A program made the position numbers and the translations under genes. A DNA stretch of 64,000 nt from assembly GCF_017743735.1 (NCBI RefSeq), contig NZ_JAGHRO010000001.1, positions 806,001 to 870,000 of the forward strand, read 5' to 3'. The DNA is from Shimia sp. R9_2 (GTDB taxonomy: Bacteria > Pseudomonadota > Alphaproteobacteria > Rhodobacterales > Rhodobacteraceae). Positions 1-64,000 of this stretch are shown here, in pieces. How positions within the stretch are numbered: position 1 is the stretch's first letter; each line of letters begins with the position of its first letter. The notes under the pieces were generated by a model that was not told where the DNA came from, ran no database searches, and saw nothing but the letters and a program-made list of their open reading frames with translations.

Positions 1-2
1 CG

Positions 3-695
3 ATTGCCGGGCCAAAATCCCGCGATGTGCTGAAGAAGGTCATCAGCGACGCCGATCCAAGCACCGCGCTGTCCAACAAGCGCTTCCCTTGGCTGTCTGC
101 GCGCCAGATCGAGCTGGGCATGTGCCCTGTGAATGCGATCCGCGTGGCCTACACTGGTGAGCTTGGCTGGGAACTCCACCACCCGATCGAGATGCAGAAC
201 TACCTCTGGGATCTGCTGGTCGATGCGGGCGCGGAGTTTGACATGAAGCTGGTTGGCGCCCGTGCGCAGAACTGGCTGCGTCAGGAGAAATCCTACCGTG
301 CGTTTGGCACCGAGCTGGGCCGCGATGCGACCCCGGCAGAGGCCGACCTGCCGCGCTTTATCGACCTGTCCAAGGAGTTCCATGGCAAGGCCGAAATGGA
401 AGCCAAGGGCGTGCGCTTCAAGTGCTGCACCATGCTGATCGACGGGCCGGATGATGCGGATCCTTGGGGTCGCGAAGTGCTCTACACCCCTGAGGGTGAG
501 CGCGTTGGCCGCCTGACCTCCGGTGGCTACTCCGTTGCCTTCGAGAAATCCATCGGCATGGGCTATGTGAAGCCTGAGCTGGCGGTGGAAGGCACCAAGC
601 TGAAGGTGAAGATGCAGGACAAGCTGTGGGATGCGGTTGTGACCTGTGACAGCCCTTACGATCCGAAGAACGAAACCATTCGGAAAGACGGTTAA
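3..695 (+). CDS. FAD-dependent oxidoreductase, C-terminal GcvT-like part (5' truncated by window edge)
   Basis: The reading frame is open from the first bases of the window to a TAA at 693-695, so only the last 230 residues are present. What is visible is the aminomethyltransferase (GcvT)-like folate-binding half found at the C-terminus of dimethylglycine/sarcosine dehydrogenase-type flavoenzymes, including AYTGELGWELH, the conserved LRQEKSYRAFGTELG stretch and a final barrel domain with RLTSGGYS. The FAD domain would lie upstream of the window. Family knowledge suggests oxidative demethylation of an N-methylated compound with transfer of the one-carbon unit to tetrahydrofolate. The exact substrate cannot be told. 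A DMSP demethylase (DmdA) was considered but the sequence does not match what I recall of it. The gene ends at a strong terminator. Confidence 0.8.
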   Translation: MAGPKSRDVLKKVISDADPSTALSNKRFPWLSARQIELGMCPVNAIRVAYTGELGWELHHPIEMQNYLWDLLVDAGAEFDMKLVGARAQNWLRQEKSYRAFGTELGRDATPAEADLPRFIDLSKEFHGKAEMEAKGVRFKCCTMLIDGPDDADPWGREVLYTPEGERVGRLTSGGYSVAFEKSIGMGYVKPELAVEGTKLKVKMQDKLWDAVVTCDSPYDPKNETIRKDG

Positions 696-714
696 GTTTA
701 CTCACCAAACAAGA

Positions 715-747
715 AACGCCCCGCAGATTTGCGGGGCGTTTTGTTTT
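715..747 (+). terminator. Rho-independent terminator of the FAD-oxidoreductase gene
   Basis: A perfect 10-base-pair stem (AACGCCCCGC with GCGGGGCGTT, six-base loop) is followed by TTGTTTT. It starts about 20 bases after the stop codon and also faces the convergent EF-hand gene. Confidence 0.85.
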
Positions 748-778
748 GGTCGGGGCGGTGTAAAAAAGCGCGCGGCGC

Positions 779-1177
779 TTAATATTCGCCTTTGGAGATG
801 ACGCCGTCACCGTCTTTGTCGATGCTGGAGAACCACGCGCGCAGGCGGGTGTTCATCTCGTCACGGGTGACCATGCCATCCAGATTGAGATCGGTGGTGG
901 CTCGGCTCAGCCCCTGCACGGCGCGGTTGGACAGTGAGGTTGGATGGGCCTCGGCCTCTTTGGCGCGGGCTTCGTCAAAGGCGCTGTATTCGGCGTTGTC
1001 GAGCTTGCCGTCCTGATTGGCATCAAAGGCCTCAAAGGTGCGTTTGCGCATCTCTTCCATCTCAGCCCAGGTGATGGTGCCATCCGCGTCCAGATCCCAA
1101 TCTTCAGAGGCGAGGGCGGGGGAGGTTGCAGCGAGCCCAAGCGAGAGCAGGGCGGAACAAATCAGAGATGTGCGCAT
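779..1177 (-). CDS. Exported EF-hand calcium-binding protein
   Basis: A 132-residue protein beginning with a clear signal peptide (MRTSLICSALLSLGLAATSP, cleavage probably after ALA). The mature part is little more than EF-hand loops: DLDADGTITWAE, DANQDGKLDNAE, DLNLDGMVTRDE and DKDGDGVISKGE, all with the acidic spacing and glycine needed for calcium binding. I chose the ATG at 1177 because it begins the signal peptide; an upstream ATG at 1213 in the same frame would add 12 unrelated residues. It is a periplasmic or secreted calcium-binding protein of unknown role. The gene is convergent with the preceding oxidoreductase and separated from the next gene by about 140 bases. Confidence 0.85.
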   Translation of the reverse strand: MRTSLICSALLSLGLAATSPALASEDWDLDADGTITWAEMEEMRKRTFEAFDANQDGKLDNAEYSAFDEARAKEAEAHPTSLSNRAVQGLSRATTDLNLDGMVTRDEMNTRLRAWFSSIDKDGDGVISKGEY

Positions 1178-1317
1178 TGGAGATCCAATCATTTTAGCTA
1201 TGGTTGTGTGCACCTTAGGGCGTGGCGCGCGGGATGTCAGCCTGCGGAAAGCTCTTCAAAGCACTCAAGTGCTTTGCCCGCATACATCATGGCCGGACCG
1301 CCGCCCCTTTCCAGCGA

Positions 1318-1977
1318 TTACAGAGGTTTCTTCTGTTGCAGCAATAGGTTGTTGGCGGGCATCTCGGTCAGGGTGCCTTTGGAAAGCCCGTGTGAGGCGG
1401 CGAAGGCGTCGACGTCGGTGTCGGATTTGTACCCGATCTCCGGATCCTGTGCGCGCAGGTCTGCATCAAAGCGCTGATCGCCTTCGCTGACCAGCACGCC
1501 ATCGCGTTTGAAAGGGCCGTAGATCAGCAGCTGACCGCCCGGGGCCAGCGCTTTGGCGGCTTCGGCAATCAGGGTTTGTGCTTCGGCTGTGCTGATCAGA
1601 TGCAAAAGATTGCTGAGCAGGATCACATCCGGTGCGCCGACCTGCGCCGCCCAGCCGGGGGCGGTGGCGTCCAGATCCTGAGGGGCGGCGAGATTGGTGA
1701 GGCTGCTTTCGTCCACATAGGCCTGAATGCTGGCGCGGCGGGTGGCGTCGATTTCGGTGGGACGCCATGTGAGCGCGGGGAAGGCTTCGGCATAGGCGGC
1801 GATGTGCTGCCCGGTGCCGCTGGCGATTTCAAGAACCTCGCCCTCTGCGGGCAGGAGGTCTTTCAATGCGTCGATTAAAGGGGCGACATTGCGGGCGGCA
1901 GAGGGGGCAAAGAGTTTGCCAGCGGTGTCCGGCGTGGCCACGGAGGCGCTGTCAGGCAGGTTTAGGCGGCGGGGCAT
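1318..1977 (-). CDS. DUF938 family SAM-dependent methyltransferase
   Basis: A 219-residue class I methyltransferase. The SAM-binding motif I is VLEIASGTGQH (about residues 47-57), followed by the acidic end of strand 2 (RPTEID) and a motif resembling DVILLSNLLHL. The sequence as a whole, including the C-terminal phrase YKSDTDVDAFAASHGL, fits the DUF938 family, whose substrate is not established. Its start codon overlaps the stop codon of the upstream flavoenzyme by one base, so it is the last gene of a three-gene set with the aldo/keto reductase and the DAO-family enzyme. Confidence 0.85.
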   Translation of the reverse strand: MPRRLNLPDSASVATPDTAGKLFAPSAARNVAPLIDALKDLLPAEGEVLEIASGTGQHIAAYAEAFPALTWRPTEIDATRRASIQAYVDESSLTNLAAPQDLDATAPGWAAQVGAPDVILLSNLLHLISTAEAQTLIAEAAKALAPGGQLLIYGPFKRDGVLVSEGDQRFDADLRAQDPEIGYKSDTDVDAFAASHGLSKGTLTEMPANNLLLQQKKPL

Positions 1978-3053
1978 CAGGTGAACCTCCTTGGGTCAAG
2001 GGCGTTGCGGGTGGCGGTGTCGAGCTCTGAGGGCTGGCCCGCGATCAGATCGGCGATCAGCTGGGAGGCGGCTGGTGCGGATTGAAAACCATAGCCGCCC
2101 TGACCGGCGACCCAGATAAAGGCCGCATCACTGCCATCTGGCCCGAGGGCGAGATTGCGATCCGGTGTGAAGCTGCGCAGCCCGGCCCAGCTGGCCTCAA
2201 GGCGTGTCACCTCCTCAGAGACAAATTCCTGATATCTGGCAAGGCCTTCGGCCAGAACCATGTCATCAGGCCAGGCGTCAAAGGGCGCCATCGGGTCCTC
2301 TTCGGCGGGGGAGACAATCAGGCTGCCCGCATCGGGTTTGGCGTACCAGTGTTCATGCACATCCAGCAGCATGGGCCAGTGGCGCAGATCATGGCCTCCG
2401 GGGGCGGGTATGCGCGCCATGGAGCGGCGCATCGGGGTGATGCCAAGCGGGGCAATTCCTGCAAGCTTCGCGATCTGATCGGCCCAGGCTCCGGCGGCGT
2501 TCAGCAGGAGTTTGGCCTCATAGGCCTCACCCCCCGCGACCACCTGCCAGCATGATTTGGTGCGGGTGATTTCGGTGACGGTCTGGCCGGTGCGCACCTC
2601 CCCACCATGGGCGCGGCAGGTCTTGGCACACCATTGCAGCAGGCGATCTGTGTCGATGTCAAAGGCCTCTTCATGCATGGCTGCGAAACCTGCGATCTCT
2701 GGCCGCAGAATGGGCACCCGCGTGCAGGCGTCTTCTGTGGAGATTGGCGTGGCCTCAAAGCTCTCGCAGGCCTGCTCAAAGGCCGCGCGGTCCTCGGATT
2801 TGGCGAGAAACATCACGCCACGGGGGGAGAGGAAGCCGCCGTCTGTTGTGGCAAAGAAATCCGCGCTCGCGCGGCTGAGGGCGACGGTGCTGGGCAGGCC
2901 GTAGTTCTGCTCAAACATCGCGGCCGAGCGCCCGGAGGCGTGATAGCCAAGTGCGGTTTCCCGTTCCAGAACAAGAGTTTTGCCCATCGGCGCCAGCCGC
3001 GCCGCCGCAGAGAGCCCGGCGATGCCGCCGCCAATGATCAGGAAATCAATCAT
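1977..3053 (-). CDS. DAO-family FAD-dependent oxidoreductase (glycine oxidase/D-amino acid dehydrogenase type)
   Basis: A 358-residue flavoenzyme. The dinucleotide-binding fold is at the very N-terminus (IIGGGIAGLSAAARLA). A second FAD-contact segment resembling GYHASGRSAAMFEQNYG follows, and the C-terminal FAD motif is VAGQGGYGFQSAPAAS. Length and layout are those of DAO-fold enzymes that oxidise amino or imino acids with oxygen or a quinone as acceptor. The substrate is unknown. It has a 4-base overlap with the upstream aldo/keto reductase and a 1-base overlap with the downstream methyltransferase, which argues for co-translation. Confidence 0.85.
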   Translation of the reverse strand: MIDFLIIGGGIAGLSAAARLAPMGKTLVLERETALGYHASGRSAAMFEQNYGLPSTVALSRASADFFATTDGGFLSPRGVMFLAKSEDRAAFEQACESFEATPISTEDACTRVPILRPEIAGFAAMHEEAFDIDTDRLLQWCAKTCRAHGGEVRTGQTVTEITRTKSCWQVVAGGEAYEAKLLLNAAGAWADQIAKLAGIAPLGITPMRRSMARIPAPGGHDLRHWPMLLDVHEHWYAKPDAGSLIVSPAEEDPMAPFDAWPDDMVLAEGLARYQEFVSEEVTRLEASWAGLRSFTPDRNLALGPDGSDAAFIWVAGQGGYGFQSAPAASQLIADLIAGQPSELDTATRNALDPRRFT

Positions 3054-3988
3054 GCCTCCTCAAGCCGGTCGGTGGCGGGTGGCGGTGTGGGTGTCAGCGC
3101 GGTGAGCTGCTCATAAAGCGCATCGTCCATGTCATAGGAGACCGCCGCCAGAGAGGGCGCAAGCTGCGCGGCAGTGCGGGCCGACAGGATCGGGCTGGGT
3201 GTGGTGCTGTGGCGCGCGGCCCATGCCACGGCCAGCGTGGCGGGGTGGACATTGCGCTCAGCGGCGATGGCTGAAAGCTGTGTCGCCGCCGCGTGCATCC
3301 AACCCTCGCCATAGCGCGCGGCATAGCGGCTGTCGGTGCTCAGGCGTCCTGCGCCAGTTTCCGCGCTGTATTTGCCGGTGAGCAGCCCGCCGCCAAGGGG
3401 TGAATAGGTGGCCGCAAGGATGCCGAGATCGGCGCACATTGGCAGGATTTCCACCTCCACCTGACGTTTCACGAGGCTGTACATCGGTTGCAGCACGTCG
3501 ATGGATAGGTTTTTTGCTGCGCCGGTCCATGCGGCTTTGACCACCTGCCAGGCGGCAAAGTTTGAGAGGCCAACGTATCTGATTTTCCCGTCGGCCTTCT
3601 GCTCGGCAAAGAAATCAAGGGTTTCCGCGAGCGGGGTCCCCTCGTCAAAGCGGTGCAGATAGAGGATATCGACCTGATCAAGCTGCAACCGCTGGCGGGA
3701 GAGCTCAAACTGTGCGGCGAGATTGGCCGCGCCTGCGCCGCCGGTGTAGCCCGCCTTGGTGGCGATCACCAGATCGTCGCGGTGGTCCTTGATCAATTCG
3801 CCCAGAATTTCCTCCGATTTTCCAGAGGTATAGACATGGGCGGTGTCAAAGTGGTTGATGCCCGCCGCGCGGCAGGCCTCATACATTTCGGCGCTGTCTG
3901 TGGCGCTGGCACCTTCGCCAAATTGCATGGTGCCAAAGGCGAAGCGGCTGATGGGGGTGCCGTTGGGGCTGGTAAGAGGCTGTGTCAT
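3050..3988 (-). CDS. Aldo/keto reductase
   Basis: A 312-residue NAD(P)H-dependent oxidoreductase of the aldo/keto reductase superfamily. The catalytic tetrad can be read as Asp and Tyr in FDTAHVYTSGKSEE, Lys in ATKAG and His in LYLHRFD. The cofactor-phosphate region is near the C-terminus (STTPSPILSARTAAQL). It probably reduces an aldehyde or ketone, or dehydrogenates a sugar; the substrate cannot be read from the sequence. It is the first gene of a three-gene overlapping set with a DAO-type flavoenzyme and a DUF938 methyltransferase. Confidence 0.88.
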   Translation of the reverse strand: MTQPLTSPNGTPISRFAFGTMQFGEGASATDSAEMYEACRAAGINHFDTAHVYTSGKSEEILGELIKDHRDDLVIATKAGYTGGAGAANLAAQFELSRQRLQLDQVDILYLHRFDEGTPLAETLDFFAEQKADGKIRYVGLSNFAAWQVVKAAWTGAAKNLSIDVLQPMYSLVKRQVEVEILPMCADLGILAATYSPLGGGLLTGKYSAETGAGRLSTDSRYAARYGEGWMHAAATQLSAIAAERNVHPATLAVAWAARHSTTPSPILSARTAAQLAPSLAAVSYDMDDALYEQLTALTPTPPPATDRLEEA

Positions 3989-4096
3989 GGCGCGACGTTG
4001 CCATGGGTTGCGGCGCGGGGGAAGGGCGATTTTGAGCCGCGCATCGCAGCTTTGCTGCCCGGCCCTAAAATGCGCAGGCCCCCACCAGAGCTGGCA

Positions 4097-4687
4097 TCAA
4101 TTTTTGCGGATGGTGGCCGGTGCAGGCAGGGTCTGGCCGATGGTGAAGCAGCGCTCAAGCAGCATGTCACGGCGTTGCTCTGAGGCGGAGCTGCCAATGA
4201 GCAGTTCCAGTCGTCGGGGCAGGGCGCCAAAATCTCCCGCGGCGCCCATCATCCATGTGGTGTCCAGCGCCGGAGCGTGGCCTTTGCGCTCTACCCGGTC
4301 GCTGCGCGGCCCTGCGGGGACCAGCATCAGGCCGGATTTCAGATGGGCGTCACGCAGGGTGGGCGCGGTGTTTTGATTGGCGGCGTCGTTGGGCATCCAG
4401 ACGCGGTTGACCCAGCCTTTCATCTTGGCGGACATGCCCCACCAATAAAGCGGAAACACCAGACAGATCGCGTCAGCGCGGGCGATGCGTTCCTGCTCCT
4501 GCGCGACATCCTCCGCGCCCTCTTCGGAGATGTCAGCAAGGGAGAAGAGCGGATTGAAATCTTCGGCGTGCAGATCAGCGAGCTCTGTGGTGTGGCCTGC
4601 GGATTTGAGACCGGCGATGAAGCGTCTGGCGGCACCGGCTGCGAAACAGGTGGGGGTCGGGTGATCTAATACGGTGAGAACATGCAT
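4097..4687 (-). CDS. NAD(P)H-dependent flavodoxin-fold oxidoreductase (NQO/MdaB type)
   Basis: A 196-residue protein starting MHVLTVLDHPTPTCF, the usual opening of flavodoxin-like quinone reductases. It contains the active-site phrase ICLVFPLYWWGMSAKMKGW (about residues 77-95) that binds FMN/FAD and defines this family. I chose the ATG at 4687: the frame remains open to 4960, but the extra N-terminal residues are arginine/proline-rich and look like non-coding read-through. It probably reduces quinones or azo/nitro compounds by two electrons. A tiny membrane protein lies upstream on the same strand, with an AraC regulator divergent from it, so the three may form one regulated unit. Confidence 0.85.
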   Translation of the reverse strand: MHVLTVLDHPTPTCFAAGAARRFIAGLKSAGHTTELADLHAEDFNPLFSLADISEEGAEDVAQEQERIARADAICLVFPLYWWGMSAKMKGWVNRVWMPNDAANQNTAPTLRDAHLKSGLMLVPAGPRSDRVERKGHAPALDTTWMMGAAGDFGALPRRLELLIGSSASEQRRDMLLERCFTIGQTLPAPATIRKN

Positions 4688-4880
4688 GGAAAAACTCGCT
4701 GTGTGAGACAGGTTTTTGGGAGCGACGGCGTGCGAGGCCTGTGCCGCCCCCGACAGCGAAGGAGAGCCACTGTCGGAGGCGGTGCGGGGCAGCCACGGAG
4801 GCGCTTGGGTTGCGCGAGGGGGGAAGTGTGGCTGCCGGATCGGGGTGTACATAGGGACAGGGATCACCCCGAATGCGATG

Positions 4881-5054
4881 TCAGAGCGCGAAAGGCACGT
4901 GCAGGGCGGCGATCTCGGTGGGGGATGGCAGGCCGGGTGCGCCCGCGGCAGAGCTGCCAAGGCCGAGGATCAGCGCGCCTGCGGTGATGGTGAGGCTGCC
5001 ACCCAGTGCGGCGAGGGCCAGAGATTTGCCAATTTGCGGAATGGAAAACGTCAT
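4881..5054 (-). CDS. Small hydrophobic protein, 57 residues
   Basis: This short ORF begins MTFSIPQIGKSLALAALGGS and is mostly one hydrophobic segment (about residues 11-38), then a short tail ending LHVPFAL. It is either a single-pass membrane peptide or a small exported protein. The ATG at 5054 is preceded by AAAGGAATACAACC, a good ribosome site, which is why I prefer it to the longer open frame running to 5225. It lies between the flavodoxin-fold reductase gene and the AraC gene, directly beyond tandem operator-like repeats. I do not recognise a family. Confidence 0.55.
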   Translation of the reverse strand: MTFSIPQIGKSLALAALGGSLTITAGALILGLGSSAAGAPGLPSPTEIAALHVPFAL

Positions 5055-5187
5055 GGTTGTATTCCTTTGGTCTGTTTGGCGCAGGGAGGATGCGCGGTTT
5101 TGAATGGAGGCCGCCGTCTGCGTGGAGGAGTGCTTGGGCGGTGTGTGTCTGATGTGCTCAGAGATACCGCAGCGCATCCGCCAAATA

Positions 5188-5227
5188 TTGACGCCACGTG
5201 CCAAAGACTTGACAGCAGATGCCAAAG
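5188..5227. promoter_or_regulatory. Tandem AraC-type operator repeats
   Basis: TTGAC-N6-TGCCAAAG occurs twice, at 5188-5206 and 5209-5227, exactly 21 bases apart, that is on the same face of the helix. This is the usual arrangement for AraC/XylS-family binding sites. It lies 83 bases before the AraC start codon and 134 bases before the divergent small gene. A separate inverted repeat with 8-base arms (CGATCACG/CGTGATCG) follows at 5238-5257. Confidence 0.55.
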
Positions 5228-5309
5228 GTCAAAGTGTCGATCACGAAAGCGTGATCGGTGGGCGGCGCGCGTGATTGATGCAATTTATGGGTGAACAGGG
5301 GGCAGGCGC

Positions 5310-6344
5310 GTGACGGCAGTGTCAGCGATGTATGCGCGCAAGCAGATCGAGCAGGCTGTGAAGCTGCCCGATAAGGCACCGCTGTATAAGATCATCGACT
5401 TCACCCCGGAGCAGGTGCAGGATCCTGCGGTGATGGTGCCGATTGCGGCCTATCTGAGCCTGATTGAAGCGATTGCGCAGAGCGAGTGGCCCGATCTGCA
5501 GTTTCATATGCGCACGAGCCAGAGCATGCGGTGCGACGAGTTCGGCGTGTTCGGGCTTGCGTTCAAATCTGCGCCGACTGTGCGGCAGGGATTGCAGCGG
5601 CTTCAGCAATATGTGCGGCTGCACAATCGGGTGTCAGAGTTTGCGGCGGAACCTGAGGGGGGCGCCTATGTCTGGTCGATGAAAGGACCGGCGGTGGCGC
5701 GGCTGGGCAGTGCGCTGTCCAATGAGGCGGCGATGGCGACCACATTGGTGCTGTGCCGGGAGGCGACACAGACAGCGCTGACCCCGACAAAGGTGGAATT
5801 CAGCCACACGCGCGAGGGCAGCAAGGCGGCTTTGCTGGATCATTTTGGCGTGATGCCCGAGTTTGATGCAACGCGAGATGCGATCCATTTTGACATGGCC
5901 GAGGTTGAGCAACCCTGCGCGGTGGGGGATGCGGCGATCTGGCAGTATCTGACAGCGCATCTGGATCAGGCGCTGGAAGAGGAAGACAGCAAGGCGCGTC
6001 CGTTTGATGCATTGGTGGTGGAGGAGATCACCAAGCTGCTCAGCGGTGGTGTGCCCCAATTGGCCGAGGTGGCCGGGATCATGGGGCTGGGGGAGCGCAC
6101 CTTTCAGCGGCGGCTGTCTGAGCGGGGGCAGACCTTTCAGGCGCTGGTGGATGAGGCGCGGCATCAATTGGCCAAGCAGCTGGTGCTGGGCTCGTCTTAT
6201 TCGCTGATCGAGATTGCCTTTCTCACCGGATTTTCCGAGCAGAGCGCCTTTTCACGGGCGTTCAAGCGCTGGTCCGGCATGTCGCCACGCGCCTATCGGC
6301 AGGCGGAGCAGGGCGAGAGCCTCGGGGCTCCCGCCACAAGATAG
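5310..6344 (+). CDS. AraC family transcriptional regulator
   Basis: A 344-residue regulator with the N-terminal ligand-sensing domain of the OruR/ArgR-like AraC branch (about residues 30-215) and a C-terminal double helix-turn-helix. The first helix-turn-helix includes EVAGIMGLGERTFQRRLSER. The second includes IEIAFLTGFSEQSAFSRAF, followed by the family hallmark WSGMSPRAYR. The start shown is GTG at 5310; an ATG at 5328 is an alternative. It is divergent from a small membrane protein gene and a flavodoxin-fold reductase, with tandem repeats between them, so it probably regulates that unit and perhaps itself. Confidence 0.88.
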   Translation: MTAVSAMYARKQIEQAVKLPDKAPLYKIIDFTPEQVQDPAVMVPIAAYLSLIEAIAQSEWPDLQFHMRTSQSMRCDEFGVFGLAFKSAPTVRQGLQRLQQYVRLHNRVSEFAAEPEGGAYVWSMKGPAVARLGSALSNEAAMATTLVLCREATQTALTPTKVEFSHTREGSKAALLDHFGVMPEFDATRDAIHFDMAEVEQPCAVGDAAIWQYLTAHLDQALEEEDSKARPFDALVVEEITKLLSGGVPQLAEVAGIMGLGERTFQRRLSERGQTFQALVDEARHQLAKQLVLGSSYSLIEIAFLTGFSEQSAFSRAFKRWSGMSPRAYRQAEQGESLGAPATR

Positions 6345-6354
6345 AGTCCGTTTG

Positions 6355-7326
6355 TCAGCCGGTGAGGCTTGCCAGATAGAAGTAGATCGGCAGGCCGAAG
6401 GTCAGGTTGAAGGGGAAGGTCACCCCGAGTGCCAGCGACAGGTAGATGCCGGATTTGGCCTGCGGCAGCGCAAGGCGCATGGCAGCAGGCACGGCGATGT
6501 AGGAAGCAGAGGCGCAGAGCACCATCAACAGGAAGGTGCCGCCCATTGACAGGCCCACAAGCGCCCCCGCGCCCCAGCCAAAGAGGGACCCGATCAGCGG
6601 CATCACACAGCCAAAGATCAGCACCCCGCCGGAGATTTCTTTGCGGTTTTCGATCAGGCTGCGGCCGGCGGAGAGGCCCATGTCCAGCAGGAACAGGGCA
6701 AGCACGCCGGTGAAGGGCACGATGATGAAGGGTTCCATCTGTGCAAGGCCTTCCTGACCGGTGGTGACGCCGATGGCAAAGGCACCAAGCAGCAGCACAA
6801 TCGAGCCATTGCCGAGGATGTGGTGGGCCAGCTTGCTGTCAAATTTTGCACCGCCGCCTTTGCGCGCTGCAAGCCAGAGGGCGGACATGATGGCAGGTAC
6901 TTCCATCACGGCGGCGACGGCGACCATGAAGCCCTCGCTGTCAATGCCGCGCCCTTCAAGAAGGCTCACGGCGGTCACAAAGGTGACGATGGAGATCGAG
7001 CCATAGTGCCCCGCCACTGCAGCCGCGTTGAGCGGGTCAAGGCGGGTCATGATCGACAGCAGGCCAAAGGCGACAAAGGGCAGCACAAAGGAGAGCACGA
7101 TCCCGGCGACGAGCGAAAGGATCAGCGCGTTGCTGATCCCGCTGACAGCCACCGCTGCGCCACCTTTGAAGCCGATGGAGAGCAGCAAATAGATCGACAT
7201 GATCTTGGCTGCGCCCTCCGGGATGGAGAGGTCACTTTTGGCAAAAGCGGCGATCAGGCCGAGGAGGAAAAACAGAATTGTGGGCGCAAGCAAGTTGCCC
7301 GCCAAAGCAGCGAGGGAGAGGTCCAT
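6355..7326 (-). CDS. SbtA-like sodium-dependent bicarbonate transport family permease
   Basis: A 323-residue integral membrane protein with about ten hydrophobic segments across its whole length. The opening (LLAPTILFFLLGLIAAFAKSDL) and the repeated glycine-rich crossover regions such as GFKGGAAVAVSG and GHYGSISIVTFVTAVS match the SbtA/DUF897 family. Family members in cyanobacteria take up bicarbonate with sodium. In a heterotroph the role may be anaplerotic bicarbonate supply, or transport of another anion. No SbtB-like PII partner is adjacent. The gene is divergent from an OxyR-like regulator and convergent with the AraC gene, with only 10 bases between stop codons. Confidence 0.85.
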   Translation of the reverse strand: MDLSLAALAGNLLAPTILFFLLGLIAAFAKSDLSIPEGAAKIMSIYLLLSIGFKGGAAVAVSGISNALILSLVAGIVLSFVLPFVAFGLLSIMTRLDPLNAAAVAGHYGSISIVTFVTAVSLLEGRGIDSEGFMVAVAAVMEVPAIMSALWLAARKGGGAKFDSKLAHHILGNGSIVLLLGAFAIGVTTGQEGLAQMEPFIIVPFTGVLALFLLDMGLSAGRSLIENRKEISGGVLIFGCVMPLIGSLFGWGAGALVGLSMGGTFLLMVLCASASYIAVPAAMRLALPQAKSGIYLSLALGVTFPFNLTFGLPIYFYLASLTG

Positions 7327-7485
7327 AAGCGAGACTTTCTTGAATTTTCAGGGAGAGGTGCCGGTGATCAGAGGATCAGTGCGGGTCGGGTCGTCGGTGA
7401 TCCATAGAGCGGTCCTTGGTCATGCCGCCAAAGAGATCAGGCAGCGGGAGGCATTGCATTTGGCCTCATATCTCTTGTGTGAAAC

Positions 7486-7532
7486 ATTTGTTCAAATATA
7501 AGGTTTCTTCGATTTGTATAGTTTGAGGCTAT
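7486..7532. promoter_or_regulatory. LysR/OxyR-type operator candidates
   Basis: Two symmetric sites lie between the divergent permease and LysR genes. The first is the perfect 12-base palindrome ATTTGTTCAAAT at 7486-7497. The second is ATAG-N7-CTAT at 7518-7532, which matches the half-site form known for OxyR and ends three bases before the regulator's start codon. The position suggests autoregulation of the LysR gene and control of the permease. Confidence 0.45.
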
Positions 7533-7535
7533 GAA

Positions 7536-8438
7536 ATGCGCCCGACATTGCGGCAGTTGGAATATATCGTGGCGGTGGCTGAGACCGGGCGGATTGGTGT
7601 GGCGGCGGATCGGCTGAATGTGAGCCAGCCGAGCCTCTCTGCGCAGCTGGCTGAGGTGGAGGCGGATCTGGGCACCACTTTGTTCCTGCGCGGGCGCGGT
7701 GGAGCGAAACCCACTCCAGTGGGCGAAGAGGTGGTGCGCCGCGCGCGGATGATCCTGCATGAGATGGAGGATTTGCGCGCGGTGGCGCGCGGGGGCGGGA
7801 TTTTTCAGGGGCGGCTGCGTCTGGGCGTGTTGCCGTCAATTGGTCCGTATCTGCTGCCCGGCGTGGTGCGTCGCCTGCATGCGGAACATCCGGACCTGCG
7901 CCTCGTGATCCGTGAGGAAAGCACCCATGATCTGGAAGAAGGGCTGCGCAGCGGGCGGCTTGATATGATCATCTCCACGCCGGAGGACCATATGGGCGCA
8001 CGGGCCATGCCTCTCTTTACCGAGGAGCTCTGGGCGGCCTTTGCACTGGATCATCCGCAGGCCGAGGGGGCGGCGCTGGCGCTTGAGGTGTTGGAGAATG
8101 AAACCCTGCTGACCTTGGGGCGCAAACACAGGCTCTCACATATTGTGGAAGGGTTGGCCCTGCGCGCGGGCGGGCGGGTGTCGGATGAATATGAAGGCAC
8201 CAGTCTGGATGCGATCCGGCTGATGGCGGCCAGCGGCGCGGGGGTGGCGGTGCTGCCCAGTGTCTATGCGGCGACGGAGGTGCGGCGGGGCACAAATGTG
8301 GGGCTGCGCAGGCTCGATCACCCTGAGGCGCACCGCGATATTGCTCTGATGGAGCCGATGCGGTCAGAACCCACACGCGGCGCAGCGGTTTTGGCGGAGA
8401 TTTTGCAGGCGGAGGCCGCTGTCATACTGGCGGAGTGA
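7536..8438 (+). CDS. LysR family regulator, OxyR-like
   Basis: A 300-residue LysR regulator. The N-terminal winged helix is typical (LRQLEYIVAVAETGRIGVAA then RLNVSQPSLSAQLAEVEADL). The effector domain begins GRLRLGVLPSIGPYLLPGVV, the form seen in OxyR proteins. The redox cysteines that define peroxide-sensing OxyR are not visible; the sequence has no cysteine at all in the sensing region. I therefore call it OxyR-like by family only. It is divergent from the SbtA-like permease with operator-like sites between them, so that permease is its likely target. Its last codons overlap the open frame of the following gene, but the true start of that gene is downstream. Confidence 0.85.
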   Translation: MRPTLRQLEYIVAVAETGRIGVAADRLNVSQPSLSAQLAEVEADLGTTLFLRGRGGAKPTPVGEEVVRRARMILHEMEDLRAVARGGGIFQGRLRLGVLPSIGPYLLPGVVRRLHAEHPDLRLVIREESTHDLEEGLRSGRLDMIISTPEDHMGARAMPLFTEELWAAFALDHPQAEGAALALEVLENETLLTLGRKHRLSHIVEGLALRAGGRVSDEYEGTSLDAIRLMAASGAGVAVLPSVYAATEVRRGTNVGLRRLDHPEAHRDIALMEPMRSEPTRGAAVLAEILQAEAAVILAE

Positions 8439-8521
8439 TTTTCTTTACGTTTGGTCATGCAAATGGAGGGGGTAGCAACCTATTTGGCTTCGCCCGTGTT
8501 TGGCGCATAAGGGGACAGGGA

Positions 8522-9259
8522 ATGAGTAAGGGTTTCTGGCGCGTGAATATTAGGAATAATCGCGATCGATGGGTTTTGGGTTTTGTGGTGACAGTGGCAT
8601 CCCTGATAGGCTCATTAGTGCTGACCTCTGTGCTGTCGCCCACCGGCCTGTCACCTCAGGCGCTGCTGCCCTCTGTGACTGTTCCGCTGATTGTTGCGCC
8701 ATTGGCCGTCAATTGGGCCACGAAGAAAACCTTGCGTGTCTATGAGCTCAATCGTGAACTCGAACGGATTTTGGCGCATGACAGCCTGTCGGGCCTGCTG
8801 AACAGGGCTGCGTTCTTTGATCTTTTTGCCTCTGATACTGCCCTTGGGCGCGGGGCGATTCTGCTGGTAGACATCGATGGTTTCAAAGCCATCAACCAGA
8901 ACCATGGCCATAAGATCGGAGATCAGGTGATTGCCTTGGTGGCGCAGGTTCTGAAGGTGCAGACGGCGGCAGGTGGCTATGCGGCGCGGGTGGGCAGCGC
9001 GCAATTTGCAGTTTTTCTGCCCGATGATCTGGGGCGTGCGCCCTTGGACTTTGCCGAGGGCATTCGCAGCGCGGTGGAGCAGGAGGCTTTGCCAGCGGAT
9101 CAGGGCAGCGTGTCCTGCACGGTGTCGATTGGCGTGGAGTATCGCGAAGGGGATGAGGACATCGATTCAGCAATGCGGCGTGCGGATCAGGGGCTGAGTG
9201 CGGCTCAGGACGCAGGGCACAACCGCGTGCGTCAATATCAGTATCTGGCTCTGGTGTGA
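8522..9259 (+). CDS. Membrane protein with degenerate GGDEF domain
   Basis: A 245-residue protein with two N-terminal membrane segments (about residues 15-36 and 42-62), a short linker containing NRELERILAHDSLSGLLNRAAF (split here only as the usual GGDEF entry motif), and a GGDEF fold. The substrate-binding D of LVDIDGFKAINQNHGHKIGD is present, but the signature GGDEF is GSAQF (residues 158-162, bases 8993-9007). Loss of the GD/DE acidic residues should abolish cyclic-di-GMP synthesis, so it is more likely a nucleotide-sensing or structural protein. I chose ATG 8522, which follows AGGGA and begins a typical N-terminus; the frame is open back to 8435. Confidence 0.8.
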   Translation: MSKGFWRVNIRNNRDRWVLGFVVTVASLIGSLVLTSVLSPTGLSPQALLPSVTVPLIVAPLAVNWATKKTLRVYELNRELERILAHDSLSGLLNRAAFFDLFASDTALGRGAILLVDIDGFKAINQNHGHKIGDQVIALVAQVLKVQTAAGGYAARVGSAQFAVFLPDDLGRAPLDFAEGIRSAVEQEALPADQGSVSCTVSIGVEYREGDEDIDSAMRRADQGLSAAQDAGHNRVRQYQYLALV

Positions 9260-9293
9260 GCCGGACGCCGGAGCGGGCCATACCGCCGGGGCG

Positions 9294-9557
9294 TCAGAGG
9301 AGCCGCTGCGCACCACGCTGACCATAGATCAATACGACATGATTATGGATGTGGTGCAGAACGGGAATATGCTGGCCTGCGCGCCGCGCCACCTGCTGCG
9401 GCCTTACGCGGAGGATGGCCGGTTGCGGGTGCTTTCGCAAAGCGCATTGCAGCCTGTGTGGCGCGCCTCGGCGGCCTATCGGCCTGTGTCGGCGCTGTCT
9501 CCGGCCTTTTCCGCATTGCTTGAGATGATACAGAGCTGGTTTGCACAGCAGACATAA
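9294..9557 (+). pseudogene. LysR regulator remnant (C-terminal effector domain only)
   Basis: About 88 residues in one frame resemble the last third of a LysR effector-binding domain: TLTIDQYDMIMDVVQNGNML, then CAPRHLLRPYAEDGRLRVLS, then a C-terminal helix ending [10 protein letters not shown]. There is no DNA-binding domain and no plausible start with a ribosome site. It begins directly after the stop of the GGDEF-like gene. I interpret it as the leftover of a LysR gene whose 5' part was deleted, perhaps when the upstream gene was placed here. Confidence 0.6.
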
Positions 9558-9600
9558 CGCGCCGAAGCGCGTGGATGGGTCTTTAAGCTTGGATGCGGGC

Positions 9601-10101
9601 TCAGGCGTCGCGGCTGAGACGTTCTTCGAGCACCTCAAACGGCACACCGGGGGCGTCTTTGGCGCCACGGATCACCAGAGAGGTTTTCACGCTGGCCACA
9701 TTGTCAGCGCTTGTCAGCTCTTCGGTGAGGAAGGTCTGAAAGGTGCTGAGATCGGGGGCCACGCATTTCAGGATGAAATCCACCTCGCCATTGAGCATGT
9801 GGCATTCGCGCACAAGCGGCCATTGGCGGCAGCGCTCTTCAAAGGCGGAGAGATCCACTTCGGCCTGAGAGACAAGCCCGACCATGGCAAAGACCTGCAC
9901 CTCAAAGCCAAGTTCGCGGCTGTCCACATCGGCGTGGTAGCCACGGATATAGCCGGCGTCCTCCAGCGTGCGCACGCGGCGCAGGCAGGGCGGGGCAGAG
10001 ATGCCGACTCGTTTGGCGAGTTCGACATTGGTCATGCGGCCGTCGGCCTGAAGCTCTGCGAGGATTTTGCGATCAATCGGATCAAGCCGGTGTCCGGGCA
10101 T
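9601..10101 (-). CDS. Lrp/AsnC family transcriptional regulator
   Basis: A 166-residue regulator with the classic Lrp opening ([20 protein letters not shown]), helix-turn-helix ([20 protein letters not shown]) and C-terminal RAM ligand-binding domain (about residues 65-150, with [20 protein letters not shown]). Such proteins form octamers and usually respond to amino acids. It is divergent from trxB, and a pair of direct repeats lies in the 216-base gap. Confidence 0.9.
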
Positions 10102-10153
10102 GTCTCTGTCTCATTGGTCAAATTCGCGGTTGTTATATCACCAAAGGGCGCGC

Positions 10154-10183
10154 GCGCAATATTGTTTCGTGTTAGCGCAATAT
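10154..10183. promoter_or_regulatory. Direct repeats between the Lrp-type gene and trxB
   Basis: GCGCAATAT occurs at 10154-10162 and again at 10175-10183, 21 bases apart, so both copies face the same side of the helix. The site is 53 bases from the Lrp start and 135 bases from trxB. This is a plausible autoregulatory site; the trxB promoter may overlap it. Confidence 0.35.
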
Positions 10184-10317
10184 CCTTTTGCGGATTTCCT
10201 ACTCACGCTTGTTTGTTGAGCAGAGTGTTCCGCTTTTGGGTCTTGGGCTTTCCCTGCGGGGCGGGGATGGCTATATCGGCTACCGACTTAGATTTTGCAA
10301 TGCAGAAAGGTGCCTTC

Positions 10318-11259
10318 ATGGCCGAGACAAAACACACCAAGGTTCTGATCATCGGGTCGGGGCCTGCGGGGTATACTGCGGGTGTTTATGCAAGCCGCGC
10401 AATGCTGGAGCCTGTGCTGGTGCAGGGTATTGAGCCCGGCGGCCAGCTGACCACCACCACCGAGGTGGAGAACTATCCTTCCTTCGTGGAGGTGCAGGGC
10501 CCGGAGCTGATGCAGAAGATGGAAGAGCACGCCCGCGCGATGGGCTGTGAGATCATCGGCGACATCATCACCGATCTCGACCTGAGCGAACGCCCGTTCA
10601 AAGCCAAGGGCGACAGCGGCACGCTTTACACCGCTGATGCCGTCATTCTGGCGACCGGTGCGCGCGCCAAATGGCTGGGTCTGGAAAGCGAAGAGGCTTT
10701 CAAAGGCTTTGGCGTGTCGGCCTGTGCGACCTGTGACGGGTTCTTCTATCGCGGCCAGGAGATCGTGGTTGTGGGCGGCGGCAACACCGCTGTTGAGGAA
10801 GCGCTGTTCCTCACGAACTTTGCCTCCAAAGTGACCCTGATCCACCGTCGTGACGAGCTGCGCGCAGAGAAGATCCTGCAGGACCGCCTGTTCAAGAACG
10901 AGAAGATCGAAACCCTCTGGTTCCACGAGCTCGATGAGGTTGTGGGCGACGAGATGCCCAAGGGCGTGACTGGCGTGAAGGTGAAACATGTGGAGACCGG
11001 TGAGATCACCGAGATCCCGGCAAAAGGCGTGTTTATCGCCATCGGCCACGCGCCTGCGAGCGAGCTGGTGAAAGACCAGCTGGAGCTGCACAATGGCGGC
11101 TATGTTCAGGTTGAGCCCGGCACCTCCAAAACCTCCATCCCCGGCGTGTTTGCTGCGGGTGATCTGACCGATCACGTCTACCGTCAGGCGGTCACATCCG
11201 CAGGCATGGGCTGTATGGCGGCGCTAGATGCGGAGCGCTTTGTGGCTGAAAACAGCTGA
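10318..11259 (+). CDS. trxB: Thioredoxin-disulfide reductase
   Basis: A 313-residue flavoprotein that uses NADPH to reduce thioredoxin. It shows the FAD-binding fold ([20 protein letters not shown]), the redox-active disulfide in [13 protein letters not shown], the NADPH-binding fold ([17 protein letters not shown]) and the C-terminal FAD motif ([20 protein letters not shown]). Length is normal for the family. The frame is open for 770 bases upstream because it runs antisense to the Lrp gene; the ATG at 10318 ([10 protein letters not shown]) gives the standard N-terminus. A terminator follows about 25 bases after the stop. Confidence 0.96.
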
Positions 11260-11282
11260 GCTGTTTGACAACGAAACACGGG

Positions 11283-11318
11283 CGGGGTCGCGGCAGATGC
11301 TGCGGCCCCGTTTGTTTT
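11283..11318 (+). terminator. Terminator after trxB
   Basis: An imperfect GC-rich hairpin (CGGGGTCGCGGC pairing with GCTGCGGCCCCG around AGAT) is followed by TTTGTTTT, 24 bases after the trxB stop. Confidence 0.75.
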
Positions 11319-11326
11319 GGTCGTTG

Positions 11327-11452
11327 GAGGGGGGCAGCCCCCAGCGTGGCTGCGCCACGCTCTCCCCGGAGTATTTGTGGCAGAATGAAGCGGACTGAAA
11401 TGACCTCAGAGTGGCCAAATCCCTGATGTGGCAGGGGCGCGGCGCCCCTAGG
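11327..11452. repeat. Intergenic palindromic repeat element, copy 1
   Basis: This non-coding stretch is built of short palindromes: GGGGGGCAGCCCCC, GCGTGGCTGCGCCACGC, a CCCCGGAGTATTTGTGGCAG box, and CAGGGGCGCGGCGCCCCTA. Its reverse complement shares CCCCTGCCACATCAGG and the CCCCGG-ATATTT-GGCA box with the region after hisD (34056-34160), so both are copies of one dispersed element. The stop codon of the neighbouring minus-strand gene lies just inside its edge. Confidence 0.55.
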
Positions 11453-12503
11453 CTGCGCTGCCGATGGGGGTCTTGCCGGAGAAGAGATCGGCGCAGGTGC
11501 TGGCCAAGCTGTTGATCGCCTGTTCAATTTGCGCCAGCAGCGCTTGCACCGCAGCCATGGCTGCCTTGGCCGGGTCAAAATCGGGCAGTTTGCCAAGCGC
11601 ATCCTGAAGCATATCCCGCGCTTTTTTCATCGCATCCCGGATCGGTTTGAAGGCCCAATCGGTGAACTTCTTTTTGAGCTTGTGAAACTCGCGGTCGATT
11701 TGATCGAGAAAACCTTTGATTTTGCGGTAGGTTTTGCCGCCGAGTTTCTCGCCAAGGGCGAGGAAGCTTTTGATCGTGGCTTCCCCGTAGTGGGCGAGTT
11801 GGGCGAGGGCAGAGCTGATGGCGTGAATGGCGTCGCGGATTGGTTTGAGGCCCGCATAGACCTTTTCGATGAAATCGCTGAAATCCACCGCCTTCGTGAG
11901 CGCGTTCACCGCAGCCTCGCCCGCGCGCTCTGCCGCATTGAGGGCGCTCCGCGCCTGATCTTTGGCGTCGTTTAAAGGGCGCACGATGGGGGTGAGCGGT
12001 TGATCCAACGCCGCAGCGCAGCGGTTGACGGAAGCGGGTGTCTCGCAGCCCTCATAATGTTTGAGCAGCGCTGTGGTGACGGTTTCGGCGCGTTCCAGAA
12101 AGCCTTCGACATTTGCGATCGCGGCCCAGGAGGTATCGACAGGTTTTTTGAGCTCAAAAAACGCTTCCGTGGCTTTGTCGACATCCTTTTGAATGTCGCC
12201 CAGAACGGTCTGCACTTCGCCAAGGACCGTGTTGATGCTGCCCAGCGTTTCGGCGGCGAATTTGGCCTCTTCGCCAATCTCCGGCAGCCAAGTGGCGGCT
12301 TTGCAGGCTTTTTGCAGGTTGGAGAGAACCGAGTGGATCTCTTTGACTTTGTCTTTCATGCGTTTTGGAGTTTTTTCGATCCGCTCCAGCGCGTTGAGCG
12401 CATCATGCACGTCTTTGAGCGGCGTCGAGAAATAATCGATGTCGTTGTAAAGATCGCCCAGATCCCTGTTGAGATCGCTGAGCGGGGAAGCGGGTGCGGT
12501 CAT
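11448..12503 (-). CDS. Helical/coiled-coil protein of unknown function
   Basis: A 351-residue soluble protein made almost wholly of amphipathic helices rich in Ala, Lys, Glu and Leu, with no signal peptide and no membrane segment. Runs such as DVHDALNALERIEKTPKRMK and RAGEAAVNALTKAVDFSDFI are typical. Only three cysteines are seen in the middle and one pair near the C-terminus (STCADLFSG). I chose the ATG at 12503 because AGGAG lies at the right distance upstream; the open frame to 12785 adds an implausible N-terminus. The helical pattern recalls apolipoprotein-like or phasin-like surface-binding proteins, but I do not recognise a family. It is divergent from the membrane cyclase gene. Confidence 0.7.
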   Translation of the reverse strand: MTAPASPLSDLNRDLGDLYNDIDYFSTPLKDVHDALNALERIEKTPKRMKDKVKEIHSVLSNLQKACKAATWLPEIGEEAKFAAETLGSINTVLGEVQTVLGDIQKDVDKATEAFFELKKPVDTSWAAIANVEGFLERAETVTTALLKHYEGCETPASVNRCAAALDQPLTPIVRPLNDAKDQARSALNAAERAGEAAVNALTKAVDFSDFIEKVYAGLKPIRDAIHAISSALAQLAHYGEATIKSFLALGEKLGGKTYRKIKGFLDQIDREFHKLKKKFTDWAFKPIRDAMKKARDMLQDALGKLPDFDPAKAAMAAVQALLAQIEQAINSLASTCADLFSGKTPIGSAA

Positions 12504-12762
12504 GGGGGAACTCCTGAAAACAGATACTAGAGAAACATCAACAGTGCGGAGCATGCAGCGTGTCGGGGTGCAGCACGGCGGGCTATGGAGGCTTGATCCA
12601 GCAAGTCTAACAGAAAACGGGGTGTGATGCAGCCGGCTGGGCAAGAGCGTGTTGGAAAGATCGCGCGCACAGCACATCTGCGCGAGGGCGCAGAGGGTGA
12701 TCTTGACGCTGGTGGGGGTGTTGGCCAGTTTGAGGCAGGGCAACATTTTTGAACGGGCGCAT

Positions 12763-14442
12763 ATGAATACTCTTTGGAAAGGCAACTGGCGGGTGCGGGT
12801 ACGGATTGTGTCCGGCCTGATCCTGTTTGCCTATGTGCTGGTGCATTTTCTCAACATCGGCTTGGGGCTGGTTTCGCTGGATCTGGCAGAAGCGTTTCAA
12901 GACATGCGCGAGTTGGTGCACCGCAGCTTTCTGGGCAGTGTGGTGCTTTATGGCGCGTTTCTGTTGCACGGGGGGCTGGCGTTGTGGCGTCTGGCACGGC
13001 GGCGGACGTTGCGGGTGCCGATCTGGGAGTGGATTCAGGTCGCGCTGGGGTTGACGATCCCGTTCCTGCTGATCACCCATGTGGTGCACACGCGGATGGC
13101 GCATGAGGTTTTCCTGCTCAATGACGAGATGGGCTATATCGTCGGGCTGATCTGGAACACCGGCAGCGGCTGGAAGCAGGCGGCGCTGCTTTTGATCACA
13201 TGGGCGCACGGCTGTATGGGCGTGCATTTCTGGCTGCGCACGCAGGACTTCTGGGAGCGGGTGCTGCCGGCGTTTATTGCTTTTGGTGTGCTGGTGCCGG
13301 CCTTCGCGCTGGCTGGCTTTATGGTGCAGGGGCGGCTGCAATCTGCGGCGTTGCAGGACCCGGATGTGTTTCCGGCTCTGGCGGAATACTACAACTGGCT
13401 GTCAGCAGAAGCCTTTGCCACGCTGCATCACCGGAGCACCATCGCGATCTGGGCGTTTGCAGCGGTGCTGGCTGTGGTGGTCATCGCCATGGCGGCGCGA
13501 CGGCTCTTGGCGCGGCGGGGTGCTGTGCGGATCAAATATGTCTCCGGCCCTGAGATTTCGGGGCAGCCCGGCATGACGCTTCTGGAGATGTCGCGCGCTT
13601 CGGGTGTGGCGCATTTGGCGATGTGTGGCGGGCGTGGGCGCTGTACCACCTGCCGCGTGATTGTTGAAGAAGGTGCTGAGCATCTGCCGCCGCCCAGCCC
13701 GGAAGAAGAGGCCAGTCTGGCGGCGGTGAATGCACCGCCCAATGCGCGGCTGGCTTGCCAATTGCGGCCGGTGCAGCCTGCCACGGTTTTGCGGGTCTTT
13801 AACAGCGATGGCGGGCGGGTGCGGGCGCACCAGAGCCTCGGCAAAGAGCGCAATATGGCGATCCTGTTTCTGGACATGCGCGGGTTTACCGCGCGCACCA
13901 CGGGCCAGCTGCCCTATGATGTGGTCTTTCTGCTGAACCGCTTCTTTGATGCCATTGTGCCCTCGGTCATTGGGGCAGGCGGCACGGTGGACAAATACCT
14001 TGGCGATGGGCTTCTGGCGGTGTTTGAGCAGGAAGATGAGGCGGCAAGTGCGCGGGCAGCGATGGAGGCGGCGATTGGCATCAGCTCGGCGCTGGCGACC
14101 TTCAACCAGGCCCTGAAAGCGGAAAAAGCCGCGCCGGTTGCCATCGGCATGGGCGTGCATCTGGGCACGCTGGTGATTGGGGAGATCGGTGCTGCGCAGC
14201 ACGCACCGCGCACCATCATTGGCGACACGGTGAATGCGGCGAGCCGTCTTGAGGGGGCCACCAAGGATCTTGGGGTGGAGCTTCTGGTGTCGGAGAACGT
14301 GTTGCGCGCGGTTGGTCAGGATGTGGATCGGCTGGATCTGGAGATTTTGGAGCTGCGCGGGGTGTCAAAGCCGGTGCTGGCGTTGCCTGTGCAGATTGGC
14401 AGTGATCTGCGTGAAATTCTGGATCAGGAAGCCGCCGCATAA
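12763..14442 (+). CDS. Membrane adenylate/guanylate cyclase with putative heme-b anchor and 2Fe-2S domain
   Basis: A 559-residue three-part protein. Residues 1-250 hold about six membrane helices with membrane histidines (H28, H69, H106, H109, H149) that look like heme ligands of a succinate-dehydrogenase-type cytochrome b. Residues 255-345 are a plant-type ferredoxin domain with C288-x5-C294-x2-C297 and C332. Residues 360-545 are a class III cyclase domain with metal-binding aspartates in LFLDMRGFT (D371) and YLGDGLLAVFE (D415) and the GDTVNAASRLEG motif. It should make cAMP (or cGMP) under redox or quinone control. As I recall, Sinorhizobium meliloti CyaC has a comparable diheme anchor. The ATG at 12763 gives the membrane domain a normal start; the frame is open upstream. 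Confidence 0.85.
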   Translation: MNTLWKGNWRVRVRIVSGLILFAYVLVHFLNIGLGLVSLDLAEAFQDMRELVHRSFLGSVVLYGAFLLHGGLALWRLARRRTLRVPIWEWIQVALGLTIPFLLITHVVHTRMAHEVFLLNDEMGYIVGLIWNTGSGWKQAALLLITWAHGCMGVHFWLRTQDFWERVLPAFIAFGVLVPAFALAGFMVQGRLQSAALQDPDVFPALAEYYNWLSAEAFATLHHRSTIAIWAFAAVLAVVVIAMAARRLLARRGAVRIKYVSGPEISGQPGMTLLEMSRASGVAHLAMCGGRGRCTTCRVIVEEGAEHLPPPSPEEEASLAAVNAPPNARLACQLRPVQPATVLRVFNSDGGRVRAHQSLGKERNMAILFLDMRGFTARTTGQLPYDVVFLLNRFFDAIVPSVIGAGGTVDKYLGDGLLAVFEQEDEAASARAAMEAAIGISSALATFNQALKAEKAAPVAIGMGVHLGTLVIGEIGAAQHAPRTIIGDTVNAASRLEGATKDLGVELLVSENVLRAVGQDVDRLDLEILELRGVSKPVLALPVQIGSDLREILDQEAAA

Positions 14443-14555
14443 GGCCGCCGAATGCGCAAAAGGCGAACACAGCTGTGTGATTACCTGCTGTGTCGCTAAA
14501 ATTTCACAAGTTTAGGGAGTGTAGGGGCTTTCTTTTTGAAATGTGCTGTGCAATG

Positions 14556-14571
14556 TGTTCACGAGTGAACA
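14556..14571. promoter_or_regulatory. Palindromic operator before the winged-helix/Sat gene
   Basis: TGTTCAC-GA-GTGAACA is a perfect inverted repeat with 7-base arms, centred 27 bases before the ATG at 14591. MarR-type winged-helix proteins bind such short palindromes in their own promoters, so autoregulation by the N-terminal domain of the gene product is plausible. Confidence 0.5.
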
Positions 14572-14590
14572 GACTTTGAGTCTCGTTGAG

Positions 14591-16666
14591 ATGTCCGACA
14601 CCACAGTCAAACCCAACCCAGACGAGGAAGATCTGATCTTCCGACTCCTGCGCCAGCTGGATGCGGCGCCGGATGCGTCTCAGCGGGCGACGGCGCAGGC
14701 GCTGGGCATTTCGTTGGGTCGGCTGAATGCGCAATTACGCGCGGCGGCGGACGCGGGGCTTATCACCATCAGCGACAGGGCCGGGCCGGACAAGCGCCAG
14801 CGCTTTGCCTATACGCTGACCACCCGTGGGGCGACGGAGAAGATGCGCCTCACCGACCAATTCCTTGCCCGCAAGCTGGCAGAATACAACGCACTCCATG
14901 CGGAATTGACAGGCTCAGCAAGCGGCCTTGTCCCCATCAAACACAGGACACATCCAATGCAAAACAACCTGGCTCCTATTCCTGAGCTTTATGTCTCCTA
15001 TGAGAGCGCTCAGAAACTGAAAGTCGAAGCGGCTGATCTGGTCAGCTGGGATCTGACACCGCGTCAGATCTGTGACCTTGAGTTGCTGATGAACGGCGGT
15101 TTCAACCCGCTTAAAGGCTTCCTGACCGAAGAAGACTACAACGGCGTTGTGGAAGACATGCGTCTGGCGGATGGCTCTCTGTGGCCAATGCCGATCACTC
15201 TGGATGTGAACGAAGAGTTCGCAGGCTCTTTGGAAGCGGGTCAGGACATCGCGCTGCGCGACCAAGAGGGCGTGATCCTCGCGACCATGACCGTGACTGA
15301 CAACTGGGTGCCAAACAAAGCCCGCGAAGCCGAGAAGGTTTTTGGTGCCGATGACGATGCGCACCCGGCAGTGAACTACCTGCACAACACTGCAGGCAAA
15401 GTGTACCTCGGCGGCCCGATCACCGGCATTCAGCAGCCTGTGCACTATGATTTCCGCGGCCGTCGCGACACGCCAAACGAGCTGCGCGCCTACTTCCGCA
15501 AGATGGGCTGGCGCAAAGTTGTGGCGTTTCAGACCCGCAACCCGCTGCACCGTGCGCACCAGGAGCTGACCTTCCGCGCCGCGAAAGAAGCGCAGGCCAA
15601 CCTGCTGATCCACCCGGTTGTCGGCATGACCAAGCCGGGCGATGTGGACCACTTCACCCGCGTGCGCTGCTATGAGGCGGTGCTGGACAAATACCCGGCC
15701 TCCACCACCTCCATGTCCCTGCTGAACCTAGCGATGCGTATGGCGGGCCCACGTGAGGCGGTCTGGCACGGTCTGATCCGCGCCAACCACGGCTGCACCC
15801 ACTTCATCGTTGGCCGCGACCACGCCGGCCCCGGCAAGAACTCCGCAGGCGAAGACTTCTACGGGCCTTATGACGCGCAGGATCTGTTCCGCGCGCATCA
15901 GGAAGAAATCGGCATCGAAATGGTCGACTTCAAACATATGGTGTGGGTGCAGGAGCGCGCACAGTATGAGCCGATGGATGAGATCAAGGACAAGGATGAA
16001 GTCACCATCCTGAACATCTCCGGCACCGAGCTGCGTCGCCGTCTGGCCGAAGGTCTGGAAATCCCTGAGTGGTTCTCCTTCCCTGAGGTGGTGAAAGAGC
16101 TGCGCAAGACCCGTCCGCCACGGGCGCAACAGGGTTTCACCGTGTTCTTCACCGGCTTCTCCGGCTCCGGCAAATCCACCATCGCCAACGCGCTGATGGT
16201 GAAGCTGATGGAGATGGGTGGCCGCCCTGTGACGCTTCTGGATGGTGACATCGTGCGTAAGAACCTCAGCTCCGAGCTGGGCTTCTCCAAAGAGCACCGT
16301 GACCTCAACATCCGCCGTATCGGCTATGTCGCGTCCGAGATCACCAAAAACGGTGGTATCGCGATCTGTGCGCCGATTGCGCCATATGCCACCACCCGTC
16401 GCGCGGTGCGTGAGGACATCGAGCAGTTTGGTGCCTTTGTTGAAGTGCACGTGGCGACCTCGATCGAGGAATGTGAGCGCCGTGACCGTAAGGGCCTCTA
16501 CAAGCTCGCACGCGAAGGCAAGATCAAGGAATTCACCGGGATTTCCGACCCCTATGACGTGCCTGCCGATCCAGAGCTGCGTGTGGAAACCGAAGGTGCC
16601 GACGTGGACAACTGCGCGCATCAGGTGATCCTGAAGCTGGAAAGCCTCGGCCTGATCAAAGGCTGA
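14591..16666 (+). CDS. sat/cysC: Winged-helix (MarR, EPS-associated type) domain in frame with bifunctional ATP sulfurylase/APS kinase
   Basis: One uninterrupted frame of 691 residues. Residues 1-105 match the small MarR-type EPS-associated regulators (EEDLIFRLLRQLDAAPDAS, ALGISLGRLNAQLRAAADAG, LTTRGATEKMRLTDQFLARK). A 20-residue linker leads to residue 123 (MQNNLAPIPELYVSYESA), the usual start of the 569-residue Rhodobacterales Sat/CysC enzyme. The ATP sulfurylase part shows QTRNPLHRAHQELT and GRDHAGPG; the APS kinase part has the P-loop GFSGSGKST (about residue 520). Together they make PAPS from sulfate and ATP. Translation may also begin independently at ATG 14957, giving only the enzyme. 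A terminator follows the stop. Confidence 0.88.
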   Translation: MSDTTVKPNPDEEDLIFRLLRQLDAAPDASQRATAQALGISLGRLNAQLRAAADAGLITISDRAGPDKRQRFAYTLTTRGATEKMRLTDQFLARKLAEYNALHAELTGSASGLVPIKHRTHPMQNNLAPIPELYVSYESAQKLKVEAADLVSWDLTPRQICDLELLMNGGFNPLKGFLTEEDYNGVVEDMRLADGSLWPMPITLDVNEEFAGSLEAGQDIALRDQEGVILATMTVTDNWVPNKAREAEKVFGADDDAHPAVNYLHNTAGKVYLGGPITGIQQPVHYDFRGRRDTPNELRAYFRKMGWRKVVAFQTRNPLHRAHQELTFRAAKEAQANLLIHPVVGMTKPGDVDHFTRVRCYEAVLDKYPASTTSMSLLNLAMRMAGPREAVWHGLIRANHGCTHFIVGRDHAGPGKNSAGEDFYGPYDAQDLFRAHQEEIGIEMVDFKHMVWVQERAQYEPMDEIKDKDEVTILNISGTELRRRLAEGLEIPEWFSFPEVVKELRKTRPPRAQQGFTVFFTGFSGSGKSTIANALMVKLMEMGGRPVTLLDGDIVRKNLSSELGFSKEHRDLNIRRIGYVASEITKNGGIAICAPIAPYATTRRAVREDIEQFGAFVEVHVATSIEECERRDRKGLYKLAREGKIKEFTGISDPYDVPADPELRVETEGADVDNCAHQVILKLESLGLIKG
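14941..14959 (+). promoter_or_regulatory. Internal ribosome site and start for the Sat/CysC enzyme
   Basis: ACAGGACACATCCAATG offers an AGGAC Shine-Dalgarno seven bases before the ATG at 14957. This is the position where the standard Sat/CysC protein begins, so the enzyme could be made separately even though no stop codon ends the upstream winged-helix domain. Confidence 0.5.
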
Positions 16667-16689
16667 TCTGAGGGCCTAGAGAATAGAGA

Positions 16690-16718
16690 AAGGCGCGGAG
16701 CGGTCCGCGCCTTTTTTA
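16690..16718 (+). terminator. Terminator after sat/cysC
   Basis: AAGGCGCGGA and TCCGCGCCTT form a perfect stem followed by TTTT and an A/T-rich end, 24 bases beyond the stop codon. Confidence 0.85.
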
Positions 16719-16798
16719 TGCCGCGCCACCGTTTGCCCTGCATCGCATCAGTGTGCGATCCCCTCTCAGACAAACGGCGTAGGGTATAACGCAGCCGA

Positions 16799-17302
16799 TC
16801 AGGTGCCCGGGATCAGCACTTTGTCGATCACGTGGATCACGCCGTTGGAGGCTGTGATGTCCGCAGCGGTCACCTTGGCATCATTCACCTTCACACCGTT
16901 GCGGGCGTTCACGTCCAGACGCTCACCTTCCACGGTCAGGACTTTGGCTTTCTTGCCGTCGATGTCACCGGCCATCACTTTGGCTGGCACCACGTGATAG
17001 GTCAGGATCTGCACGAGTTGATCTTTGTTCTCAGGCTTCAGCAGGTTTTCAACCGTGCCTTCCGGCAGCGCTGCGAAGGCGGCATCTGTGGGGGCAAACA
17101 CGGTGAACGGGCCTTCGCCTTTCAGGGTGTCCACCAGACCGGCAGCCTGAACAGCGGCAACCAGGGTGGTGAAGGAGCCCGCGTCAACGGCGGTGTCGAC
17201 AATATCCATTTTCTTGCCGTGGCCGTCGGCGAATACCGAAGTGGCCCCCGCAATGGCCAAAGATGCGCCGATCACAGTGGCCATAAATGTACGTCTAAAC
17301 AT
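16799..17302 (-). CDS. Exported fasciclin (FAS1) domain protein
   Basis: A 167-residue protein with an N-terminal signal peptide ([20 protein letters not shown], cleaved near VFA-DG) and one FAS1 domain. The conserved FAS1 boxes are readable: [15 protein letters not shown] and the [13 protein letters not shown] / [12 protein letters not shown] ending. Single-domain bacterial FAS1 proteins are secreted and are linked with adhesion or surface binding; the specific ligand is unknown. I chose ATG 17302 because GGAGAGG lies seven bases upstream; a TTG two codons earlier is possible. Confidence 0.9.
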
Positions 17303-17441
17303 GTTCAATCCTCTCCAATGTTGACGTGAAAGCTACGGACGGCAACGGCGGCGTGGATCAGAAAAAACTCAACTCATGCGCAGAAACGTGAATTAAGGTA
17401 TTGATAATAATTGTGAAAAATTTTGATTTTTTGTGTTTGAA

Positions 17442-17465
17442 CAGAGCGGTGTTTTTGCCGCTCTG
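17442..17465 (-). terminator. Hairpin after the amidohydrolase gene
   Basis: CAGAGCGG and CCGCTCTG form an 8-base stem around an eight-base loop, 12 bases beyond the amidohydrolase stop. On the minus strand the following sequence is only weakly T-rich, so termination may be partial. Confidence 0.45.
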
Positions 17466-17476
17466 CCCTTTGGCGC

Positions 17477-19270
17477 TCAGTTTTTGCGCGCGGCAGCGTG
17501 GGCGACATCGAGCACATGGTGGCCCACCGGCGGCACGAGCAAAGTCTTTCGCGGGCCGTCTTTGGCCCGGTAAATTTCGCCGTCATCCTTGATGGTGGCG
17601 ACCACTTTGAGGGTGTCGAGCGCCTCGGGATCAACCGCAGTTGGGTCGTCGGAGAGGATCACAAAATCGGCGATTTTGCCGACTTCGAGGGAGCCTTTCT
17701 CGGCCTCTTCAAAGTGCTGATAAGCGGGCCAGAGGGTCATGGCTTTGAGCGCGGTCATCACGTCGACGCGCTGGTGCGGGCCAAGGATGTCACCAGAGCG
17801 CGTGCGCCGGGTCACGGTGGCGGAGAGGACGCGCATGCTGTCAGGAAAGGCCACCGGAGCATCGTGGTGGGTGCCAAACATCATGCCGCGCTCGCGCACC
17901 CAGCCCGTGGGGGAGATGTTGTCGGCGTTGATTGGCCCCACTGTGCGATCCCTGTGCCAATCTCCCCAATAAAACGTGTGCATCGGGAAGAGCGACGGGA
18001 AGACATCAAGCCGGTCCAGCGCGGCCACCTGATCGGGGCGCAGGAACTGGCCGTGGATCAGAACCGGGCGGCGATCCGCCCGACCGTGGGTTGCCTCGGC
18101 GGCGTCGATGGCGGCGATCAGCATGTCAGAAGCCCCTTCGCCATTGGCGTGGGTGAGGATCTGAATGTCGTTGCCAAAGGCCCAATTGATGGCGTCCTGC
18201 ACCTGCTCGGCGGTGGCGGAAGCATAGCCCGCATAGCCCGGAGGATAATTGCCAACCGGATCAAAGTAAGGCCGGTCGCGCAGCGCGGTGAAGCCTTGCG
18301 GGGAGCCGTCGATGGTGAGTTTGGCGCCGCCGATGCGCACGCCGTTGTCGTAGGTGGCGGATTGATTGGCGAGGATGAAATCCCGATCCACCAGAACGTC
18401 GGGATAGACCACCACATCCACGCCCATGCCGCCCTCGGCGGCAACTTCGTGGGCGATGGCGGCGACCTGCGGTGTGGCGCGGCCTTCCTGCGCGGTGGTG
18501 TAGCCAAAGCTTGCCCAGAGTTTGGCACCCGCGCGGGCGAAGGCTTTGAAGCCCTCATCTCCGATCCCGCCAAGCATCTGGCCGAGCACCATGAAGAAGG
18601 CGTTCTCTTCCAGCACGCCATCCGGCTCGCCATCCGCGCCGTAGCGGATGATGCCGCCGGGCGGCACCGGGGTGCGTTTGGTGATGCCATTGGCGACAAG
18701 CGCGGCCGTGTTCACCGCGCCGAAATGGCCGGATTGATGCACAAGGATGATCGGCACATCGGTGGACACCGCATCCAGATCTGCCTTGGTGGGGTGGCGC
18801 TGTTCTGCGAGCTGGGACTGGTCATAGCCAAAACCGACTATCAGGTTGGAGGCGGCAATGGCCTCCTGATTGTCCGCCATCCAGCCGCGCAGGGCCTCTT
18901 GCAGGCTGGGGATATCCGTCACGTCCCCGTCAGGTGGGGCCAGCAGGTTGGCCGAAAGCGCCTGAAGGCCGCCCATCACCACATGGCCGTGGCTGTCTAC
19001 AAAGCCCGGCAGCATGGTGTGCCCGTCCAGATCATAGGCGCGGGTGCTCTCGCCCTGATGGGCCAGAAGATCCGCGAGCGCGCCGACAGCGAGGATGCGG
19101 CCATCTTTGGTGGCCAGCGCCTCCGCTCGTGGCGCGCTGTCATCCATCGTCAGGATGGTGCCGCCGGAATAGATCGTGTCGGCGATGTCTTGGGCAAAAG
19201 CGGGGCCGTTGAAGAGGGCGCTGCAGGACAAAGCAATGGCCCTGGTGACCGGGAGAAACAGATGACGCAT
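17477..19270 (-). CDS. Exported metal-dependent amidohydrolase (YtcJ/NfdA-like)
   Basis: A 597-residue hydrolase with a signal peptide (MRHLFLPVTRAIALSCSALF, cleavage near AFA-QD). The amidohydrolase 3 family signature is clear: IYSGGTILTMDDSAPRAEAL at the start of the mature protein, metal ligands in MLPGFVDSHGHVV, a second His-containing region LTHANGEGASD, and the C-terminal GKIADFVILSDDP. It should hydrolyse an amide or related bond in the periplasm; the substrate is unknown. I chose ATG 19270, which has AAAGGAA upstream and starts the signal peptide; the frame is open to 19327. Confidence 0.88.
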   Translation of the reverse strand: MRHLFLPVTRAIALSCSALFNGPAFAQDIADTIYSGGTILTMDDSAPRAEALATKDGRILAVGALADLLAHQGESTRAYDLDGHTMLPGFVDSHGHVVMGGLQALSANLLAPPDGDVTDIPSLQEALRGWMADNQEAIAASNLIVGFGYDQSQLAEQRHPTKADLDAVSTDVPIILVHQSGHFGAVNTAALVANGITKRTPVPPGGIIRYGADGEPDGVLEENAFFMVLGQMLGGIGDEGFKAFARAGAKLWASFGYTTAQEGRATPQVAAIAHEVAAEGGMGVDVVVYPDVLVDRDFILANQSATYDNGVRIGGAKLTIDGSPQGFTALRDRPYFDPVGNYPPGYAGYASATAEQVQDAINWAFGNDIQILTHANGEGASDMLIAAIDAAEATHGRADRRPVLIHGQFLRPDQVAALDRLDVFPSLFPMHTFYWGDWHRDRTVGPINADNISPTGWVRERGMMFGTHHDAPVAFPDSMRVLSATVTRRTRSGDILGPHQRVDVMTALKAMTLWPAYQHFEEAEKGSLEVGKIADFVILSDDPTAVDPEALDTLKVVATIKDDGEIYRAKDGPRKTLLVPPVGHHVLDVAHAAARKN

Positions 19271-19574
19271 ACCAAATTCCTTTCGGATTACAGGGCGATT
19301 GTGCCTGTGTCCTCCAAGGGCTGTCAAATGGTGGAAGCAATCGCCTTAAAAGCGCTGTTTCAGGCTGCTAAATGCGGGCCGTCGCGGGACAGATTTCAAA
19401 AAGTGGCTTTTGTGCAACATGCGCGTCTGAGGGGCAATAAATACTACCTAAAGGAGAGGCGACACGCTTTCTAAGACATCATGGATTTAGCGGTTGAGCC
19501 GCCTGTTTCACGGCATGCAGGTGCCGGAATGCCTATATGGCAGACAGGTGAAACAACAACAGGGAGAGCCGAAT
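19271..19574. other. Intergenic region between amidohydrolase and SPFH genes
   Basis: No gene is supported here. An AGGGAG ribosome site at 19561-19566 serves the SPFH gene. An AAGGAGAGG stretch at 19451-19459 looks like a ribosome site, but no convincing ORF follows it. Promoters of both divergent genes must lie here. Confidence 0.4.
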
Positions 19575-21005
19575 TTGCTATTTTTGCCAATAATTTCGAT
19601 CTTTGTCATTGCTGCGGGTTATGTGCTGCGGCGTTCTATTGAGTTCCCGGACAAACCCAATGTGGATGGCACGGTGAACATCGCCGGATGGTTTGTGAAA
19701 GCGACCGGTTTGCTGATGCTGGTGGGCAGCCTGTTTAGCGGCATGTTCTTTTACGCGGAGCCGGGTTTCAAATACCACGTGCGCACCATTCTGGGCGAAG
19801 AGAAGATGGTGTCTGACACGGGTTACAATCTGTATCTCTTTGGCCGCTACAATGCGTGGAAAAACGCGATGTCGGTGCAGGCCTCTTCGACCGGACGGGG
19901 CGAAGTGGTGGCTGAGGCAGAGAGCGCGCAGATGAGCGCGAACCTTGCGCCAAAGTCGCTGGTGTTCCTGGATCAGGTGGACGCCTTTGTGTCTGCGACC
20001 TCGCGGTTTGAACTGCCCTCTGATGAGGAGGCGTTCCTGCGACTGGCGCGTCAGTACCGCACGCCGGAAAACCTGCTGCGCACGGAACTGGTGCCGGCCT
20101 TTGAAGAGACGCTGGGCGCGACCGCTGCGTTGATGTCTGCAGAAGATTACTTCCAAGGCGGCAAGACGGAATTTAACAACGAGTTCCAGCGCCAGATGGA
20201 AGACGGGATTTATCTTGTGCGCCGGATTGAGACACAGGTGTCTTCGGGTCAGAACCGGGCTGGATCGGCGAATGCGGCGCTTGGGGAAGATCAGGAAGAG
20301 TTTGGCGATGACACCAAGACCGTTTTTGTGGTGCAGAAGCTGCTGGATGAAACCGGTCAGCCACGTCGCAAGCAGCAATCTTTCACCCAGTTTGGGATTT
20401 CTGTGACTTCGGCGCGTGTGACCGATGTGAACCCGAACCAGAAGTTTAAGGACCGGATGGCGTTACGCCAGCAGGCAGCAGCGGATCGCGCGATTGCGCG
20501 TGAGCAGCGCATTCAGGAAGAAGAGCAAAAGCTTCTGGCCGTGGCGCGTGGTGAACGTGAAGTGGCGGAACGTCAGGCGGCGGCCAAGGTGATCCAGATT
20601 GAGCGGACCACTGATGCGGAGACCGAAAAGCAGCTGGCGATCACGGCTGCGGAGCGGGAGCGTGAAGCGGCGCGGATTGCCAAGGAGCAGTCTGAGATCC
20701 TGCTTGATAAGGCGCGGATTGATGCAGAGGCGGTGCAGGTTGCTGCGGATGCGGAGGCCTATGCCAAGAGCAAAATCCTGGAGGCCGACAACGCGCTGGC
20801 GCAGAAGCTCGATGCCGAGGTGGAAATCCAGAAGCTCTGGGCGGACGCCTTTGCCAAGCGGAATGTGCCGACCTATGTGTTTGGCTCCGGTGGCGGTGAC
20901 GGCGGAACGCCGGTGGGTTCCGATGATGAGGCATCCCGCCTGTTCCAGATCCTGACGCTACAGGCGGCGGAGCGGCTGGACTACGACCGCACGATCGCTG
21001 AGTGA
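19575..21005 (+). CDS. SPFH/Band 7 (flotillin-like) membrane protein
   Basis: A 476-residue protein with two N-terminal membrane segments (LLFLPIISIFVIAAGYVL and FVKATGLLMLVGSLFSGMFF), a Band 7 core around residues 70-300, and a long charged helical region resembling the flotillin coiled coil (for example EQRIQEEEQKLLAVARGERE and AEKQLAITAAER-like repeats). It ends in a glycine-rich linker and short tail. Such proteins oligomerise as membrane scaffolds. I propose the TTG at 19575 because AGGGAG lies eight bases upstream; earlier candidates are an ATG at 19515 and a TTG at 19494 without good ribosome sites. A strong terminator follows. Confidence 0.8.
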   Translation: MLFLPIISIFVIAAGYVLRRSIEFPDKPNVDGTVNIAGWFVKATGLLMLVGSLFSGMFFYAEPGFKYHVRTILGEEKMVSDTGYNLYLFGRYNAWKNAMSVQASSTGRGEVVAEAESAQMSANLAPKSLVFLDQVDAFVSATSRFELPSDEEAFLRLARQYRTPENLLRTELVPAFEETLGATAALMSAEDYFQGGKTEFNNEFQRQMEDGIYLVRRIETQVSSGQNRAGSANAALGEDQEEFGDDTKTVFVVQKLLDETGQPRRKQQSFTQFGISVTSARVTDVNPNQKFKDRMALRQQAAADRAIAREQRIQEEEQKLLAVARGEREVAERQAAAKVIQIERTTDAETEKQLAITAAEREREAARIAKEQSEILLDKARIDAEAVQVAADAEAYAKSKILEADNALAQKLDAEVEIQKLWADAFAKRNVPTYVFGSGGGDGGTPVGSDDEASRLFQILTLQAAERLDYDRTIAE

Positions 21006-21027
21006 TCTAAGGTCTATGAGGTTAGAG

Positions 21028-21053
21028 CCGGGCGTGAGAGCGCCCGGTTTTTT
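21028..21053 (+). terminator. Terminator after SPFH gene
   Basis: CCGGGCG and CGCCCGG form a stem around TGAGAG, followed by six T residues, 22 bases after the stop codon. Confidence 0.88.
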
Positions 21054-21233
21054 GTTGGCCAGAGCCGGGTGCCGCCCGACCTCGGGTGGGCGACCTCACC
21101 TCAATTCTCGGCAAGAGAGGTTCCATAAAACACAACAGTGCTTAGGCAGTCCGGTGGTGCAAAATCGCCCTCCCGTGGGGGAGGTCGGGCGATGCCCGGC
21201 GGGCCTGCGGCCCTTTGCGCGGGCTGCTGATGC

Positions 21234-21259
21234 AAAAAGGCCCGCCAATGTGGCGGGCC
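21234..21259 (-). terminator. Terminator of the BMP-type ABC operon
   Basis: Read on the minus strand, GGCCCGCCA pairs with TGGCGGGCC around CAT, followed by TTTTT. It lies just after the stop codon of the substrate-binding protein gene, the last gene of the operon. The 175 bases between here and the SPFH terminator hold further GC-rich palindromes and no supported gene. Confidence 0.85.
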
Positions 21260-21285
21260 TTCTGTGTTTCAAAACCGAGCGTGGC

Positions 21286-22365
21286 TTAGTTCGGGATCTC
21301 GGCGGTCAGGCCTTCAACGTAGAAGTTCATGCCTGCCAGGCCGTCGTCGCCGTAGTCAGCGGCGGTTTCGCCTTCTGCCAGCCATGGGGTGCCGTCCTGC
21401 TTGTTCAGCGGGCCGGTAAAGGCGTGGTAGGAGCCGTCTGCCAGTGCATCAACCAGTGCCAGTGCTTCGGCTTTCACGTCTGCTGGAACCGCGTCGGAGA
21501 TTTCACCGATGCCAACCATGCCCGCGCCGATGCCGTCCCATGTGGAGACAGACTCCCAGGTGCCGTCCATGACAGCCTGGGTACGCGCGATGTAGTAAGG
21601 TGCCCAGTCATCGATGATGGAGGACACACGTGGGAATGGTGCGTATTCGCCCATGTCAGAAGCCTGACCAAAGGTGATCACGTTGCCAGCCGCCTGTGCC
21701 GCTGCCTGAGGTGCGGTGGAGTCGGTGTGCTGCAGGATCACGTCTGCGCCTTGCTCGATCAGCGCTTTGGCTGCGTCGGCTTCTTTGGCTGGGTCAAACC
21801 ATGTGTAGGCCCAGATGATGGAGAACTCGACGTCCGGGTTTACTTTCTTGGCGTGGATGTAGGCGGAGTTGATGCCGCGGATCACTTCCGGGATTGGGAA
21901 AGAGGCGATGTAACCAATCTTGTTGGTCTTGGTCATCTTGCCTGCGATGTGGCCCTGTACCGCGCGGCCTTCATAGAAGCGTGCGGAGTAAACGGACACG
22001 TTGTCGGCCTGTTTGTAGCCAGTGGCGTGCTCAAACTTCACCTTCGGGAATTTCTTGGCGACGTTGATGGTTGGGTCCATGTAGCCAAAAGAGGTGGTGA
22101 AGATCAGGTCTGCGCCCTGCAGCGCCATCTGGGTGATCACACGCTCGGCGTCGGCACCTTCGGGCACGTTCTCAACAAAGGTGGTTTCCACTTTGTCGCC
22201 GAACTTCTCTTCAACCGCGAGACGGCCTTTGTTGTGCTCGTAGGTCCAGCCGCCGTCGCCCACTGGGCCAACGTAGACAAAGCCCACTTTGGTGGTGTCG
22301 GCCATGGCGGTGGTCGCCAGACCGAGCGCGACAGCTGCGCTTGTCAGAAGTTTGGTGAATTTCAT
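21286..22365 (-). CDS. BMP family ABC transporter substrate-binding protein
   Basis: A 359-residue periplasmic binding protein. It begins with a signal peptide (MKFTKLLTSAAVALGLATTA, cleaved before DTTKVGFVYVG). The BMP (basic membrane protein, Med/PnrA) family is recognised from GPVGDGGWTYEHNKGRLAVE, FTTSFGYMDPTINVAKKFP and GYIASFPIPEVIRGINSA. Members bind nucleosides or purines. I chose ATG 22365 because the open frame to 22437 overlaps the upstream permease gene and adds no signal. It is the fourth gene of the ATPase-permease-permease-binding protein operon and ends at a terminator. Confidence 0.93.
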   Translation of the reverse strand: MKFTKLLTSAAVALGLATTAMADTTKVGFVYVGPVGDGGWTYEHNKGRLAVEEKFGDKVETTFVENVPEGADAERVITQMALQGADLIFTTSFGYMDPTINVAKKFPKVKFEHATGYKQADNVSVYSARFYEGRAVQGHIAGKMTKTNKIGYIASFPIPEVIRGINSAYIHAKKVNPDVEFSIIWAYTWFDPAKEADAAKALIEQGADVILQHTDSTAPQAAAQAAGNVITFGQASDMGEYAPFPRVSSIIDDWAPYYIARTQAVMDGTWESVSTWDGIGAGMVGIGEISDAVPADVKAEALALVDALADGSYHAFTGPLNKQDGTPWLAEGETAADYGDDGLAGMNFYVEGLTAEIPN

Positions 22366-22408
22366 TTTGGGAGATCCCCCTGTTGGTAGCAGTTTTTTAT
22401 CATATGCC

Positions 22409-23329
22409 TCACTGGGAGGCGTGGAAGGTACGGCCAAGCGAGGCGGGTGCGCCGCTCTTGTCAGCCGACATGATAACCAGAACGAGGATGGTTATCAGAT
22501 AGGGAGACATTGCCAAGTATTCGACTGGAATGGCAATGCCTGCCGCCTGCAAATTGAGCTGTAAAACATTGATGCCGCCAAAAAGATAGGCACCGAGAAG
22601 AACGCGCCAGGGTTTCCAGCTGGCGAACACCACAAGGGCGAGGGCGATCCAGCCGACACCTGCGGTCATGCCCTCGGTCCACTGCGGCACGCGAATGAGC
22701 GAAATATAGGCACCGCCAAGGCCTGCGCAGGCACCGCCAAACATGATCGCCAGAATGCGCACTCGGATGACGTTATAGCCGAGCGCATGGGCGGCATCAT
22801 GGCTTTCGCCCACCGCGCGCAGGATCAGCCCGCCGCGTGACTTCTTGAGAAACCACCAAACAACGGCAGTGAGGGCAAGACCCACATAAAGCACCGGATC
22901 ATGGGAAAAGAAGATCGGGCCGATGACCGGAATGTCAGAGATCACCGGAATATCAAGTTTCGCCAGAGCGGGCGGCTTGATGCCCACATAGGACTGGCCC
23001 ATGAGGGCCGAGAGGCCCAAGCCAAAGAGTGTGAGCGCGAGGCCTGATGCCACCTGATTGGCCAGTGCAAACTGTGTGAGGAAGGCAAAGAGCAGCGACA
23101 GAACCGCGCCGCCGACCATGGCGGCCAGCAGGCCCAGCATGGGGGAGGTGGTCTCCACCGCGATGGCAAAGCCGCAGATCGCGCCCACGATCATCATGCC
23201 TTCGACGCCGAGGTTCAGCACGCCGGCTTTCTCGACAACAAGTTCGCCAATCGCCGCCAGCAGCAGCGGGGTCGCCGCCACCATGAGGGAGGCGATCAGA
23301 AGGACGGGGTTGATGGCTGAGAGATCCAT
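22409..23329 (-). CDS. ABC transporter permease, second subunit (BMP-type importer)
   Basis: A 306-residue inner-membrane permease with about eight to nine hydrophobic segments. The phrases LLLAAIGELVVEKAGVLNLG and VEGMMIVGAICGF near the N-terminus are typical of the BPD_transp_2 permeases that go with BMP-type importers (YufQ/NupC-like). Its start touches the stop of the first permease with a 1-base overlap, and the binding-protein gene follows 43 bases downstream. Confidence 0.92.
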   Translation of the reverse strand: MDLSAINPVLLIASLMVAATPLLLAAIGELVVEKAGVLNLGVEGMMIVGAICGFAIAVETTSPMLGLLAAMVGGAVLSLLFAFLTQFALANQVASGLALTLFGLGLSALMGQSYVGIKPPALAKLDIPVISDIPVIGPIFFSHDPVLYVGLALTAVVWWFLKKSRGGLILRAVGESHDAAHALGYNVIRVRILAIMFGGACAGLGGAYISLIRVPQWTEGMTAGVGWIALALVVFASWKPWRVLLGAYLFGGINVLQLNLQAAGIAIPVEYLAMSPYLITILVLVIMSADKSGAPASLGRTFHASQ

Positions 23330-24408
23330 TATGCGACGCCCTTCGTTTTCAGAACCACGCGGTAGTTGGTGAGCAGGTCGAGTGCCAGGAGGAAGAACAG
23401 GAGCATCCCTTGGAAGACCTGAATGGCCGCAGAGGGCAGGCCCAGATTGCCCTGTGCCAGATCGCCGCCCACGTATGTGAGGGCCATCAGCAGGGCTGCG
23501 AGCAGGATGCCGACCGGGTGCAGGCGGCCGAGGAAGGCCACGATGATCGCGGTGAAGCCATAGCCTGAGGCGAAGTCGATGTTGACCTGACCGGAGGGCC
23601 CGGTGACCTCAAACAGACCCGCCATACCCGCCAGCGCGCCGGAGGTGCCGAGGCAGAAGAGGATCAGGCGGGTGGGGTTCACGCCGGCAAAGCGGGCTGC
23701 GCGTGGGGCCTCGCCGGTGAGGCGGATGTTAAAGCCGAGGATGTGACGGTTCAGAAGCACATAGGCAAAGATCACCGCAATAAAGGCAAATGCCATGCCC
23801 CAGTGCAGCCCTGCGGCCTCATTGATCCAGCTGTTGGCCGCCGGGTAGTCGCCAAAGTTGCGCGAGCCGGGAAAGCCGTGGCCTTCGGGATTGCGCAAAA
23901 GGCCCAGCGACATGGAAGCGAGGAATTGCTCTGCCACATAGACAAGCATCAATGACACAAGGATTTCATTGGTGCCAAAGCGGACTTTCAGCAGGGCGGG
24001 GATCATGCCCCAGGCCCAGCCCCCCAGCGCGCCTGCGAGGATCATCACCGGGAAGATCAGCCGGCTTTCGGTCGGATAGACCGCAAGCCCCACGGCGGCG
24101 CCACAGATGGCGCCCATGATGTATTGGCCTTCGGCCCCGATGTTCCAGATGCCGGCCTTAAAGCCCAGCGACAGGCCGATGGCGATCAAAACCAGCGGCG
24201 CGGCTTTCACCAGAAGCTGCGGGCGGTAGTAGAAGGCAAACTCGCCAAAGACCGGATCCCAGAAGATCGTGCGGATGGCTTCCACAGGGTTTTTGCCAAG
24301 CACGGCAAAGAGGATGCCGCCCATGATCATGGTGATGATGACCGCGATCAGCGGCGTGGCCAGCGACAGGGCGCGGGACGGGGTGGGACGTTTTTGAAGC
24401 GCGATCAT
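23329..24408 (-). CDS. ABC transporter permease, first subunit (BMP-type importer)
   Basis: A 359-residue permease of the BPD_transp_2 family with about ten hydrophobic segments. Family phrases include GFKAGIWNIGAEGQYIMGAI and RFAGVNPTRLILFCLGTSGA. It would pair with the second permease to form the membrane channel. It overlaps the ATPase gene by 4 bases and the second permease gene by 1 base, consistent with co-translation. Confidence 0.92.
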   Translation of the reverse strand: MIALQKRPTPSRALSLATPLIAVIITMIMGGILFAVLGKNPVEAIRTIFWDPVFGEFAFYYRPQLLVKAAPLVLIAIGLSLGFKAGIWNIGAEGQYIMGAICGAAVGLAVYPTESRLIFPVMILAGALGGWAWGMIPALLKVRFGTNEILVSLMLVYVAEQFLASMSLGLLRNPEGHGFPGSRNFGDYPAANSWINEAAGLHWGMAFAFIAVIFAYVLLNRHILGFNIRLTGEAPRAARFAGVNPTRLILFCLGTSGALAGMAGLFEVTGPSGQVNIDFASGYGFTAIIVAFLGRLHPVGILLAALLMALTYVGGDLAQGNLGLPSAAIQVFQGMLLFFLLALDLLTNYRVVLKTKGVA

Positions 24409-25952
24409 GCGCTTGCTCCTTCTTGGTCGTTCTCGCCCACGTGGGCGACTTCCATGCCGTGGGCACCGCCCATCATCAGGCCAATTTCGTCAATCGTCAG
24501 CCCTGCGGCAGAGCGGATGTCAGACAGGCGGCCTTCGTTCAGTGCGCCGAAGCGGTCAGAGATTTCCATCAGTTCGTCGAGGTCTTGTGAGATCACAACG
24601 ATGGCCGCCCCTTCGGCGGCGAGATCGAGCAGGGATTGGCGGATGGCCGCGGCGGCGGCGGCATCCACGCCCCATGTGGGTTGGTTCACCACCAGCACTT
24701 TGGGCCGTTGCAGCACTTCGCGGCCAATCACGAATTTCTGCAGGTTGCCGCCAGAGAGTGCGCGGGCGGCCACGTGGTTGCCCGGTGTGCGCACGTCGAA
24801 AGATTTGATGATGCGATTGGCAAAGTCACTGGCGCTGGACCAGTTCACAAAGCCTTTGTTGGTCAGCCCTTCGCGGATTGCACCGGTCAGCAGTGCGTTT
24901 TCTGTCAGGCTCAGATCCGGTGCGGCGGCGTGGCCCAGACGCTCTTCGGGGGCTGCCAGAATGCCGCGCTCGCGGCGGGCATTGGGGCCAAGGCTGGCAA
25001 TCTCCTCGCCGTTCACCTTGATTGCATCCGGCCATGTCAGCGCTTCGCCTGAGAGGGCGGCCAGCAGTTCGTCCTGCCCGTTACCAGCCACGCCGCCGAT
25101 GCCGAGGATTTCGCCTGCGCGCACGGTGAAGTGGATGTTTTTGAGCGTGGTGCCAAACGGATTGCTTGGCTCAATGGAGAGGCCAGATACATCCAGCATC
25201 ACATCGCCTGCCTTGTCGGTGGTGCGGGTCGGCGTTTGCAGCGTGTCGCCCACCATCATTTCTGCCATGTCGCGGGCGGAGGTCTCGGCAGGCACACATT
25301 CGCCCACGTTTTTGCCAAGGCGCAGAATGGTGGCGTGGTCACAAAGCGTGCGGATCTCTTCGAGCTTGTGGGAGATATAAAGAATCGAGGTGCCCTCGGC
25401 CTTTAGCTTGTTGAGGGTCTGGAAGAGGATTTCGACTTCTTGCGGGGTAAGAACCGAGGTGGGTTCGTCCATGATCAGCAGTTTTGGGTCCTGCAGCAGG
25501 CAGCGGATGATCTCCACGCGCTGACGTTCCCCTGCAGACAGGTCGCCCACGGTGCGGTTGGGGTCGAGCGGCAGGCCGTAGGTTTCCGACACACGGCGGA
25601 TGCGGCGCGCAAGATCGCGCATCGACGGCGGGTTTTCCATGCCAAGGGCGACGTTCTCTGCCACGTTCAGCGCGTCAAACAGGGAGAAGTGCTGAAACAC
25701 CATCGCCACGCCTGAGGCGCGGGCGGCTTTGGGCTCAGACGGGGCGAAGGGCTGGCCGTTCCATGTCATGGCGCCGCTGTCGGGCTTCACCAGACCGTAG
25801 ATCATTTTCACCAGCGTGGATTTGCCCGCGCCGTTTTCGCCGAGCAGGGCGTGTACTTCGTTGTGTCCGATGTCAAAGGAGACGTCGTCATTGGCCACCA
25901 CGCCGGGGTAGGCCTTGGTCAGACCTTTGATGGAAAGGAGCGGTGCGCTCAT
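24405..25952 (-). CDS. ABC transporter ATP-binding protein with two nucleotide-binding domains (BMP-type importer)
   Basis: A 515-residue ATPase made of two fused ABC domains. The first has Walker A GENGAGKST, signature LSAGERQRVEI and Walker B LLIMDEPTS. The second has the degenerate Walker A GVAGNGQDEL and signature LSGGNLQKFVIGRE with VLVVNQPTWGVD, as usual for the RbsA/YufO type. It powers uptake of a nucleoside- or purine-like substrate. It is the first gene of the operon. The 413 bases upstream hold its promoter region. Confidence 0.93.
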   Translation of the reverse strand: MSAPLLSIKGLTKAYPGVVANDDVSFDIGHNEVHALLGENGAGKSTLVKMIYGLVKPDSGAMTWNGQPFAPSEPKAARASGVAMVFQHFSLFDALNVAENVALGMENPPSMRDLARRIRRVSETYGLPLDPNRTVGDLSAGERQRVEIIRCLLQDPKLLIMDEPTSVLTPQEVEILFQTLNKLKAEGTSILYISHKLEEIRTLCDHATILRLGKNVGECVPAETSARDMAEMMVGDTLQTPTRTTDKAGDVMLDVSGLSIEPSNPFGTTLKNIHFTVRAGEILGIGGVAGNGQDELLAALSGEALTWPDAIKVNGEEIASLGPNARRERGILAAPEERLGHAAAPDLSLTENALLTGAIREGLTNKGFVNWSSASDFANRIIKSFDVRTPGNHVAARALSGGNLQKFVIGREVLQRPKVLVVNQPTWGVDAAAAAAIRQSLLDLAAEGAAIVVISQDLDELMEISDRFGALNEGRLSDIRSAAGLTIDEIGLMMGGAHGMEVAHVGENDQEGASA

Positions 25953-26365
25953 ATGTGATCCCCTGAGTAAGTCTTTGCCTATTGGGTGCGGACAGGCCGC
26001 TTTTTTGTTGCGTACACACCCTAGAAACCGGCCCCCCGCCTCTGCAACAGAAAGTTCCGCGCGCCTTGGGCTTTGGGCCGCGCTTGGCTGATGCCAGAGG
26101 GCGCGTCTCTCTCCATATCCTTGGTTTTTAAGGGCGTTGCCAGAAGATTTTCAATGAAATGACGAAAGAGTTGCAGGGGAAAGCAGGCAGAAAATGCCTA
26201 ATTTTTATACGGTTTTCGCGCGTTTGGAGCCGATCTTTGGGCAAAGAGCGTGCCATCTGTGTGCATTGACGTTGGGTCCACATGCGCGCTGAGACCCGCA
26301 TGTGATGTGTTTTCGGAGCAGGTGCGGCCGATTGCCCGGATGCTTGAGCGGGCGGCGGAATCGCC
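25953..26365. other. Intergenic region upstream of the BMP-type ABC operon
   Basis: No gene is supported in these 413 bases. They separate the promoter side of the ABC operon (minus strand, start at 25952) from the stop of the HpaI-type gene (26366). A short plus-strand open frame at 26250 runs into the HpaI gene antisense and is not credible. I see no clear riboswitch-type fold by eye. Confidence 0.4.
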
Positions 26366-27139
26366 TCAGGTCAGGGCCTTAACCTCTGCTGAGAGTGCGC
26401 GGGCGGTTTTTGCGAGCAGGAGCGTGTCCATTCCCACCGCCACGAAGGTCGCGCCAAGATCGAGATAGTGTTTCGCGGCCTCTTGGGAAAAGGTCAGGAT
26501 GCCCGCGGCTTTGCCTGCTTTGGTGATGGTTTGAATGGCCTCTGCGATGGCCGCCTGTACCGTTGGTTCATCGGAGTTGCCGGGGAAACCCATGTCGGCA
26601 GAGAGGTCGGCGGGGCCGATGAACACACCATCGACGCCATCCACCGCGAGAATCTCATCCAGATTGGCCAGCGCCGCGCGGCTCTCGGCCTGCACCAGCA
26701 CGCAGATTTCCTCGTTGGCATTGCTGACGTAGTCGTAAATGGCGCCAAAGCCGGTCACGCGGGAGTCAGCTCCGCCCATGCCCCGCACGCCTGCGGGGGC
26801 ATAGCGGCAGGCGCGCACGACGGCGGCGGCCTCTTCTGCGGTGTCGATCATCGGCACCAGCACGGTTTGCGCGCCCGCATCCAGCACCTGTTTCAGGATC
26901 CAATCCTCATAGATCGGCACACGCACCACCGGATGGCTGGCGTTGCCGTTCATGGCGCGCAGCTGATCGGTGATTGAGAGCAGGTCATTGGGGGCATGTT
27001 CGCCATCAATCACCAGCCAGTCAAAGCCGGTGGTGGACATCAGCTCTGCGGCGAGGGGAGAGCCAAAGCTCATCCAGCAACCGATCTGGGGCTGTTTGGC
27101 GGCAAGGGCGGCTTTGAAGGTGTTTTTGGGCGCAGGCAT
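26366..27139 (-). CDS. HpcH/HpaI family aldolase (2-oxo acid aldolase, class II)
   Basis: A 257-residue enzyme of the 4-hydroxy-2-oxoheptanedioate aldolase type, which splits 2-oxo-4-hydroxy acids into pyruvate and an aldehyde with a divalent metal. Landmarks are GFDWLVIDGEHAPNDL, VRVP, the metal-binding Glu in VLVQAESRAAL and Asp in GVFIGPADLSADMG. I chose ATG 27139 with ACGGAG upstream; the open frame to 27187 adds 16 residues not typical of the family. It stands alone, between the Hint/RTX gene and the ABC operon, so its natural substrate cannot be inferred from context. Confidence 0.92.
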   Translation of the reverse strand: MPAPKNTFKAALAAKQPQIGCWMSFGSPLAAELMSTTGFDWLVIDGEHAPNDLLSITDQLRAMNGNASHPVVRVPIYEDWILKQVLDAGAQTVLVPMIDTAEEAAAVVRACRYAPAGVRGMGGADSRVTGFGAIYDYVSNANEEICVLVQAESRAALANLDEILAVDGVDGVFIGPADLSADMGFPGNSDEPTVQAAIAEAIQTITKAGKAAGILTFSQEAAKHYLDLGATFVAVGMDTLLLAKTARALSAEVKALT

Positions 27140-27213
27140 CGCGGCTCCGTAAGGTTTGAGGGCAGTTGCGGCGGATTGAACAGGCAAGCCTGCGCGCTGT
27201 CCAGAGGCCTGCG

Positions 27214-27246
27214 CAAAAACGAGACAGGCTGGCCCGAAGGCCAGCC
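27214..27246 (-). terminator. Terminator after the Hint/RTX gene
   Basis: Read on the minus strand, GGCTGGCC-TTCG-GGCCAGCC forms a perfect stem with a stable tetraloop, followed by TGTCTCGTTTTT. It lies about 55 bases after the Hint gene stop. Confidence 0.75.
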
Positions 27247-27299
27247 CATCCCATAGCGATATTTGATGTGCGCGATTGTGGCGCGTGGCGTATGGGGTG

Positions 27300-29195
27300 T
27301 CAGCCGAGCAGCTTGGCTTCGTCCCGTTTCAGCGACAGGCGCGCGGCGGTGTAGCGCTTCAGGCCTTCGAGCTTTTGCAGCTCGGGGAAGAGGGCGTAGA
27401 TTTCGTCGCGCTGTTCGCGGCCGATGCCATCCAGCGAGTATTCGCCGGGCTGGAAGCTTTCGCTCCATGCGCCATCTGCGAGCACCACCTCGTGGTGGTC
27501 ACACATGAAGTGAATGTATTCGACACCCACGGTGTCGACCTGCTCCACACCTTCCAGATGGGTCAGGTGTTTGGCGGCCACGAGCACCTCGCGTTCCTCA
27601 AACAGCAGTTCGGCGCGTTCTGACACCAGCAGCATCCGGTGGTTCGGAGACACCATCATGTCCCGCTCCGGCTGGTTGGGGCCAAGGGTGCCTTTCTTGA
27701 TCAGAATCGGACGCAGGTTTGGCGTTTTCATCAGCTCGCGGCCCGAGACATGTTTGCGCCCGGTCCAGCGGATCTCCTGAAGGCCGTTGTCGCGGGTGAC
27801 AACTTTGTCACCTGCCTGCAGGTTTTCGACTGGCACTTCGCCCATGGGGGTCAGCACGCGGGTGCCGGGGGTGAAGCAGACCACCACTGGCGTATCAGTG
27901 ATGTTTTCGATGTTGCGGAAAATGGCGGAGCCTGTTTCCACACCATTGGCATCAAGAAAGAAAATGGTGCCGTTCTCGGCGTTGTCGGGATCAAATTCGA
28001 TACGCAGCGTGCCGCCCGGATTGGCGTCTTCTGCCGCGCAGAAGAGGTTGATCGTGTCAAAATCAACGCCGCTTTCATTGCCGTCGATCATATCACCGGG
28101 GCCGACCAAAACAAAGGTGTCCTGATCTTCGCCGCCAAACATGGTGTCGTTGCCGTCCATGCCGACAATGGTGTCATCGCCAAACTGACCAAGGATGATA
28201 TCGTCACCTGCGCCGCCGATCAGCAGATCATTCGCATCTGGGGTGGCGTCAAAGAAAACATCGCTGATGGTCACGTCGGCAGGCGCGTCATCCAGGTTAA
28301 CGGTGATGATTTCCAACCGTGCCACAGGGCCCGGAATATCGACCACGACGGAATTGTCGGCGTCTTCTGCGTCGCTAGAGTCAGTACCGTCTGCGATGGA
28401 GGCCTCGGTGGCGCCGTCGCCGTCGATGTCAGCCAAATGCAGGTTGGTCAGATCGCTTGCGGTGAGGGTGACCTCGACCGGATTGCCGTCCGCATCCCAT
28501 GCGCGGACTTTTACAACGGAGTCTTCGTCGATGTCGTTGATGCGGAACTGAACGTTTTCAACCGCTTCAGAAAACGCCAGCGCTTGCGTGGCTGTAGCGT
28601 TGATGCCGTTGCCGGTTGCGGACAGCGCGCCGCTGTTTGGGTTGGCTGCTTCGTCGCCGGTGTTGAGGTCATTCACCAGCTGTGCATCCGCTTCAAAGGA
28701 GGTGGTGCCGGACGTGGTCAGGGTGACGGTAACGGAGCCGGTGTCCTGAGACTGTGGGGCTGTGATTGCGTCGCCGTCTGCCAGCGCGCCCAGATCATCC
28801 CAGTTGAAGCTTTCGCGCACAGACTGAACCGGCGGCGTGCCCGGTTTGTAGTCGCCAAAAATCGCGTCATTGCCGGCGCCGCCAAATACGGTGTCATTGC
28901 CCGCGCCGCCCACGATGATGTCGTCGCCCGCGGGCTCGGAGCTATCGCTGTCAGCGCCTGTTTCGTCGGCAATGATACGATCGTCGCCGGCCCCGCCAAA
29001 GACCAGGTCGCTGCCGTTGCCTGCGAAGATCGTATCATCACCTGCACCCGCACGGATGGTATCAGAGCCATCTTGCGTGCTGATGGTGTTTCCGGAGCTG
29101 TCTGCGGTGTCGCCTTGTCCATCGACGGTTCCGACTTCGACACTGTCGTCTGTTTCGGTGCCGTCTACGATTCCGGGACCTCTTGGATCAGCCAT
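27300..29195 (-). CDS. Secreted RTX-type protein with C-terminal Hint domain
   Basis: A 631-residue acidic protein. The N-terminal third carries RTX (hemolysin-type) calcium-binding nonapeptides, such as GGAGDDRI and GGAGNDTVFGGAGNDAIFGD, and another block occurs around residues 330-370. Residues 100-300 form a beta-rich adhesin-like domain. The C-terminal half has a Hint domain (CFTPGTRVLTPMGEVPVENL, ending with MVSPNHRMLL), the autoprocessing fold of inteins and hedgehog proteins. No signal peptide is present, as expected for type I secretion. Hint/RTX proteins of this kind are frequent in Rhodobacterales; whether this one cleaves itself is not known. No secretion ATPase gene is nearby. Confidence 0.9.
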   Translation of the reverse strand: MADPRGPGIVDGTETDDSVEVGTVDGQGDTADSSGNTISTQDGSDTIRAGAGDDTIFAGNGSDLVFGGAGDDRIIADETGADSDSSEPAGDDIIVGGAGNDTVFGGAGNDAIFGDYKPGTPPVQSVRESFNWDDLGALADGDAITAPQSQDTGSVTVTLTTSGTTSFEADAQLVNDLNTGDEAANPNSGALSATGNGINATATQALAFSEAVENVQFRINDIDEDSVVKVRAWDADGNPVEVTLTASDLTNLHLADIDGDGATEASIADGTDSSDAEDADNSVVVDIPGPVARLEIITVNLDDAPADVTISDVFFDATPDANDLLIGGAGDDIILGQFGDDTIVGMDGNDTMFGGEDQDTFVLVGPGDMIDGNESGVDFDTINLFCAAEDANPGGTLRIEFDPDNAENGTIFFLDANGVETGSAIFRNIENITDTPVVVCFTPGTRVLTPMGEVPVENLQAGDKVVTRDNGLQEIRWTGRKHVSGRELMKTPNLRPILIKKGTLGPNQPERDMMVSPNHRMLLVSERAELLFEEREVLVAAKHLTHLEGVEQVDTVGVEYIHFMCDHHEVVLADGAWSESFQPGEYSLDGIGREQRDEIYALFPELQKLEGLKRYTAARLSLKRDEAKLLG

Positions 29196-29930
29196 AGTAC
29201 CTCTTCCTCTCCGGGTGGTACCGGCTTGAACCAGCTATGGGGCACAGGCCGCAAAAGATCGGCTCCGTGCCGCAGCAAAGCGGTCACAAGCGGCATCACA
29301 CGGATGCGTATTACAAGTTTTGGTGGCTGCCCCAAGCCGAACTCATCCCCCAGTCGGATGTGAGCCAAATATGCGCGAAATGTGCCGTTAGAGAAATAAA
29401 AACTTATAAAATTTTGGAAAAATCGACGTGAATGGGGCGTGATTGTGCTGGACCAATGGGCGATGTGTTTCAACGGGTTACGGCTGATTGTTTCTCAATT
29501 GGGGCGCAATTGTGGCGCGGCGTGCCGGGCTAAGGCCCATATTTGCGCCACATTTTGGCCGTTTTTCAAGTTGGCCCAAAAACTGCGAGAAAACTGGCAT
29601 GGTGGGTGTTTCTGAAAGGGAACCAATCTGGCGTGTGGATCGCGGGCGGGGAGGGGCCGTTTGCTACGCTTCAGCGGTGAGGGATGATTGTTTCTGAAAT
29701 CTGCTCAAAGGGCGAGTCGCTCAGGGATTGGTTCGGAGTGGCGCGCAGAAGGGGGCGAATCGCTGTCGCCGGGGCGGTTGCTGATTGCACTGATTCCCTC
29801 AGTGGAGGGGCAATGCATATGCAGGCTGCATCGGAACGCTTTTTAGCGTGCATGTTTTATTGCCCTGGCGAGAAATAGGCTTGGGCACTTTTGCACGATA
29901 AAAAGTGATGTTCGTTTAAGGGGATGACGG
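29196..29930. other. Long non-coding stretch before tRNA-Thr
   Basis: 735 bases without a supportable gene. The first part must contain the Hint gene promoter (minus strand). Short open frames of 60-102 residues overlap each other on both strands, lack ribosome sites and have no recognisable sequence. Two similar phrases, GATTGTTTCT, occur near 29487 and 29686, and a palindromic GCAATGCATATGCAGGCTGC region lies near 29812. An untranslated RNA here cannot be excluded. Confidence 0.4.
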
Positions 29931-30005
29931 TGGTGCTGCTGGGGAGGATTGAACTCCCGACCTCACCCTTACCAAGGGTGCGCTCTACCACTGAGCTACA
30001 GCAGC
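29931..30005 (-). tRNA. tRNA-Thr (anticodon GGT)
   Basis: On the minus strand the gene starts GCTGCTGTAGCTCAGTGGTA and ends with CAGCAGCACCA. The acceptor arms GCTGCTG/CAGCAGC pair perfectly, the D-arm has TAGCTCAGTGGTAGAGC, the anticodon stem CACCC/GGGTG encloses TTGGTAA (anticodon GGT), and the T-arm has GTTCAATC. The CCA end is encoded at 29931-29933. Confidence 0.96.
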
Positions 30006-30092
30006 GTTACCGTGGCGCGGCTTTTAGGCGCAAAATCTGACGGGTGCAAGGGCAATCTGGACCCTTTTTTGCACCTCATGTAAAGAAACTTC

Positions 30093-30269
30093 ATGGAACG
30101 CAAATCGACCCCTGTAAATAAAGCCAAAAAAGCCTCAGATCGCGAAGACCGTCTGAAGGCTGCATTGAAAGCCAACATGGGGCGCCGTAAGGCGCAGGCG
30201 CGTGCGCGCGCCACACCGACGGACGCGTCCGAAGAGATTGAGGCAGTTGAGAACAAAAGGCAGGATTAA
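30093..30269 (+). CDS. Small basic protein upstream of murA, 58 residues
   Basis: A short ORF (ATG 30093, stop 30267-30269) coding for a charged, helical peptide beginning MERKSTPVNKAKKASDREDR and ending EAVENKRQD. Lys and Arg dominate the middle (GRRKAQARARA). The TAA stop is immediately followed by the ATG of murA with no bases between, and a GGCAGGA near its 3' end supplies the murA ribosome site, so the two are translationally linked. Its family is not known to me; I believe a short ORF at this position is common in Rhodobacteraceae. There are no membrane segments or cysteines. Confidence 0.65.
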   Translation: MERKSTPVNKAKKASDREDRLKAALKANMGRRKAQARARATPTDASEEIEAVENKRQD

Positions 30270-31535
30270 ATGGATTCGATCATCGTACGCGGCAACGGGC
30301 CGCTGAAAGGGCAAATCCCCATTGCCGGGGCCAAGAATGCCTGTCTCACCCTGATGCCTGCGACGCTTTTGAGCGAAGAGCCGCTGACGCTGACCAATGC
30401 GCCGCGGCTGAGTGATATCAAGACCATGAGCCAATTGCTGGGCTCTTTGGGTGCTGAAGTGACCAGCCTGCAGGACGGCAAGGTGCTGGCGATGTCGAGC
30501 CATGACATCAACAACCATGTGGCGGACTATGACATCGTGCGCAAAATGCGCGCCTCCAACCTTGTGTTGGGGCCGATGCTGGCGCGGCTTGGGCATGCGG
30601 TTGTGTCGCTGCCGGGCGGCTGTGCGATTGGCGCGCGACCGATGGATCTGCACATCTTTGGCCTTGAAAAACTGGGCGCTGAGATCGAGCTGAAGGACGG
30701 CTATCTGCACGCCAAGGCACCGAATGGCCTCAAGGGCGCAGTGATTGAGCTGTCTTTCGCCTCCGTGGGCGCAACCGAAAATATCCTTATGGCTGCGACA
30801 CTTGCCAAGGGCACCACGGTGATCAAGAACGCCGCGCGGGAGCCTGAGATTGTGGATCTGGCCACCTGTCTGCGCGCGATGGGCGCTCAGATTGAAGGGG
30901 ATGGCACCAGTGATATCACCGTGCAGGGTGTGGACCGGCTGCATGGCGCGACTCACCCTGTGGTGACCGACCGAATCGAATTGGGCACCTTTATGCTCGC
31001 GCCTGCCTTCTGCGGCGGCGAGGTTGAGCTGCTTGGTGGTCGTATGGATCTGGTGGAGAGCTTTGTGGCCAAACTCCATGAGGCCGGTATCGACGTGGAA
31101 GAGACCGACAAGGGCCTGAAAGTGGCGCGCAAAAATGGCCGGGTGAAGGCTGTGGATGTGACCACCGAGCCGTTCCCGGGCTTCCCGACTGACCTGCAGG
31201 CGCAGTTTATGGCGATGATGTGTACCGCTGAAGGCACCTCTGTTTTGGAAGAAAAGATCTTTGAAAACAGGTTCATGCACGCACCTGAGCTGGTGCGGAT
31301 GGGCGCAAACATCGAGGTGCATGGCGGCACCGCGACGGTGCATGGGGTGGAAACGCTCAAGGGGGCGCCAGTGATGGCGACCGATTTGCGCGCCTCCGTG
31401 TCGCTGATTCTTGCGGGGCTGGCGGCAGAGGGTGAAACCGTTGTCAGCCGCGTCTATCATTTGGATCGCGGCTATGAACGGGTTGAGGAAAAGCTCAGCA
31501 ATGTTGGGGCCCATATTGAGAGGGTGAGTGAGTAG
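30270..31535 (+). CDS. murA: UDP-N-acetylglucosamine 1-carboxyvinyltransferase
   Basis: A 421-residue enolpyruvyl transferase for the first committed step of peptidoglycan synthesis in the cytoplasm (UDP-GlcNAc plus phosphoenolpyruvate). The N-terminus [20 protein letters not shown] is standard. The catalytic cysteine loop [16 protein letters not shown] carries the fosfomycin-target Cys, so it should be fosfomycin sensitive in principle. The C-terminal half has [11 protein letters not shown] and the final [19 protein letters not shown]. Full length. It opens a conserved housekeeping run that continues through hisD to yacG. Confidence 0.97.
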
Positions 31536-32014
31536 TGACACAGGACGCGCGGTTTGAAGATGGCGGCGATCGCCCGCTGAACCTTGGGGCGCTTGATGGG
31601 GAGGACCTGCAGGTTCTTTCCACCTTGGCGCAGGATGCGGTTTTTCCGGCCACGGAAATGCAGTGGCTGCCCAAGGAGCGCAGATTTGCCATTCTTTTGA
31701 ACCGCTTCCGCTGGGAGGATCAAACCTCTGCTGAGGCGCGCGGGCGCGCGGTGGAGCGGGTTCAGGCGGTGCTGTTGTTTGAAAACGTGCTGTCGGTGGC
31801 CTCTCAGGGTGTGGCGCGCGGGGATGCGGATACGATTCTGTCGCTCCTGTCTGTCGGCTTTGAGGCCGGTGAGGATGCGGAAGGATTCGTCACGCTGACG
31901 CTGGCAGGGGATGGCGCGATCCGTCTGAAGGTGGAAGCGCTGGAGGCCACGCTGAAGGATGTGACGCGGCCCTATATGGCGGTGTCCAAAACCACGCCGA
32001 GCCATCCGGAATGA
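31535..32014 (+). CDS. DUF2948 family protein
   Basis: A 159-residue protein of unknown function. The phrases LGALDGEDLQVLSTLAQDAV, RRFAILLNRFRWE and RVQAVLLFENVLSV match the DUF2948 family that sits between murA and hisD in Rhodobacterales and relatives. It is soluble, with no signal peptide or membrane segment. It starts with GTG at 31535, overlapping the murA stop by one base, and its end overlaps the acetyltransferase start by 4 bases. Confidence 0.9.
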   Translation: MTQDARFEDGGDRPLNLGALDGEDLQVLSTLAQDAVFPATEMQWLPKERRFAILLNRFRWEDQTSAEARGRAVERVQAVLLFENVLSVASQGVARGDADTILSLLSVGFEAGEDAEGFVTLTLAGDGAIRLKVEALEATLKDVTRPYMAVSKTTPSHPE

Positions 32015-32505
32015 TCCGCACCCTGACGGCGGATGATCTGGAGGCCTATAAAGCGCTTTGGATACAGGGGCTTACCTCTGAGCCTGCGGCCTTTCTGCTG
32101 ACAGCAGAGGAAGCCTTGGGCGCTCTGGACAGCGGCCTGATTACGAAGCTGGCTTCGGGCGCCGTTATTGGTGCCTTTGAGGGCGCGACGCTTGTGGGCT
32201 TTGTCGGCATGCATCAGGGCGGGCCGCAGCGGCTGCGCCATATGGCAGATATCGGTCCGCTTTATGTGCAGCCTTCGGCGCGGCGTCGGGGGCTTGGGCA
32301 TCAGCTGATGCAGGCGGCGATTGATGCGGCGCGGGGCAAGGCATTGCTGCAGCTTGAGCTGTGTGTGGACGCCACAAACGCGGGCGCGCGAGCGCTTTAT
32401 GCGGCTTTGGGATTTGAGCAGATCGGGTTGCGGCCACGCTCTGTGATTGTGAACGGCGTGGCGCGCGATGACGTGCTGATGCTGAAGCGGCTCGACGCGG
32501 CCTAA
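32011..32505 (+). CDS. GNAT family N-acetyltransferase
   Basis: A 164-residue acetyl-CoA-dependent acetyltransferase. The acetyl-CoA-binding motif A is LYVQPSARRRGLGHQLMQAA (R-R-x-G-L-G-x-Q form), preceded by strand 4 and followed by LQLELCVDATNAGARALYAALGFEQIG, the usual motif B. The acceptor substrate is unknown. It overlaps the DUF2948 gene by 4 bases, so it is co-translated. The gene appears to be an addition to the murA-DUF2948-hisD core. Confidence 0.9.
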   Translation: MIRTLTADDLEAYKALWIQGLTSEPAAFLLTAEEALGALDSGLITKLASGAVIGAFEGATLVGFVGMHQGGPQRLRHMADIGPLYVQPSARRRGLGHQLMQAAIDAARGKALLQLELCVDATNAGARALYAALGFEQIGLRPRSVIVNGVARDDVLMLKRLDAA

Positions 32506-32745
32506 CATTTTTTCGCCAAAGGTTAACGGCGCTGGACGCCAAAACGCGGCGCAAAACAGTGATGTCGGTATCGCGTCGGTATTGCGACGTTATCGCGTAG
32601 GTGCAATTTTCCGACTTTTGACGCCATGAGGCCTGTTAAGGCCGCGTGCGTTGCGCAACGTTTTCTGCCGCAGATCGCCGCATCTGCGCTGATCGCTTGA
32701 GACCCTTTGTCCTGCCCGTTAAGACACCGCACAAAGGAGACACTC

Positions 32746-34050
32746 ATGCCGCAGTTTCTGAACAGTTCTGATGCAGATTTTGAGACCCGCTTTGGCGCGC
32801 TTCTGAGCGCCAAGCGCGAGGATAGCCCGGATGTGGATGCGGTGGTGGCCGACATCATCGCAGATGTGCGACATCGGGGCGACGCAGCGGTGATCGAGCT
32901 GACGGCGAAGTTTGACCGGTTGGAGCTGACACCGGAGACGCTGCGCTTCTCGGAAGCTGAGATCGAAGAGTACTGCGCGCAGGTGACTGATGCTGATCGC
33001 GCAGCACTTGAGCTGGCGGCAGAGCGGGTGCGGGCCTATCACGCGCGTCAGATGCCGGAAGATGCGAGCTGGACCGACGAAAGCGGAGCCACGCTTGGCT
33101 GGCGTTGGACGGCGGTTTCCGCAGCCGGGCTTTATGTGCCCGGTGGGTTGGCGAGCTATCCGTCTTCTGTGTTGATGAATGCGATCCCCGCCAAGGTGGC
33201 CGGGGTGGAACGTCTGGCGATTGTGGTGCCAACGCCGGACGGTGTGGCCAATCCGCTGGTGCTGCTCGCGGCCAAGCTGGCGGGTGTGGATGAGATCTAC
33301 CGCATCGGCGGGGCGCAGGCTGTGGCGGCGCTGGCTTATGGCACAGACACCATTGCGCCGGTGGATAAGATCACCGGGCCGGGCAATGCCTTTGTGGCGG
33401 CAGCGAAGCGCCGGGTGTTTGGCAAGGTGGGCATCGACATGATCGCTGGCCCGAGCGAGATTCTGGTGATTGCCGATAAGGACAACAACCCGGATTGGAT
33501 CGCGCTCGATCTGCTGAGCCAAGCCGAGCATGACGAAAGCGCGCAGTCGATCCTGATCACCGATGACGAGGCCTTTGGCGCGGCGGTGGCTGCGGCGGTG
33601 GACAAGCGTCTTGAGACGCTGGAGCGGCGCGAGATTGCGGGAGCAAGCTGGCGTGATTTCGGGGCGGTTGTGACCGTACCCGATCTGGCGACTGCGGCGC
33701 AGCTTTCCAACCGGATTGCGCCGGAGCACCTTGAACTTTGTGTGGCTGATCCGGATGCGCTGGCAGAAGAGATCACCCACGCGGGGGCCATTTTCCTTGG
33801 CCAATATACCCCTGAGGCGATTGGCGATTATGTGGGTGGCCCCAACCACGTGTTGCCCACGGCGCGCTCTGCCCGCTTTAGTTCCGGTCTGTCGGTGATG
33901 GATTTCATCAAGCGCACAACCCTGTCAAAGATGACACCCGCCGCGCTCAAAGCGATTGGCCCGGCGGCGGAAACTTTGGCGATTTCAGAGAGCCTTGAGG
34001 CTCATGGCCTGAGCGTGCGCGCGCGGCTGGATGCGCTGAACGAAGAGTAG
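32746..34050 (+). CDS. hisD: Histidinol dehydrogenase
   Basis: A 434-residue enzyme for the last two oxidation steps of histidine synthesis (histidinol to histidine, NAD-dependent, zinc-requiring). Landmarks are GLYVPGGLASYPSSVLMNAI, the signature GPGNAFVAAAKR followed by IDMIAGPSEILVIAD, QAEHDESAQSILIT and the C-terminal GPNHVLPTARSARFSSGLSV. I chose ATG 32746 because AAAGGAG lies just upstream. It stands in a 240-base gap from the acetyltransferase gene and probably has its own promoter there. A palindromic repeat follows the stop. Confidence 0.96.
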   Translation: MPQFLNSSDADFETRFGALLSAKREDSPDVDAVVADIIADVRHRGDAAVIELTAKFDRLELTPETLRFSEAEIEEYCAQVTDADRAALELAAERVRAYHARQMPEDASWTDESGATLGWRWTAVSAAGLYVPGGLASYPSSVLMNAIPAKVAGVERLAIVVPTPDGVANPLVLLAAKLAGVDEIYRIGGAQAVAALAYGTDTIAPVDKITGPGNAFVAAAKRRVFGKVGIDMIAGPSEILVIADKDNNPDWIALDLLSQAEHDESAQSILITDDEAFGAAVAAAVDKRLETLERREIAGASWRDFGAVVTVPDLATAAQLSNRIAPEHLELCVADPDALAEEITHAGAIFLGQYTPEAIGDYVGGPNHVLPTARSARFSSGLSVMDFIKRTTLSKMTPAALKAIGPAAETLAISESLEAHGLSVRARLDALNEE

Positions 34051-34055
34051 ACGTG

Positions 34056-34160
34056 TAGGGGCGCTACCCCTGCCACATCAGGCTGTTCGGGGCTCCGCCC
34101 GTTCGCCGTTAAAACTGTCCACTGGACAGTTTTCTAGACGCGGCTCACCCCGGGATATTT
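34056..34160. repeat. Intergenic palindromic repeat element, copy 2
   Basis: After hisD lies a chain of palindromes: TAGGGGCGCTACCCCTGCCA, a GGGGCTCCGCCC loop, and the perfect inverted repeat AAAACTGTCC-ACT-GGACAGTTTT (34111-34133), which with its T-run may end hisD transcription. The CCCCGGGATATTTACGGCAA box follows. CCCCTGCCACATCAGG and the last box also occur, inverted, at 11327-11452. Confidence 0.55.
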
Positions 34161-34207
34161 ACGGCAAGAGGAAGCCTCAGCTCCCAGTTTTGGTGGGGCT
34201 GAACGCT

Positions 34208-34978
34208 TCAGTAATGGCTGGTGTAACCGCCGTCGACGGCCCAGACCTGTCCGGTCACATAGCTTGCGCCGGGGGAGGCCAGAAACAGAAGCGCGGGGGC
34301 GAGTTCTGCGGGCTCTCCCCAGCGTTTGAGCGCGGTGGCGTTGTTGAGCTTTTCTGCAAGTGCGGGATCTTTTGCCGCCTCCATGTTGGGGGCGGTTTTG
34401 AAGAAGCCGGGGGCCACGGCGTTGACGTTGATGCCGGAGGGGCCGAGTTCGGCGGCCAGAGCTTTGGTCATGCCATTGAGGCCTGCCTTGGCTGAGGTAT
34501 AGGCGGCGTCGCCCGGTTGCGCGATGAGCCCGGCAATCGAGGAAATGTTGACGATGCGGCCGTAGCCCTTTGCCTGCATCTGCGTTGCTGCGCGCTGGCA
34601 CAGCCGGAAGGGGGCGATCAGATCCACACCAAACAGGCGTTGCAGATCGGCTTGGGTGAACTCTTGCAGGCTGCGGCGGTCTCGCAGGCCGACATTGTTG
34701 ATGAGGATCGCCAGACCTCCGGCGGTCTGCAATGTGGCAAAGGCGGCCTCGGCTGCGGCCTCATCTGACACGTCAAAGGGCAGGGCGCTGGCCGCCCATC
34801 CGCGCGATTTCAGCGTGGCAGCGACCTCTGCGCAGCGCGCGGCGTTGCGGCCGTTGATCCACACATGTGCGCCAGCCTCAGCGAGAAGTTCGGCGGCGGC
34901 AAGGCCAAGCCCATCGGTGCTGCCGGTGATCAGGGCGTTTTGGCCGGAGAGGTCAAAGCAGGGCAGGGCGTTGGGCAT
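34208..34978 (-). CDS. SDR family NAD(P)-dependent oxidoreductase (gluconate 5-dehydrogenase-like)
   Basis: A 256-residue classical short-chain dehydrogenase. The cofactor motif is ALITGSTDGLGLAAAELLAE (TGxxxGxG), NNVG follows strand 4 (ILINNVGLRDRRSL), and the catalytic set is Ser in NISSIAG and Tyr/Lys in YTSAKAGL. The C-terminal GQVWAVDGGYTSHY is typical. It resembles IdnO/GNO enzymes that interconvert gluconate and 5-ketogluconate, but the substrate is inferred only. I chose ATG 34978 with AAAGGA upstream; the frame is open to 35665 because it runs antisense to the next gene. Its minus-strand position interrupts a conserved plus-strand run. Confidence 0.9.
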   Translation of the reverse strand: MPNALPCFDLSGQNALITGSTDGLGLAAAELLAEAGAHVWINGRNAARCAEVAATLKSRGWAASALPFDVSDEAAAEAAFATLQTAGGLAILINNVGLRDRRSLQEFTQADLQRLFGVDLIAPFRLCQRAATQMQAKGYGRIVNISSIAGLIAQPGDAAYTSAKAGLNGMTKALAAELGPSGINVNAVAPGFFKTAPNMEAAKDPALAEKLNNATALKRWGEPAELAPALLFLASPGASYVTGQVWAVDGGYTSHY

Positions 34979-35146
34979 CAGGTGATCCTTTGTCGTGCGC
35001 GATTGGCTACGGCATCGCGTGGCGGACATGGCCCTGTCAAGCGTGTCGCGCCGTGACGTGAGATCGGCTTGAGGCAGACGGTGCATAGACAAGGCGGGCG
35101 CGGCTGCGCTACTCATGCTGCATCGCAACACCGAGAAGAGGCAGCC

Positions 35147-35626
35147 ATGTCCCGGATCAGCCACATTCAGATTGACGACCGCAACCTGCCGCCGCCCACG
35201 CCGGAGATTGATCAGGAGCGCAAAGTCGCGATTTTTGACCTGCTGGAGGACAACAGCTTTGAGCTGCCCAAGCGGGAAGACCGTGTGGTGCCTGACGGGC
35301 CGTTCTCCGTCGATCTGGCCATTCGCGAAAAGCGGCTGGTGTTTGATGTGGCGACCGAAGGTGGGGACAAGGCGGCGGAGTTTCACCTGAGCCTGAGCCC
35401 GTTTCGTCAGGTTGTGAAAGATTACTGGGCGATCTGTGAGAGCTATTTTGACGCGGTGAAGACCCTGCCGCCGAGCCAGATCGAGACCATTGATATGGCG
35501 CGGCGCGGCATTCACAACGAAGGCGCACGTGTGCTGCAGGAGCGGCTTGAGGGGAAGGCCGAGGTGGACACGGACACCGCGCGACGGCTTTTCACCCTGA
35601 TCTGCGTTCTGCATTTCGGAGGCTGA
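35147..35626 (+). CDS. UPF0262 family protein
   Basis: A 159-residue conserved alphaproteobacterial protein of unknown function. The opening MSRISHIQIDDRNLPPPTPE and the phrases FHLSLSPFRQVVKDYWAICE and IETIDMARRGIHNEGARVLQ match UPF0262. It is soluble. It lies between hisD and the phosphatase/infA cluster, as usual in Rhodobacterales. ATG 35147 was chosen because it is preceded by AGAAGAGG and gives the standard N-terminus. Five bases separate it from the phosphatase gene. Confidence 0.93.
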   Translation: MSRISHIQIDDRNLPPPTPEIDQERKVAIFDLLEDNSFELPKREDRVVPDGPFSVDLAIREKRLVFDVATEGGDKAAEFHLSLSPFRQVVKDYWAICESYFDAVKTLPPSQIETIDMARRGIHNEGARVLQERLEGKAEVDTDTARRLFTLICVLHFGG

Positions 35627-35631
35627 GGCAA

Positions 35632-36117
35632 GTGGCAAAGACGGACCAGAAACAGCCTTTGCCACAGTCGGTTCTGTTTTGCTGTGATCAGAATGCGGTG
35701 CGCTCTCCGATGGCGGAGGGCATCATGAAAAAGCTCTACGGTATGGATGTTTACGTGCAATCCGCCGGGATTCGCAGCGATCTGGACATCGACGGCTTTG
35801 CGATTGCCGTATGTGATGAGATCGGCGTGGAGCTTGCCCGCCACCGCACCCGCAGTTTTGCAGAAATGGAGAAGCTTGGCGATGACCTCTCTAGCTTTGA
35901 CATGGTGGTGGCCCTGACGCCCGCGAGCCGGGCTGAGGCGGAAAAGCTCACCCGTTTTGATCATCTTGATCTTGAGTTCTGGCCGGTGTCAGACCCAAGC
36001 GGTGCGACCACCGGCGATGCACGTGAGGCCAAGCTCGCAGCCTACCGGATGGCGCGTGATGAGATCGTGGCCTATCTGCAAAAGCGCTGGGGTGCGTCGG
36101 TTTCCACAGCGTCATAA
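35632..36117 (+). CDS. Low-molecular-weight phosphatase family protein
   Basis: A 161-residue protein with the LMW protein-tyrosine phosphatase/arsenate reductase P-loop near the N-terminus: VLFCCDQNAVRSPMAEG, where the catalytic pattern C-x5-R-S is intact (nucleophile Cys about residue 18). The C-terminal acid loop is FWPVSDPSG, with DPS in the usual place of DPxG. It may dephosphorylate phosphotyrosine, or reduce arsenate; the sequence does not decide. It starts with GTG, five bases after UPF0262, so the two are likely one transcript. Confidence 0.88.
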   Translation: MAKTDQKQPLPQSVLFCCDQNAVRSPMAEGIMKKLYGMDVYVQSAGIRSDLDIDGFAIAVCDEIGVELARHRTRSFAEMEKLGDDLSSFDMVVALTPASRAEAEKLTRFDHLDLEFWPVSDPSGATTGDAREAKLAAYRMARDEIVAYLQKRWGASVSTAS

Positions 36118-36161
36118 GGCATTCGGAGGGTCACTTTTGCGCAATTGGCGGGAGTTTGCCC

Positions 36162-36190
36162 TTGAAAAGCAGCACATTTGGGATCATTTA
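36162..36190 (+). promoter_or_regulatory. Possible sigma-70-type promoter of infA
   Basis: TTGAAA (36162-36167) and CATTTA (36185-36190) are spaced by 17 bases, 43 bases before the infA start codon. The boxes are a fair match to the housekeeping consensus. The 115-base gap here suggests infA has a promoter of its own. Confidence 0.35.
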
Positions 36191-36232
36191 GGGGCAGCCC
36201 GCAGCAGGCGGGTGTAATGTGAAGGAGAAACC

Positions 36233-36451
36233 ATGGCCAAGGAAGAACTGCTCGAATTTCCCGGTGTCGTGAAGGAACTCCTGCCCAATGCGACGTTTCG
36301 GGTCGAGCTGGAAAACGGCCATGAGATCATCGCACATACGGCAGGCAAGATGCGCAAGAACCGCATCCGTGTTCTGGCTGGCGACAAAGTCCAAGTCGAG
36401 ATGACACCTTATGATCTGACCAAGGGTCGGATCAACTATCGCTTCAAGTAA
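36233..36451 (+). CDS. infA: Translation initiation factor IF-1
   Basis: A 72-residue S1/OB-fold protein beginning [20 protein letters not shown] and ending with the signature [18 protein letters not shown]. It binds the ribosomal A site during initiation. Length is exactly that of the family. A GAAGGAG ribosome site precedes the ATG. It is followed by maf after 33 bases. Confidence 0.98.
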
Positions 36452-36484
36452 GCCTTTGCGCGGACAGACAAAACGAGGTCTGAG

Positions 36485-37060
36485 ATGAAGTTGATCTTGG
36501 GCTCCGGCAGTCCGCGCCGCCGGGAATTGCTGGCACAGATTGGGGTTGTGGCGGATGACATCCGCCCGCCCGATATTGATGAGACCCCCCTCAAAAATGA
36601 GCTGCCCCGCCCCTATTGCGCGCGTATTGCGCGGCAGAAGGCGGAGGCTGTGCAGGCCGCGCCTGAGGATATCGTGCTGTGTGCCGATACCACCGTGGCA
36701 TTGGGGCGCCGTATCATGGGCAAACCTGCAGATGCCGGAGAGGCGGCAGAGTTTCTCATGGCGCTGTCCGGGCGTCGCCACTGGGTGATCACGGCAGTTG
36801 CGGTGCGCCGAGGCGACCAGCTCTGGACCCGCGAGGTGGAGAGCGCTGTGAAGATGAAACGGCTGTCCAACGCGGAGCTCAATGCCTATCTCGCCACCGG
36901 CGATTGGGAGGGCAAGGCGGGGGGCTACGCCATTCAGGGGCCGGCCGGGGCCTTCGTTCCGTGGATTTCCGGATCATTCACTGGCATTGTGGGGCTGCCC
37001 GTTGCGGAGACAGCCGGGCTTTTGCAGGCCGCCGGATATCCGCTTTACCAAAACACATAA
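36485..37060 (+). CDS. maf: Maf family nucleotide pyrophosphatase
   Basis: A 191-residue protein with the Maf signature [19 protein letters not shown] at the N-terminus, followed by [20 protein letters not shown] and [20 protein letters not shown]. Maf proteins hydrolyse non-canonical or methylated nucleoside triphosphates to monophosphates; some are linked to septum control. It lies between infA and the RNase gene in the usual Rhodobacterales order, 12 bases from the next gene. Confidence 0.94.
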
Positions 37061-37072
37061 AAGGATGCGCAG

Positions 37073-38107
37073 ATGAAGGGGCGTCAGATCATTCTCGACC
37101 ACATCAATGGGCGCGAGGCCGCTGCTCTTATGGTGGATGGCCAGCTTGATGACCTGTTGATTGAGGGCGATGCGCCGCGGGTGGGCACGATCTACCGCGC
37201 GGTTGCCGACCGGCCTGTGAAGGGGCAGGGCGGGATGTTCCTGAAGACGCCTGATGGGGCGGCCTTCCTGCGGCAGGTGAAGGGGCTTGCGCCAGGGGAT
37301 CAGATGCTGGTGCAGGTCACCGGCATTGCCGAGCCTGGCAAAGCCATTCCGGTGACGCAGAAAATCCTGTTCAAAAGCCGCTATGTGATTGTCACCCCCG
37401 GAGCGCCAGGCGTGAATGTGAGCCGCTCGATCCGTGATGATGACGCGCGCGATGCGCTTTTGGCGATTGCCCATGCGGAGGCCGGTGGCCTGCCTGAGGA
37501 GGCGCGCATTGGCCTGATTCTGCGCTCCGCCTGTGAAGACGCGGCGGAAGAGGACATTGCGGAAGACATCCGCGCGATGCTGGATCTTTGTGAAGCGGTT
37601 CTGGCGGATGCGGAAGGTGCGGCGGAGATGCTGAGCGAAGGCGACGGCCCGCATGTCTCGGCCTGGCGCGATTGGTCAGAACCTGCGGAGGTGGTGACCG
37701 AGGCGGGCAGTTTTGACAGCCATGGCGTGCTTGATGCGCTGGAGATGGCGGAGGGCGCCGAGGTGGCGCTGGGCGGTGGGGCCTACATGTATGTGGAGCC
37801 GACCCGCGCGCTGGTGGCGGTGGATGTGAACACCGGCCGCGACACCTCCCCGGCTGCGGGCACCAAAGCCAATTTTGCGGTTGCCAAAGCCCTGCCGCGG
37901 GCGCTGCGTGTGCGCGGCCTTGGCGGGCAGATTGTGCTGGATCTGGCCCCGATGCCCAAGAAGGACCGCCGTGGGTTTGAGAGCGCGCTGCGCGCCGCCT
38001 TCAAGCGTGATCAGATCGAGACCACGCTGGTGGGCTGGACCCCGCTTGGCCACTATGAGCTGCAGCGCAAAAACGCCCGCGCGCCGCTGTCGGAGGTGCT
38101 GAAATGA
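37073..38107 (+). CDS. Ribonuclease E/G family protein (short form)
   Basis: A 344-residue endoribonuclease related to RNase G/E, shorter than E. coli RNase G (489). The N-terminal S1-like part begins MKGRQIILDHINGREAAALM. The catalytic centre is seen as VAVDVNTGRD and GGQIVLDLAPMPKKDR, with the two metal-binding aspartates of the DNase-I-like domain. The zinc-link cysteine region of RNase E is missing; the ending LSEVLK overlaps yacG by 4 bases. This short form is typical of the infA-maf-yacG cluster in Alphaproteobacteria and is probably an accessory RNA-processing enzyme. Confidence 0.9.
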   Translation: MKGRQIILDHINGREAAALMVDGQLDDLLIEGDAPRVGTIYRAVADRPVKGQGGMFLKTPDGAAFLRQVKGLAPGDQMLVQVTGIAEPGKAIPVTQKILFKSRYVIVTPGAPGVNVSRSIRDDDARDALLAIAHAEAGGLPEEARIGLILRSACEDAAEEDIAEDIRAMLDLCEAVLADAEGAAEMLSEGDGPHVSAWRDWSEPAEVVTEAGSFDSHGVLDALEMAEGAEVALGGGAYMYVEPTRALVAVDVNTGRDTSPAAGTKANFAVAKALPRALRVRGLGGQIVLDLAPMPKKDRRGFESALRAAFKRDQIETTLVGWTPLGHYELQRKNARAPLSEVLK

Positions 38108-38286
38108 GCTGTCCGATCTGTAAGAAAGAGACCGTGGCGGACTACCGCCCGTTCTGCTCCAAGCGTTGCGCCGATATCGACCTGAACAAGTGGTTTTCAG
38201 GCGATTATGCGGTGCCGTCTCAGGATCCTGAAGAGGCGATTGAGGCGTTGGAAGAGATCGAAAAACAGTCTTCGCGATTGCATTAA
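38104..38286 (+). CDS. yacG: DNA gyrase inhibitor YacG
   Basis: A 60-residue zinc-binding protein. Four cysteines form the zinc site: CPICKKET at the N-terminus, and CSKRCADIDLNKWF, the family signature. YacG binds gyrase B and blocks DNA binding. The tail is acidic. It overlaps the RNase gene by 4 bases and ends 79 bases before tRNA-Phe. Confidence 0.95.
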   Translation: MSCPICKKETVADYRPFCSKRCADIDLNKWFSGDYAVPSQDPEEAIEALEEIEKQSSRLH

Positions 38287-38365
38287 ATTTTTTTGTCATT
38301 TCCCTCTGGACAGCCCCGCGCGGCTGACATAGAAGCACCCCACCCAAGGTCAACAGCCTTCCCGT

Positions 38366-38440
38366 GCCCGGGTAGCTCAGGGGTAGAGCAGTGGATTGAA
38401 AATCCTCGTGTCGGTGGTTCGATTCCGCCCCCGGGCACCA
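38366..38440 (+). tRNA. tRNA-Phe (anticodon GAA)
   Basis: The gene runs from GCCCGGGTAGCTCAGGGGTA to the encoded CCA. The acceptor stem GCCCGGG/CCCGGGC pairs perfectly, the anticodon stem GGATT/AATCC encloses a GAA anticodon loop, and the T-arm contains GGTTCGATTCC. The 3' part is repeated at the right end of the island (56251-56301), so this is the integration target and is left intact. Confidence 0.97.
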
Positions 38441-38442
38441 TT
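38392..38442 (+). repeat. Left attachment-like site (attL) in tRNA-Phe
   Basis: These 51 bases, from the anticodon arm through the encoded CCA plus TT, are identical and in the same direction at 56251-56301. This is the classic footprint of a tyrosine-integrase element inserted at a tRNA 3' end, with this copy restoring the full tRNA. Confidence 0.92.
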
Positions 38443-38603
38443 ATCAAGCAAGTCAACAGATAATCCCAAAGGCAACCGAATGTTCGCGCCGCCGCATTTT
38501 GTAACTGTGAGCAATGTGATCGTTTTGTGTGTTGAAGACTGCGGTCGACCCCTTCACGTTCCCGCGGCGTAAGCCCCCAAATCAGGAAACATGTGAAGTC
38601 GTG

Positions 38604-39899
38604 ATGTCGCCAACAACTTTCCCTCTCAAGTTTACGAACATACCACCGGGTTTCACGTCGGATAGTCTGGTCAGTGTACCGTACACACTTGCAAAATACA
38701 GTGCAGCAAATGGGCGAAAGTCTCAACCTGTGCTGGCCGGAAGGAACGTTTTTGCTCCATCAATCAATCTAAACGAGTACAACTGCACTGCCGTGGTCGA
38801 TTGGCTCGAAGTTGCGATGGAAACGCCTGCGAACCACCAAGCTGTCAATATCCATAGGTACTTGAACAATGAGCTGAGAGACCTTGGGTCGCCTTCCACG
38901 GTGCATGTATCGGGTCCTGAACGAGAAGCTGGATACAAAGGCCGTCTATTTCTGGTTCGGATTCAGCAGCCGCGCTTGCGCTCAGCCCTTATGTTGTTTG
39001 ACAGGGCAGCAAAGTACTACAACGTCGACGTACCGCACGTAGGATTTCTGAAAGTCAGAGGAATCGAGGTATCCATTGATTTCAAAGCAAGGACTAATCA
39101 GGACCTGTCTTCTGACGAGCGCAATCTCAAGCGGTGGCAGATCCAAGACCTACTCTGGAGACACTTGCGCGTTGAGCCCCGCTTCACTGAACGAGAGAAC
39201 TGTTCACCCAGGTTTGTTCAGATTAGACAGTCGCCGAGCGGACTGAAACGAGCTGGTGCATCGTTTGTCGTTAGGCAGACGTCCCCCAAACCGGGGTCAG
39301 CGATTTCATTGGCCGGTCTCGATGCACATAGTTCTTCGTCTTTGATGCTTGCAGCGTATCATCAACCTCATCTCGACATGACCTACTATGTTGGCTCCAA
39401 CCAGGAAAGCGTTTTGCTGAGGATTATGGACAAATGCTCAGACAGAAGGGATCCAAGCAGGGGTACGAGGGTTGCGTTGCCGGAAGAAGATTGGCGCGCA
39501 AGGATTGAGGTCAGTCTTCTAGCGGAGGACAAAACAACGGGTGTTCCGGCCGCACTTGGCGTAGATACGCTCAGAGATCTGATCGGATTCAGGTTCCGAG
39601 ACATTCGAAAGCCGATGTTTGAGTTCTTTGTCCCTACATTTGATGGAGATGGAACTGCTGCGATTCCAGGATTGGGAACCAAAGTATCGGAGTATGAAGC
39701 GTTCCGACGCGGGGGTGTCTACGGCCTCGATCGCTTGCTCAGATCGCTGCACGTTACTGCGACACAAACGGATCTTCTCGCTGATGGACATTTGCACGCT
39801 CACCCGTTGGGCAAGAAGGGTAAACTTGTCTCCTACGTTGACTTGAACAGCAAACTGGATCGGGCCTTGAAGGCACTTGAGAAGCGCTGGGCTTTATAG
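38604..39899 (+). CDS. Putative replication initiation/relaxase protein (Rep_trans/MobT-like)
   Basis: A 431-residue soluble protein directly inside the left att site. Phrases in the middle and C-terminal half suggest the Rep_trans fold used by filamentous-phage RstA and the MobT relaxases of integrative elements: VVDWLEVAME (their usual DWL entry), then TYYVGSNQESVLLRIMDKCS, and WRARIEVSLL. Several tyrosines are available as nucleophiles, but I cannot assign the catalytic one. I chose ATG 38604; the frame is open to a GTG at 38529. If correct, the island can be replicated or mobilised after excision. The assignment is an inference from a few motifs and could be wrong. Confidence 0.5.
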   Translation: MSPTTFPLKFTNIPPGFTSDSLVSVPYTLAKYSAANGRKSQPVLAGRNVFAPSINLNEYNCTAVVDWLEVAMETPANHQAVNIHRYLNNELRDLGSPSTVHVSGPEREAGYKGRLFLVRIQQPRLRSALMLFDRAAKYYNVDVPHVGFLKVRGIEVSIDFKARTNQDLSSDERNLKRWQIQDLLWRHLRVEPRFTERENCSPRFVQIRQSPSGLKRAGASFVVRQTSPKPGSAISLAGLDAHSSSSLMLAAYHQPHLDMTYYVGSNQESVLLRIMDKCSDRRDPSRGTRVALPEEDWRARIEVSLLAEDKTTGVPAALGVDTLRDLIGFRFRDIRKPMFEFFVPTFDGDGTAAIPGLGTKVSEYEAFRRGGVYGLDRLLRSLHVTATQTDLLADGHLHAHPLGKKGKLVSYVDLNSKLDRALKALEKRWAL

Positions 39900-40408
39900 C
39901 GGAAGGTGAGCGCCGCGGGGGCTGAGGTCACACTGGTTTTCGCAACATTTACTGACGGAATATCCTTACAGAGGGATCGTCTCAAATCCGGTGGAGTGCA
40001 GGTATCCAGCTATACCAGCCTGGCCGATGCGCATAAGGATAGCTATCACAATAGATTGCGTTGCTGCTCAACCCTAATAACTTCAGTATATACATAGATC
40101 TCACTACAAATCAGAACACAGAGATAGACGGAAAAGAGAGTGCAGAAAAACCCACTCACCTTACCACTCTTGCAAGCTTACTCCGTCAGTACACTGCTGT
40201 GATTGATAAACGAAGTGAAAGCGGGCCGGTTAGATGGGATCATTGGAGGCCGCATATCTCTTATTCTCAAGCTCTTGTTTTCCGTCAGTCTGCATTTGCT
40301 TTCTTTGAAACTTGGTCGGTCAATTGAGAGATTTCCATCGGCAGAACGCGGAGCCTTCGGGATTTGAGAAGTTGGAGAATCCATACGCTGTGCATCGGTT
40401 GGAAAAGA
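39900..40408. other. Intergenic stretch in the island, no supported gene
   Basis: 509 bases between the Rep-like gene and the XRE regulator. Short overlapping frames (63 and 88 residues, plus strand) are not backed by ribosome sites or familiar sequence. The base composition is A/T-rich compared with the flanks, as expected of acquired or decaying DNA. Confidence 0.4.
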
Positions 40409-40816
40409 TCAGTTGAGTTTACTCTCGGAGCATTCTCTTACCACTGCCAACAAGTTTTCCAGATATCTCCACAGCGGACCAATGGCGTCGACAATGCCGC
40501 TTGCCTCGGTCGTTCGGAGAAGGCTAAGCAGCCTCATTTCAGTGTCGCTCAGTGGTAATCCGAGAACATCCACCAGAACCTCATGAGTTCCGGGGTGGTA
40601 TTCCTCGATCGCAGTCATGAGGAAAGTCTGCGCGTTGATCTGCAGGGTTTCTGACAGAGCCGGGATACGACCTAACGGGACTCTTGTGATCCCCTGTTTC
40701 ATCATGCTGATGACATTGGCGTTATTCATACCGATCCGGTCAGAGATTTCCTTTTGTGTCATGTCCGACGCGTCAATGGCTTGGGCAAGCATCGTAGCGG
40801 TTGGGCTGGCGGTCAT
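40409..40816 (-). CDS. XRE family helix-turn-helix regulator
   Basis: A 135-residue protein. The N-terminal helix-turn-helix is DMTQKEISDRIGMNNANVIS followed by MMKQGITRVPLGRIPALSET, a lambda-repressor-like fold (about residues 8-65). The C-terminal half is helical with no family I recognise (LGLPLSDTEMRLLSLLRTTE). Such proteins often control excision or transfer genes of islands. It is separated from the next minus-strand gene by 126 bases. Confidence 0.8.
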   Translation of the reverse strand: MTASPTATMLAQAIDASDMTQKEISDRIGMNNANVISMMKQGITRVPLGRIPALSETLQINAQTFLMTAIEEYHPGTHEVLVDVLGLPLSDTEMRLLSLLRTTEASGIVDAIGPLWRYLENLLAVVRECSESKLN

Positions 40817-40942
40817 TTTCTATCACCTTGTGATGTTGTTTCGATGCAATGTGATAGTGCGTTCAGTCACGTCCTTGCCTGAGGTACGTGATAGGACAGA
40901 CCTTGCTTGGTGGGCGTCTCCGTAGGCACGTTCTGCGCGCGC

Positions 40943-41314
40943 TCAGAGCTCTCTGGTGTGATCCGCTGCTTCGGGTGCGGGTTTGTCTTTGCGAAGCTTT
41001 CTGGCTCTCCTCTGCGTGCGTATGGGCGCTCCTTCGCGCCATGCTGCGGTCATTGCATTGACCTCGTCAGAAACCCACAACCGCGCCTGTCTGCGGCTCA
41101 GTTTGTAACGTTTCAGCAATGCTTCGTAGACCGTCAGTGTGTGACGGATGTGATTGGTGACAACGATCCCTGTTGCTTTCGGAAGGGGAGCGTTCTCCCA
41201 TTCCCTTGCCGTAAGTTTCTGGACGAGAAACGGGATCTGATCTTCTGGGCAGCGGGGATATTCGACCGCTAAGTATGCTCGGGCGGTTTCTTCGTCGTAG
41301 GACTGTTTGGTCAT
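40943..41314 (-). CDS. DUF2293-like small protein
   Basis: A 123-residue basic protein. The phrase VTNHIRHTLTVYEALLKRYK, then SRRQARLWVSDEVNAMTAAW, resembles the DUF2293 pattern (HIRH...Y..LL.....R..AR..V...V...W). It has a lysine/arginine-rich tail (RTQRRARKLRKDK) that could bind nucleic acid. The function is unknown. I chose ATG 41314; the frame is open to 41404, but the extra N-terminus (MSAHQLYPPTLAC) looks unrelated. Confidence 0.6.
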   Translation of the reverse strand: MTKQSYDEETARAYLAVEYPRCPEDQIPFLVQKLTAREWENAPLPKATGIVVTNHIRHTLTVYEALLKRYKLSRRQARLWVSDEVNAMTAAWREGAPIRTQRRARKLRKDKPAPEAADHTREL

Positions 41315-41992
41315 GGCTGATTGTCTTGTGCAAATTGCCCAGCTCCGCCCGATATGGAGTCTCAGGCAAGCCAGCGTGGGGGGGTAGAGTTGATGCGCAG
41401 ACATAGTCGGGCACGCTCAGTCCTGTTGCTAGGAAGCGCCTCTATAAGGATTGGGGGCCGGCCAGGCGAATAGGGCAGGGAATGCCTCATATATGCAGAT
41501 ATGGCTGGCTAGGACTTCCTGTCAGAGGGCGTGGCAAGTCATCATTAGAGTGGCGAGCTAGCCTTTCCCTGGTGGGGAGAGCGGCCGGGTTTGGGGCAGT
41601 TGCGCGACCTGCGACTTGTTGATCGCTTTTGAAGACACTTCGGGTGCGCTTCTGGGGAAAGACGCACATTGACCAGTTTGGAACGATGTTGCGTGATGCA
41701 GCTATAGGAGCCAAGCGAAGAGACCGGACTGTGCAAAGTTCAAGCGATTATCGAAAGCGGACCTACAAACTGATCGCGGCGAGCGGTAGCTCAGAGCCCA
41801 TATTGACTTATTCTGCAGCCTGCACGAAAGGAAGCGCTGCGCAGTCAAGCGGACATGATCCGTATCTCGCTAAATCTTCAAGCTTGCAGGTGTCTGTGAC
41901 CATACGAGCCCCAATAAACTCGATCTCAAGCGCTTTCACCACGATTGTGTTTTCAGGGGTACCCCAACGACTTCGCTGCGCGAAGGTTCAAC
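41315..41992. other. Intergenic stretch in the island, probable gene debris
   Basis: 678 bases without a credible gene. A plus-strand frame at 41629-42015 (128 residues) has no ribosome site, no family likeness and runs into the phosphoesterase gene antisense. On the minus strand, directly after the phosphoesterase stop, about 60 codons are open and end at TAA near 41814, but there is no start codon with a ribosome site. I read it as decayed DNA. Confidence 0.4.
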
Positions 41993-42820
41993 TCACTCTG
42001 CAGCGACAGGTTTAGACCAGTCTTCCCATTCTGCGCCGGTTGCGAACAGCGGACCGTCCCAGTTAAACGGGATCTGGTGAATGATCGTCTCTCGGCCTTG
42101 GATCAGAAGAACATGATATGCTGGTTCCATCGGACCACCTTCCAACAATTTGGGCTCTTTCATATCCGGGTAGGATTGATTGCAAGTGGACGGTACGCTT
42201 GAGAATGGAATGCCGCAATAGGTTCCATGGATCGGGGCATGCACATGGCCGAAGTGAATATAGTCGATTTTGGCTTTATGAGCTTCAAGCAAAGCTTTGA
42301 ATCTTGGTCGATCTTCTTTAACCAGCGCAATTTGATCTTCCGCAGGAAGCATGATCTCCATCGGGTTGTGATGAAGGAAAATACGCGCGTGCTCCGCTTT
42401 TTCGAGTTCAGCTTGCAACCAAGCGCACCGATCTGCATCGAAGTGGCCCGCATGGGTCAGCGGCTGGGTGCTGTCGAGATAAATAAAACTGTTGTCTCCG
42501 ATCACTTCTGAATGATTCACAAAACCAAGCGCATCGGTTTCCTGCTCTGGGAAAACGGAAAGGAAAGTCTCGCGGTTATCATGATTTCCTACCAATAGTC
42601 GGACGGGAATGGTTTGTTCGGCCAACACATCACGCAAGGCTTCGTAGGCCTCGCGCTCGGCCCAATGGGTCAGATCGCCGGAGATGACGATGCGCGCCGC
42701 GTCCGAATGATTTTCGTTCACATCATCCAGTGCTTTGGCCAGCCGTTTGTGCGGATTTAGACCGCCCATACGTTCGCCGGGAATGGTGAAATGGATGTCG
42801 GAAATATGGATTACTTTCAT
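41993..42820 (-). CDS. Calcineurin-type phosphoesterase (CpdA-like)
   Basis: A 275-residue metallophosphoesterase. The metal-binding motifs are in order: SDIHF, VISGDLTHWAE, VGNHDNRE, FLHHNPMEI and HFGHVHAPIHG, giving the full dinuclear-metal site. There is no signal peptide, so it acts in the cytoplasm. Family members hydrolyse cyclic nucleotides or glycerophosphodiesters. It is the last gene after a carbohydrate-type ABC importer and is preceded by a hairpin, so I infer that it processes the imported phosphodiester. The nature of the substrate is not shown by the sequence. Confidence 0.88.
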   Translation of the reverse strand: MKVIHISDIHFTIPGERMGGLNPHKRLAKALDDVNENHSDAARIVISGDLTHWAEREAYEALRDVLAEQTIPVRLLVGNHDNRETFLSVFPEQETDALGFVNHSEVIGDNSFIYLDSTQPLTHAGHFDADRCAWLQAELEKAEHARIFLHHNPMEIMLPAEDQIALVKEDRPRFKALLEAHKAKIDYIHFGHVHAPIHGTYCGIPFSSVPSTCNQSYPDMKEPKLLEGGPMEPAYHVLLIQGRETIIHQIPFNWDGPLFATGAEWEDWSKPVAAE

Positions 42821-42844
42821 CGGATCGGCCCCTGAAAATAGAAG

Positions 42845-42871
42845 GCGACCGGCAAAAAAGCCGCCGGTCGC
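42845..42871 (-). terminator. Intercistronic hairpin between binding protein and phosphoesterase genes
   Basis: GCGACCGGC pairs perfectly with GCCGGTCGC. On the minus strand the loop, not the tail, is T-rich. It sits 9 bases after the binding-protein stop and 24 bases before the phosphoesterase start. It probably protects the binding-protein mRNA and lowers downstream expression rather than stopping all transcription. Confidence 0.6.
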
Positions 42872-42880
42872 TTATTGAAA

Positions 42881-44128
42881 TTAGCTGTTTGGCAGCAGGT
42901 CGTTGACTTCTTCAACTAGCTCTTCTTGCAGCTCTTTCATGTCGGTTGCGTCGCCTGTCACGATGCGCTCGATGCTGTCGTAAATCACCTGAGTGATCGC
43001 CAGACCGTTGTCACCAGGGTAAGCCAGCCAGTCGCGCAGCAGTGGCAGCTGATCAACTGCAGTCTGTTTGTTTGGGTTTTGCTCGTAGAAATCAGCCAAG
43101 ATGATCTCGTTGGCCGCTTTGTTCGGAGGCATGTAACCGGTTGTTTTCGCAACTTCAGCTGCACCATCACCGGAAGTGATGTACTTCAGGAAAGTCCAAG
43201 CCGCTTCTTGAACCGCTGGGTCTTCAGAGGTGGACGTCAGCATCGCGGCGTTGCCGCCCGCTGGAAGACCTTTTGGTGTTTCTCCCAGACCTGGGAAAGG
43301 GCCTGTTTTTAGTACGAAGTCACCTTGGGACCGTTCAACCGCGCCCAGTGCAGAGGTGGACCAGAACATCATGCCGATTTCACCAGCAGAGAAAGATGAC
43401 AGCGCCGCTTTCCATTCCAGGTTCTGCATTTCACATTTAGTAAAGATCTCTTGCATTTGTTCCAACGCGGTCAGGGCTTCTGGGCTATCCAGAGTGACTT
43501 TGCCGTTTTCGACAATTGCTTTGTCTTGAGACCACATCAGCGCTTGCATGAACCAGTTGCCAGTGATGTTCCAGCCCCAGAAGATTGGATTTTCGACGCC
43601 GTTTGCGTTCATTGTTTCGCAAGCCGCGATCACTTCGTCCCAAGTGGTCGGCATCTTTTCGATACCGGCCGCGTTCAGAACGTTCATGTTGTAGTAGCCA
43701 ACAGGCAGTGAAACGGAAAATGGCAGACCGTGCACGTTGTCACTGAATGTGGACAGGGACAGCATTGCGTCGTGGTAACCGTCTTTTTCAAAGTCAGCTT
43801 CGCCCGCGATGAACGGCTCAAGGGACTTCGCAATGCCTTTTTCAACCAGGATCTGTTGACGGTTCAGGCCTTGCATAGTGACGTCTGGCAGGTTGCCAGA
43901 AACCGCTTCGCGCAGGATGGTGTTTGTGCCGTCCTCATAGGATTCATAAGTCGCACGGAACTTAACGTCGATGTTTGGGTGCGCTTCTTTGAACGCAGGC
44001 ATCATCGCTTCGTAGGTGACGTCGAAAAGGTGGCTGTAAGGGTAGGCAAATTCGATGGTCACTTTGTCGTCTGCCCATGCAGCAGAGGCAGAGAGGATCA
44101 ACGCCATTGCAGTTGTGGTGAATTTCAT
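42881..44128 (-). CDS. Extracellular solute-binding protein (family 1, UgpB-like)
   Basis: A 415-residue periplasmic binding protein with a signal peptide (MKFTTTAMALILSASAAWAD). The mature part starts DKVTIEFAYPYSHLFDVTYE, like UgpB-type proteins that bind sn-glycerol 3-phosphate or sugars. Family landmarks include FSAGEIGMMFWSTSALGAVE and EEAWTFLKYI-like helices near residue 320 (AAWTFLKYITSGDGAAEVAK). Ligand preference is unknown. It follows the second permease gene in the operon ATPase-permease-permease-binding protein-phosphoesterase. Confidence 0.9.
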   Translation of the reverse strand: MKFTTTAMALILSASAAWADDKVTIEFAYPYSHLFDVTYEAMMPAFKEAHPNIDVKFRATYESYEDGTNTILREAVSGNLPDVTMQGLNRQQILVEKGIAKSLEPFIAGEADFEKDGYHDAMLSLSTFSDNVHGLPFSVSLPVGYYNMNVLNAAGIEKMPTTWDEVIAACETMNANGVENPIFWGWNITGNWFMQALMWSQDKAIVENGKVTLDSPEALTALEQMQEIFTKCEMQNLEWKAALSSFSAGEIGMMFWSTSALGAVERSQGDFVLKTGPFPGLGETPKGLPAGGNAAMLTSTSEDPAVQEAAWTFLKYITSGDGAAEVAKTTGYMPPNKAANEIILADFYEQNPNKQTAVDQLPLLRDWLAYPGDNGLAITQVIYDSIERIVTGDATDMKELQEELVEEVNDLLPNS

Positions 44129-44212
44129 GTTCTTTCTCCATAGGTTGACCGCCTTTGGTTTGGCGACTGCGGCGGTCTTCTCAAGTCATCCCTGCTGGGA
44201 TTGCGTTGGTAG

Positions 44213-44230
44213 GCCGGGCTTTGGCCCGGC
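44213..44230 (-). other. Hairpin between permease and binding-protein genes
   Basis: GCCGGGC-TTTG-GCCCGGC overlaps the end of the permease stop region. It lacks a T-run on the minus strand, so I read it as an mRNA-stability stem ahead of the binding-protein gene rather than a terminator. Confidence 0.4.
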
Positions 44231-45193
44231 TTACTTCATTCCGGATAGGGTGATCCCCTCGATAAAGCGGCGCTGCGCGACCAAGAAAGCAACGATCAGC
44301 GGTGTGACGATCACGGTGGCGGTGGCCATCATGGGGCCAAAGAAACTGCCGTCGCCGTCGCCTTTGAATTCGCGCAGGCCTAACGGCGGTGTGAATAGAT
44401 CGCGGTTGCCGGTCACAACGATGCGCGGCCAGAAATAGTCGTTCCAATGGGCGACAACAGAAAAGATCGCAAAAGCCAAAAGTGCTGGGATCGCAGTGGG
44501 CAGCATCACGCGCCACACGATGGCGAATTCCCCCATGCCGTCCATACGCGCCGCATCAATCAGATCATCCGGCACGGTCATAAAAAATTGACGCATCAGG
44601 AAAATACCAAAGACAGAGATCGTCCAGGGCACAACCAACGCGGCATATGTATTCGTGAGCCCCACTTTGGCAAGCATAATGTAGAGCGGCAGGGCAATGG
44701 CGTGCACAGGGATCAACAGGCAGAACAGCACCAGGGAAAACACCGCCTCGCGCCCCCAGAACTTAAGCTTTGCTAGTGCGTAGGCCGCAGGTAAGGCAAC
44801 CACAATCTGGATCAAAAAGATCGACGCGGTTACGATCACACCGTTGAGCAAGTAGCGCAGCAAAGGTGCTTCGGTGAAGGCTTTGGAGTAGTTGAAAACA
44901 ATTGGGCGCATCTGGCAGTCGGCCACCGCTTCGGCTACCAAAGCATCCCGAATTTGACTGTCGGTCTGGTTTGGAAAGCGCGGTGCGGCGGCTGCGACGT
45001 CATCACGGTTTGGATCGCGCAGCTTTACGCAGCGTTCATCGACCATCATTTCCTGTCGCCCAAAGAAGCCACCTTCACCTCGGTCGATCTCGCCCGGAGA
45101 TTTGAACGAATAGCTGACCATCATATAAAATGGAGCGATCACCACGAGCGCGCCAAGGATCAGAATAAGATGCTTCCAAAGATCGCGTGTCAT
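44231..45193 (-). CDS. Carbohydrate ABC transporter permease, MalG/UgpE type
   Basis: A 320-residue inner-membrane permease with about six membrane segments. The EAA loop that docks the ATPase is read as AARMDGMGEFAIVWRVMLPT. Between the first two membrane segments lies an unusually long extracytoplasmic insertion (about residues 36-95), which makes it about 40 residues longer than typical MalG-type subunits. It overlaps the first permease gene by one base, so the two are co-translated. Confidence 0.9.
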   Translation of the reverse strand: MTRDLWKHLILILGALVVIAPFYMMVSYSFKSPGEIDRGEGGFFGRQEMMVDERCVKLRDPNRDDVAAAAPRFPNQTDSQIRDALVAEAVADCQMRPIVFNYSKAFTEAPLLRYLLNGVIVTASIFLIQIVVALPAAYALAKLKFWGREAVFSLVLFCLLIPVHAIALPLYIMLAKVGLTNTYAALVVPWTISVFGIFLMRQFFMTVPDDLIDAARMDGMGEFAIVWRVMLPTAIPALLAFAIFSVVAHWNDYFWPRIVVTGNRDLFTPPLGLREFKGDGDGSFFGPMMATATVIVTPLIVAFLVAQRRFIEGITLSGMK

Positions 45194-46155
45194 CAGTAGT
45201 GCACCTTGCGCTCCACCAGCCAGCGCTGGATCAGAGTCAGAAACATCACAAAGACCAAGAACAAAACGGTAATGGCAGAACCGATCCCGATGAGATTTTG
45301 TTGAACGCCTTTTTCAAAGATCGCGAACATCATCACATAGGTTGATTTGTTCGGCCCGCCGCCTTGCGGCCAGAAGGCTTCGATGGTGTCAAACACTTGA
45401 AAGGCGCGGATGCACGAAATGGTCACGACAAATACAGTCGTCGGTCCAAGTGCTGGCCACGTTACAAGGCGGAAGCGTTCCCAACCAGATTTCGCCCCAT
45501 CTATTTCAGCAGCGTGGTACAGTTCCCGATGCACGCCGGTCAGGCCAGCAAGGTACAACACCATATTGAACCCAAACCCTTGCCAGACGCCGATAAAACA
45601 GATCACCCAGATCGCGTAGTCTCTATCTCCGAGCCAAAGCGGAAACCGGTCCCCACAACCTTTCTTTAGAAAAGGAATGATCTCAAGAATTGTCCCGCAG
45701 GACATTTTAAGGGTGTGGTTGACCATGCCAATTGACGGATGCAACATGAATTCCCACGCGATAGCCATAGCCAACAAGGTCGCCATCACCGGCAGGAAAA
45801 AAATGGTTTTGTAAAGATCGCCGATCCTGCCCAAAGAGTTGATCAATAGCGCAGCCCCTAGTCCCAGACCAACCGACAAAGGCACCACTGTGACCACATA
45901 GGTAAAGGTGGCGATGAACATCTTTTCATAGGTCGAACGAGAAAACAGACGTTCATAGTTTTTTGCACCGACCCAATTGAAGGTGTCATTGCCGAGCGAA
46001 TAATCTGTGAAAGATAAAATTCCGGCGATCACGACTGGGACCAACAGGATCAAGACCATCAATCCAAGCGCAGGGGCTGTGAGCCACCATGCCGTGCGGC
46101 ACTGTGCGGTTTCCGCAGAAACAATCACGGGCGTATGGGTTTCCGCAACGGCCAT
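45193..46155 (-). CDS. Carbohydrate ABC transporter permease, MalF/UgpA type
   Basis: A 320-residue permease with about six membrane segments (for example LGLMVLILLVPVVIAGILSF near the N-terminus). The EAA-type loop is YHAAEIDGAKSGWERFRLVT. I chose the ATG at 46155, because only one base separates it from the stop of the ATPase gene; the frame is open to 46455 but that part is antisense-like and overlaps the ATPase gene. It should pair with the MalG-type subunit as a heterodimeric channel. Confidence 0.9.
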   Translation of the reverse strand: MAVAETHTPVIVSAETAQCRTAWWLTAPALGLMVLILLVPVVIAGILSFTDYSLGNDTFNWVGAKNYERLFSRSTYEKMFIATFTYVVTVVPLSVGLGLGAALLINSLGRIGDLYKTIFFLPVMATLLAMAIAWEFMLHPSIGMVNHTLKMSCGTILEIIPFLKKGCGDRFPLWLGDRDYAIWVICFIGVWQGFGFNMVLYLAGLTGVHRELYHAAEIDGAKSGWERFRLVTWPALGPTTVFVVTISCIRAFQVFDTIEAFWPQGGGPNKSTYVMMFAIFEKGVQQNLIGIGSAITVLFLVFVMFLTLIQRWLVERKVHY

Positions 46156-46156
46156 G

Positions 46157-47308
46157 CTAAGCAACTTCGCTTTGCGTCGAAGCGACGTGCTGGTGGAAGA
46201 TACGTTTGCCGTTAGGGCCGAACAAGAGAGCAGCGCCATCATCAAAGGCCAAGCCAACATTGGCACCAATATACAAGGAGTTGCGCTGCTCAGGGGCGGC
46301 GCGCAGAGTGACGCGGCCATCGTGCCCCTCAAGGCCGATCTGTGCAAAGATCTCGGAACCAAGGTTTTCGACGTGGACGACCTGCCCCGCGAGGAGCGAG
46401 TCATCGCCAGCAAGGCGCAAAGCCTCAGGGCGCAAGCCAATACGAACAGGGCCACTCAGATTTTTAGGGGCCAATGTCGGCAAAACAACTTTGTCGAACG
46501 TAAGCACCCCATCCCTCGCTTCCACCGGCAGGATATTGATTTTTGGCGAGCCGATAAATTCAGCAACGCGAATGTCCAGTGGGTTGTTGTAAACTTCGTC
46601 TGGCGCATCACATTGTAGGATTTCCCCGCCCATCATAACTGCGATACGGCTCGACATGGTCATCGCTTCGACTTGGTCATGAGTCACATAGACAAAGGTC
46701 GCACCCAAACGACGGTGCAATTCAGCAATCTCGGCTCGTGTTTGAACCCGAAGTTTGGCGTCCAAATTTGACAAAGGCTCATCAAGTAGAAAAGCCGCTG
46801 GTTCACGTACTAAAGCGCGTCCCAAGGCCACACGTTGGCGCTGGCCACCGGACAACTGGCCGGGTTTTCGATCAAGAAGCTTGTCAATCTCAAGCGTCTG
46901 CGCTGCGTGTTTGACAGCAGCAGCGATTTCGACGTTTCTATCACGCGACCCCGGCAGATACGGTCCGATCACAGGTAGCCTTTGCACATTGCTCAATTTG
47001 CGCATTTTCAGAGGCACCGAGATATTTTCTGCAACGGTCAAATGCGGGTAAAGCGCGTAGGATTGAAACACCATCGACAGGTTGCGATCCGCCGCGCGAA
47101 TACATGATACGTCCTGCCCGCTAATGCGGATTGCGCCAGAAGTCTGGCCTTCGAGGCCAGCAATGATGCGCAGCAAAGTAGATTTTCCGCAGCCTGAAGG
47201 GCCGATGAGTGAGACGAATTCTCCGTCAGCGATATCCAAGGATATCCCTTTGAGCACCTGCGTGTCCCCAAAGGCTTTGGTTACATGATCAATCTGTAGA
47301 TCGGCCAT
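46157..47308 (-). CDS. ABC transporter ATP-binding protein (UgpC/MsmX type)
   Basis: A 383-residue ATPase. It has Walker A GPSGCGKSTLLRIIAG, signature LSGGQRQRVALGRALVREP, Walker B AAFLLDEPLSNLD and the switch histidine in VYVTHDQVEA. A C-terminal TOBE domain (about residues 240-370) is typical of sugar and glycerol-3-phosphate importers. A short insertion follows the Q-loop (RLPVIGPYLPGSRDRN). It is the first gene of the operon, 110 bases from the divergent LysR gene. Confidence 0.92.
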   Translation of the reverse strand: MADLQIDHVTKAFGDTQVLKGISLDIADGEFVSLIGPSGCGKSTLLRIIAGLEGQTSGAIRISGQDVSCIRAADRNLSMVFQSYALYPHLTVAENISVPLKMRKLSNVQRLPVIGPYLPGSRDRNVEIAAAVKHAAQTLEIDKLLDRKPGQLSGGQRQRVALGRALVREPAAFLLDEPLSNLDAKLRVQTRAEIAELHRRLGATFVYVTHDQVEAMTMSSRIAVMMGGEILQCDAPDEVYNNPLDIRVAEFIGSPKINILPVEARDGVLTFDKVVLPTLAPKNLSGPVRIGLRPEALRLAGDDSLLAGQVVHVENLGSEIFAQIGLEGHDGRVTLRAAPEQRNSLYIGANVGLAFDDGAALLFGPNGKRIFHQHVASTQSEVA

Positions 47309-47359
47309 CTGATTCCCCCATCAGTTGGCGGAAGACCTAAAAGGCGAAGGCGAAATTCC

Positions 47360-47371
47360 TATGACGTCATA
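47360..47371. promoter_or_regulatory. Palindrome between ABC operon and LysR gene
   Basis: TATGACGTCATA is a perfect 12-base palindrome in the 110-base gap between the divergent ATPase and LysR genes, 51 bases from the ATPase start codon and 47 from the LysR start. It is a good candidate operator for the LysR protein. Confidence 0.45.
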
Positions 47372-47418
47372 TTAGTGAAACCGATAGCTGATAGCGAAAA
47401 TGGCGGAAGGAGGCTCCG

Positions 47419-48294
47419 ATGCGCCCAAACCATCACCAGTTTATCGCGTTCTCATATGTCGTGCGTGAAGGAAGTTTTTCCGCCGCCGCACGGCGACTGG
47501 GGGTCACTCAGTCAACTGTCACACAGCATGTTTCAAAACTGGAGGAACTTGTGGGATCAGAACTTCTGCTTCGAAGTCGTGATGGTGTTTCCCTAACACC
47601 GACAGGGCGTGATTTCTTCGGATTGGCGGATCGCCTTGTCACCTTAGATAGCGAAATCGGTGAGCGTCTTCGCGGTTATTCCTCCTTAAACGAAGGGCGT
47701 CTGAAAGTGATCGCGAATGCGCCACAACCGGCCTTACAAGTGATCGCAACTTTTAACGCCCACTTCCCAAACGTGCACATTGATTTCCGCCTGTCCGACT
47801 GGACAACAGCCATCCAACTTATTCGAGATCGTGTGGCTGATGTTGGTCTGATTACGGATGCGCCGGAGTGCGATGATTGGGATCGGGTTGTTCTGCAAAA
47901 AACGCGATATGTCTTGTACTGCCGTTCTGACCACGCTTTAGCAGGTCGAAACAGTGTAGGTCTTGAGGAACTGGTCGACCAGACCATTATCCTGCCTGAA
48001 CAAGGCTCACTGACGCAACGCGTCGTCCGCCAGAAGCTCTCTGAGCGAAAAATCGACCTGCCTCAACTTATTACGATGACGACATTTCCGGTTATGTGCG
48101 AAGCTGTTAGGCAGGGTCTCGGTGCTGCAATATTCTTGAAAAACAGCAGTCACATTTACGATGAATTGGTTGAAATCCCGATGCGTGATTTTCAAAAGGA
48201 GCATCAAACGTGGCTCGTCGCACCCAAAGATCGAGCACGCCTTAAATTAATCAATGAATTTCGTAACGCAGCACTCGCAATCACGATCCAATAG
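47419..48294 (+). CDS. LysR family transcriptional regulator of the island ABC operon
   Basis: A 291-residue LysR regulator with an N-terminal winged helix (HHQFIAFSYVVREGSFSAAA followed by RRLGVTQSTVTQHVSKLEEL) and an effector domain starting RLKVIANAPQPALQVIATF. AAGGAGG precedes the ATG. Some related regulators in Proteobacteria govern phosphonate/phosphodiester uptake, but that is only suggestive here. Its divergent position next to the ABC operon and the palindrome between them make that operon its probable target. Confidence 0.88.
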   Translation: MRPNHHQFIAFSYVVREGSFSAAARRLGVTQSTVTQHVSKLEELVGSELLLRSRDGVSLTPTGRDFFGLADRLVTLDSEIGERLRGYSSLNEGRLKVIANAPQPALQVIATFNAHFPNVHIDFRLSDWTTAIQLIRDRVADVGLITDAPECDDWDRVVLQKTRYVLYCRSDHALAGRNSVGLEELVDQTIILPEQGSLTQRVVRQKLSERKIDLPQLITMTTFPVMCEAVRQGLGAAIFLKNSSHIYDELVEIPMRDFQKEHQTWLVAPKDRARLKLINEFRNAALAITIQ

Positions 48295-48557
48295 CTGGTT
48301 GGCAAGGCTTAACGCCATCAGCACATCTATTCGAATAGTTCTGTGCAGCGCACAAGCGGCGAACGACTGCGCGCACTTTATAGCCTAAAACGTCACATTG
48401 GCTTCAAGGTGAGAGCAGACATATGAACGCAGAGATCGAACGACCCCTTTGTCCGTTTAGCGGTCTCCGCTACCACCTCCGGTTAAGATCCACTGCGCGG
48501 ACTCTGCCACCTTGCGTATTTAGTACCAACTAATCCTGAGCTGCTCATAACCGCAGC

Positions 48558-49058
48558 TCAGAAGTCTTTGTAGGTGAGGCCTGCGCTCCACTTCTCAACA
48601 TAATTGCCTATCCAAACTAGAAAGGAGGCTCCTACCAATTCCACCGTGCCGAAGTCATGATCCCAGAAGTAGACGGGTGCTGACGCAACGGTATCACCTC
48701 GAAGATCCGCGATGTCGAAGCAGAATTTGTTGCCCATGCTGTCGTTCCCAATGGCGATTAGGTTCTTCGGCATACCGATCTTCCACCAGCCAGTTGATAC
48801 TTCTATAATGTCATGGGGAGCGTAGAGGCCAGAAAGATCGTGGAGATCAGCCTCCCGCTCATCAATCGCCTCGAGCAAGGCAAGTGTCGGGCTTGGCAAA
48901 CCTACCGATAGGACCTCCGCTTTGTAGTCTTCAGGAAACCGGATGCCGAGGGTTGTCTCTGCGTCATTCAGTTCTGAATGATTGACTTTCACCGGGGGAT
49001 GATCTGGGTGGCTCCATTGAGTGAAGAAGGCCAGAAGGATGCCACTAATAATATCCAT
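48558..49058 (-). CDS. SMI1/KNR4 family protein (immunity-protein fold)
   Basis: A 166-residue protein. The SMI1/KNR4 pattern is readable: ELNDAETTLGIRFPEDYKAE, GMPKNLIAIGNDSMGNKFCF, and SFLVWIGNYVEKW near the end. In bacteria this fold mostly serves as immunity against contact-dependent or polymorphic toxins. No toxin gene is adjacent. I chose ATG 49058 with GAGG upstream; the frame is open to 49109. The N-terminus (IISGILLAFFTQW) is hydrophobic but short. About 260 bases on its 3' side and 660 bases on its 5' side are non-coding, so it stands alone. Confidence 0.75.
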   Translation of the reverse strand: MDIISGILLAFFTQWSHPDHPPVKVNHSELNDAETTLGIRFPEDYKAEVLSVGLPSPTLALLEAIDEREADLHDLSGLYAPHDIIEVSTGWWKIGMPKNLIAIGNDSMGNKFCFDIADLRGDTVASAPVYFWDHDFGTVELVGASFLVWIGNYVEKWSAGLTYKDF

Positions 49059-49720
49059 GATCGCCTCTATGTGAAAGAATATCGAAGGTACATTATTATC
49101 AGATCGCAAGATCGCAAGGCGATTTGAGTTCGTTTAGGGCCTTCTCTTCACTGCTGAAGGTCCCCAAATCCAACCGTCCGACGCGACGGCGGTTTTTTCA
49201 CCAGTATCGACCTTTTCTGACACAGCAGAAGTCTCCGAAGCCGACTTTAGAGCAGCCGCAGCGAAAGGGTGTTCTGTCCGCGCAGCAGACCTTCGGGCGA
49301 AGCGCGACCCTTCGCCCTAACAAGTAGTTGGGTAGGGTCTGCCTAGGGCTGGTGCCGGCAGTGCGCTACTGGTCATTCGTGCTAATTTTGCTAAAAGCAG
49401 TGTCTACCGCTTTGTTGCTCGTTGCGCTCAATCTTGTGAAGCTTGCTGGATGCTGATCTGTCAGCCCCCCAGTTACTCGGAGACCATGTGGGCGAGAACC
49501 TAACAAGCTGCGCCTCTTCCGCCTTGTGCGCGAATAGGGCGGAATCACCAAGGGGAAAGCACGGGATTCTCAGGGAGTTTTGTAGGCTTTTTCAGGTAAG
49601 CGAATGTTATCTGAGCGTCAGGGCTTTTAATTGAAGGATTTCTCCTCAAAAGCCCAGTATAAGCTTTGGTGCCATTTCGGCAGAAGCTTTAAACAACCTG
49701 CCAAACCGACAACTCAACTC
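49059..49720. other. Intergenic stretch in the island, decayed or non-coding
   Basis: 662 bases with no supportable gene. A plus-strand frame at 49124-49327 (67 residues) is basic and of low complexity, without ribosome site. The text around 49250-49320 resembles the GC-mixed debris often found in Roseobacter accessory DNA. Nothing here explains a toxin partner for the SMI1/KNR4 gene. Confidence 0.4.
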
Positions 49721-50473
49721 TTACACTGCGTCTCTTTCCCGCATAGAGGCCTTTGCTCTTGCTGCAAGTGTTTCCTCATCTCCATCGACTTCTTCCAGGC
49801 GCTTCAGTAGGCGTCTGACGCCTGCCGGTCCCCATAGATTACCGCGACTGGTGCGCAGCCCTTCGTTATTGGCAGCATCCGCTATCGCTTGGAGTGGCGC
49901 GCTTCCAAGTGTTTGTTTGAGGCGGTCGCGTACTTCGGCAAGTTCATGAGCTTTGCGGTCCGCTGTGTCGGATCTCACCTTCCTGGAAGCATGGACTGCG
50001 TCTTGCGTATTCAGGTGCCGCTCTGCCTTCGGTATCGCTTTTCGGGGAATAGGTGTCCGGACATATCTGACCGGTCTCTCAGCCAGACACAGTTGCCTCA
50101 GCAGGGTTTCAGGGAGCTCACCCAGAAGTTTGCCTGTCTTGAGATCCCTGATGTTTTCCTTGAATAACAACAACTCTTCAAGAAGTGTCACGGTGTTATC
50201 GCCAGAATAGTGGGCAAACAGTCGGCGAAAATCGTCGATGATAACTGCGCTACTTTGTTCTCTCACACTCTCTAAGAGTTCTTGCAATGTTGGCAGATCG
50301 GTCAGCGATTTGTAGCTGCGAGAATGGTCGTAGAATACGCGCAGCTTTTCGGCGGCTCCCAACTCATTTGCCACGCCTTGAAGATTGGCGAGTTGTTGCT
50401 TGGCTGATGGGTGCTGTTGGATAGATCCATTTGGTTTTGGACCGTGGGTGAGTAGGGCATACGCTGGTATCAA
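49721..50473 (-). CDS. Serine-recombinase-like protein lacking the catalytic serine
   Basis: A 250-residue protein that reads like a shortened resolvase/invertase. The N-terminal part has YALLTHGP where active enzymes have YARVS, then SAKQQLANLQGVANELGA and SLTDLPTLQELLESVREQSS, which follow the resolvase pattern, and DDFRRLFAH in place of DRLxR. The C-terminal part (ADAANNEGLRTSRGNLWGPA, then VRRLLKRLEE) resembles the DNA-binding recombinase domain. The catalytic Ser and one catalytic Arg are missing, so it is probably a DNA-binding partner or directionality factor. It starts with TTG and is divergent from the integrase, 190 bases away. Confidence 0.6.
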   Translation of the reverse strand: MIPAYALLTHGPKPNGSIQQHPSAKQQLANLQGVANELGAAEKLRVFYDHSRSYKSLTDLPTLQELLESVREQSSAVIIDDFRRLFAHYSGDNTVTLLEELLLFKENIRDLKTGKLLGELPETLLRQLCLAERPVRYVRTPIPRKAIPKAERHLNTQDAVHASRKVRSDTADRKAHELAEVRDRLKQTLGSAPLQAIADAANNEGLRTSRGNLWGPAGVRRLLKRLEEVDGDEETLAARAKASMRERDAV

Positions 50474-50663
50474 CGGGTTCTCTTTATGTTGTGGCTACAT
50501 AAACGCGAGGATTGGAGGTGTATCTGGCGGGCTGTTCTGCTTCAATCTAAGAAAAGTGATGCATTTTGGCAACATTTGCGGAAAATATTCGGAAATCGCC
50601 CGAAGGCTTCGAGGCCGATTACTAGCACAGATCGGTCAAGAACTAACCAAGGGAAAGATCCGC

Positions 50664-51611
50664 ATGTCCAAATCATCAAAAACCGTATCTGACGCGTGCC
50701 AAAGCTGGCTGAAAACCTGCCAGCGCAATGAGCTTGAGCGCTCTACAATGAAAGCCTATCGCAGCCATGTGCGCATCCATATTGAACCGAAGATAGGAGG
50801 TCTCTTGCTCGCGGAGCTGTCGCGTGGCGATATCCGGGATTTCATGGATGATCTACTTGATGGTGATGTGTCGCGTGCGCAGGTGAAGAAGATCATGGTG
50901 AGCCTCAGAGCCATTTTGACCGAAGCGGTTGAACGCGAATGGGCCAGCCACAACGTTGCAACCGAAGTGAAGCTTAAGCGCAGCTCCCGCGTCGATGGCA
51001 AGCGCGTGGATGTGCCAACCAAGGCAGAGATCAGAACGATCATAGCGAAAGCGCCTGCGTCACATCGGGCCATGTTCATCACAGCTATCTTCACGGGCAT
51101 GCGGATCTCTGAATTGAGGGGCCTGACATGGGGTGCGATCGATTTTGATCGGCGCGTGATCCAAGTCCGACAGAGAGCAGATGAATACTGTGAAATCGGT
51201 TTGCCGAAGAGCCGTGCCGGCACACGTGAGATCCCAATGGCCCCGACTGTCTTTGAAGAGCTTTGGGAGTGGAAGGCTAACGCGCCTGAAAGCAAGCTGG
51301 ATCTGGTGTTCCCAAATTCTGTCGGCAAGGTGCAGAACTATTCAAACATCTACAACCGCGTGTTCAAACCGATGCTTGTCAAAGAGGGTATCGTTGATGA
51401 AATGGGGGAGGCCAAGTTTGGCATCCACGCCCTTCGCCATGCGGCAGCGTCTTTGTTCATCGAGCAAGGCTGGAACCCCAAGAAGATCCAAACACTGCTT
51501 GGTCACGCTTCCATCACGATGACAATGGATGTCTATGGACATCTGTTTGAGAACGCGGAAGAGGACGTTTCAATGTTTGAGAAGTTGGATGCCGAGCTGA
51601 TGGCGGCCTGA
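50664..51611 (+). CDS. Tyrosine-type site-specific recombinase/integrase
   Basis: A 315-residue integrase with an N-terminal SAM-like core-binding domain (about residues 5-90) and the C-terminal catalytic domain. The catalytic set is complete: Arg in GMRISELRGL, His/Arg in IHALRHAAASLF, His in LLGHASITMT and the nucleophilic Tyr in MDVYGHL. It should carry out integration and excision at the tRNA-Phe 3' end. I chose ATG 50664; an in-frame ATG at 50559 is an alternative. It stands in the middle of the island instead of beside a repeat, which is unusual. Confidence 0.9.
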   Translation: MSKSSKTVSDACQSWLKTCQRNELERSTMKAYRSHVRIHIEPKIGGLLLAELSRGDIRDFMDDLLDGDVSRAQVKKIMVSLRAILTEAVEREWASHNVATEVKLKRSSRVDGKRVDVPTKAEIRTIIAKAPASHRAMFITAIFTGMRISELRGLTWGAIDFDRRVIQVRQRADEYCEIGLPKSRAGTREIPMAPTVFEELWEWKANAPESKLDLVFPNSVGKVQNYSNIYNRVFKPMLVKEGIVDEMGEAKFGIHALRHAAASLFIEQGWNPKKIQTLLGHASITMTMDVYGHLFENAEEDVSMFEKLDAELMAA

Positions 51612-51715
51612 CACAAGCAGTGGCGGCTGTCCGAGCTGTTTGACGCCGCCACTTTAGCCACTTCGGGAATGTGGGGCGATGTTCCTGCTAAGGTGCTGTC
51701 CGAGTTAGCAAGCAG

Positions 51716-52000
51716 CTAGGAAAGCCGCGAACAGCCCTGAAGCCCGGCGGGTAAAACGAGCCATGCTCCCTTTTGGTACAGTTGAATGGCCAGACCCGCA
51801 TTCTCGGACGCCAGTGTCACGCTAAAAGGTGAGGCCGACAAAATCGCCACATCTTTTGGCATGCGCTCTAGGAAATCTTGGCTGGGAAACACGACCAACG
51901 CAGCAGGTGCATCATCGGTCAACAGGGTTACCGCCCCAAGAATACCCAGCCATCCAAACAAAAGCAGCACCAGTGACAACAAAACGCTTCTAGTAGTCAT
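51716..52000 (-). CDS. Small membrane-anchored protein, 94 residues
   Basis: A short protein with an N-terminal membrane segment (VLLSLVLLLFGWLGILGAVT) and an exported tail with a single cysteine near the end (LQGCSRLS). No lipobox is visible. I do not recognise the family; the tail (PSQDFLERMPKDVAILSASP) has the look of a regulatory or sensor domain. It overlaps the preceding gene by 11 bases and is the last gene of a five-gene overlapping operon. Confidence 0.65.
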   Translation of the reverse strand: MTTRSVLLSLVLLLFGWLGILGAVTLLTDDAPAALVVFPSQDFLERMPKDVAILSASPFSVTLASENAGLAIQLYQKGAWLVLPAGLQGCSRLS

Positions 52001-53042
52001 GGATATGCTCTAGCCGCTGAGTTCCATCTTGCAGCGCTCGCAGATCAGAGGCCAGGTTCGCAACCTTTGTCAAAATTATGTGCCGATGGCTTTCAAAACC
52101 CTGCCTGGCATCGCTGTAGATCGCATTAGGTTGGGTATCACTTTCTGAAATAGTCGTGAACATGATGTCATCATTTCCTGCGATCTCGACAAACTCAACG
52201 CCAATACTTGCCATTTCCAAAATGAGATGTGTGAGTTCGCGGTAACGTATCGTTTCGATTTCGATGCCGAAACGTGTTTTACCGACAACGGTCACCCCAT
52301 TGAAACGTTCCAGCGTCTCGGGTGAAACGCCATCAACAATCATGCGCAGGGTGAGCGCGTCAGCGCCAACGCCCGCAACAGCGGCGTCTATCACTTTAGC
52401 GTAGGCGGCTTTGGTGCGATATTCTAACCCCAAGGCAATCCGTCGCTCGCGGTCTCTCAGTTCTTTTGCGTCCTCCTCTGCAAGAGCCTGCGCGTCCGCG
52501 AGGAAATCCCATTTGTACCAAGGCACCTGTTGAAGAAAAGATGCGTACTCTTTCGCCTGTTGCGCTGAAACGTCGTCCAGAATGGCTCTGGAGGGACCAC
52601 GGAGAGCCGAGAAAAGACGACCAAATGTTTCTTCGTAGGCTGCCTTAGCCAACAACTCAGCCGTGAAGCTTACGCCGATCACGTAAACCATTTGCTTCGT
52701 CGCGCCTTCAATAGGCCCAAGAGTACCTGACGCCTGAGACATGGTGCACACCGAGCGCCAGAACCCCGAAATACCTTTGAGAAACTGGTAGTCATGCGGG
52801 TCGCCTGTTTCGATGACGCGTGCGTAATCTTCATAGGCGTGAACAATATGCCATTCCGGATAGGTCAAGAGCGTGCGTGATTCAGCACGGTGATGCATTT
52901 GGTCCAAGATCGGTTTGCGCGAGTCCGCCTCTCCGGTTGGTCGGCACATGGTCTCTGAATACACAACTGGGGATAAGAGCGCCAGGACACCTACAACGGC
53001 AACTGCAGTCAGCCTCAAGAGCCATCGCAAGAATAGTCTCAT
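51990..53042 (-). CDS. Membrane-anchored protein of unknown function
   Basis: A 350-residue protein with a single N-terminal membrane segment (FLRWLLRLTAVAVVGVLALL), the rest probably periplasmic. Phrases such as TLLTYPEWHIVHAYEDYARV and GISGFWRSVCTMSQASG suggest a conserved but unnamed family. I know no function. ATG 53042 overlaps the stop of the membrane protein before it by 4 bases, and the operon continues with the small anchored protein. An open frame to 53075 is a weaker start. Confidence 0.75.
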   Translation of the reverse strand: MRLFLRWLLRLTAVAVVGVLALLSPVVYSETMCRPTGEADSRKPILDQMHHRAESRTLLTYPEWHIVHAYEDYARVIETGDPHDYQFLKGISGFWRSVCTMSQASGTLGPIEGATKQMVYVIGVSFTAELLAKAAYEETFGRLFSALRGPSRAILDDVSAQQAKEYASFLQQVPWYKWDFLADAQALAEEDAKELRDRERRIALGLEYRTKAAYAKVIDAAVAGVGADALTLRMIVDGVSPETLERFNGVTVVGKTRFGIEIETIRYRELTHLILEMASIGVEFVEIAGNDDIMFTTISESDTQPNAIYSDARQGFESHRHIILTKVANLASDLRALQDGTQRLEHIHDY

Positions 53043-53449
53043 TCGGGGCTTCCGATGTTTTTGGCTCCGGCCCAAACGGCAAGGCCACCGAGCGCCAAGT
53101 GTGGGACATTCGCAAGCACGCGACCCAGCGAGAAGTCCAGACCCAAAGAAGCATTCGTCAGAATGCCTAGATCGAGATAGCCATAGCCCGTGAAAAAGCC
53201 AAAAACACCGTCGCCGAGATAGGCAAGGCCAAACAAGATCATGAACATGTGAGCGGCCCTATGGGATTTTAGTCCGGCGATTAATGCCCATAGTGCGGAC
53301 GCGACGTGGAGGGCATCGTCATAGATGTCGAGGGCAAAGATACCGAACGCCAGTCCATTTTCATCCGTCAATCCAGGTACGTAGTTTAAGGATGCTGCGA
53401 TCATCAACGCGACGAAGTAAGCAAGGCTGAGTTTCTGTAGTGACGTCAT
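53039..53449 (-). CDS. DUF4383-like four-helix membrane protein
   Basis: A 136-residue protein with about four hydrophobic segments (for example KLSLAYFVALMIAASLNY and GLAFGIFALDIYDDALHVAS). The order FGIFxxxxxDxxxHVxSxLxxL and the late NVPHLALGGLA resemble the DUF4383 family. The conserved His/Asp in the membrane might bind a cofactor, but that is speculative. It overlaps both neighbours by 4 bases, so it is co-translated with the flavin oxidase upstream. Confidence 0.7.
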   Translation of the reverse strand: MTSLQKLSLAYFVALMIAASLNYVPGLTDENGLAFGIFALDIYDDALHVASALWALIAGLKSHRAAHMFMILFGLAYLGDGVFGFFTGYGYLDLGILTNASLGLDFSLGRVLANVPHLALGGLAVWAGAKNIGSPE

Positions 53450-54933
53450 AACCGCTCCAAATACGTATCCCAGAGGTTGTTGCGCAGGACCAATTTAGGA
53501 TCCAGTTCACGTTTTCTAGCCGCAAATTTGGCGGCCCCGGCATAGGCTTTTGACAGTTGATCAAGACGTGCGTGAGGCCGGTAGGGCAGGTAGTAGGCGC
53601 CACCATCTTGCGATATCCGGTCTATCAGCTCTTCGGTTATGCGTCGCATGTCGGCTTCGGCCCGTTTGGTCATCTCCTGACTGAAAGACATGACGGCGGC
53701 GATGCGAGGTGCTGTGGCATACGATAGGTCGCTCTGGTCGTCTTGAGCCACATAGCGCAGTGTAACATTCAAGAATTCCTGATAGGACGCCGGGATCACT
53801 TCGCGGCAGGCCGTGAGAAAGGCGTCAAATGCGTCGAAACTGACAAAGTACTCATGCAGGATGTCGGTCCGGTCGGGATTGCGATCATCAAGTGTCACAA
53901 CGGGTTCGTTGATCAGCGAATTGCGTGTCACCTCGCCACTGCCGAGGGCTGGCCCTAGTGTCGTTTCATTCCACCAGCGGAAGGATTTCATGGTCTCATT
54001 GCCAAGTTGCGCGCGGTATATGCGACTTGCCACATGCGACATCCAGCCGGAGCCAGACGCAGTTGGAAGGGCTTCTTGATCGTCGGTCTGTCGGTAGGTC
54101 ACAAGTAAGGCCTGCTCAAAGAAGGCGTCTCGCTCTACGTTCAAGCGGCCGTATGCCATCGTAACTGCCGGATCATCAACAGCGGATTGAAAGGCCCTTG
54201 GAAACGCTTCGGCTTTCATTGTTTCAAAGGTCGGGGCCAGGCGGGCATTGGGCACCATGTCAACCTCCAGGTCCACGATCACGCCAACAAGCCCATAGCC
54301 TCCCATGGCCATATTGAAGAGATCTGAATTCTCCGTTGGCGAGCAATTTACGAGATCGCCAGTTGGCAAAATCATGCGAAGTGCGCGCACCGTTGCGCCC
54401 ATCGGTCCGTAAGGCACAGGCCAGCCGTGTGCATTGACGGAAAACGTCGCAGCCACTCCAAAATCATTGTTGGATTGCATAACGGCGGGCGACCACCCGG
54501 TCGGATCAAGTGCTGCGATGACTTCTGACCAACGAGCGCCAGCATGGGTGCGATAGCTGCGATTGCCGGTGTCGATTTCCACGTTACCATTGTCGAATGT
54601 CACGGCTGTACCGTTTCGTGGAATGGCCTGCCCTCCCATCGAGTGACGCGCGGCGCCCACGTTGAAGGCCCTGTTTGCAGTACTAGCTTCGGCAAGTTCC
54701 CTACGTATTGTTGCAATCAATGCGTCGCCTGCATCCTCCGAAAGGACCAGATGCTTGTGGATTGGGGTGGCCGAGAGACCGCTTGCGTCATTCATGACCA
54801 AGCCGGTGGGAGTAGTGTCCAGTCTTGTTGTTCCGTTTAGAACAGGCAGATTGCTGTGAAATGGTCGGGCAGCAAGCCAACCTGCTGCCGCGCCACCAAG
54901 GGCGAGGGCTGCCCGCCGGTTGAAAGGCTTCAT
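53446..54933 (-). CDS. Tat-exported FAD-binding oxidoreductase (aldonolactone oxidase type)
   Basis: A 495-residue flavoprotein. The N-terminus FNRRAALALGGAAAGWLAAR has twin arginines, so export by the Tat route in folded form is likely. A PCMH-type FAD domain covers about residues 60-240 (VGAARHSMGGQAIPRNGTAV, GVAATFSVNAHGWP), and the C-terminus ends NNLWDTYLERL as in L-gulono/D-arabinono-lactone oxidases. The His in AARHS may link the flavin covalently, as in those families. Substrate unknown. It overlaps the hydrolase gene and the membrane-protein gene by 4 bases each. Confidence 0.85.
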   Translation of the reverse strand: MKPFNRRAALALGGAAAGWLAARPFHSNLPVLNGTTRLDTTPTGLVMNDASGLSATPIHKHLVLSEDAGDALIATIRRELAEASTANRAFNVGAARHSMGGQAIPRNGTAVTFDNGNVEIDTGNRSYRTHAGARWSEVIAALDPTGWSPAVMQSNNDFGVAATFSVNAHGWPVPYGPMGATVRALRMILPTGDLVNCSPTENSDLFNMAMGGYGLVGVIVDLEVDMVPNARLAPTFETMKAEAFPRAFQSAVDDPAVTMAYGRLNVERDAFFEQALLVTYRQTDDQEALPTASGSGWMSHVASRIYRAQLGNETMKSFRWWNETTLGPALGSGEVTRNSLINEPVVTLDDRNPDRTDILHEYFVSFDAFDAFLTACREVIPASYQEFLNVTLRYVAQDDQSDLSYATAPRIAAVMSFSQEMTKRAEADMRRITEELIDRISQDGGAYYLPYRPHARLDQLSKAYAGAAKFAARKRELDPKLVLRNNLWDTYLERL

Positions 54934-55928
54934 TGCTGTTCCAACTCCTGTGTGTGTGGCGGCGCCATTGACTTCAACGCATCTATGAGCGCCTCTGCAA
55001 ATTCCGGAGGGGCTTCCAGGTGAGGTATATGGCCAACGCCCTCAAGGATCGTCAATTTTGCGTTTGGTACAAGCGTAGCGAGTTCTTTGCCCTGTGAAAT
55101 TGGCGTAACCTTATCCTCAGCGCCCCAAATGACGGCGAATGGCAGGTCGAGCGCTTCCCAGTTGGTAGGGTCTAAACTCAGGGCATCCCTTGGCGTTGTG
55201 AAGAGTTCCGGAACCCATTTCGAGACAGCATTTGTATAGCCCTCACGCACCATCGGCGCACGCAGCATGTCAATGAGTTCTGGTGTTGCTGCTTCCTTGC
55301 GATACATGAAGTCACGCAGGAAAGTTCCGGTCAGCATTGGATTTGTCGCTGTGATGGAAGTTGCAAGTTCACGAATAGTAGAGTTGCGTAAGAGATGCGG
55401 CGGTTGTTTGGGGTTTCCTCGGTCACTTAGACCAATTGCACCGGATACAACGATATACCCTGAGACCAATTCCGGTCTCTTCAGCACAGCTTCAGAAACT
55501 GGGCCAGCGCCAACTGAATGCGCCACGATGATTGGGCGATCATCCAAAGCTTCCAATAAGGCAATCACTCGGTCGGCTTGCGCTGCTCTGCTGTAGTCTG
55601 CCCTATCGGGATGCTCTGACCAACCAAAGGGAGGCATATCGAATGCCGTCGCCTGATAACCGGCGTTTGAAACCGAGAGCATGGTTTCACGCCAAATCGC
55701 TGACCAGGCTGCGGTTCCATGCGCAAAAACTACGCGAGGCGCGCTTTGTTTGGCGAAATCGACTGTAAAAACGGCGCCTTGAGCGGTGTCAATAAGCTGT
55801 CCCTCTGGAGGGAGACCGACGGAAAATGATACAGCCTCGCGCAGGTGCGCAGCCCATCGGAACGCCAGTATCGTGACGCAGCAAAGCGCAAGCAAAGACG
55901 CAAAGCATCCAAAAATCCACCTGTTCAT
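54930..55928 (-). CDS. Alpha/beta hydrolase, membrane-anchored or exported
   Basis: A 332-residue hydrolase. An N-terminal hydrophobic segment (WIFGCFASLLALCCVTILAF) anchors or exports it. The catalytic triad is readable: Ser in VAHSVGAGPVSE, Asp in WGAEDKVTPI and His in GVGHIPHLEAPPE, with the oxyanion region VVFAHGTAAWS. It is probably an esterase, lactonase or similar; substrate unknown. It is the first gene of the five-gene operon; the open reading frame starts at ATG 55928. Confidence 0.88.
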   Translation of the reverse strand: MNRWIFGCFASLLALCCVTILAFRWAAHLREAVSFSVGLPPEGQLIDTAQGAVFTVDFAKQSAPRVVFAHGTAAWSAIWRETMLSVSNAGYQATAFDMPPFGWSEHPDRADYSRAAQADRVIALLEALDDRPIIVAHSVGAGPVSEAVLKRPELVSGYIVVSGAIGLSDRGNPKQPPHLLRNSTIRELATSITATNPMLTGTFLRDFMYRKEAATPELIDMLRAPMVREGYTNAVSKWVPELFTTPRDALSLDPTNWEALDLPFAVIWGAEDKVTPISQGKELATLVPNAKLTILEGVGHIPHLEAPPEFAEALIDALKSMAPPHTQELEQQ

Positions 55929-56250
55929 GAAACCCTGTTTGTCAGCCTTTCTTTGGCTTTAAGATCGCCTTACTTGCATCAAATACAAGTCAGGTTTCCC
56001 TTGAGTTGCCGAAGATATCGAGCAATGCGCCTAAGAACCCTCTTCTAAGTGTCCGTGCCGCGAGTTCGCTAAGGTGCAACTTGGGTATTTGAGATAGGAG
56101 AGACATGGGCACCGGTCATATCCGCCTTTGAGTCTAAGCCTTGCTCTCAAGCAGAAAGCGAAGCCTTGCAGTGAAGCTGGTCGTCAGGACCGAATGATCT
56201 GTTTATGTAGTGCAAACATAAATGGTAAGTTGTAGCCGGACCATTCTGGA
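55929..56250. other. Right end of the island, non-coding
   Basis: 322 bases between the hydrolase gene start and the right repeat. The hydrolase operon promoter must lie here. No coding frame is supported; short frames overlap the att site antisense. Confidence 0.45.
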
Positions 56251-56301
56251 TGGATTGAAAATCCTCGTGTCGGTGGTTCGATTCCGCCCCCGGGCACCAT
56301 T
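56251..56301 (+). repeat. Right attachment-like site (attR), partial tRNA-Phe
   Basis: An exact copy of 38392-38442 in the same orientation. It holds only the anticodon arm to CCA of tRNA-Phe, with no 5' half upstream, so it is not a working tRNA gene. The identity starts after a G/A mismatch and ends at an A/T mismatch. Confidence 0.92.
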
Positions 56302-56521
56302 TAGATCTCTGATACAGATTATCTGGTTTGACCGCGCGTTTGGCAGTTTTAGATGGCATTTCGCTGTCTGAGGCTGGAATGCAACCATTTGAAAAACGAA
56401 ACATGTTCTGCGAGTGGCTCAGACTGGTCGTTGGCTGTTTGCTCGTCACCCAGCGCATAGGCACCTATCCCACAATTGCAGCAGCAGATGAGCAAAGCCC
56501 CTGCGAGGTTGAGTTCGCGCT

Positions 56522-57427
56522 TCAGGCGTTTTTTAACTCCCGGAAGATCCAGTCGCGGAGTGCTGCGATGTTGGGGCGTCGTGAGTGCGCTTCGGGATAG
56601 ACAAGGTAAAAGGTTGATCCCAAGGGGATCTCTAAGTCGAAAAGCTCGACCACGCGTCCGGCTTGGACGTCTTTTGCCGAGAGGACACGCCAGCCAAGGA
56701 CAACACCTGCGCCATCTATCGCGGCCTGCAGCCCATGGTCCGGTAAGCTGAAGTGCATCCCGCGCGAGGCGTCTACGTCGGTTGTGCCGCTGGCGTCCAG
56801 CCAGGTCTGCCAAGTTGGTGCGTTGGGGTCAAAATCCATTGAGTGGTTGTGCAGCAGGACATGTTTTCGAAGATCAGACGGCGTTCTGATCGCGTTGGGG
56901 CCTTCAAGAAGGCTTGGGCTGCACATGGGAATAACCGCCTCATCAAAGAGCTTGATGGCTTCAAGGCCTGGCCATTGGTCGTGGCCGAGGCGAATGGCGG
57001 CGTCAAAATCGTCTCGTTGAAAATCCACCAGACTCAGACCAGTAGAAATGCGCACATCGATATCTGGATGTTCCGTATAGAATTTCTGTAGCTTCGGGAT
57101 CAGCCACATCGCGGCGAAGGTCGGCGCGACGGAGAGGGCGAGTGAGCCGCCTTGATCCGCCTCCATCACGTTTTCCATGGTGCGATCGAGACTGATGAAC
57201 ACCGCGTGCAGCTCTTTGGCGAGCAGTTGTCCCGCTTCGACAAGAACCAAGCCGCGCGTCCGCCGCCGAAACAGCGGGAAGCCGAGGAACTCCTCAAGTT
57301 TTTTGACCTGGTGGCTGATCGCTGCCGGGGTGACAGACAGCTCTTCGGCGGCTGCCACAAAGCTGAGATGGCGCGCGGACGCTTCAAAAGCGCGGAGTGC
57401 GTTCAGGGGATAGTTTTTGCGGTGCAT
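56522..57427 (-). CDS. LysR family regulator, GcvA-like
   Basis: A 301-residue regulator. The winged helix is PLNALRAFEASARHLSFVAA with ELSVTPAAISHQVKKLEEFL, the form found in GcvA/AmpR-type proteins. The effector domain includes FAAMWLIPKLQKFYTEHPDI and the C-terminal GAGVVLGWRVLSAKDV. It starts at 57427 and is divergent from the PNPOx-like gene at 57570, so it probably controls the three-gene set there. The left gap to the att site (56302-56521) is non-coding. Confidence 0.9.
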   Translation of the reverse strand: MHRKNYPLNALRAFEASARHLSFVAAAEELSVTPAAISHQVKKLEEFLGFPLFRRRTRGLVLVEAGQLLAKELHAVFISLDRTMENVMEADQGGSLALSVAPTFAAMWLIPKLQKFYTEHPDIDVRISTGLSLVDFQRDDFDAAIRLGHDQWPGLEAIKLFDEAVIPMCSPSLLEGPNAIRTPSDLRKHVLLHNHSMDFDPNAPTWQTWLDASGTTDVDASRGMHFSLPDHGLQAAIDGAGVVLGWRVLSAKDVQAGRVVELFDLEIPLGSTFYLVYPEAHSRRPNIAALRDWIFRELKNA

Positions 57428-57569
57428 GGCTATGACCTAGTTTTTCTAACCCTGCGATAGACATTGTCGTTTGTCAAATTGCGGCGTGATGCGCACATTT
57501 ACATTCAGAAACAGCCCAGTCGGGCATCCCAACCAAGACGAATGAATGAGTTTCCGAAAGGAGAACGCT

Positions 57570-58223
57570 ATGGCACGTGCCTTCGCGACCATCGCCTTTA
57601 CGCCTGCCGTACGATCGCAGCAGCATCGCAAGGGCTCTGCGGATGCCTATGCCAAGCTCTTGTCTGACGACGTGGTTTACCCAGATGAACTCGGGCCCCA
57701 AGAGATCGATTTTATCACCGCGCGTGACGGTTTCTATCAGGCCTCGGTGTCACAAACAGGGTGGCCCTATGTGCAGTTTCGCGGTGGCCCGGCGGGCTTT
57801 CTGAAGGTGCTGTCTCCCCAGACGCTTGGCTATGCCGATTATCGCGGAAACCGTCAGTATATCAGCGCGGGGAACCTGTCGGGCAATGAGCGGTTGTCGA
57901 TGATTTTGATGGATTACCCCAACCGCCGCCGCCTGAAGCTGTGGGGCCGCGCACGTCTGATCGAAGGCGAGGATCACCCCGAGATTCTGGACCAGTTGCA
58001 TGACCCATCTTACCGGGCGCGTCCCGAGCGCGCGGTGATGATCACTGTTGAGGCCTTCGACTGGAATTGCCCCAGCCATATTCCCCAGCGCCTCACGGTT
58101 GATGAGGCACAGCAAGAGATTGCGGCGTTGCGCCGCGAAAACGAGGCCCTGCGGGCCGAAACCTCTGCCATGCGCGCGACGCTCGCGCGCGGCACCCCAA
58201 CTTTGAAAGGAACTGACCAATGA
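57570..58223 (+). CDS. Pyridoxamine 5'-phosphate oxidase family flavoprotein
   Basis: A 217-residue protein with the split-barrel FMN-binding fold. Readable landmarks are [40 protein letters not shown] and [16 protein letters not shown]-terminal coiled-coil extension ([19 protein letters not shown]) is unusual for small PNPOx proteins and may mediate dimer or partner contact. Its activity, probably an FMN-dependent reductase or oxidase, is unknown. AAAGGAG precedes ATG 57570. It overlaps the next hydrolase gene by 4 bases. Confidence 0.85.
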
Positions 58224-59182
58224 CAAAATCTTTGCGTATTCCCGTACTTACCACGCTGCTGGTCGGCACCATGCTATTGCCGATGATCCACCCCAACAGC
58301 GCGACCGCTGCGGAAAGCCCCTTTGCCGTGGATATGAAATCCATGGAGATTGACGGGCACACTATTGCCTATCGCGAAGCAGGTGATCCGTCCAAACCGA
58401 CCGTGCTTCTCCTGCACGGGTTTCCCACCTCGTCTCATATGTTCCGTGACCTCATTCCCGTGCTGGCCGAGGACTATCATGTGATTGCGCCGGACTATCT
58501 GGGCTATGGCGCATCTGACATGCCATCTGCCGAAAGCTATGACTACAGCTTTGCCAATGCTGCGGAAACCGTCACCCGCCTGATCGACGCCAAAGGGGTC
58601 GACACCTATAGCGTCTACCTGATGGATTACGGCGCGCCTGTTGGGTATCGCATGTTCGCTGAACACCCCGAGCGCGTCACGGGGTTCGTGATTCAAAACG
58701 GCAATGCCTATGATGAAGGCCTGCGCGAATTCTGGGATCCGATCAAAGCCTATTGGGCCGATCCCAGCACGGAAAACGGAGATGCGCTGCGCGGCTTTCT
58801 GACGCTTGACGCAACCAAGTGGCAATTCACCCATGGTGTGGGCGATGTCTCCACAGTGAGCCCCGACAACTATTGGCACGTTCAGTACCTGCTGGACCGT
58901 CCGGGCAACCAAGAGGTGCAACTGGAGATGTTCCTGGACTACGGCACCAATGTTGCTGAGTACCCCAAGTGGCAGGCCCTGTTCCAAGAGCATCAGCCGC
59001 CGGCGCTGATCGTCTGGGGCAAGAACGACCATATCTTTCCCGCAGATGGCGCCCATCCCTACAAGGCGGACCTGACCGATGTGGAATTCCACCTGCTGGA
59101 CACCGGCCATTTCGCGCTCGAGGAGTATGGCGATGTGATTGCGGCCGAGATGCAGGAGTTTCTCGCGCGCGTCACCCAGTAG
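58220..59182 (+). CDS. Exported alpha/beta hydrolase with Asp nucleophile
   Basis: A 320-residue hydrolase with a signal peptide ([20 protein letters not shown]). The fold has [13 protein letters not shown], and the nucleophile elbow is [12 protein letters not shown], with aspartate instead of serine. Together with WGKNDHIFP and [11 protein letters not shown] this marks a haloalkane dehalogenase/epoxide hydrolase-like enzyme (hydrolysis through an alkyl-enzyme ester). Export to the periplasm is uncommon for the group. It is the middle gene of a three-gene set behind the LysR regulator. The substrate is unknown. Confidence 0.87.
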
Positions 59183-59295
59183 AGGCTTCCGGCCCTGGCG
59201 CGATGATCTGCCAGGGCAGTGCAAGCGGGCAGCCATGACATCCCGCTTTTGAGCTGCCCGTTCTGACCAGCAATGACAGAAAAAGGACCAAACCC

Positions 59296-60477
59296 ATGAA
59301 AGATAGCATCAACCTGAACGTTCTCAGAGTAGCGGCCTTCTCCGATGGAGCCACAGGCGGCAACCCCGCAGGTGTCGTGCTCGGCGATACGCTTCCCTCC
59401 GACTTTGAAATGCAGCGCCTCGCTCAAGAGGTGGGATATTCCGAAACAGTCTTCGCCGCACCTCAGGGTGACGCATGGCGGGTGCGCTACTTCTCGCCCG
59501 AGGAAGAGGTGGCGTTCTGCGGACATGCCACCATCGCGCTGGGCAACGCCCTCACCGCGCGTGAGGGGGGCGGGCTGTTTCAACTTGATCTGAATTCGGG
59601 GCGCATCAGCGTGGAAACTAAAAATGACGGCAGCGCCACGCTGACCTCTCCTCCCACCCACAGCGCTGAGGCGGACCCGGATCTGGTGGCGGCGGCGCTT
59701 GCGCTCTTTGGCCTGAAAACCGCCGACCTTGACCCCGCATTGCCACCCGCGCAGGCCAATGCTGGCAACAATCACCTGATCCTTGCGTTGCGTGACAGAC
59801 AGAGGCTTGCGGCAATGTCTTATGATTTGGCGGAAGGCGCGCAGCTCATGCGGGCGCATGACCTGACGACGATCAGTCTGTTGTGGGCTGAAACACCACG
59901 CCGTTTTCACAGCCGCAACGCCTTTGCCATTGGCGGCGTGGCCGAAGACCCCGCGACAGGGGCCGCCGCCGCCGCATTGTCTGGCTATCTGCGCGATATC
60001 GGCTGGCCGCATGAGGGCGAGATCGACATCGTGCAAGGAGAAGACATGGGGGCGCGGTCGCTGTTGAAAGCGCAGTTTGGCGCCACTCCGGGCGAAGGTA
60101 TCCGCGTGTCAGGGACGACCCGGATCATAGAGCCTGACACGCCAAAGGCGGATGGGCAAGCAACGTTACCGGTGACCGTTCTGGCGCCGATCAAACTTGC
60201 TGAAGGCAAAACAGAGGCGGATCTGCTCGCGGCTTCGGCCGTTTTTCAAAGGGACTTTGTCGCCCATGAGCCGGGCATTTTACGCCGTGAACTTGTGCGC
60301 AAACCCGACGGCACATACCTCGATATCGTGCAGTTCCGAAGCCACGAGGACTATCAGGACGTGGTCAAAAAAGAGATGGAGTCGCCGGTGTGCGCGATGT
60401 TCTTTTCGGTCATGGACCTTAGCGATTTTGATCCCGACGCCGAGATGGATGTATACATCTCGCTCGAAACACATTGA
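59296..60477 (+). CDS. PhzF family isomerase fused to a dimeric alpha/beta-barrel-like domain
   Basis: A 393-residue protein. Residues 1-285 are PhzF-like: VAAFSDGATGGNPAGVVL, SETVFAAPQG, RYFSPEEEVAFCGHATIALG and the later EDPATGAAAAALSGYL. The catalytic Glu of PhzF is in SETVF. Residues 290-393 form a separate domain (TEADLLAASAVFQRDFVAHE, FRSHEDYQDVVKKEM) that resembles ABM/EthD-type ferredoxin-like barrels. The fusion suggests an isomerase coupled to a ligand-binding or oxygenase-like module. It lies 113 bases after the hydrolase and ends before a hairpin. Confidence 0.83.
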   Translation: MKDSINLNVLRVAAFSDGATGGNPAGVVLGDTLPSDFEMQRLAQEVGYSETVFAAPQGDAWRVRYFSPEEEVAFCGHATIALGNALTAREGGGLFQLDLNSGRISVETKNDGSATLTSPPTHSAEADPDLVAAALALFGLKTADLDPALPPAQANAGNNHLILALRDRQRLAAMSYDLAEGAQLMRAHDLTTISLLWAETPRRFHSRNAFAIGGVAEDPATGAAAAALSGYLRDIGWPHEGEIDIVQGEDMGARSLLKAQFGATPGEGIRVSGTTRIIEPDTPKADGQATLPVTVLAPIKLAEGKTEADLLAASAVFQRDFVAHEPGILRRELVRKPDGTYLDIVQFRSHEDYQDVVKKEMESPVCAMFFSVMDLSDFDPDAEMDVYISLETH

Positions 60478-60484
60478 ACAAGCG

Positions 60485-60516
60485 TTTGCGGCTCCGGCGG
60501 GGGCCGCAAACCGCAG
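60485..60516 (+). terminator. Terminator after the PhzF-fusion gene
   Basis: TTTGCGGC and GCCGCAAA pair around a G/C-rich loop at 60485-60510, six bases after the stop. The following bases are only weakly T-rich. Confidence 0.6.
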
Positions 60517-60603
60517 CTTTTGAGGCTTGTTGACGGTTGGGAAAATCAGCGGATATCGATTTGGCGCTGCCACATTATAAATGCGAATAAATGCGAGGGG
60601 GCG

Positions 60604-61851
60604 CTATTCCTCGATATTCGCCTCACCAGTTGGGATGCTGTTAATTCTGAACAAGGTTTCAAGGTACTGAGACCGACGTCTTTCCCCGAATCTTCCGTCG
60701 AACATCTGGGCAATCGTGCCATCGGTGAACATGGAATACAGCGCCAGGGTGAAGTCCTCGGCGAAACCTCTTTTTTCGTTGGAAAGAACCAAAGCATAGG
60801 GTTCATAGGTCCCACGAGAAGAGGGCGTTTCGTCTGCGGGGCATTCGTTGTCTGTGTTGTTGGAGCGATAGGCGTTGACCGCCGCCCGAACGAGATCGAC
60901 ATCTCCAAAATATCGGTAGATCTTTCCGTTGCAGAAGGCTTCAGTGGCTAAGGTGTGCGAGTCAAAAGCTTGGGGGCAAATGCCGATGGAGGAGGGAGCC
61001 AGTTCCGCTGCTTTGACAACTGACGGTCCGATGGTCGATCCTTCGAGATATCCCCAAATTTCGAACTCAGGCTTTACCGGGTCCGGCTCCGGCCAGATTT
61101 GCGGAGGCCAAACTTTGCGCTCTTGATCCTCGGTGTTTTCCGGCAAGTCCTTGTCTGTCGCCATGGCCTCAAGGATGGCATCACAGGCAGTCGTCCAATC
61201 TATGCTTGGCTTTTGTGCAAACAATTCAGTATCGGGTCGGCGAAGCCACTCCCAACCGGTCGGGTGTTCGCGCTCGCCGCAAAAAACAGGCTTTAACTCG
61301 GGGAACTGAGTGCATCTAAGCTTCAGTGTCGTTGCAAGCTGTTCACGAAACACTCTTCTTGGATAGCCCAGCTGAAAATACGAACCATTTGCCAGATAAA
61401 GGATGGGGGAGAAAACAAAGCGGTGCAGGCCTTCTCCTTGGTCTTCGTTGTCTATTTCTGAGAAGGTCTGCATCCGTTTCAGATTTACAGTAGTCGGATC
61501 GCACAGCAGTTCCACTGTCGCGATCTCGGCGGTGCAGGTGTCGTATGTCTCGCCGTCCTCTGTGCAATAACTGCCTTTGGACAAAAGGTCCGATCGTTGC
61601 CCCGCCGAAATCGGCACTGTTTCGAATGGCCGATTTGAGCGTACGAGTGCCTCAACGCAGATATCCCAAAAAAGCCCACGGTATTTTTGGGTTCGTTTGT
61701 CCTTCCAGATGAATGGCGGCACATCGGTGCGCGCGCCCATGATGATTTTCCGATCCTCTTTTACAGCGGTCTCAAGTTGGATATCTTGTCCAAAGGCAAG
61801 TGCTGGCAGACAAGCCAAGCTCAACAGTGAAATCCAGACACTGGCTTTCAT
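60604..61851 (-). CDS. Cysteine-rich periplasmic solute-binding-type protein
   Basis: A 415-residue protein with a signal peptide (MKASVWISLLSLACLPALAF). The mature part resembles SBP_bac_3 (amino-acid-type) binding proteins: GARTDVPPFIWKDKRTQKYR then GLFWDICVEALVRSN near the start, GYLEGSTIGPSV and FCNGKIYRYFGDVDL later, and EPYALVLSNEKRGFAEDF near the end. It is about 120 residues longer than usual, and carries more than ten cysteines, probably disulfides. No ABC permease or ATPase is adjacent; instead the multi-pass membrane protein gene overlaps it by one base, so it may work as a sensor partner. Confidence 0.72.
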   Translation of the reverse strand: MKASVWISLLSLACLPALAFGQDIQLETAVKEDRKIIMGARTDVPPFIWKDKRTQKYRGLFWDICVEALVRSNRPFETVPISAGQRSDLLSKGSYCTEDGETYDTCTAEIATVELLCDPTTVNLKRMQTFSEIDNEDQGEGLHRFVFSPILYLANGSYFQLGYPRRVFREQLATTLKLRCTQFPELKPVFCGEREHPTGWEWLRRPDTELFAQKPSIDWTTACDAILEAMATDKDLPENTEDQERKVWPPQIWPEPDPVKPEFEIWGYLEGSTIGPSVVKAAELAPSSIGICPQAFDSHTLATEAFCNGKIYRYFGDVDLVRAAVNAYRSNNTDNECPADETPSSRGTYEPYALVLSNEKRGFAEDFTLALYSMFTDGTIAQMFDGRFGERRRSQYLETLFRINSIPTGEANIEE

Positions 61852-63869
61852 TATTCTTCCCCTGCAGCTTCTAAAACTCGACCGTCGGCTGGATCCTTTG
61901 AGGCACGATAAAAGGCGCGTCGGGTAAGTACTTCGGACAGGCAGAACATCACCAAAGCTGCCAGAACAACGGTGTAAAGCGTCGCCCAGATCATCAACCC
62001 GGCGTCTATATGATCGAAATCTCGAGGATAGTCCTGCGTGGCCGCCAAAAATGACAGATAGCGCATGACGGGGGTGATGATCAGCATCATCAACGCTCCC
62101 ACCGCGACCCAAGACAGACTGTCCAGCAATGACAAATCGCGCCATGTTTTGGCATTCGATTTCATCTGGTCGCTAGACTTATGTCTCTTGAGCTGTTTCT
62201 GCTCATACCGGCCCGCGTCGGTCCACAACCGCTGCCTCGCATCCAAAAGCACTGTCACAAGCAGCGCCAAACATGCCGCGCGGAAAGAAATTGGGCCCAT
62301 GTATTCAAAACGCCAGCGGATCGAAATTATGAACTCTTCGAATGTCATTCGCCAGGCTTCTGCTTCGGGTGTTCTGGTTTCCGTGAGCCATAGCTGAACC
62401 GCTATGTTCAATGCTGTAGAAACCAAGAAGGCAATGGAAAACAGGCTTAGTGCCTGCGGTAGCCAGCGTGTCCAGTGATTGGGATAGCGCATGTTTTCCC
62501 ATTTTCGCTGGCCGTCTTCAGCAACCGAAGTCATGCGGACCCAGCGAAATGTGATCGCAACGATCGTGGCGATGCAGTAGGTGTTGAATGCGTTGACCGA
62601 ATACAGCCTGATCCTCCGATAGGTGTCACTGCTGAGCGTGTCCCAGATCAAATTGAATTCCGCTTGCCCCGGCCACAGCACCGCCCAGGCGACTGTCCAA
62701 CTCAGCACGATCGCCAGTGTCCAGAATAGCGCCAAATTGTTGCCGCGGCGCTGCATCAATGGTTCAGTCTTGTTCTTGTAAAGGACGTCTACGAATTGCC
62801 TCAGCCTATCCCGGGCGCGGCGTTGGCTTTCTGTGGGGGCCGGGCGCTGATCATAGGGGTGAATGACGTCCTGTTCGTCATAAAGAGCAATCAGCACGCA
62901 GAAATCGCTGGCCAATTCATCTGCGGCAGTGGCCACAGCCTCCCAGCCTTCATGGGAAAGATCGGGACTATTCGCATTGCTGAACAACTCGTTCTTTCGG
63001 CGACGAAGCTCATTTTCTATTTCTTCGAAGCGGTTTTTGTCGCCGGTCCCCGTGATCCGCAGCTTTTCATCAAGAAACCACGCCGATGCAACAAGAATGA
63101 CTTCGATATTCAGGATGAAATCATCCAGATTGCCCAGAAACGGCTTGGCCTTGGCGTGCAAATCTATAACACGTTTGCGCTCGGGTTCTGAAATAAGATA
63201 TTCGCTGGAATTGTCGGCTTCGCTGTCCGTGAAGAACCGTAAAACCTTGGCGTTCGACCGCAATGCGTCCGAGGTATCTATAACCCAGGTCGGTATTCCC
63301 GCAACGCGATGGGCAAACATACGCAGCCATTCATCCACGCGCACCAGCGCCTTTATGGAAGGTGCTAGGCCGACCATGATCAGGGCTAGCCCCATGGAGA
63401 CTTCGGGTGCGATATTGACACCTGAATTGGTTTCCACGGGCTCGGAACTCACAGTGGGTTCAAGGTTTGCTATCCAGAACTCGATCGCCGAAGATTCCAT
63501 GGGGGCGAAACCTGTTGTGGGTTCGGGGGTGGTGTCTGACGCTGGAGGTGGGCTCGTCGACGCTTCGGAGGGCAGAGTGCTTGCCCCGATCTCGGGCAAA
63601 AGATTTTGACCTCCGATAAGAGGTAACAGAATCTCGGCATAGCCGCATAAAATCAAATAGAGGATGATCAGAGAAAGCGTGTAGATAAAATATGCGTATG
63701 TAACCTGCCGGCGTGCGCGCAACTTATCCGGTGTAAGAAACGATACAAGCCGATCAAGACGTTTGCCGGTCTCGTAGGAGATCCGGTTAAAACGTTCATG
63801 GGAAAATGCGATTATAATGCCGACGCCAAAAAACAACGCGACAATGTCGTGCATACCGTCCGTAGACAT
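61851..63869 (-). CDS. Large multi-pass membrane protein of unknown function
   Basis: A 672-residue protein with about ten hydrophobic segments arranged in two groups. The first is near the N-terminus (YAYFIYTLSLIILYLILCGY). The second is in the last 300 residues (for example LALFWTLAIVLSWTVAWAVL and SWVAVGALMMLIITPVMRYL). A Pro/Ser/Thr-rich acidic loop (residues 90-150) and a soluble charged domain (about residues 190-350, with EWLRMFAHRVAG and DDFILNIEVILVASAWF) lie between. I recognise no family. Its stop overlaps the start of the cysteine-rich binding-type protein, so the two are made together. Confidence 0.75.
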   Translation of the reverse strand: MSTDGMHDIVALFFGVGIIIAFSHERFNRISYETGKRLDRLVSFLTPDKLRARRQVTYAYFIYTLSLIILYLILCGYAEILLPLIGGQNLLPEIGASTLPSEASTSPPPASDTTPEPTTGFAPMESSAIEFWIANLEPTVSSEPVETNSGVNIAPEVSMGLALIMVGLAPSIKALVRVDEWLRMFAHRVAGIPTWVIDTSDALRSNAKVLRFFTDSEADNSSEYLISEPERKRVIDLHAKAKPFLGNLDDFILNIEVILVASAWFLDEKLRITGTGDKNRFEEIENELRRRKNELFSNANSPDLSHEGWEAVATAADELASDFCVLIALYDEQDVIHPYDQRPAPTESQRRARDRLRQFVDVLYKNKTEPLMQRRGNNLALFWTLAIVLSWTVAWAVLWPGQAEFNLIWDTLSSDTYRRIRLYSVNAFNTYCIATIVAITFRWVRMTSVAEDGQRKWENMRYPNHWTRWLPQALSLFSIAFLVSTALNIAVQLWLTETRTPEAEAWRMTFEEFIISIRWRFEYMGPISFRAACLALLVTVLLDARQRLWTDAGRYEQKQLKRHKSSDQMKSNAKTWRDLSLLDSLSWVAVGALMMLIITPVMRYLSFLAATQDYPRDFDHIDAGLMIWATLYTVVLAALVMFCLSEVLTRRAFYRASKDPADGRVLEAAGEE

Positions 63870-63886
63870 GACGTTACAATGCTACT

Positions 63887-64000
63887 TTATCGGCACCGTT
63901 CGCGCGAAGGGTCGCACCCCACCTGAGAATGCACCGAGGAAGGGGATGCTGCAAAAAACGCAGCGCACAAAACAATCAATACCAAGGCTGACTTCACAGC
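63887..64000 (-). CDS. Possible small exported peptide (partial or GTG start at the window edge)
   Basis: A minus-strand frame enters from the right window edge and ends at TAA (63887-63889). Its visible residues are signal-peptide-like (VKSALVLIVLCAAFFAASPS then SVHSQ) followed by a short tail VGCDPSRERCR. A GTG at 63995-63997 could be the start, giving only 36 residues, or the gene could begin beyond the window. The stop is 17 bases before the start of the membrane protein gene, as in an operon. Confidence 0.4.
   Translation of the reverse strand, partial: AVKSALVLIVLCAAFFAASPSSVHSQVGCDPSRERCR

Follow-up and report, generated by a model that had tools for sequence, protein, structure and literature searches.

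What might a protein with the fold of a serine recombinase be doing beside the tyrosine integrase of a genomic island? The question is raised by a locus in Shimia sp. R9_2, where a stretch of 64,000 nucleotides (the window, at contig positions 806001 to 870000; its genome is G000) carries an island at a tRNA-Phe gene. The features of the island are collected in Table 1.

Table 1. Features of the tRNA-Phe island, in window coordinates
Feature	Position	Strand	Basis or remark
Complete tRNA-Phe (GAA) gene, integration target	38366-38440	+	ARAGORN
Left 51-bp repeat copy, attL core	38392-38442	+	within tRNA gene
rep, core gene, 456 aa	38529-39899	+	rolling-circle Rep fold (RepDE/RepSTK1 type)
HTH regulator-like core gene	40409-40816	-	weak HTH profile matches; conserved near rep
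DUF2293 protein	40943-41404	-	PF10056 E 4e-10; present in G011 and G019 too
Cargo slot 1	41993-49109		between DUF2293 and dres; Pfam/NCBIfam
Metallophosphoesterase (slot 1)	41993-42820	-	Pfam/NCBIfam
ABC sugar/glycerol-phosphate-type transporter, binding protein (slot 1)	42881-44128	-	Pfam/NCBIfam
ABC sugar/glycerol-phosphate-type transporter, permeases (slot 1)	44231-45193, 45193-about 46100	-	Pfam/NCBIfam
ABC sugar/glycerol-phosphate-type transporter, ATPase (slot 1)	46157-47308	-	Pfam/NCBIfam
LysR (slot 1)	47419-48294	+	Pfam/NCBIfam
SUKH immunity-type protein (slot 1)	48558-49109	-	Pfam/NCBIfam
dres	49721-50473	-	serine-recombinase-fold protein, divergent from int
Palindrome TTTATGT-N7-ACATAAA, putative operator	50483-50503		immediately upstream of dres; dres/int intergenic
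int, tyrosine integrase, 315 aa	50664-51611	+	PF00589 E 1.2e-25; PF14659; PHROG 1 E 9e-74
Cargo slot 2	51716-55928	-	between int and attR; absent from G011
Two ORFs without assigned function (slot 2)	51716-52000, 51990-53075	-
DUF4383-like protein (slot 2)	53039-53449	-	below Pfam cut-off
FAD-binding oxidase (slot 2)	53446-54933	-
Alpha/beta hydrolase (slot 2)	54930-55928	-
Second palindrome TTTATGTAGTGCAAACATAAA, putative attR arm site	56202-56222		starts 49 bp before right repeat
Right 51-bp repeat copy, attR core	56251-56301	+	displaced tRNA 3' end

The element and its tRNA-Phe target

The two 51-nucleotide repeat copies are identical throughout and lie in the same orientation, and the number of such exact direct repeats expected from 100 dinucleotide shuffles was 0. 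The bases bordering the copies mismatch (g/a at the left side and a/t at the right side). ARAGORN called a complete tRNA at the left copy and none at the right copy, and the 49-nucleotide core of the repeat (the 51 nucleotides minus the final TT) has only 2 copies in the 4.47 Mb assembly when up to 3 mismatches are allowed. These results uphold the perfect repeats, the full tRNA at the left end, and the base-exact boundary given in the preliminary description, and they speak against the objection it had foreseen, that the 51 bases are a common dispersed repeat. With a direct repeat of the tRNA 3' end on both sides, one complete tRNA, and an intact tyrosine integrase inside, the region from 38392 to 56301 is, as had been proposed, an integrated mobile element; it spans 17.8 kb and belongs to a tRNA-Phe-specific family. 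Judged by its anatomy and its relatives, integration at this site was almost certainly driven by int. The G+C content is 52.7% in the island, 60.7% to its left (1 to 38391), and 55.7% to its right (56302 to 64000); thus, the step is distinct at the left edge only. An internal degenerate repeat was also considered as a trace of two fused islands and was rejected, as the best other match reached only 27/51.

The family was found at tRNA-Phe in the congeners G011, G019, and G009 and in G136 and G202, which represent other genera; Pelagimonas varians probably hosts it there as well. G011 has a repeat-bounded island of 14.3 kb at the same place, with the same ends and core genes and with other cargo. 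The G011 and window islands are 96.8% identical over 38443 to 41530 and 95.3% identical over 49530 to 51607, whereas the chromosomal flank (36127 to 38365) is 85.9% identical, which suggests transfer after the species split. Outside these two common stretches the islands differ, except for the last ~100 bp with attR.

The preliminary description had suggested looking for an empty site in close relatives. With up to 3 mismatches allowed, the 49-bp core is single in 17 of 24 congeners and double in the remaining 7. A close relative of int (at least 80% identity over the match) was found in 5/24 congeners, namely G011, G019, G023, G009 (N-terminal part missing), and G018 (cut by a contig end). 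A single copy need not mean an empty site, because G018 and G023, both single-copy, hold an integrase relative; several single copies also sit at contig ends. G023 has int and a truncated dres, but 38.5 kb of its sequence revealed no further copy of the repeat, and in G001, G003, and G008 second repeat copies occur without a close relative of int. In the single-copy relatives examined, blastn matches to the left flank cover the upstream genes and end within about 10 bases of 38442. In G009, the repeat occurs three times in a tandem array, and P. varians probably has a tandem array as well. Single-copy G006 joins both outer G009 flanks contiguously (left, 83% over 750 bp; right, 95% over 625 bp), which shows precise insertion for the family. 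The expected empty site was recovered for the G006/G009 pair, but none with the window's own right flank: among the matches listed for that flank (at most 12 candidates scored per genome), none lay on the tRNA-Phe contig of a congener.

The DNA to the right of the island is hypervariable, and the tRNA-Phe site is a hotspot, as judged from the sequence comparisons. Right flanks differ in most of the congeners compared: among 20 of them, 3 pairs share DNA over 150 bp. Across about 100 kb to the right of attR, we found no collinear DNA between G000 and its closest relative, G011; besides the repeat and the island parts in common, G011 gave two stray matches of less than 190 bp. Farther to the right, protein-level matches between G000 and G006 resume, at a distance of 35.6 kb from the window attR and of 13.5 kb from the tRNA in G006. 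These resumed matches are partly rearranged.

Core genes, the resolvase-fold partner, and cargo

The core of the island consists of rep, the HTH gene, dres, and the divergent int. The integrase that had been reported inside the island is thus located, and it retains the catalytic motifs of a tyrosine integrase; Pfam detected no N-terminal arm-binding domain in it. The gene described as Rep-like shows a fold match of its structure model (mean pLDDT 64) to RepDE/RepSTK1 and had no Pfam match even at E 5. Its product is 99% identical to the G011 protein, 66% to that of G019, and 58% to that of P. varians. A search with rep gave no match in phages, and no relative of it was confirmed in viral contigs.

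The dres protein combines a resolvase-type N-terminal domain with a PF07508-like C-terminal part, and its structural comparison rests on VIA-align. In the dres alignment of 16 rows (15 distinct), numbered as in gamma-delta, R8 and R45 are replaced in all rows and the S10 position is Thr in 12 (the window's included). The combination of catalytic serine and arginine that marks an active serine recombinase is not found in dres, which appears to be catalytically disarmed; since S10 is Ser in 4/16 rows and R71 is Arg in 5/16, this loss of activity is something that we infer. The dres protein differs from small serine recombinases and resolvases such as Sin, Gin, and gamma-delta both in these replacements at R8 and R45 and in being coupled with a tyrosine integrase. 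Apart from those of G023 and G009, the islands compared carry a full-length dres whose motifs are invariant.

Relatives of dres are scarce. A class-level search at E 1e-8 matched 2 of 385 genomes, comprising the window's own and one partial match. At the family level, 36 of 394 genomes matched; 7 of these match over most of the model with E 1e-25 or better, and matches in the remaining 29 are weak (E no better than 3e-8). G385 has a relative of int (57%) and a weak dres-like match without a tRNA repeat. Plasmids gave no match, and no relative was confirmed in viral contigs.

Cargo varies from island to island in two stretches, one between DUF2293 and dres and the other between int and attR. 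The transport, immunity, and redox functions claimed earlier correspond to the ABC transporter, the SUKH protein, and the FAD-binding oxidase, respectively. The slot 1 transporter is of the carbohydrate/glycerol-phosphate type in the window, and its counterpart in G011 is a peptide-type ABC transporter. In a Pfam scan of 17 island ORFs (shorter ORFs lie outside this set), we found no T4SS or coupling protein gene and no phage structural or packaging gene; the scanned set thus lacks what would define an ICE, a prophage, or a phage satellite. A PHROGs scan of 10 frames (nine island genes and one overlapping frame) returned solely integrase, DNA-binding/regulator, and unknown-function matches, and PADLOC gave two weak matches only.

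A palindrome repeated beside dres and attR

Within the 64 kb window, both half-sites of the palindrome occur together at only two places: immediately upstream of dres and just inside attR. This repetition of an operator-like sequence beside attR is new in this analysis. To characterize it, we used the dres-proximal site of each island as a probe against the whole island and recorded the best other match. For all five islands with both ends on the sequence examined (G000, G011, G019, G136, and G202), this match begins 48 to 64 bp before the right repeat. By comparison, the best other match fell no more than 100 bp from the right repeat for 8 of 2000 random 21-mers (20-mers for G202; per 400 probes, two in G000, one each in G011, G019, and G136, and three in G202). 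G019, G136, and G202 serve as the independent tests, because the discovery was made in G000, to which G011 is almost identical in this part; the G136 and G202 probes were picked upstream of dres before their attR was inspected. The match score itself is unremarkable in G136 (equaled by 131/400 random 21-mers) and in G202 (32/400), and in these two islands it is the position of the site alone that is telling.

A relaxed palindrome pattern, drawn up after the sites were known, agrees with 9 of the 10 attR arms of the family (G000, G011, G019, two in G009, three in P. varians, and G202) and 0 of 4 control arms (three repeat copies from other islands and the G000 attL). The misfit is G136, whose attR arm agrees with its own operator at 16/21 positions. 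Repeat copies of other kinds in G022 and G026 showed no palindrome by eye. The distance from the palindrome to the att repeat is 48 to 52 bp in 9/10 attR copies and 63 to 64 bp in G202. Symmetry was too weak for single sequences (G000 attR, P = 0.75), and the best-other-match test was therefore used instead; pooled by Fisher's method, symmetry gave P = 8e-6 for 8 attR arms and P = 0.004 for 9 dres upstream regions (9/11 kept; two unanchored regions were dropped), with the best palindrome away from the operator place in 3 of the 9 (P. varians, G314, and G325).

The site may also change in step at its two places. The three P. varians attR sites carry the core GTTGyAGCAAC, the same as the site at P. 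varians dres. This co-variation is mild, because these attR sites fit their own operator (18 to 19/21) barely better than the Shimia site (16 to 17/21). On 20.7 kb of the contig that carries the P. varians operator, the best other match (15/21) is no att site, and in G314b, G401, and G325 the best other match lies at no known att. Among the seven best dres genomes, G314, G325, and G401 showed no tRNA repeat on the stretches examined, and the G428 dres lies on a 4.6 kb contig; the pairing of operator and attR thus covers none of these four.

Taken at the level of sequence, the pairing makes it very probable that the dres/int region and attR have a functional site in common. In G428 and G401, where dres has a serine recombinase as its neighbor, the palindromes CGTTTGTGTAGTGCTACACAAACG and CATTAGTGTAGGCCTACACAAATG, respectively, lie upstream of dres, and in G314a, where other genes part int and dres, similar copies (26/31) precede each of them. 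Together, these occurrences suggest that the site is read by dres, and its binding to the palindrome appears fairly likely.

A proposed role for dres, its alternatives, and known systems

We lean slightly toward a mechanism in which int integrates the element, dres binds the paired palindrome to regulate and direct recombination, and Rep works on the excised circle. Here, int would recombine the 51-bp tRNA 3' segment, restoring the full tRNA at the left. A dres dimer would bind both the palindrome at the dres promoter and the copy about 49 bp inside attR; at the promoter region it would regulate dres and int transcription, and at the attachment site it would shape the complex as a recombination directionality factor. 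Whether dres is such a factor and not merely a regulator seems to us evenly balanced on the sequences compared. In the circle that excision of a Shimia island would yield, the palindrome would come to lie next to the att core and rep, and the rolling-circle Rep may nick this circle for replication or helper mobilization. Action of Rep on the excised circle, with replication and mobilization not told apart, is likely. This proximity of rep to att holds for the Shimia islands only, because 14 to 21 kb separate the tRNA from rep and the HTH gene in G136, G202, and P. varians.

One copy of the palindrome immediately precedes dres, and by the coordinates circularization of the window's island would place the attR copy about 165 bp upstream of rep. 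Both facts would suit an ordinary tRNA island in which dres is merely an autoregulator and the attR palindrome silences or roadblocks transcription at the island end or at rep in the circle, with no role in recombination; int would then work alone or with host factors, and XerC/D-like integrases without arm domains can indeed function with few factors. We consider this account unlikely, as the near-fixed spacing between palindrome and att is easier to reconcile with a recombination complex than with a simple roadblock, and rep lies away from att in three of the hosts. It is more doubtful still that int or the HTH protein uses the palindrome as an arm-type or autoregulatory site, with dres a bystander or decayed resolvase. 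Conservation of int and the HTH gene alongside the site in the tRNA-Phe islands would fit, as would the truncation of dres in G023 and the failure to find it on the examined G009 stretches, which carry a truncated int. However, the G428 and G401 palindromes accompany dres beside serine recombinases, the paired half-sites in the window include none at the HTH gene, and dres is otherwise preserved at full length.

The role of rep bears on the class of the element. In Firmicute IMEs and ICEs, Rep_Trans/MobT proteins have both relaxase and initiator roles (PMC5704250), and the predicted fold of rep falls in the rolling-circle Rep class. An integrative mobilizable element whose rep is a MobT-like relaxase that hijacks helper conjugation, and not a replication initiator, would also agree with the lack of T4SS genes among the scanned ORFs. 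Two Sagittula plasmids encode homologues of rep (27%), and on the one inspected the homologue has an XRE gene beside it; that plasmid, however, also encodes replication initiator protein A, and neither a coupling protein in the scanned set nor a Pfam match for rep comes to the aid of this reading. We regard it as possible while leaning against it, and it is compatible with the directed integration by int and dres that we favor. Lastly, the 12 kb between tRNA and integrase, together with the tandem arrays in G009 and probably P. varians, could suggest two tandem islands that lost an internal att copy; this is highly improbable, as rep, HTH, dres, and int lie within one repeat pair in G000, G011, G019, G136, and G202.

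The island as such is ordinary, and its novelty lies in dres together with the palindrome pair. Firmicute tRNA-targeting islands and IMEs (PMC5704250) similarly combine a tRNA 3' end, a direct repeat, a tyrosine integrase, and a Rep-class protein with no T4SS of their own found. Unlike them, the present island is alphaproteobacterial, its rep falls outside the Pfam profiles, and it adds the serine-recombinase-fold partner and the palindrome at the dres/int region and attR. The logic proposed for dres, one element-encoded DNA-binding protein at att and promoter, resembles that of two dual regulators and RDFs of tyrosine integrases: Apl of phage 186, which binds direct repeats (PMC7498355), and RdfS of ICEMlSymR7A, a wHTH protein that binds without apparent consensus (PMC11963761). 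By comparison, dres differs in that its candidate sites are discrete palindromes and in its protein class. Among the literature matches listed, no title or abstract opening described a tyrosine integrase with an RDF resembling a serine recombinase.

Our broader proposal, held tentatively and at just under even confidence, is that tRNA-Phe islands of several Rhodobacteraceae genera have co-opted a catalytically disarmed protein of the serine-recombinase fold, which both regulates their tyrosine integrase and serves as its directionality factor. If true, an evolving palindrome would be read both at the dres promoter and at an att arm, and two recombinase superfamilies would meet in one integration switch. 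Should this reading of dres hold, an unexpected protein class would join the directionality factors of tyrosine integrases, and the occurrence of an operator beside attR could serve as a sequence rule to locate true island ends in draft genomes. It would also bear on how marine Rhodobacteraceae exchange whole nutrient-uptake operons at one tRNA-Phe site.

Tandem copies and other islands at tRNA-Phe

We found the islands of the congener G009 (L051, L052) to lie in a tandem array. The palindrome is present at the middle repeat of this array, and about 180 bp beyond that repeat lies an integrase match from which the first 75 residues are missing. Pelagimonas varians (L127, L128, L129, L130) has one complete tRNA-Phe and three additional 3'-end copies, all three of them accompanied by the palindrome; these copies are probably a tandem array of tRNA-Phe islands, split across contigs. 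In G202, from outside the genus (L136, L137), the repeat at both island ends is 729 bp long and extends into what, judged by eye, appears to be a transposase gene; this looks as though the right end were succeeded by a further copy's left end.

The congeners G001, G003, and G008 (L054, L056, L058) have a second tRNA-Phe 3' copy at a distance of 11 to 34 kb. These second copies come without a close relative of the window's integrase and without the palindrome, indicating that other islands occupy the same tRNA-Phe site.

DNA to the right of the island and relatives of its cargo

The DNA to the right of the window's island is variable across the genus as well. Among the matches to this flank listed in congeners, all were on contigs other than the tRNA-Phe contig, and no collinearity with G011 was found across about 100 kb to the right of the island. 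Older elements may be present there.

In the congener G018, one contig (C13; L097), separate from its tRNA-Phe contig, carries relatives of the cargo metallophosphoesterase (87%) and binding protein (98% across the last 205 residues). This contig is possibly the source, or another carrier, of the transporter operon.

Genes resembling dres beside serine recombinases

Serine recombinases are directly followed, on the same strand, by genes resembling dres, the serine-recombinase-fold gene transcribed divergently from int, in G401 and also in L108 and L112. The G401 stretch additionally has a rep relative (24%) nearby.

Coordinates of features in the window and in related stretches
Stretch	Position	Feature
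Window	56302-64000	Right of island
L140 (G401)	16293-18397	Serine recombinase, then dres-like gene, same strand
L146 (G314a)	7587	tRNA-like 3' end immediately past int
L146 (G314a)	8832/11779	Operator-like repeat, one copy preceding int and one preceding dres
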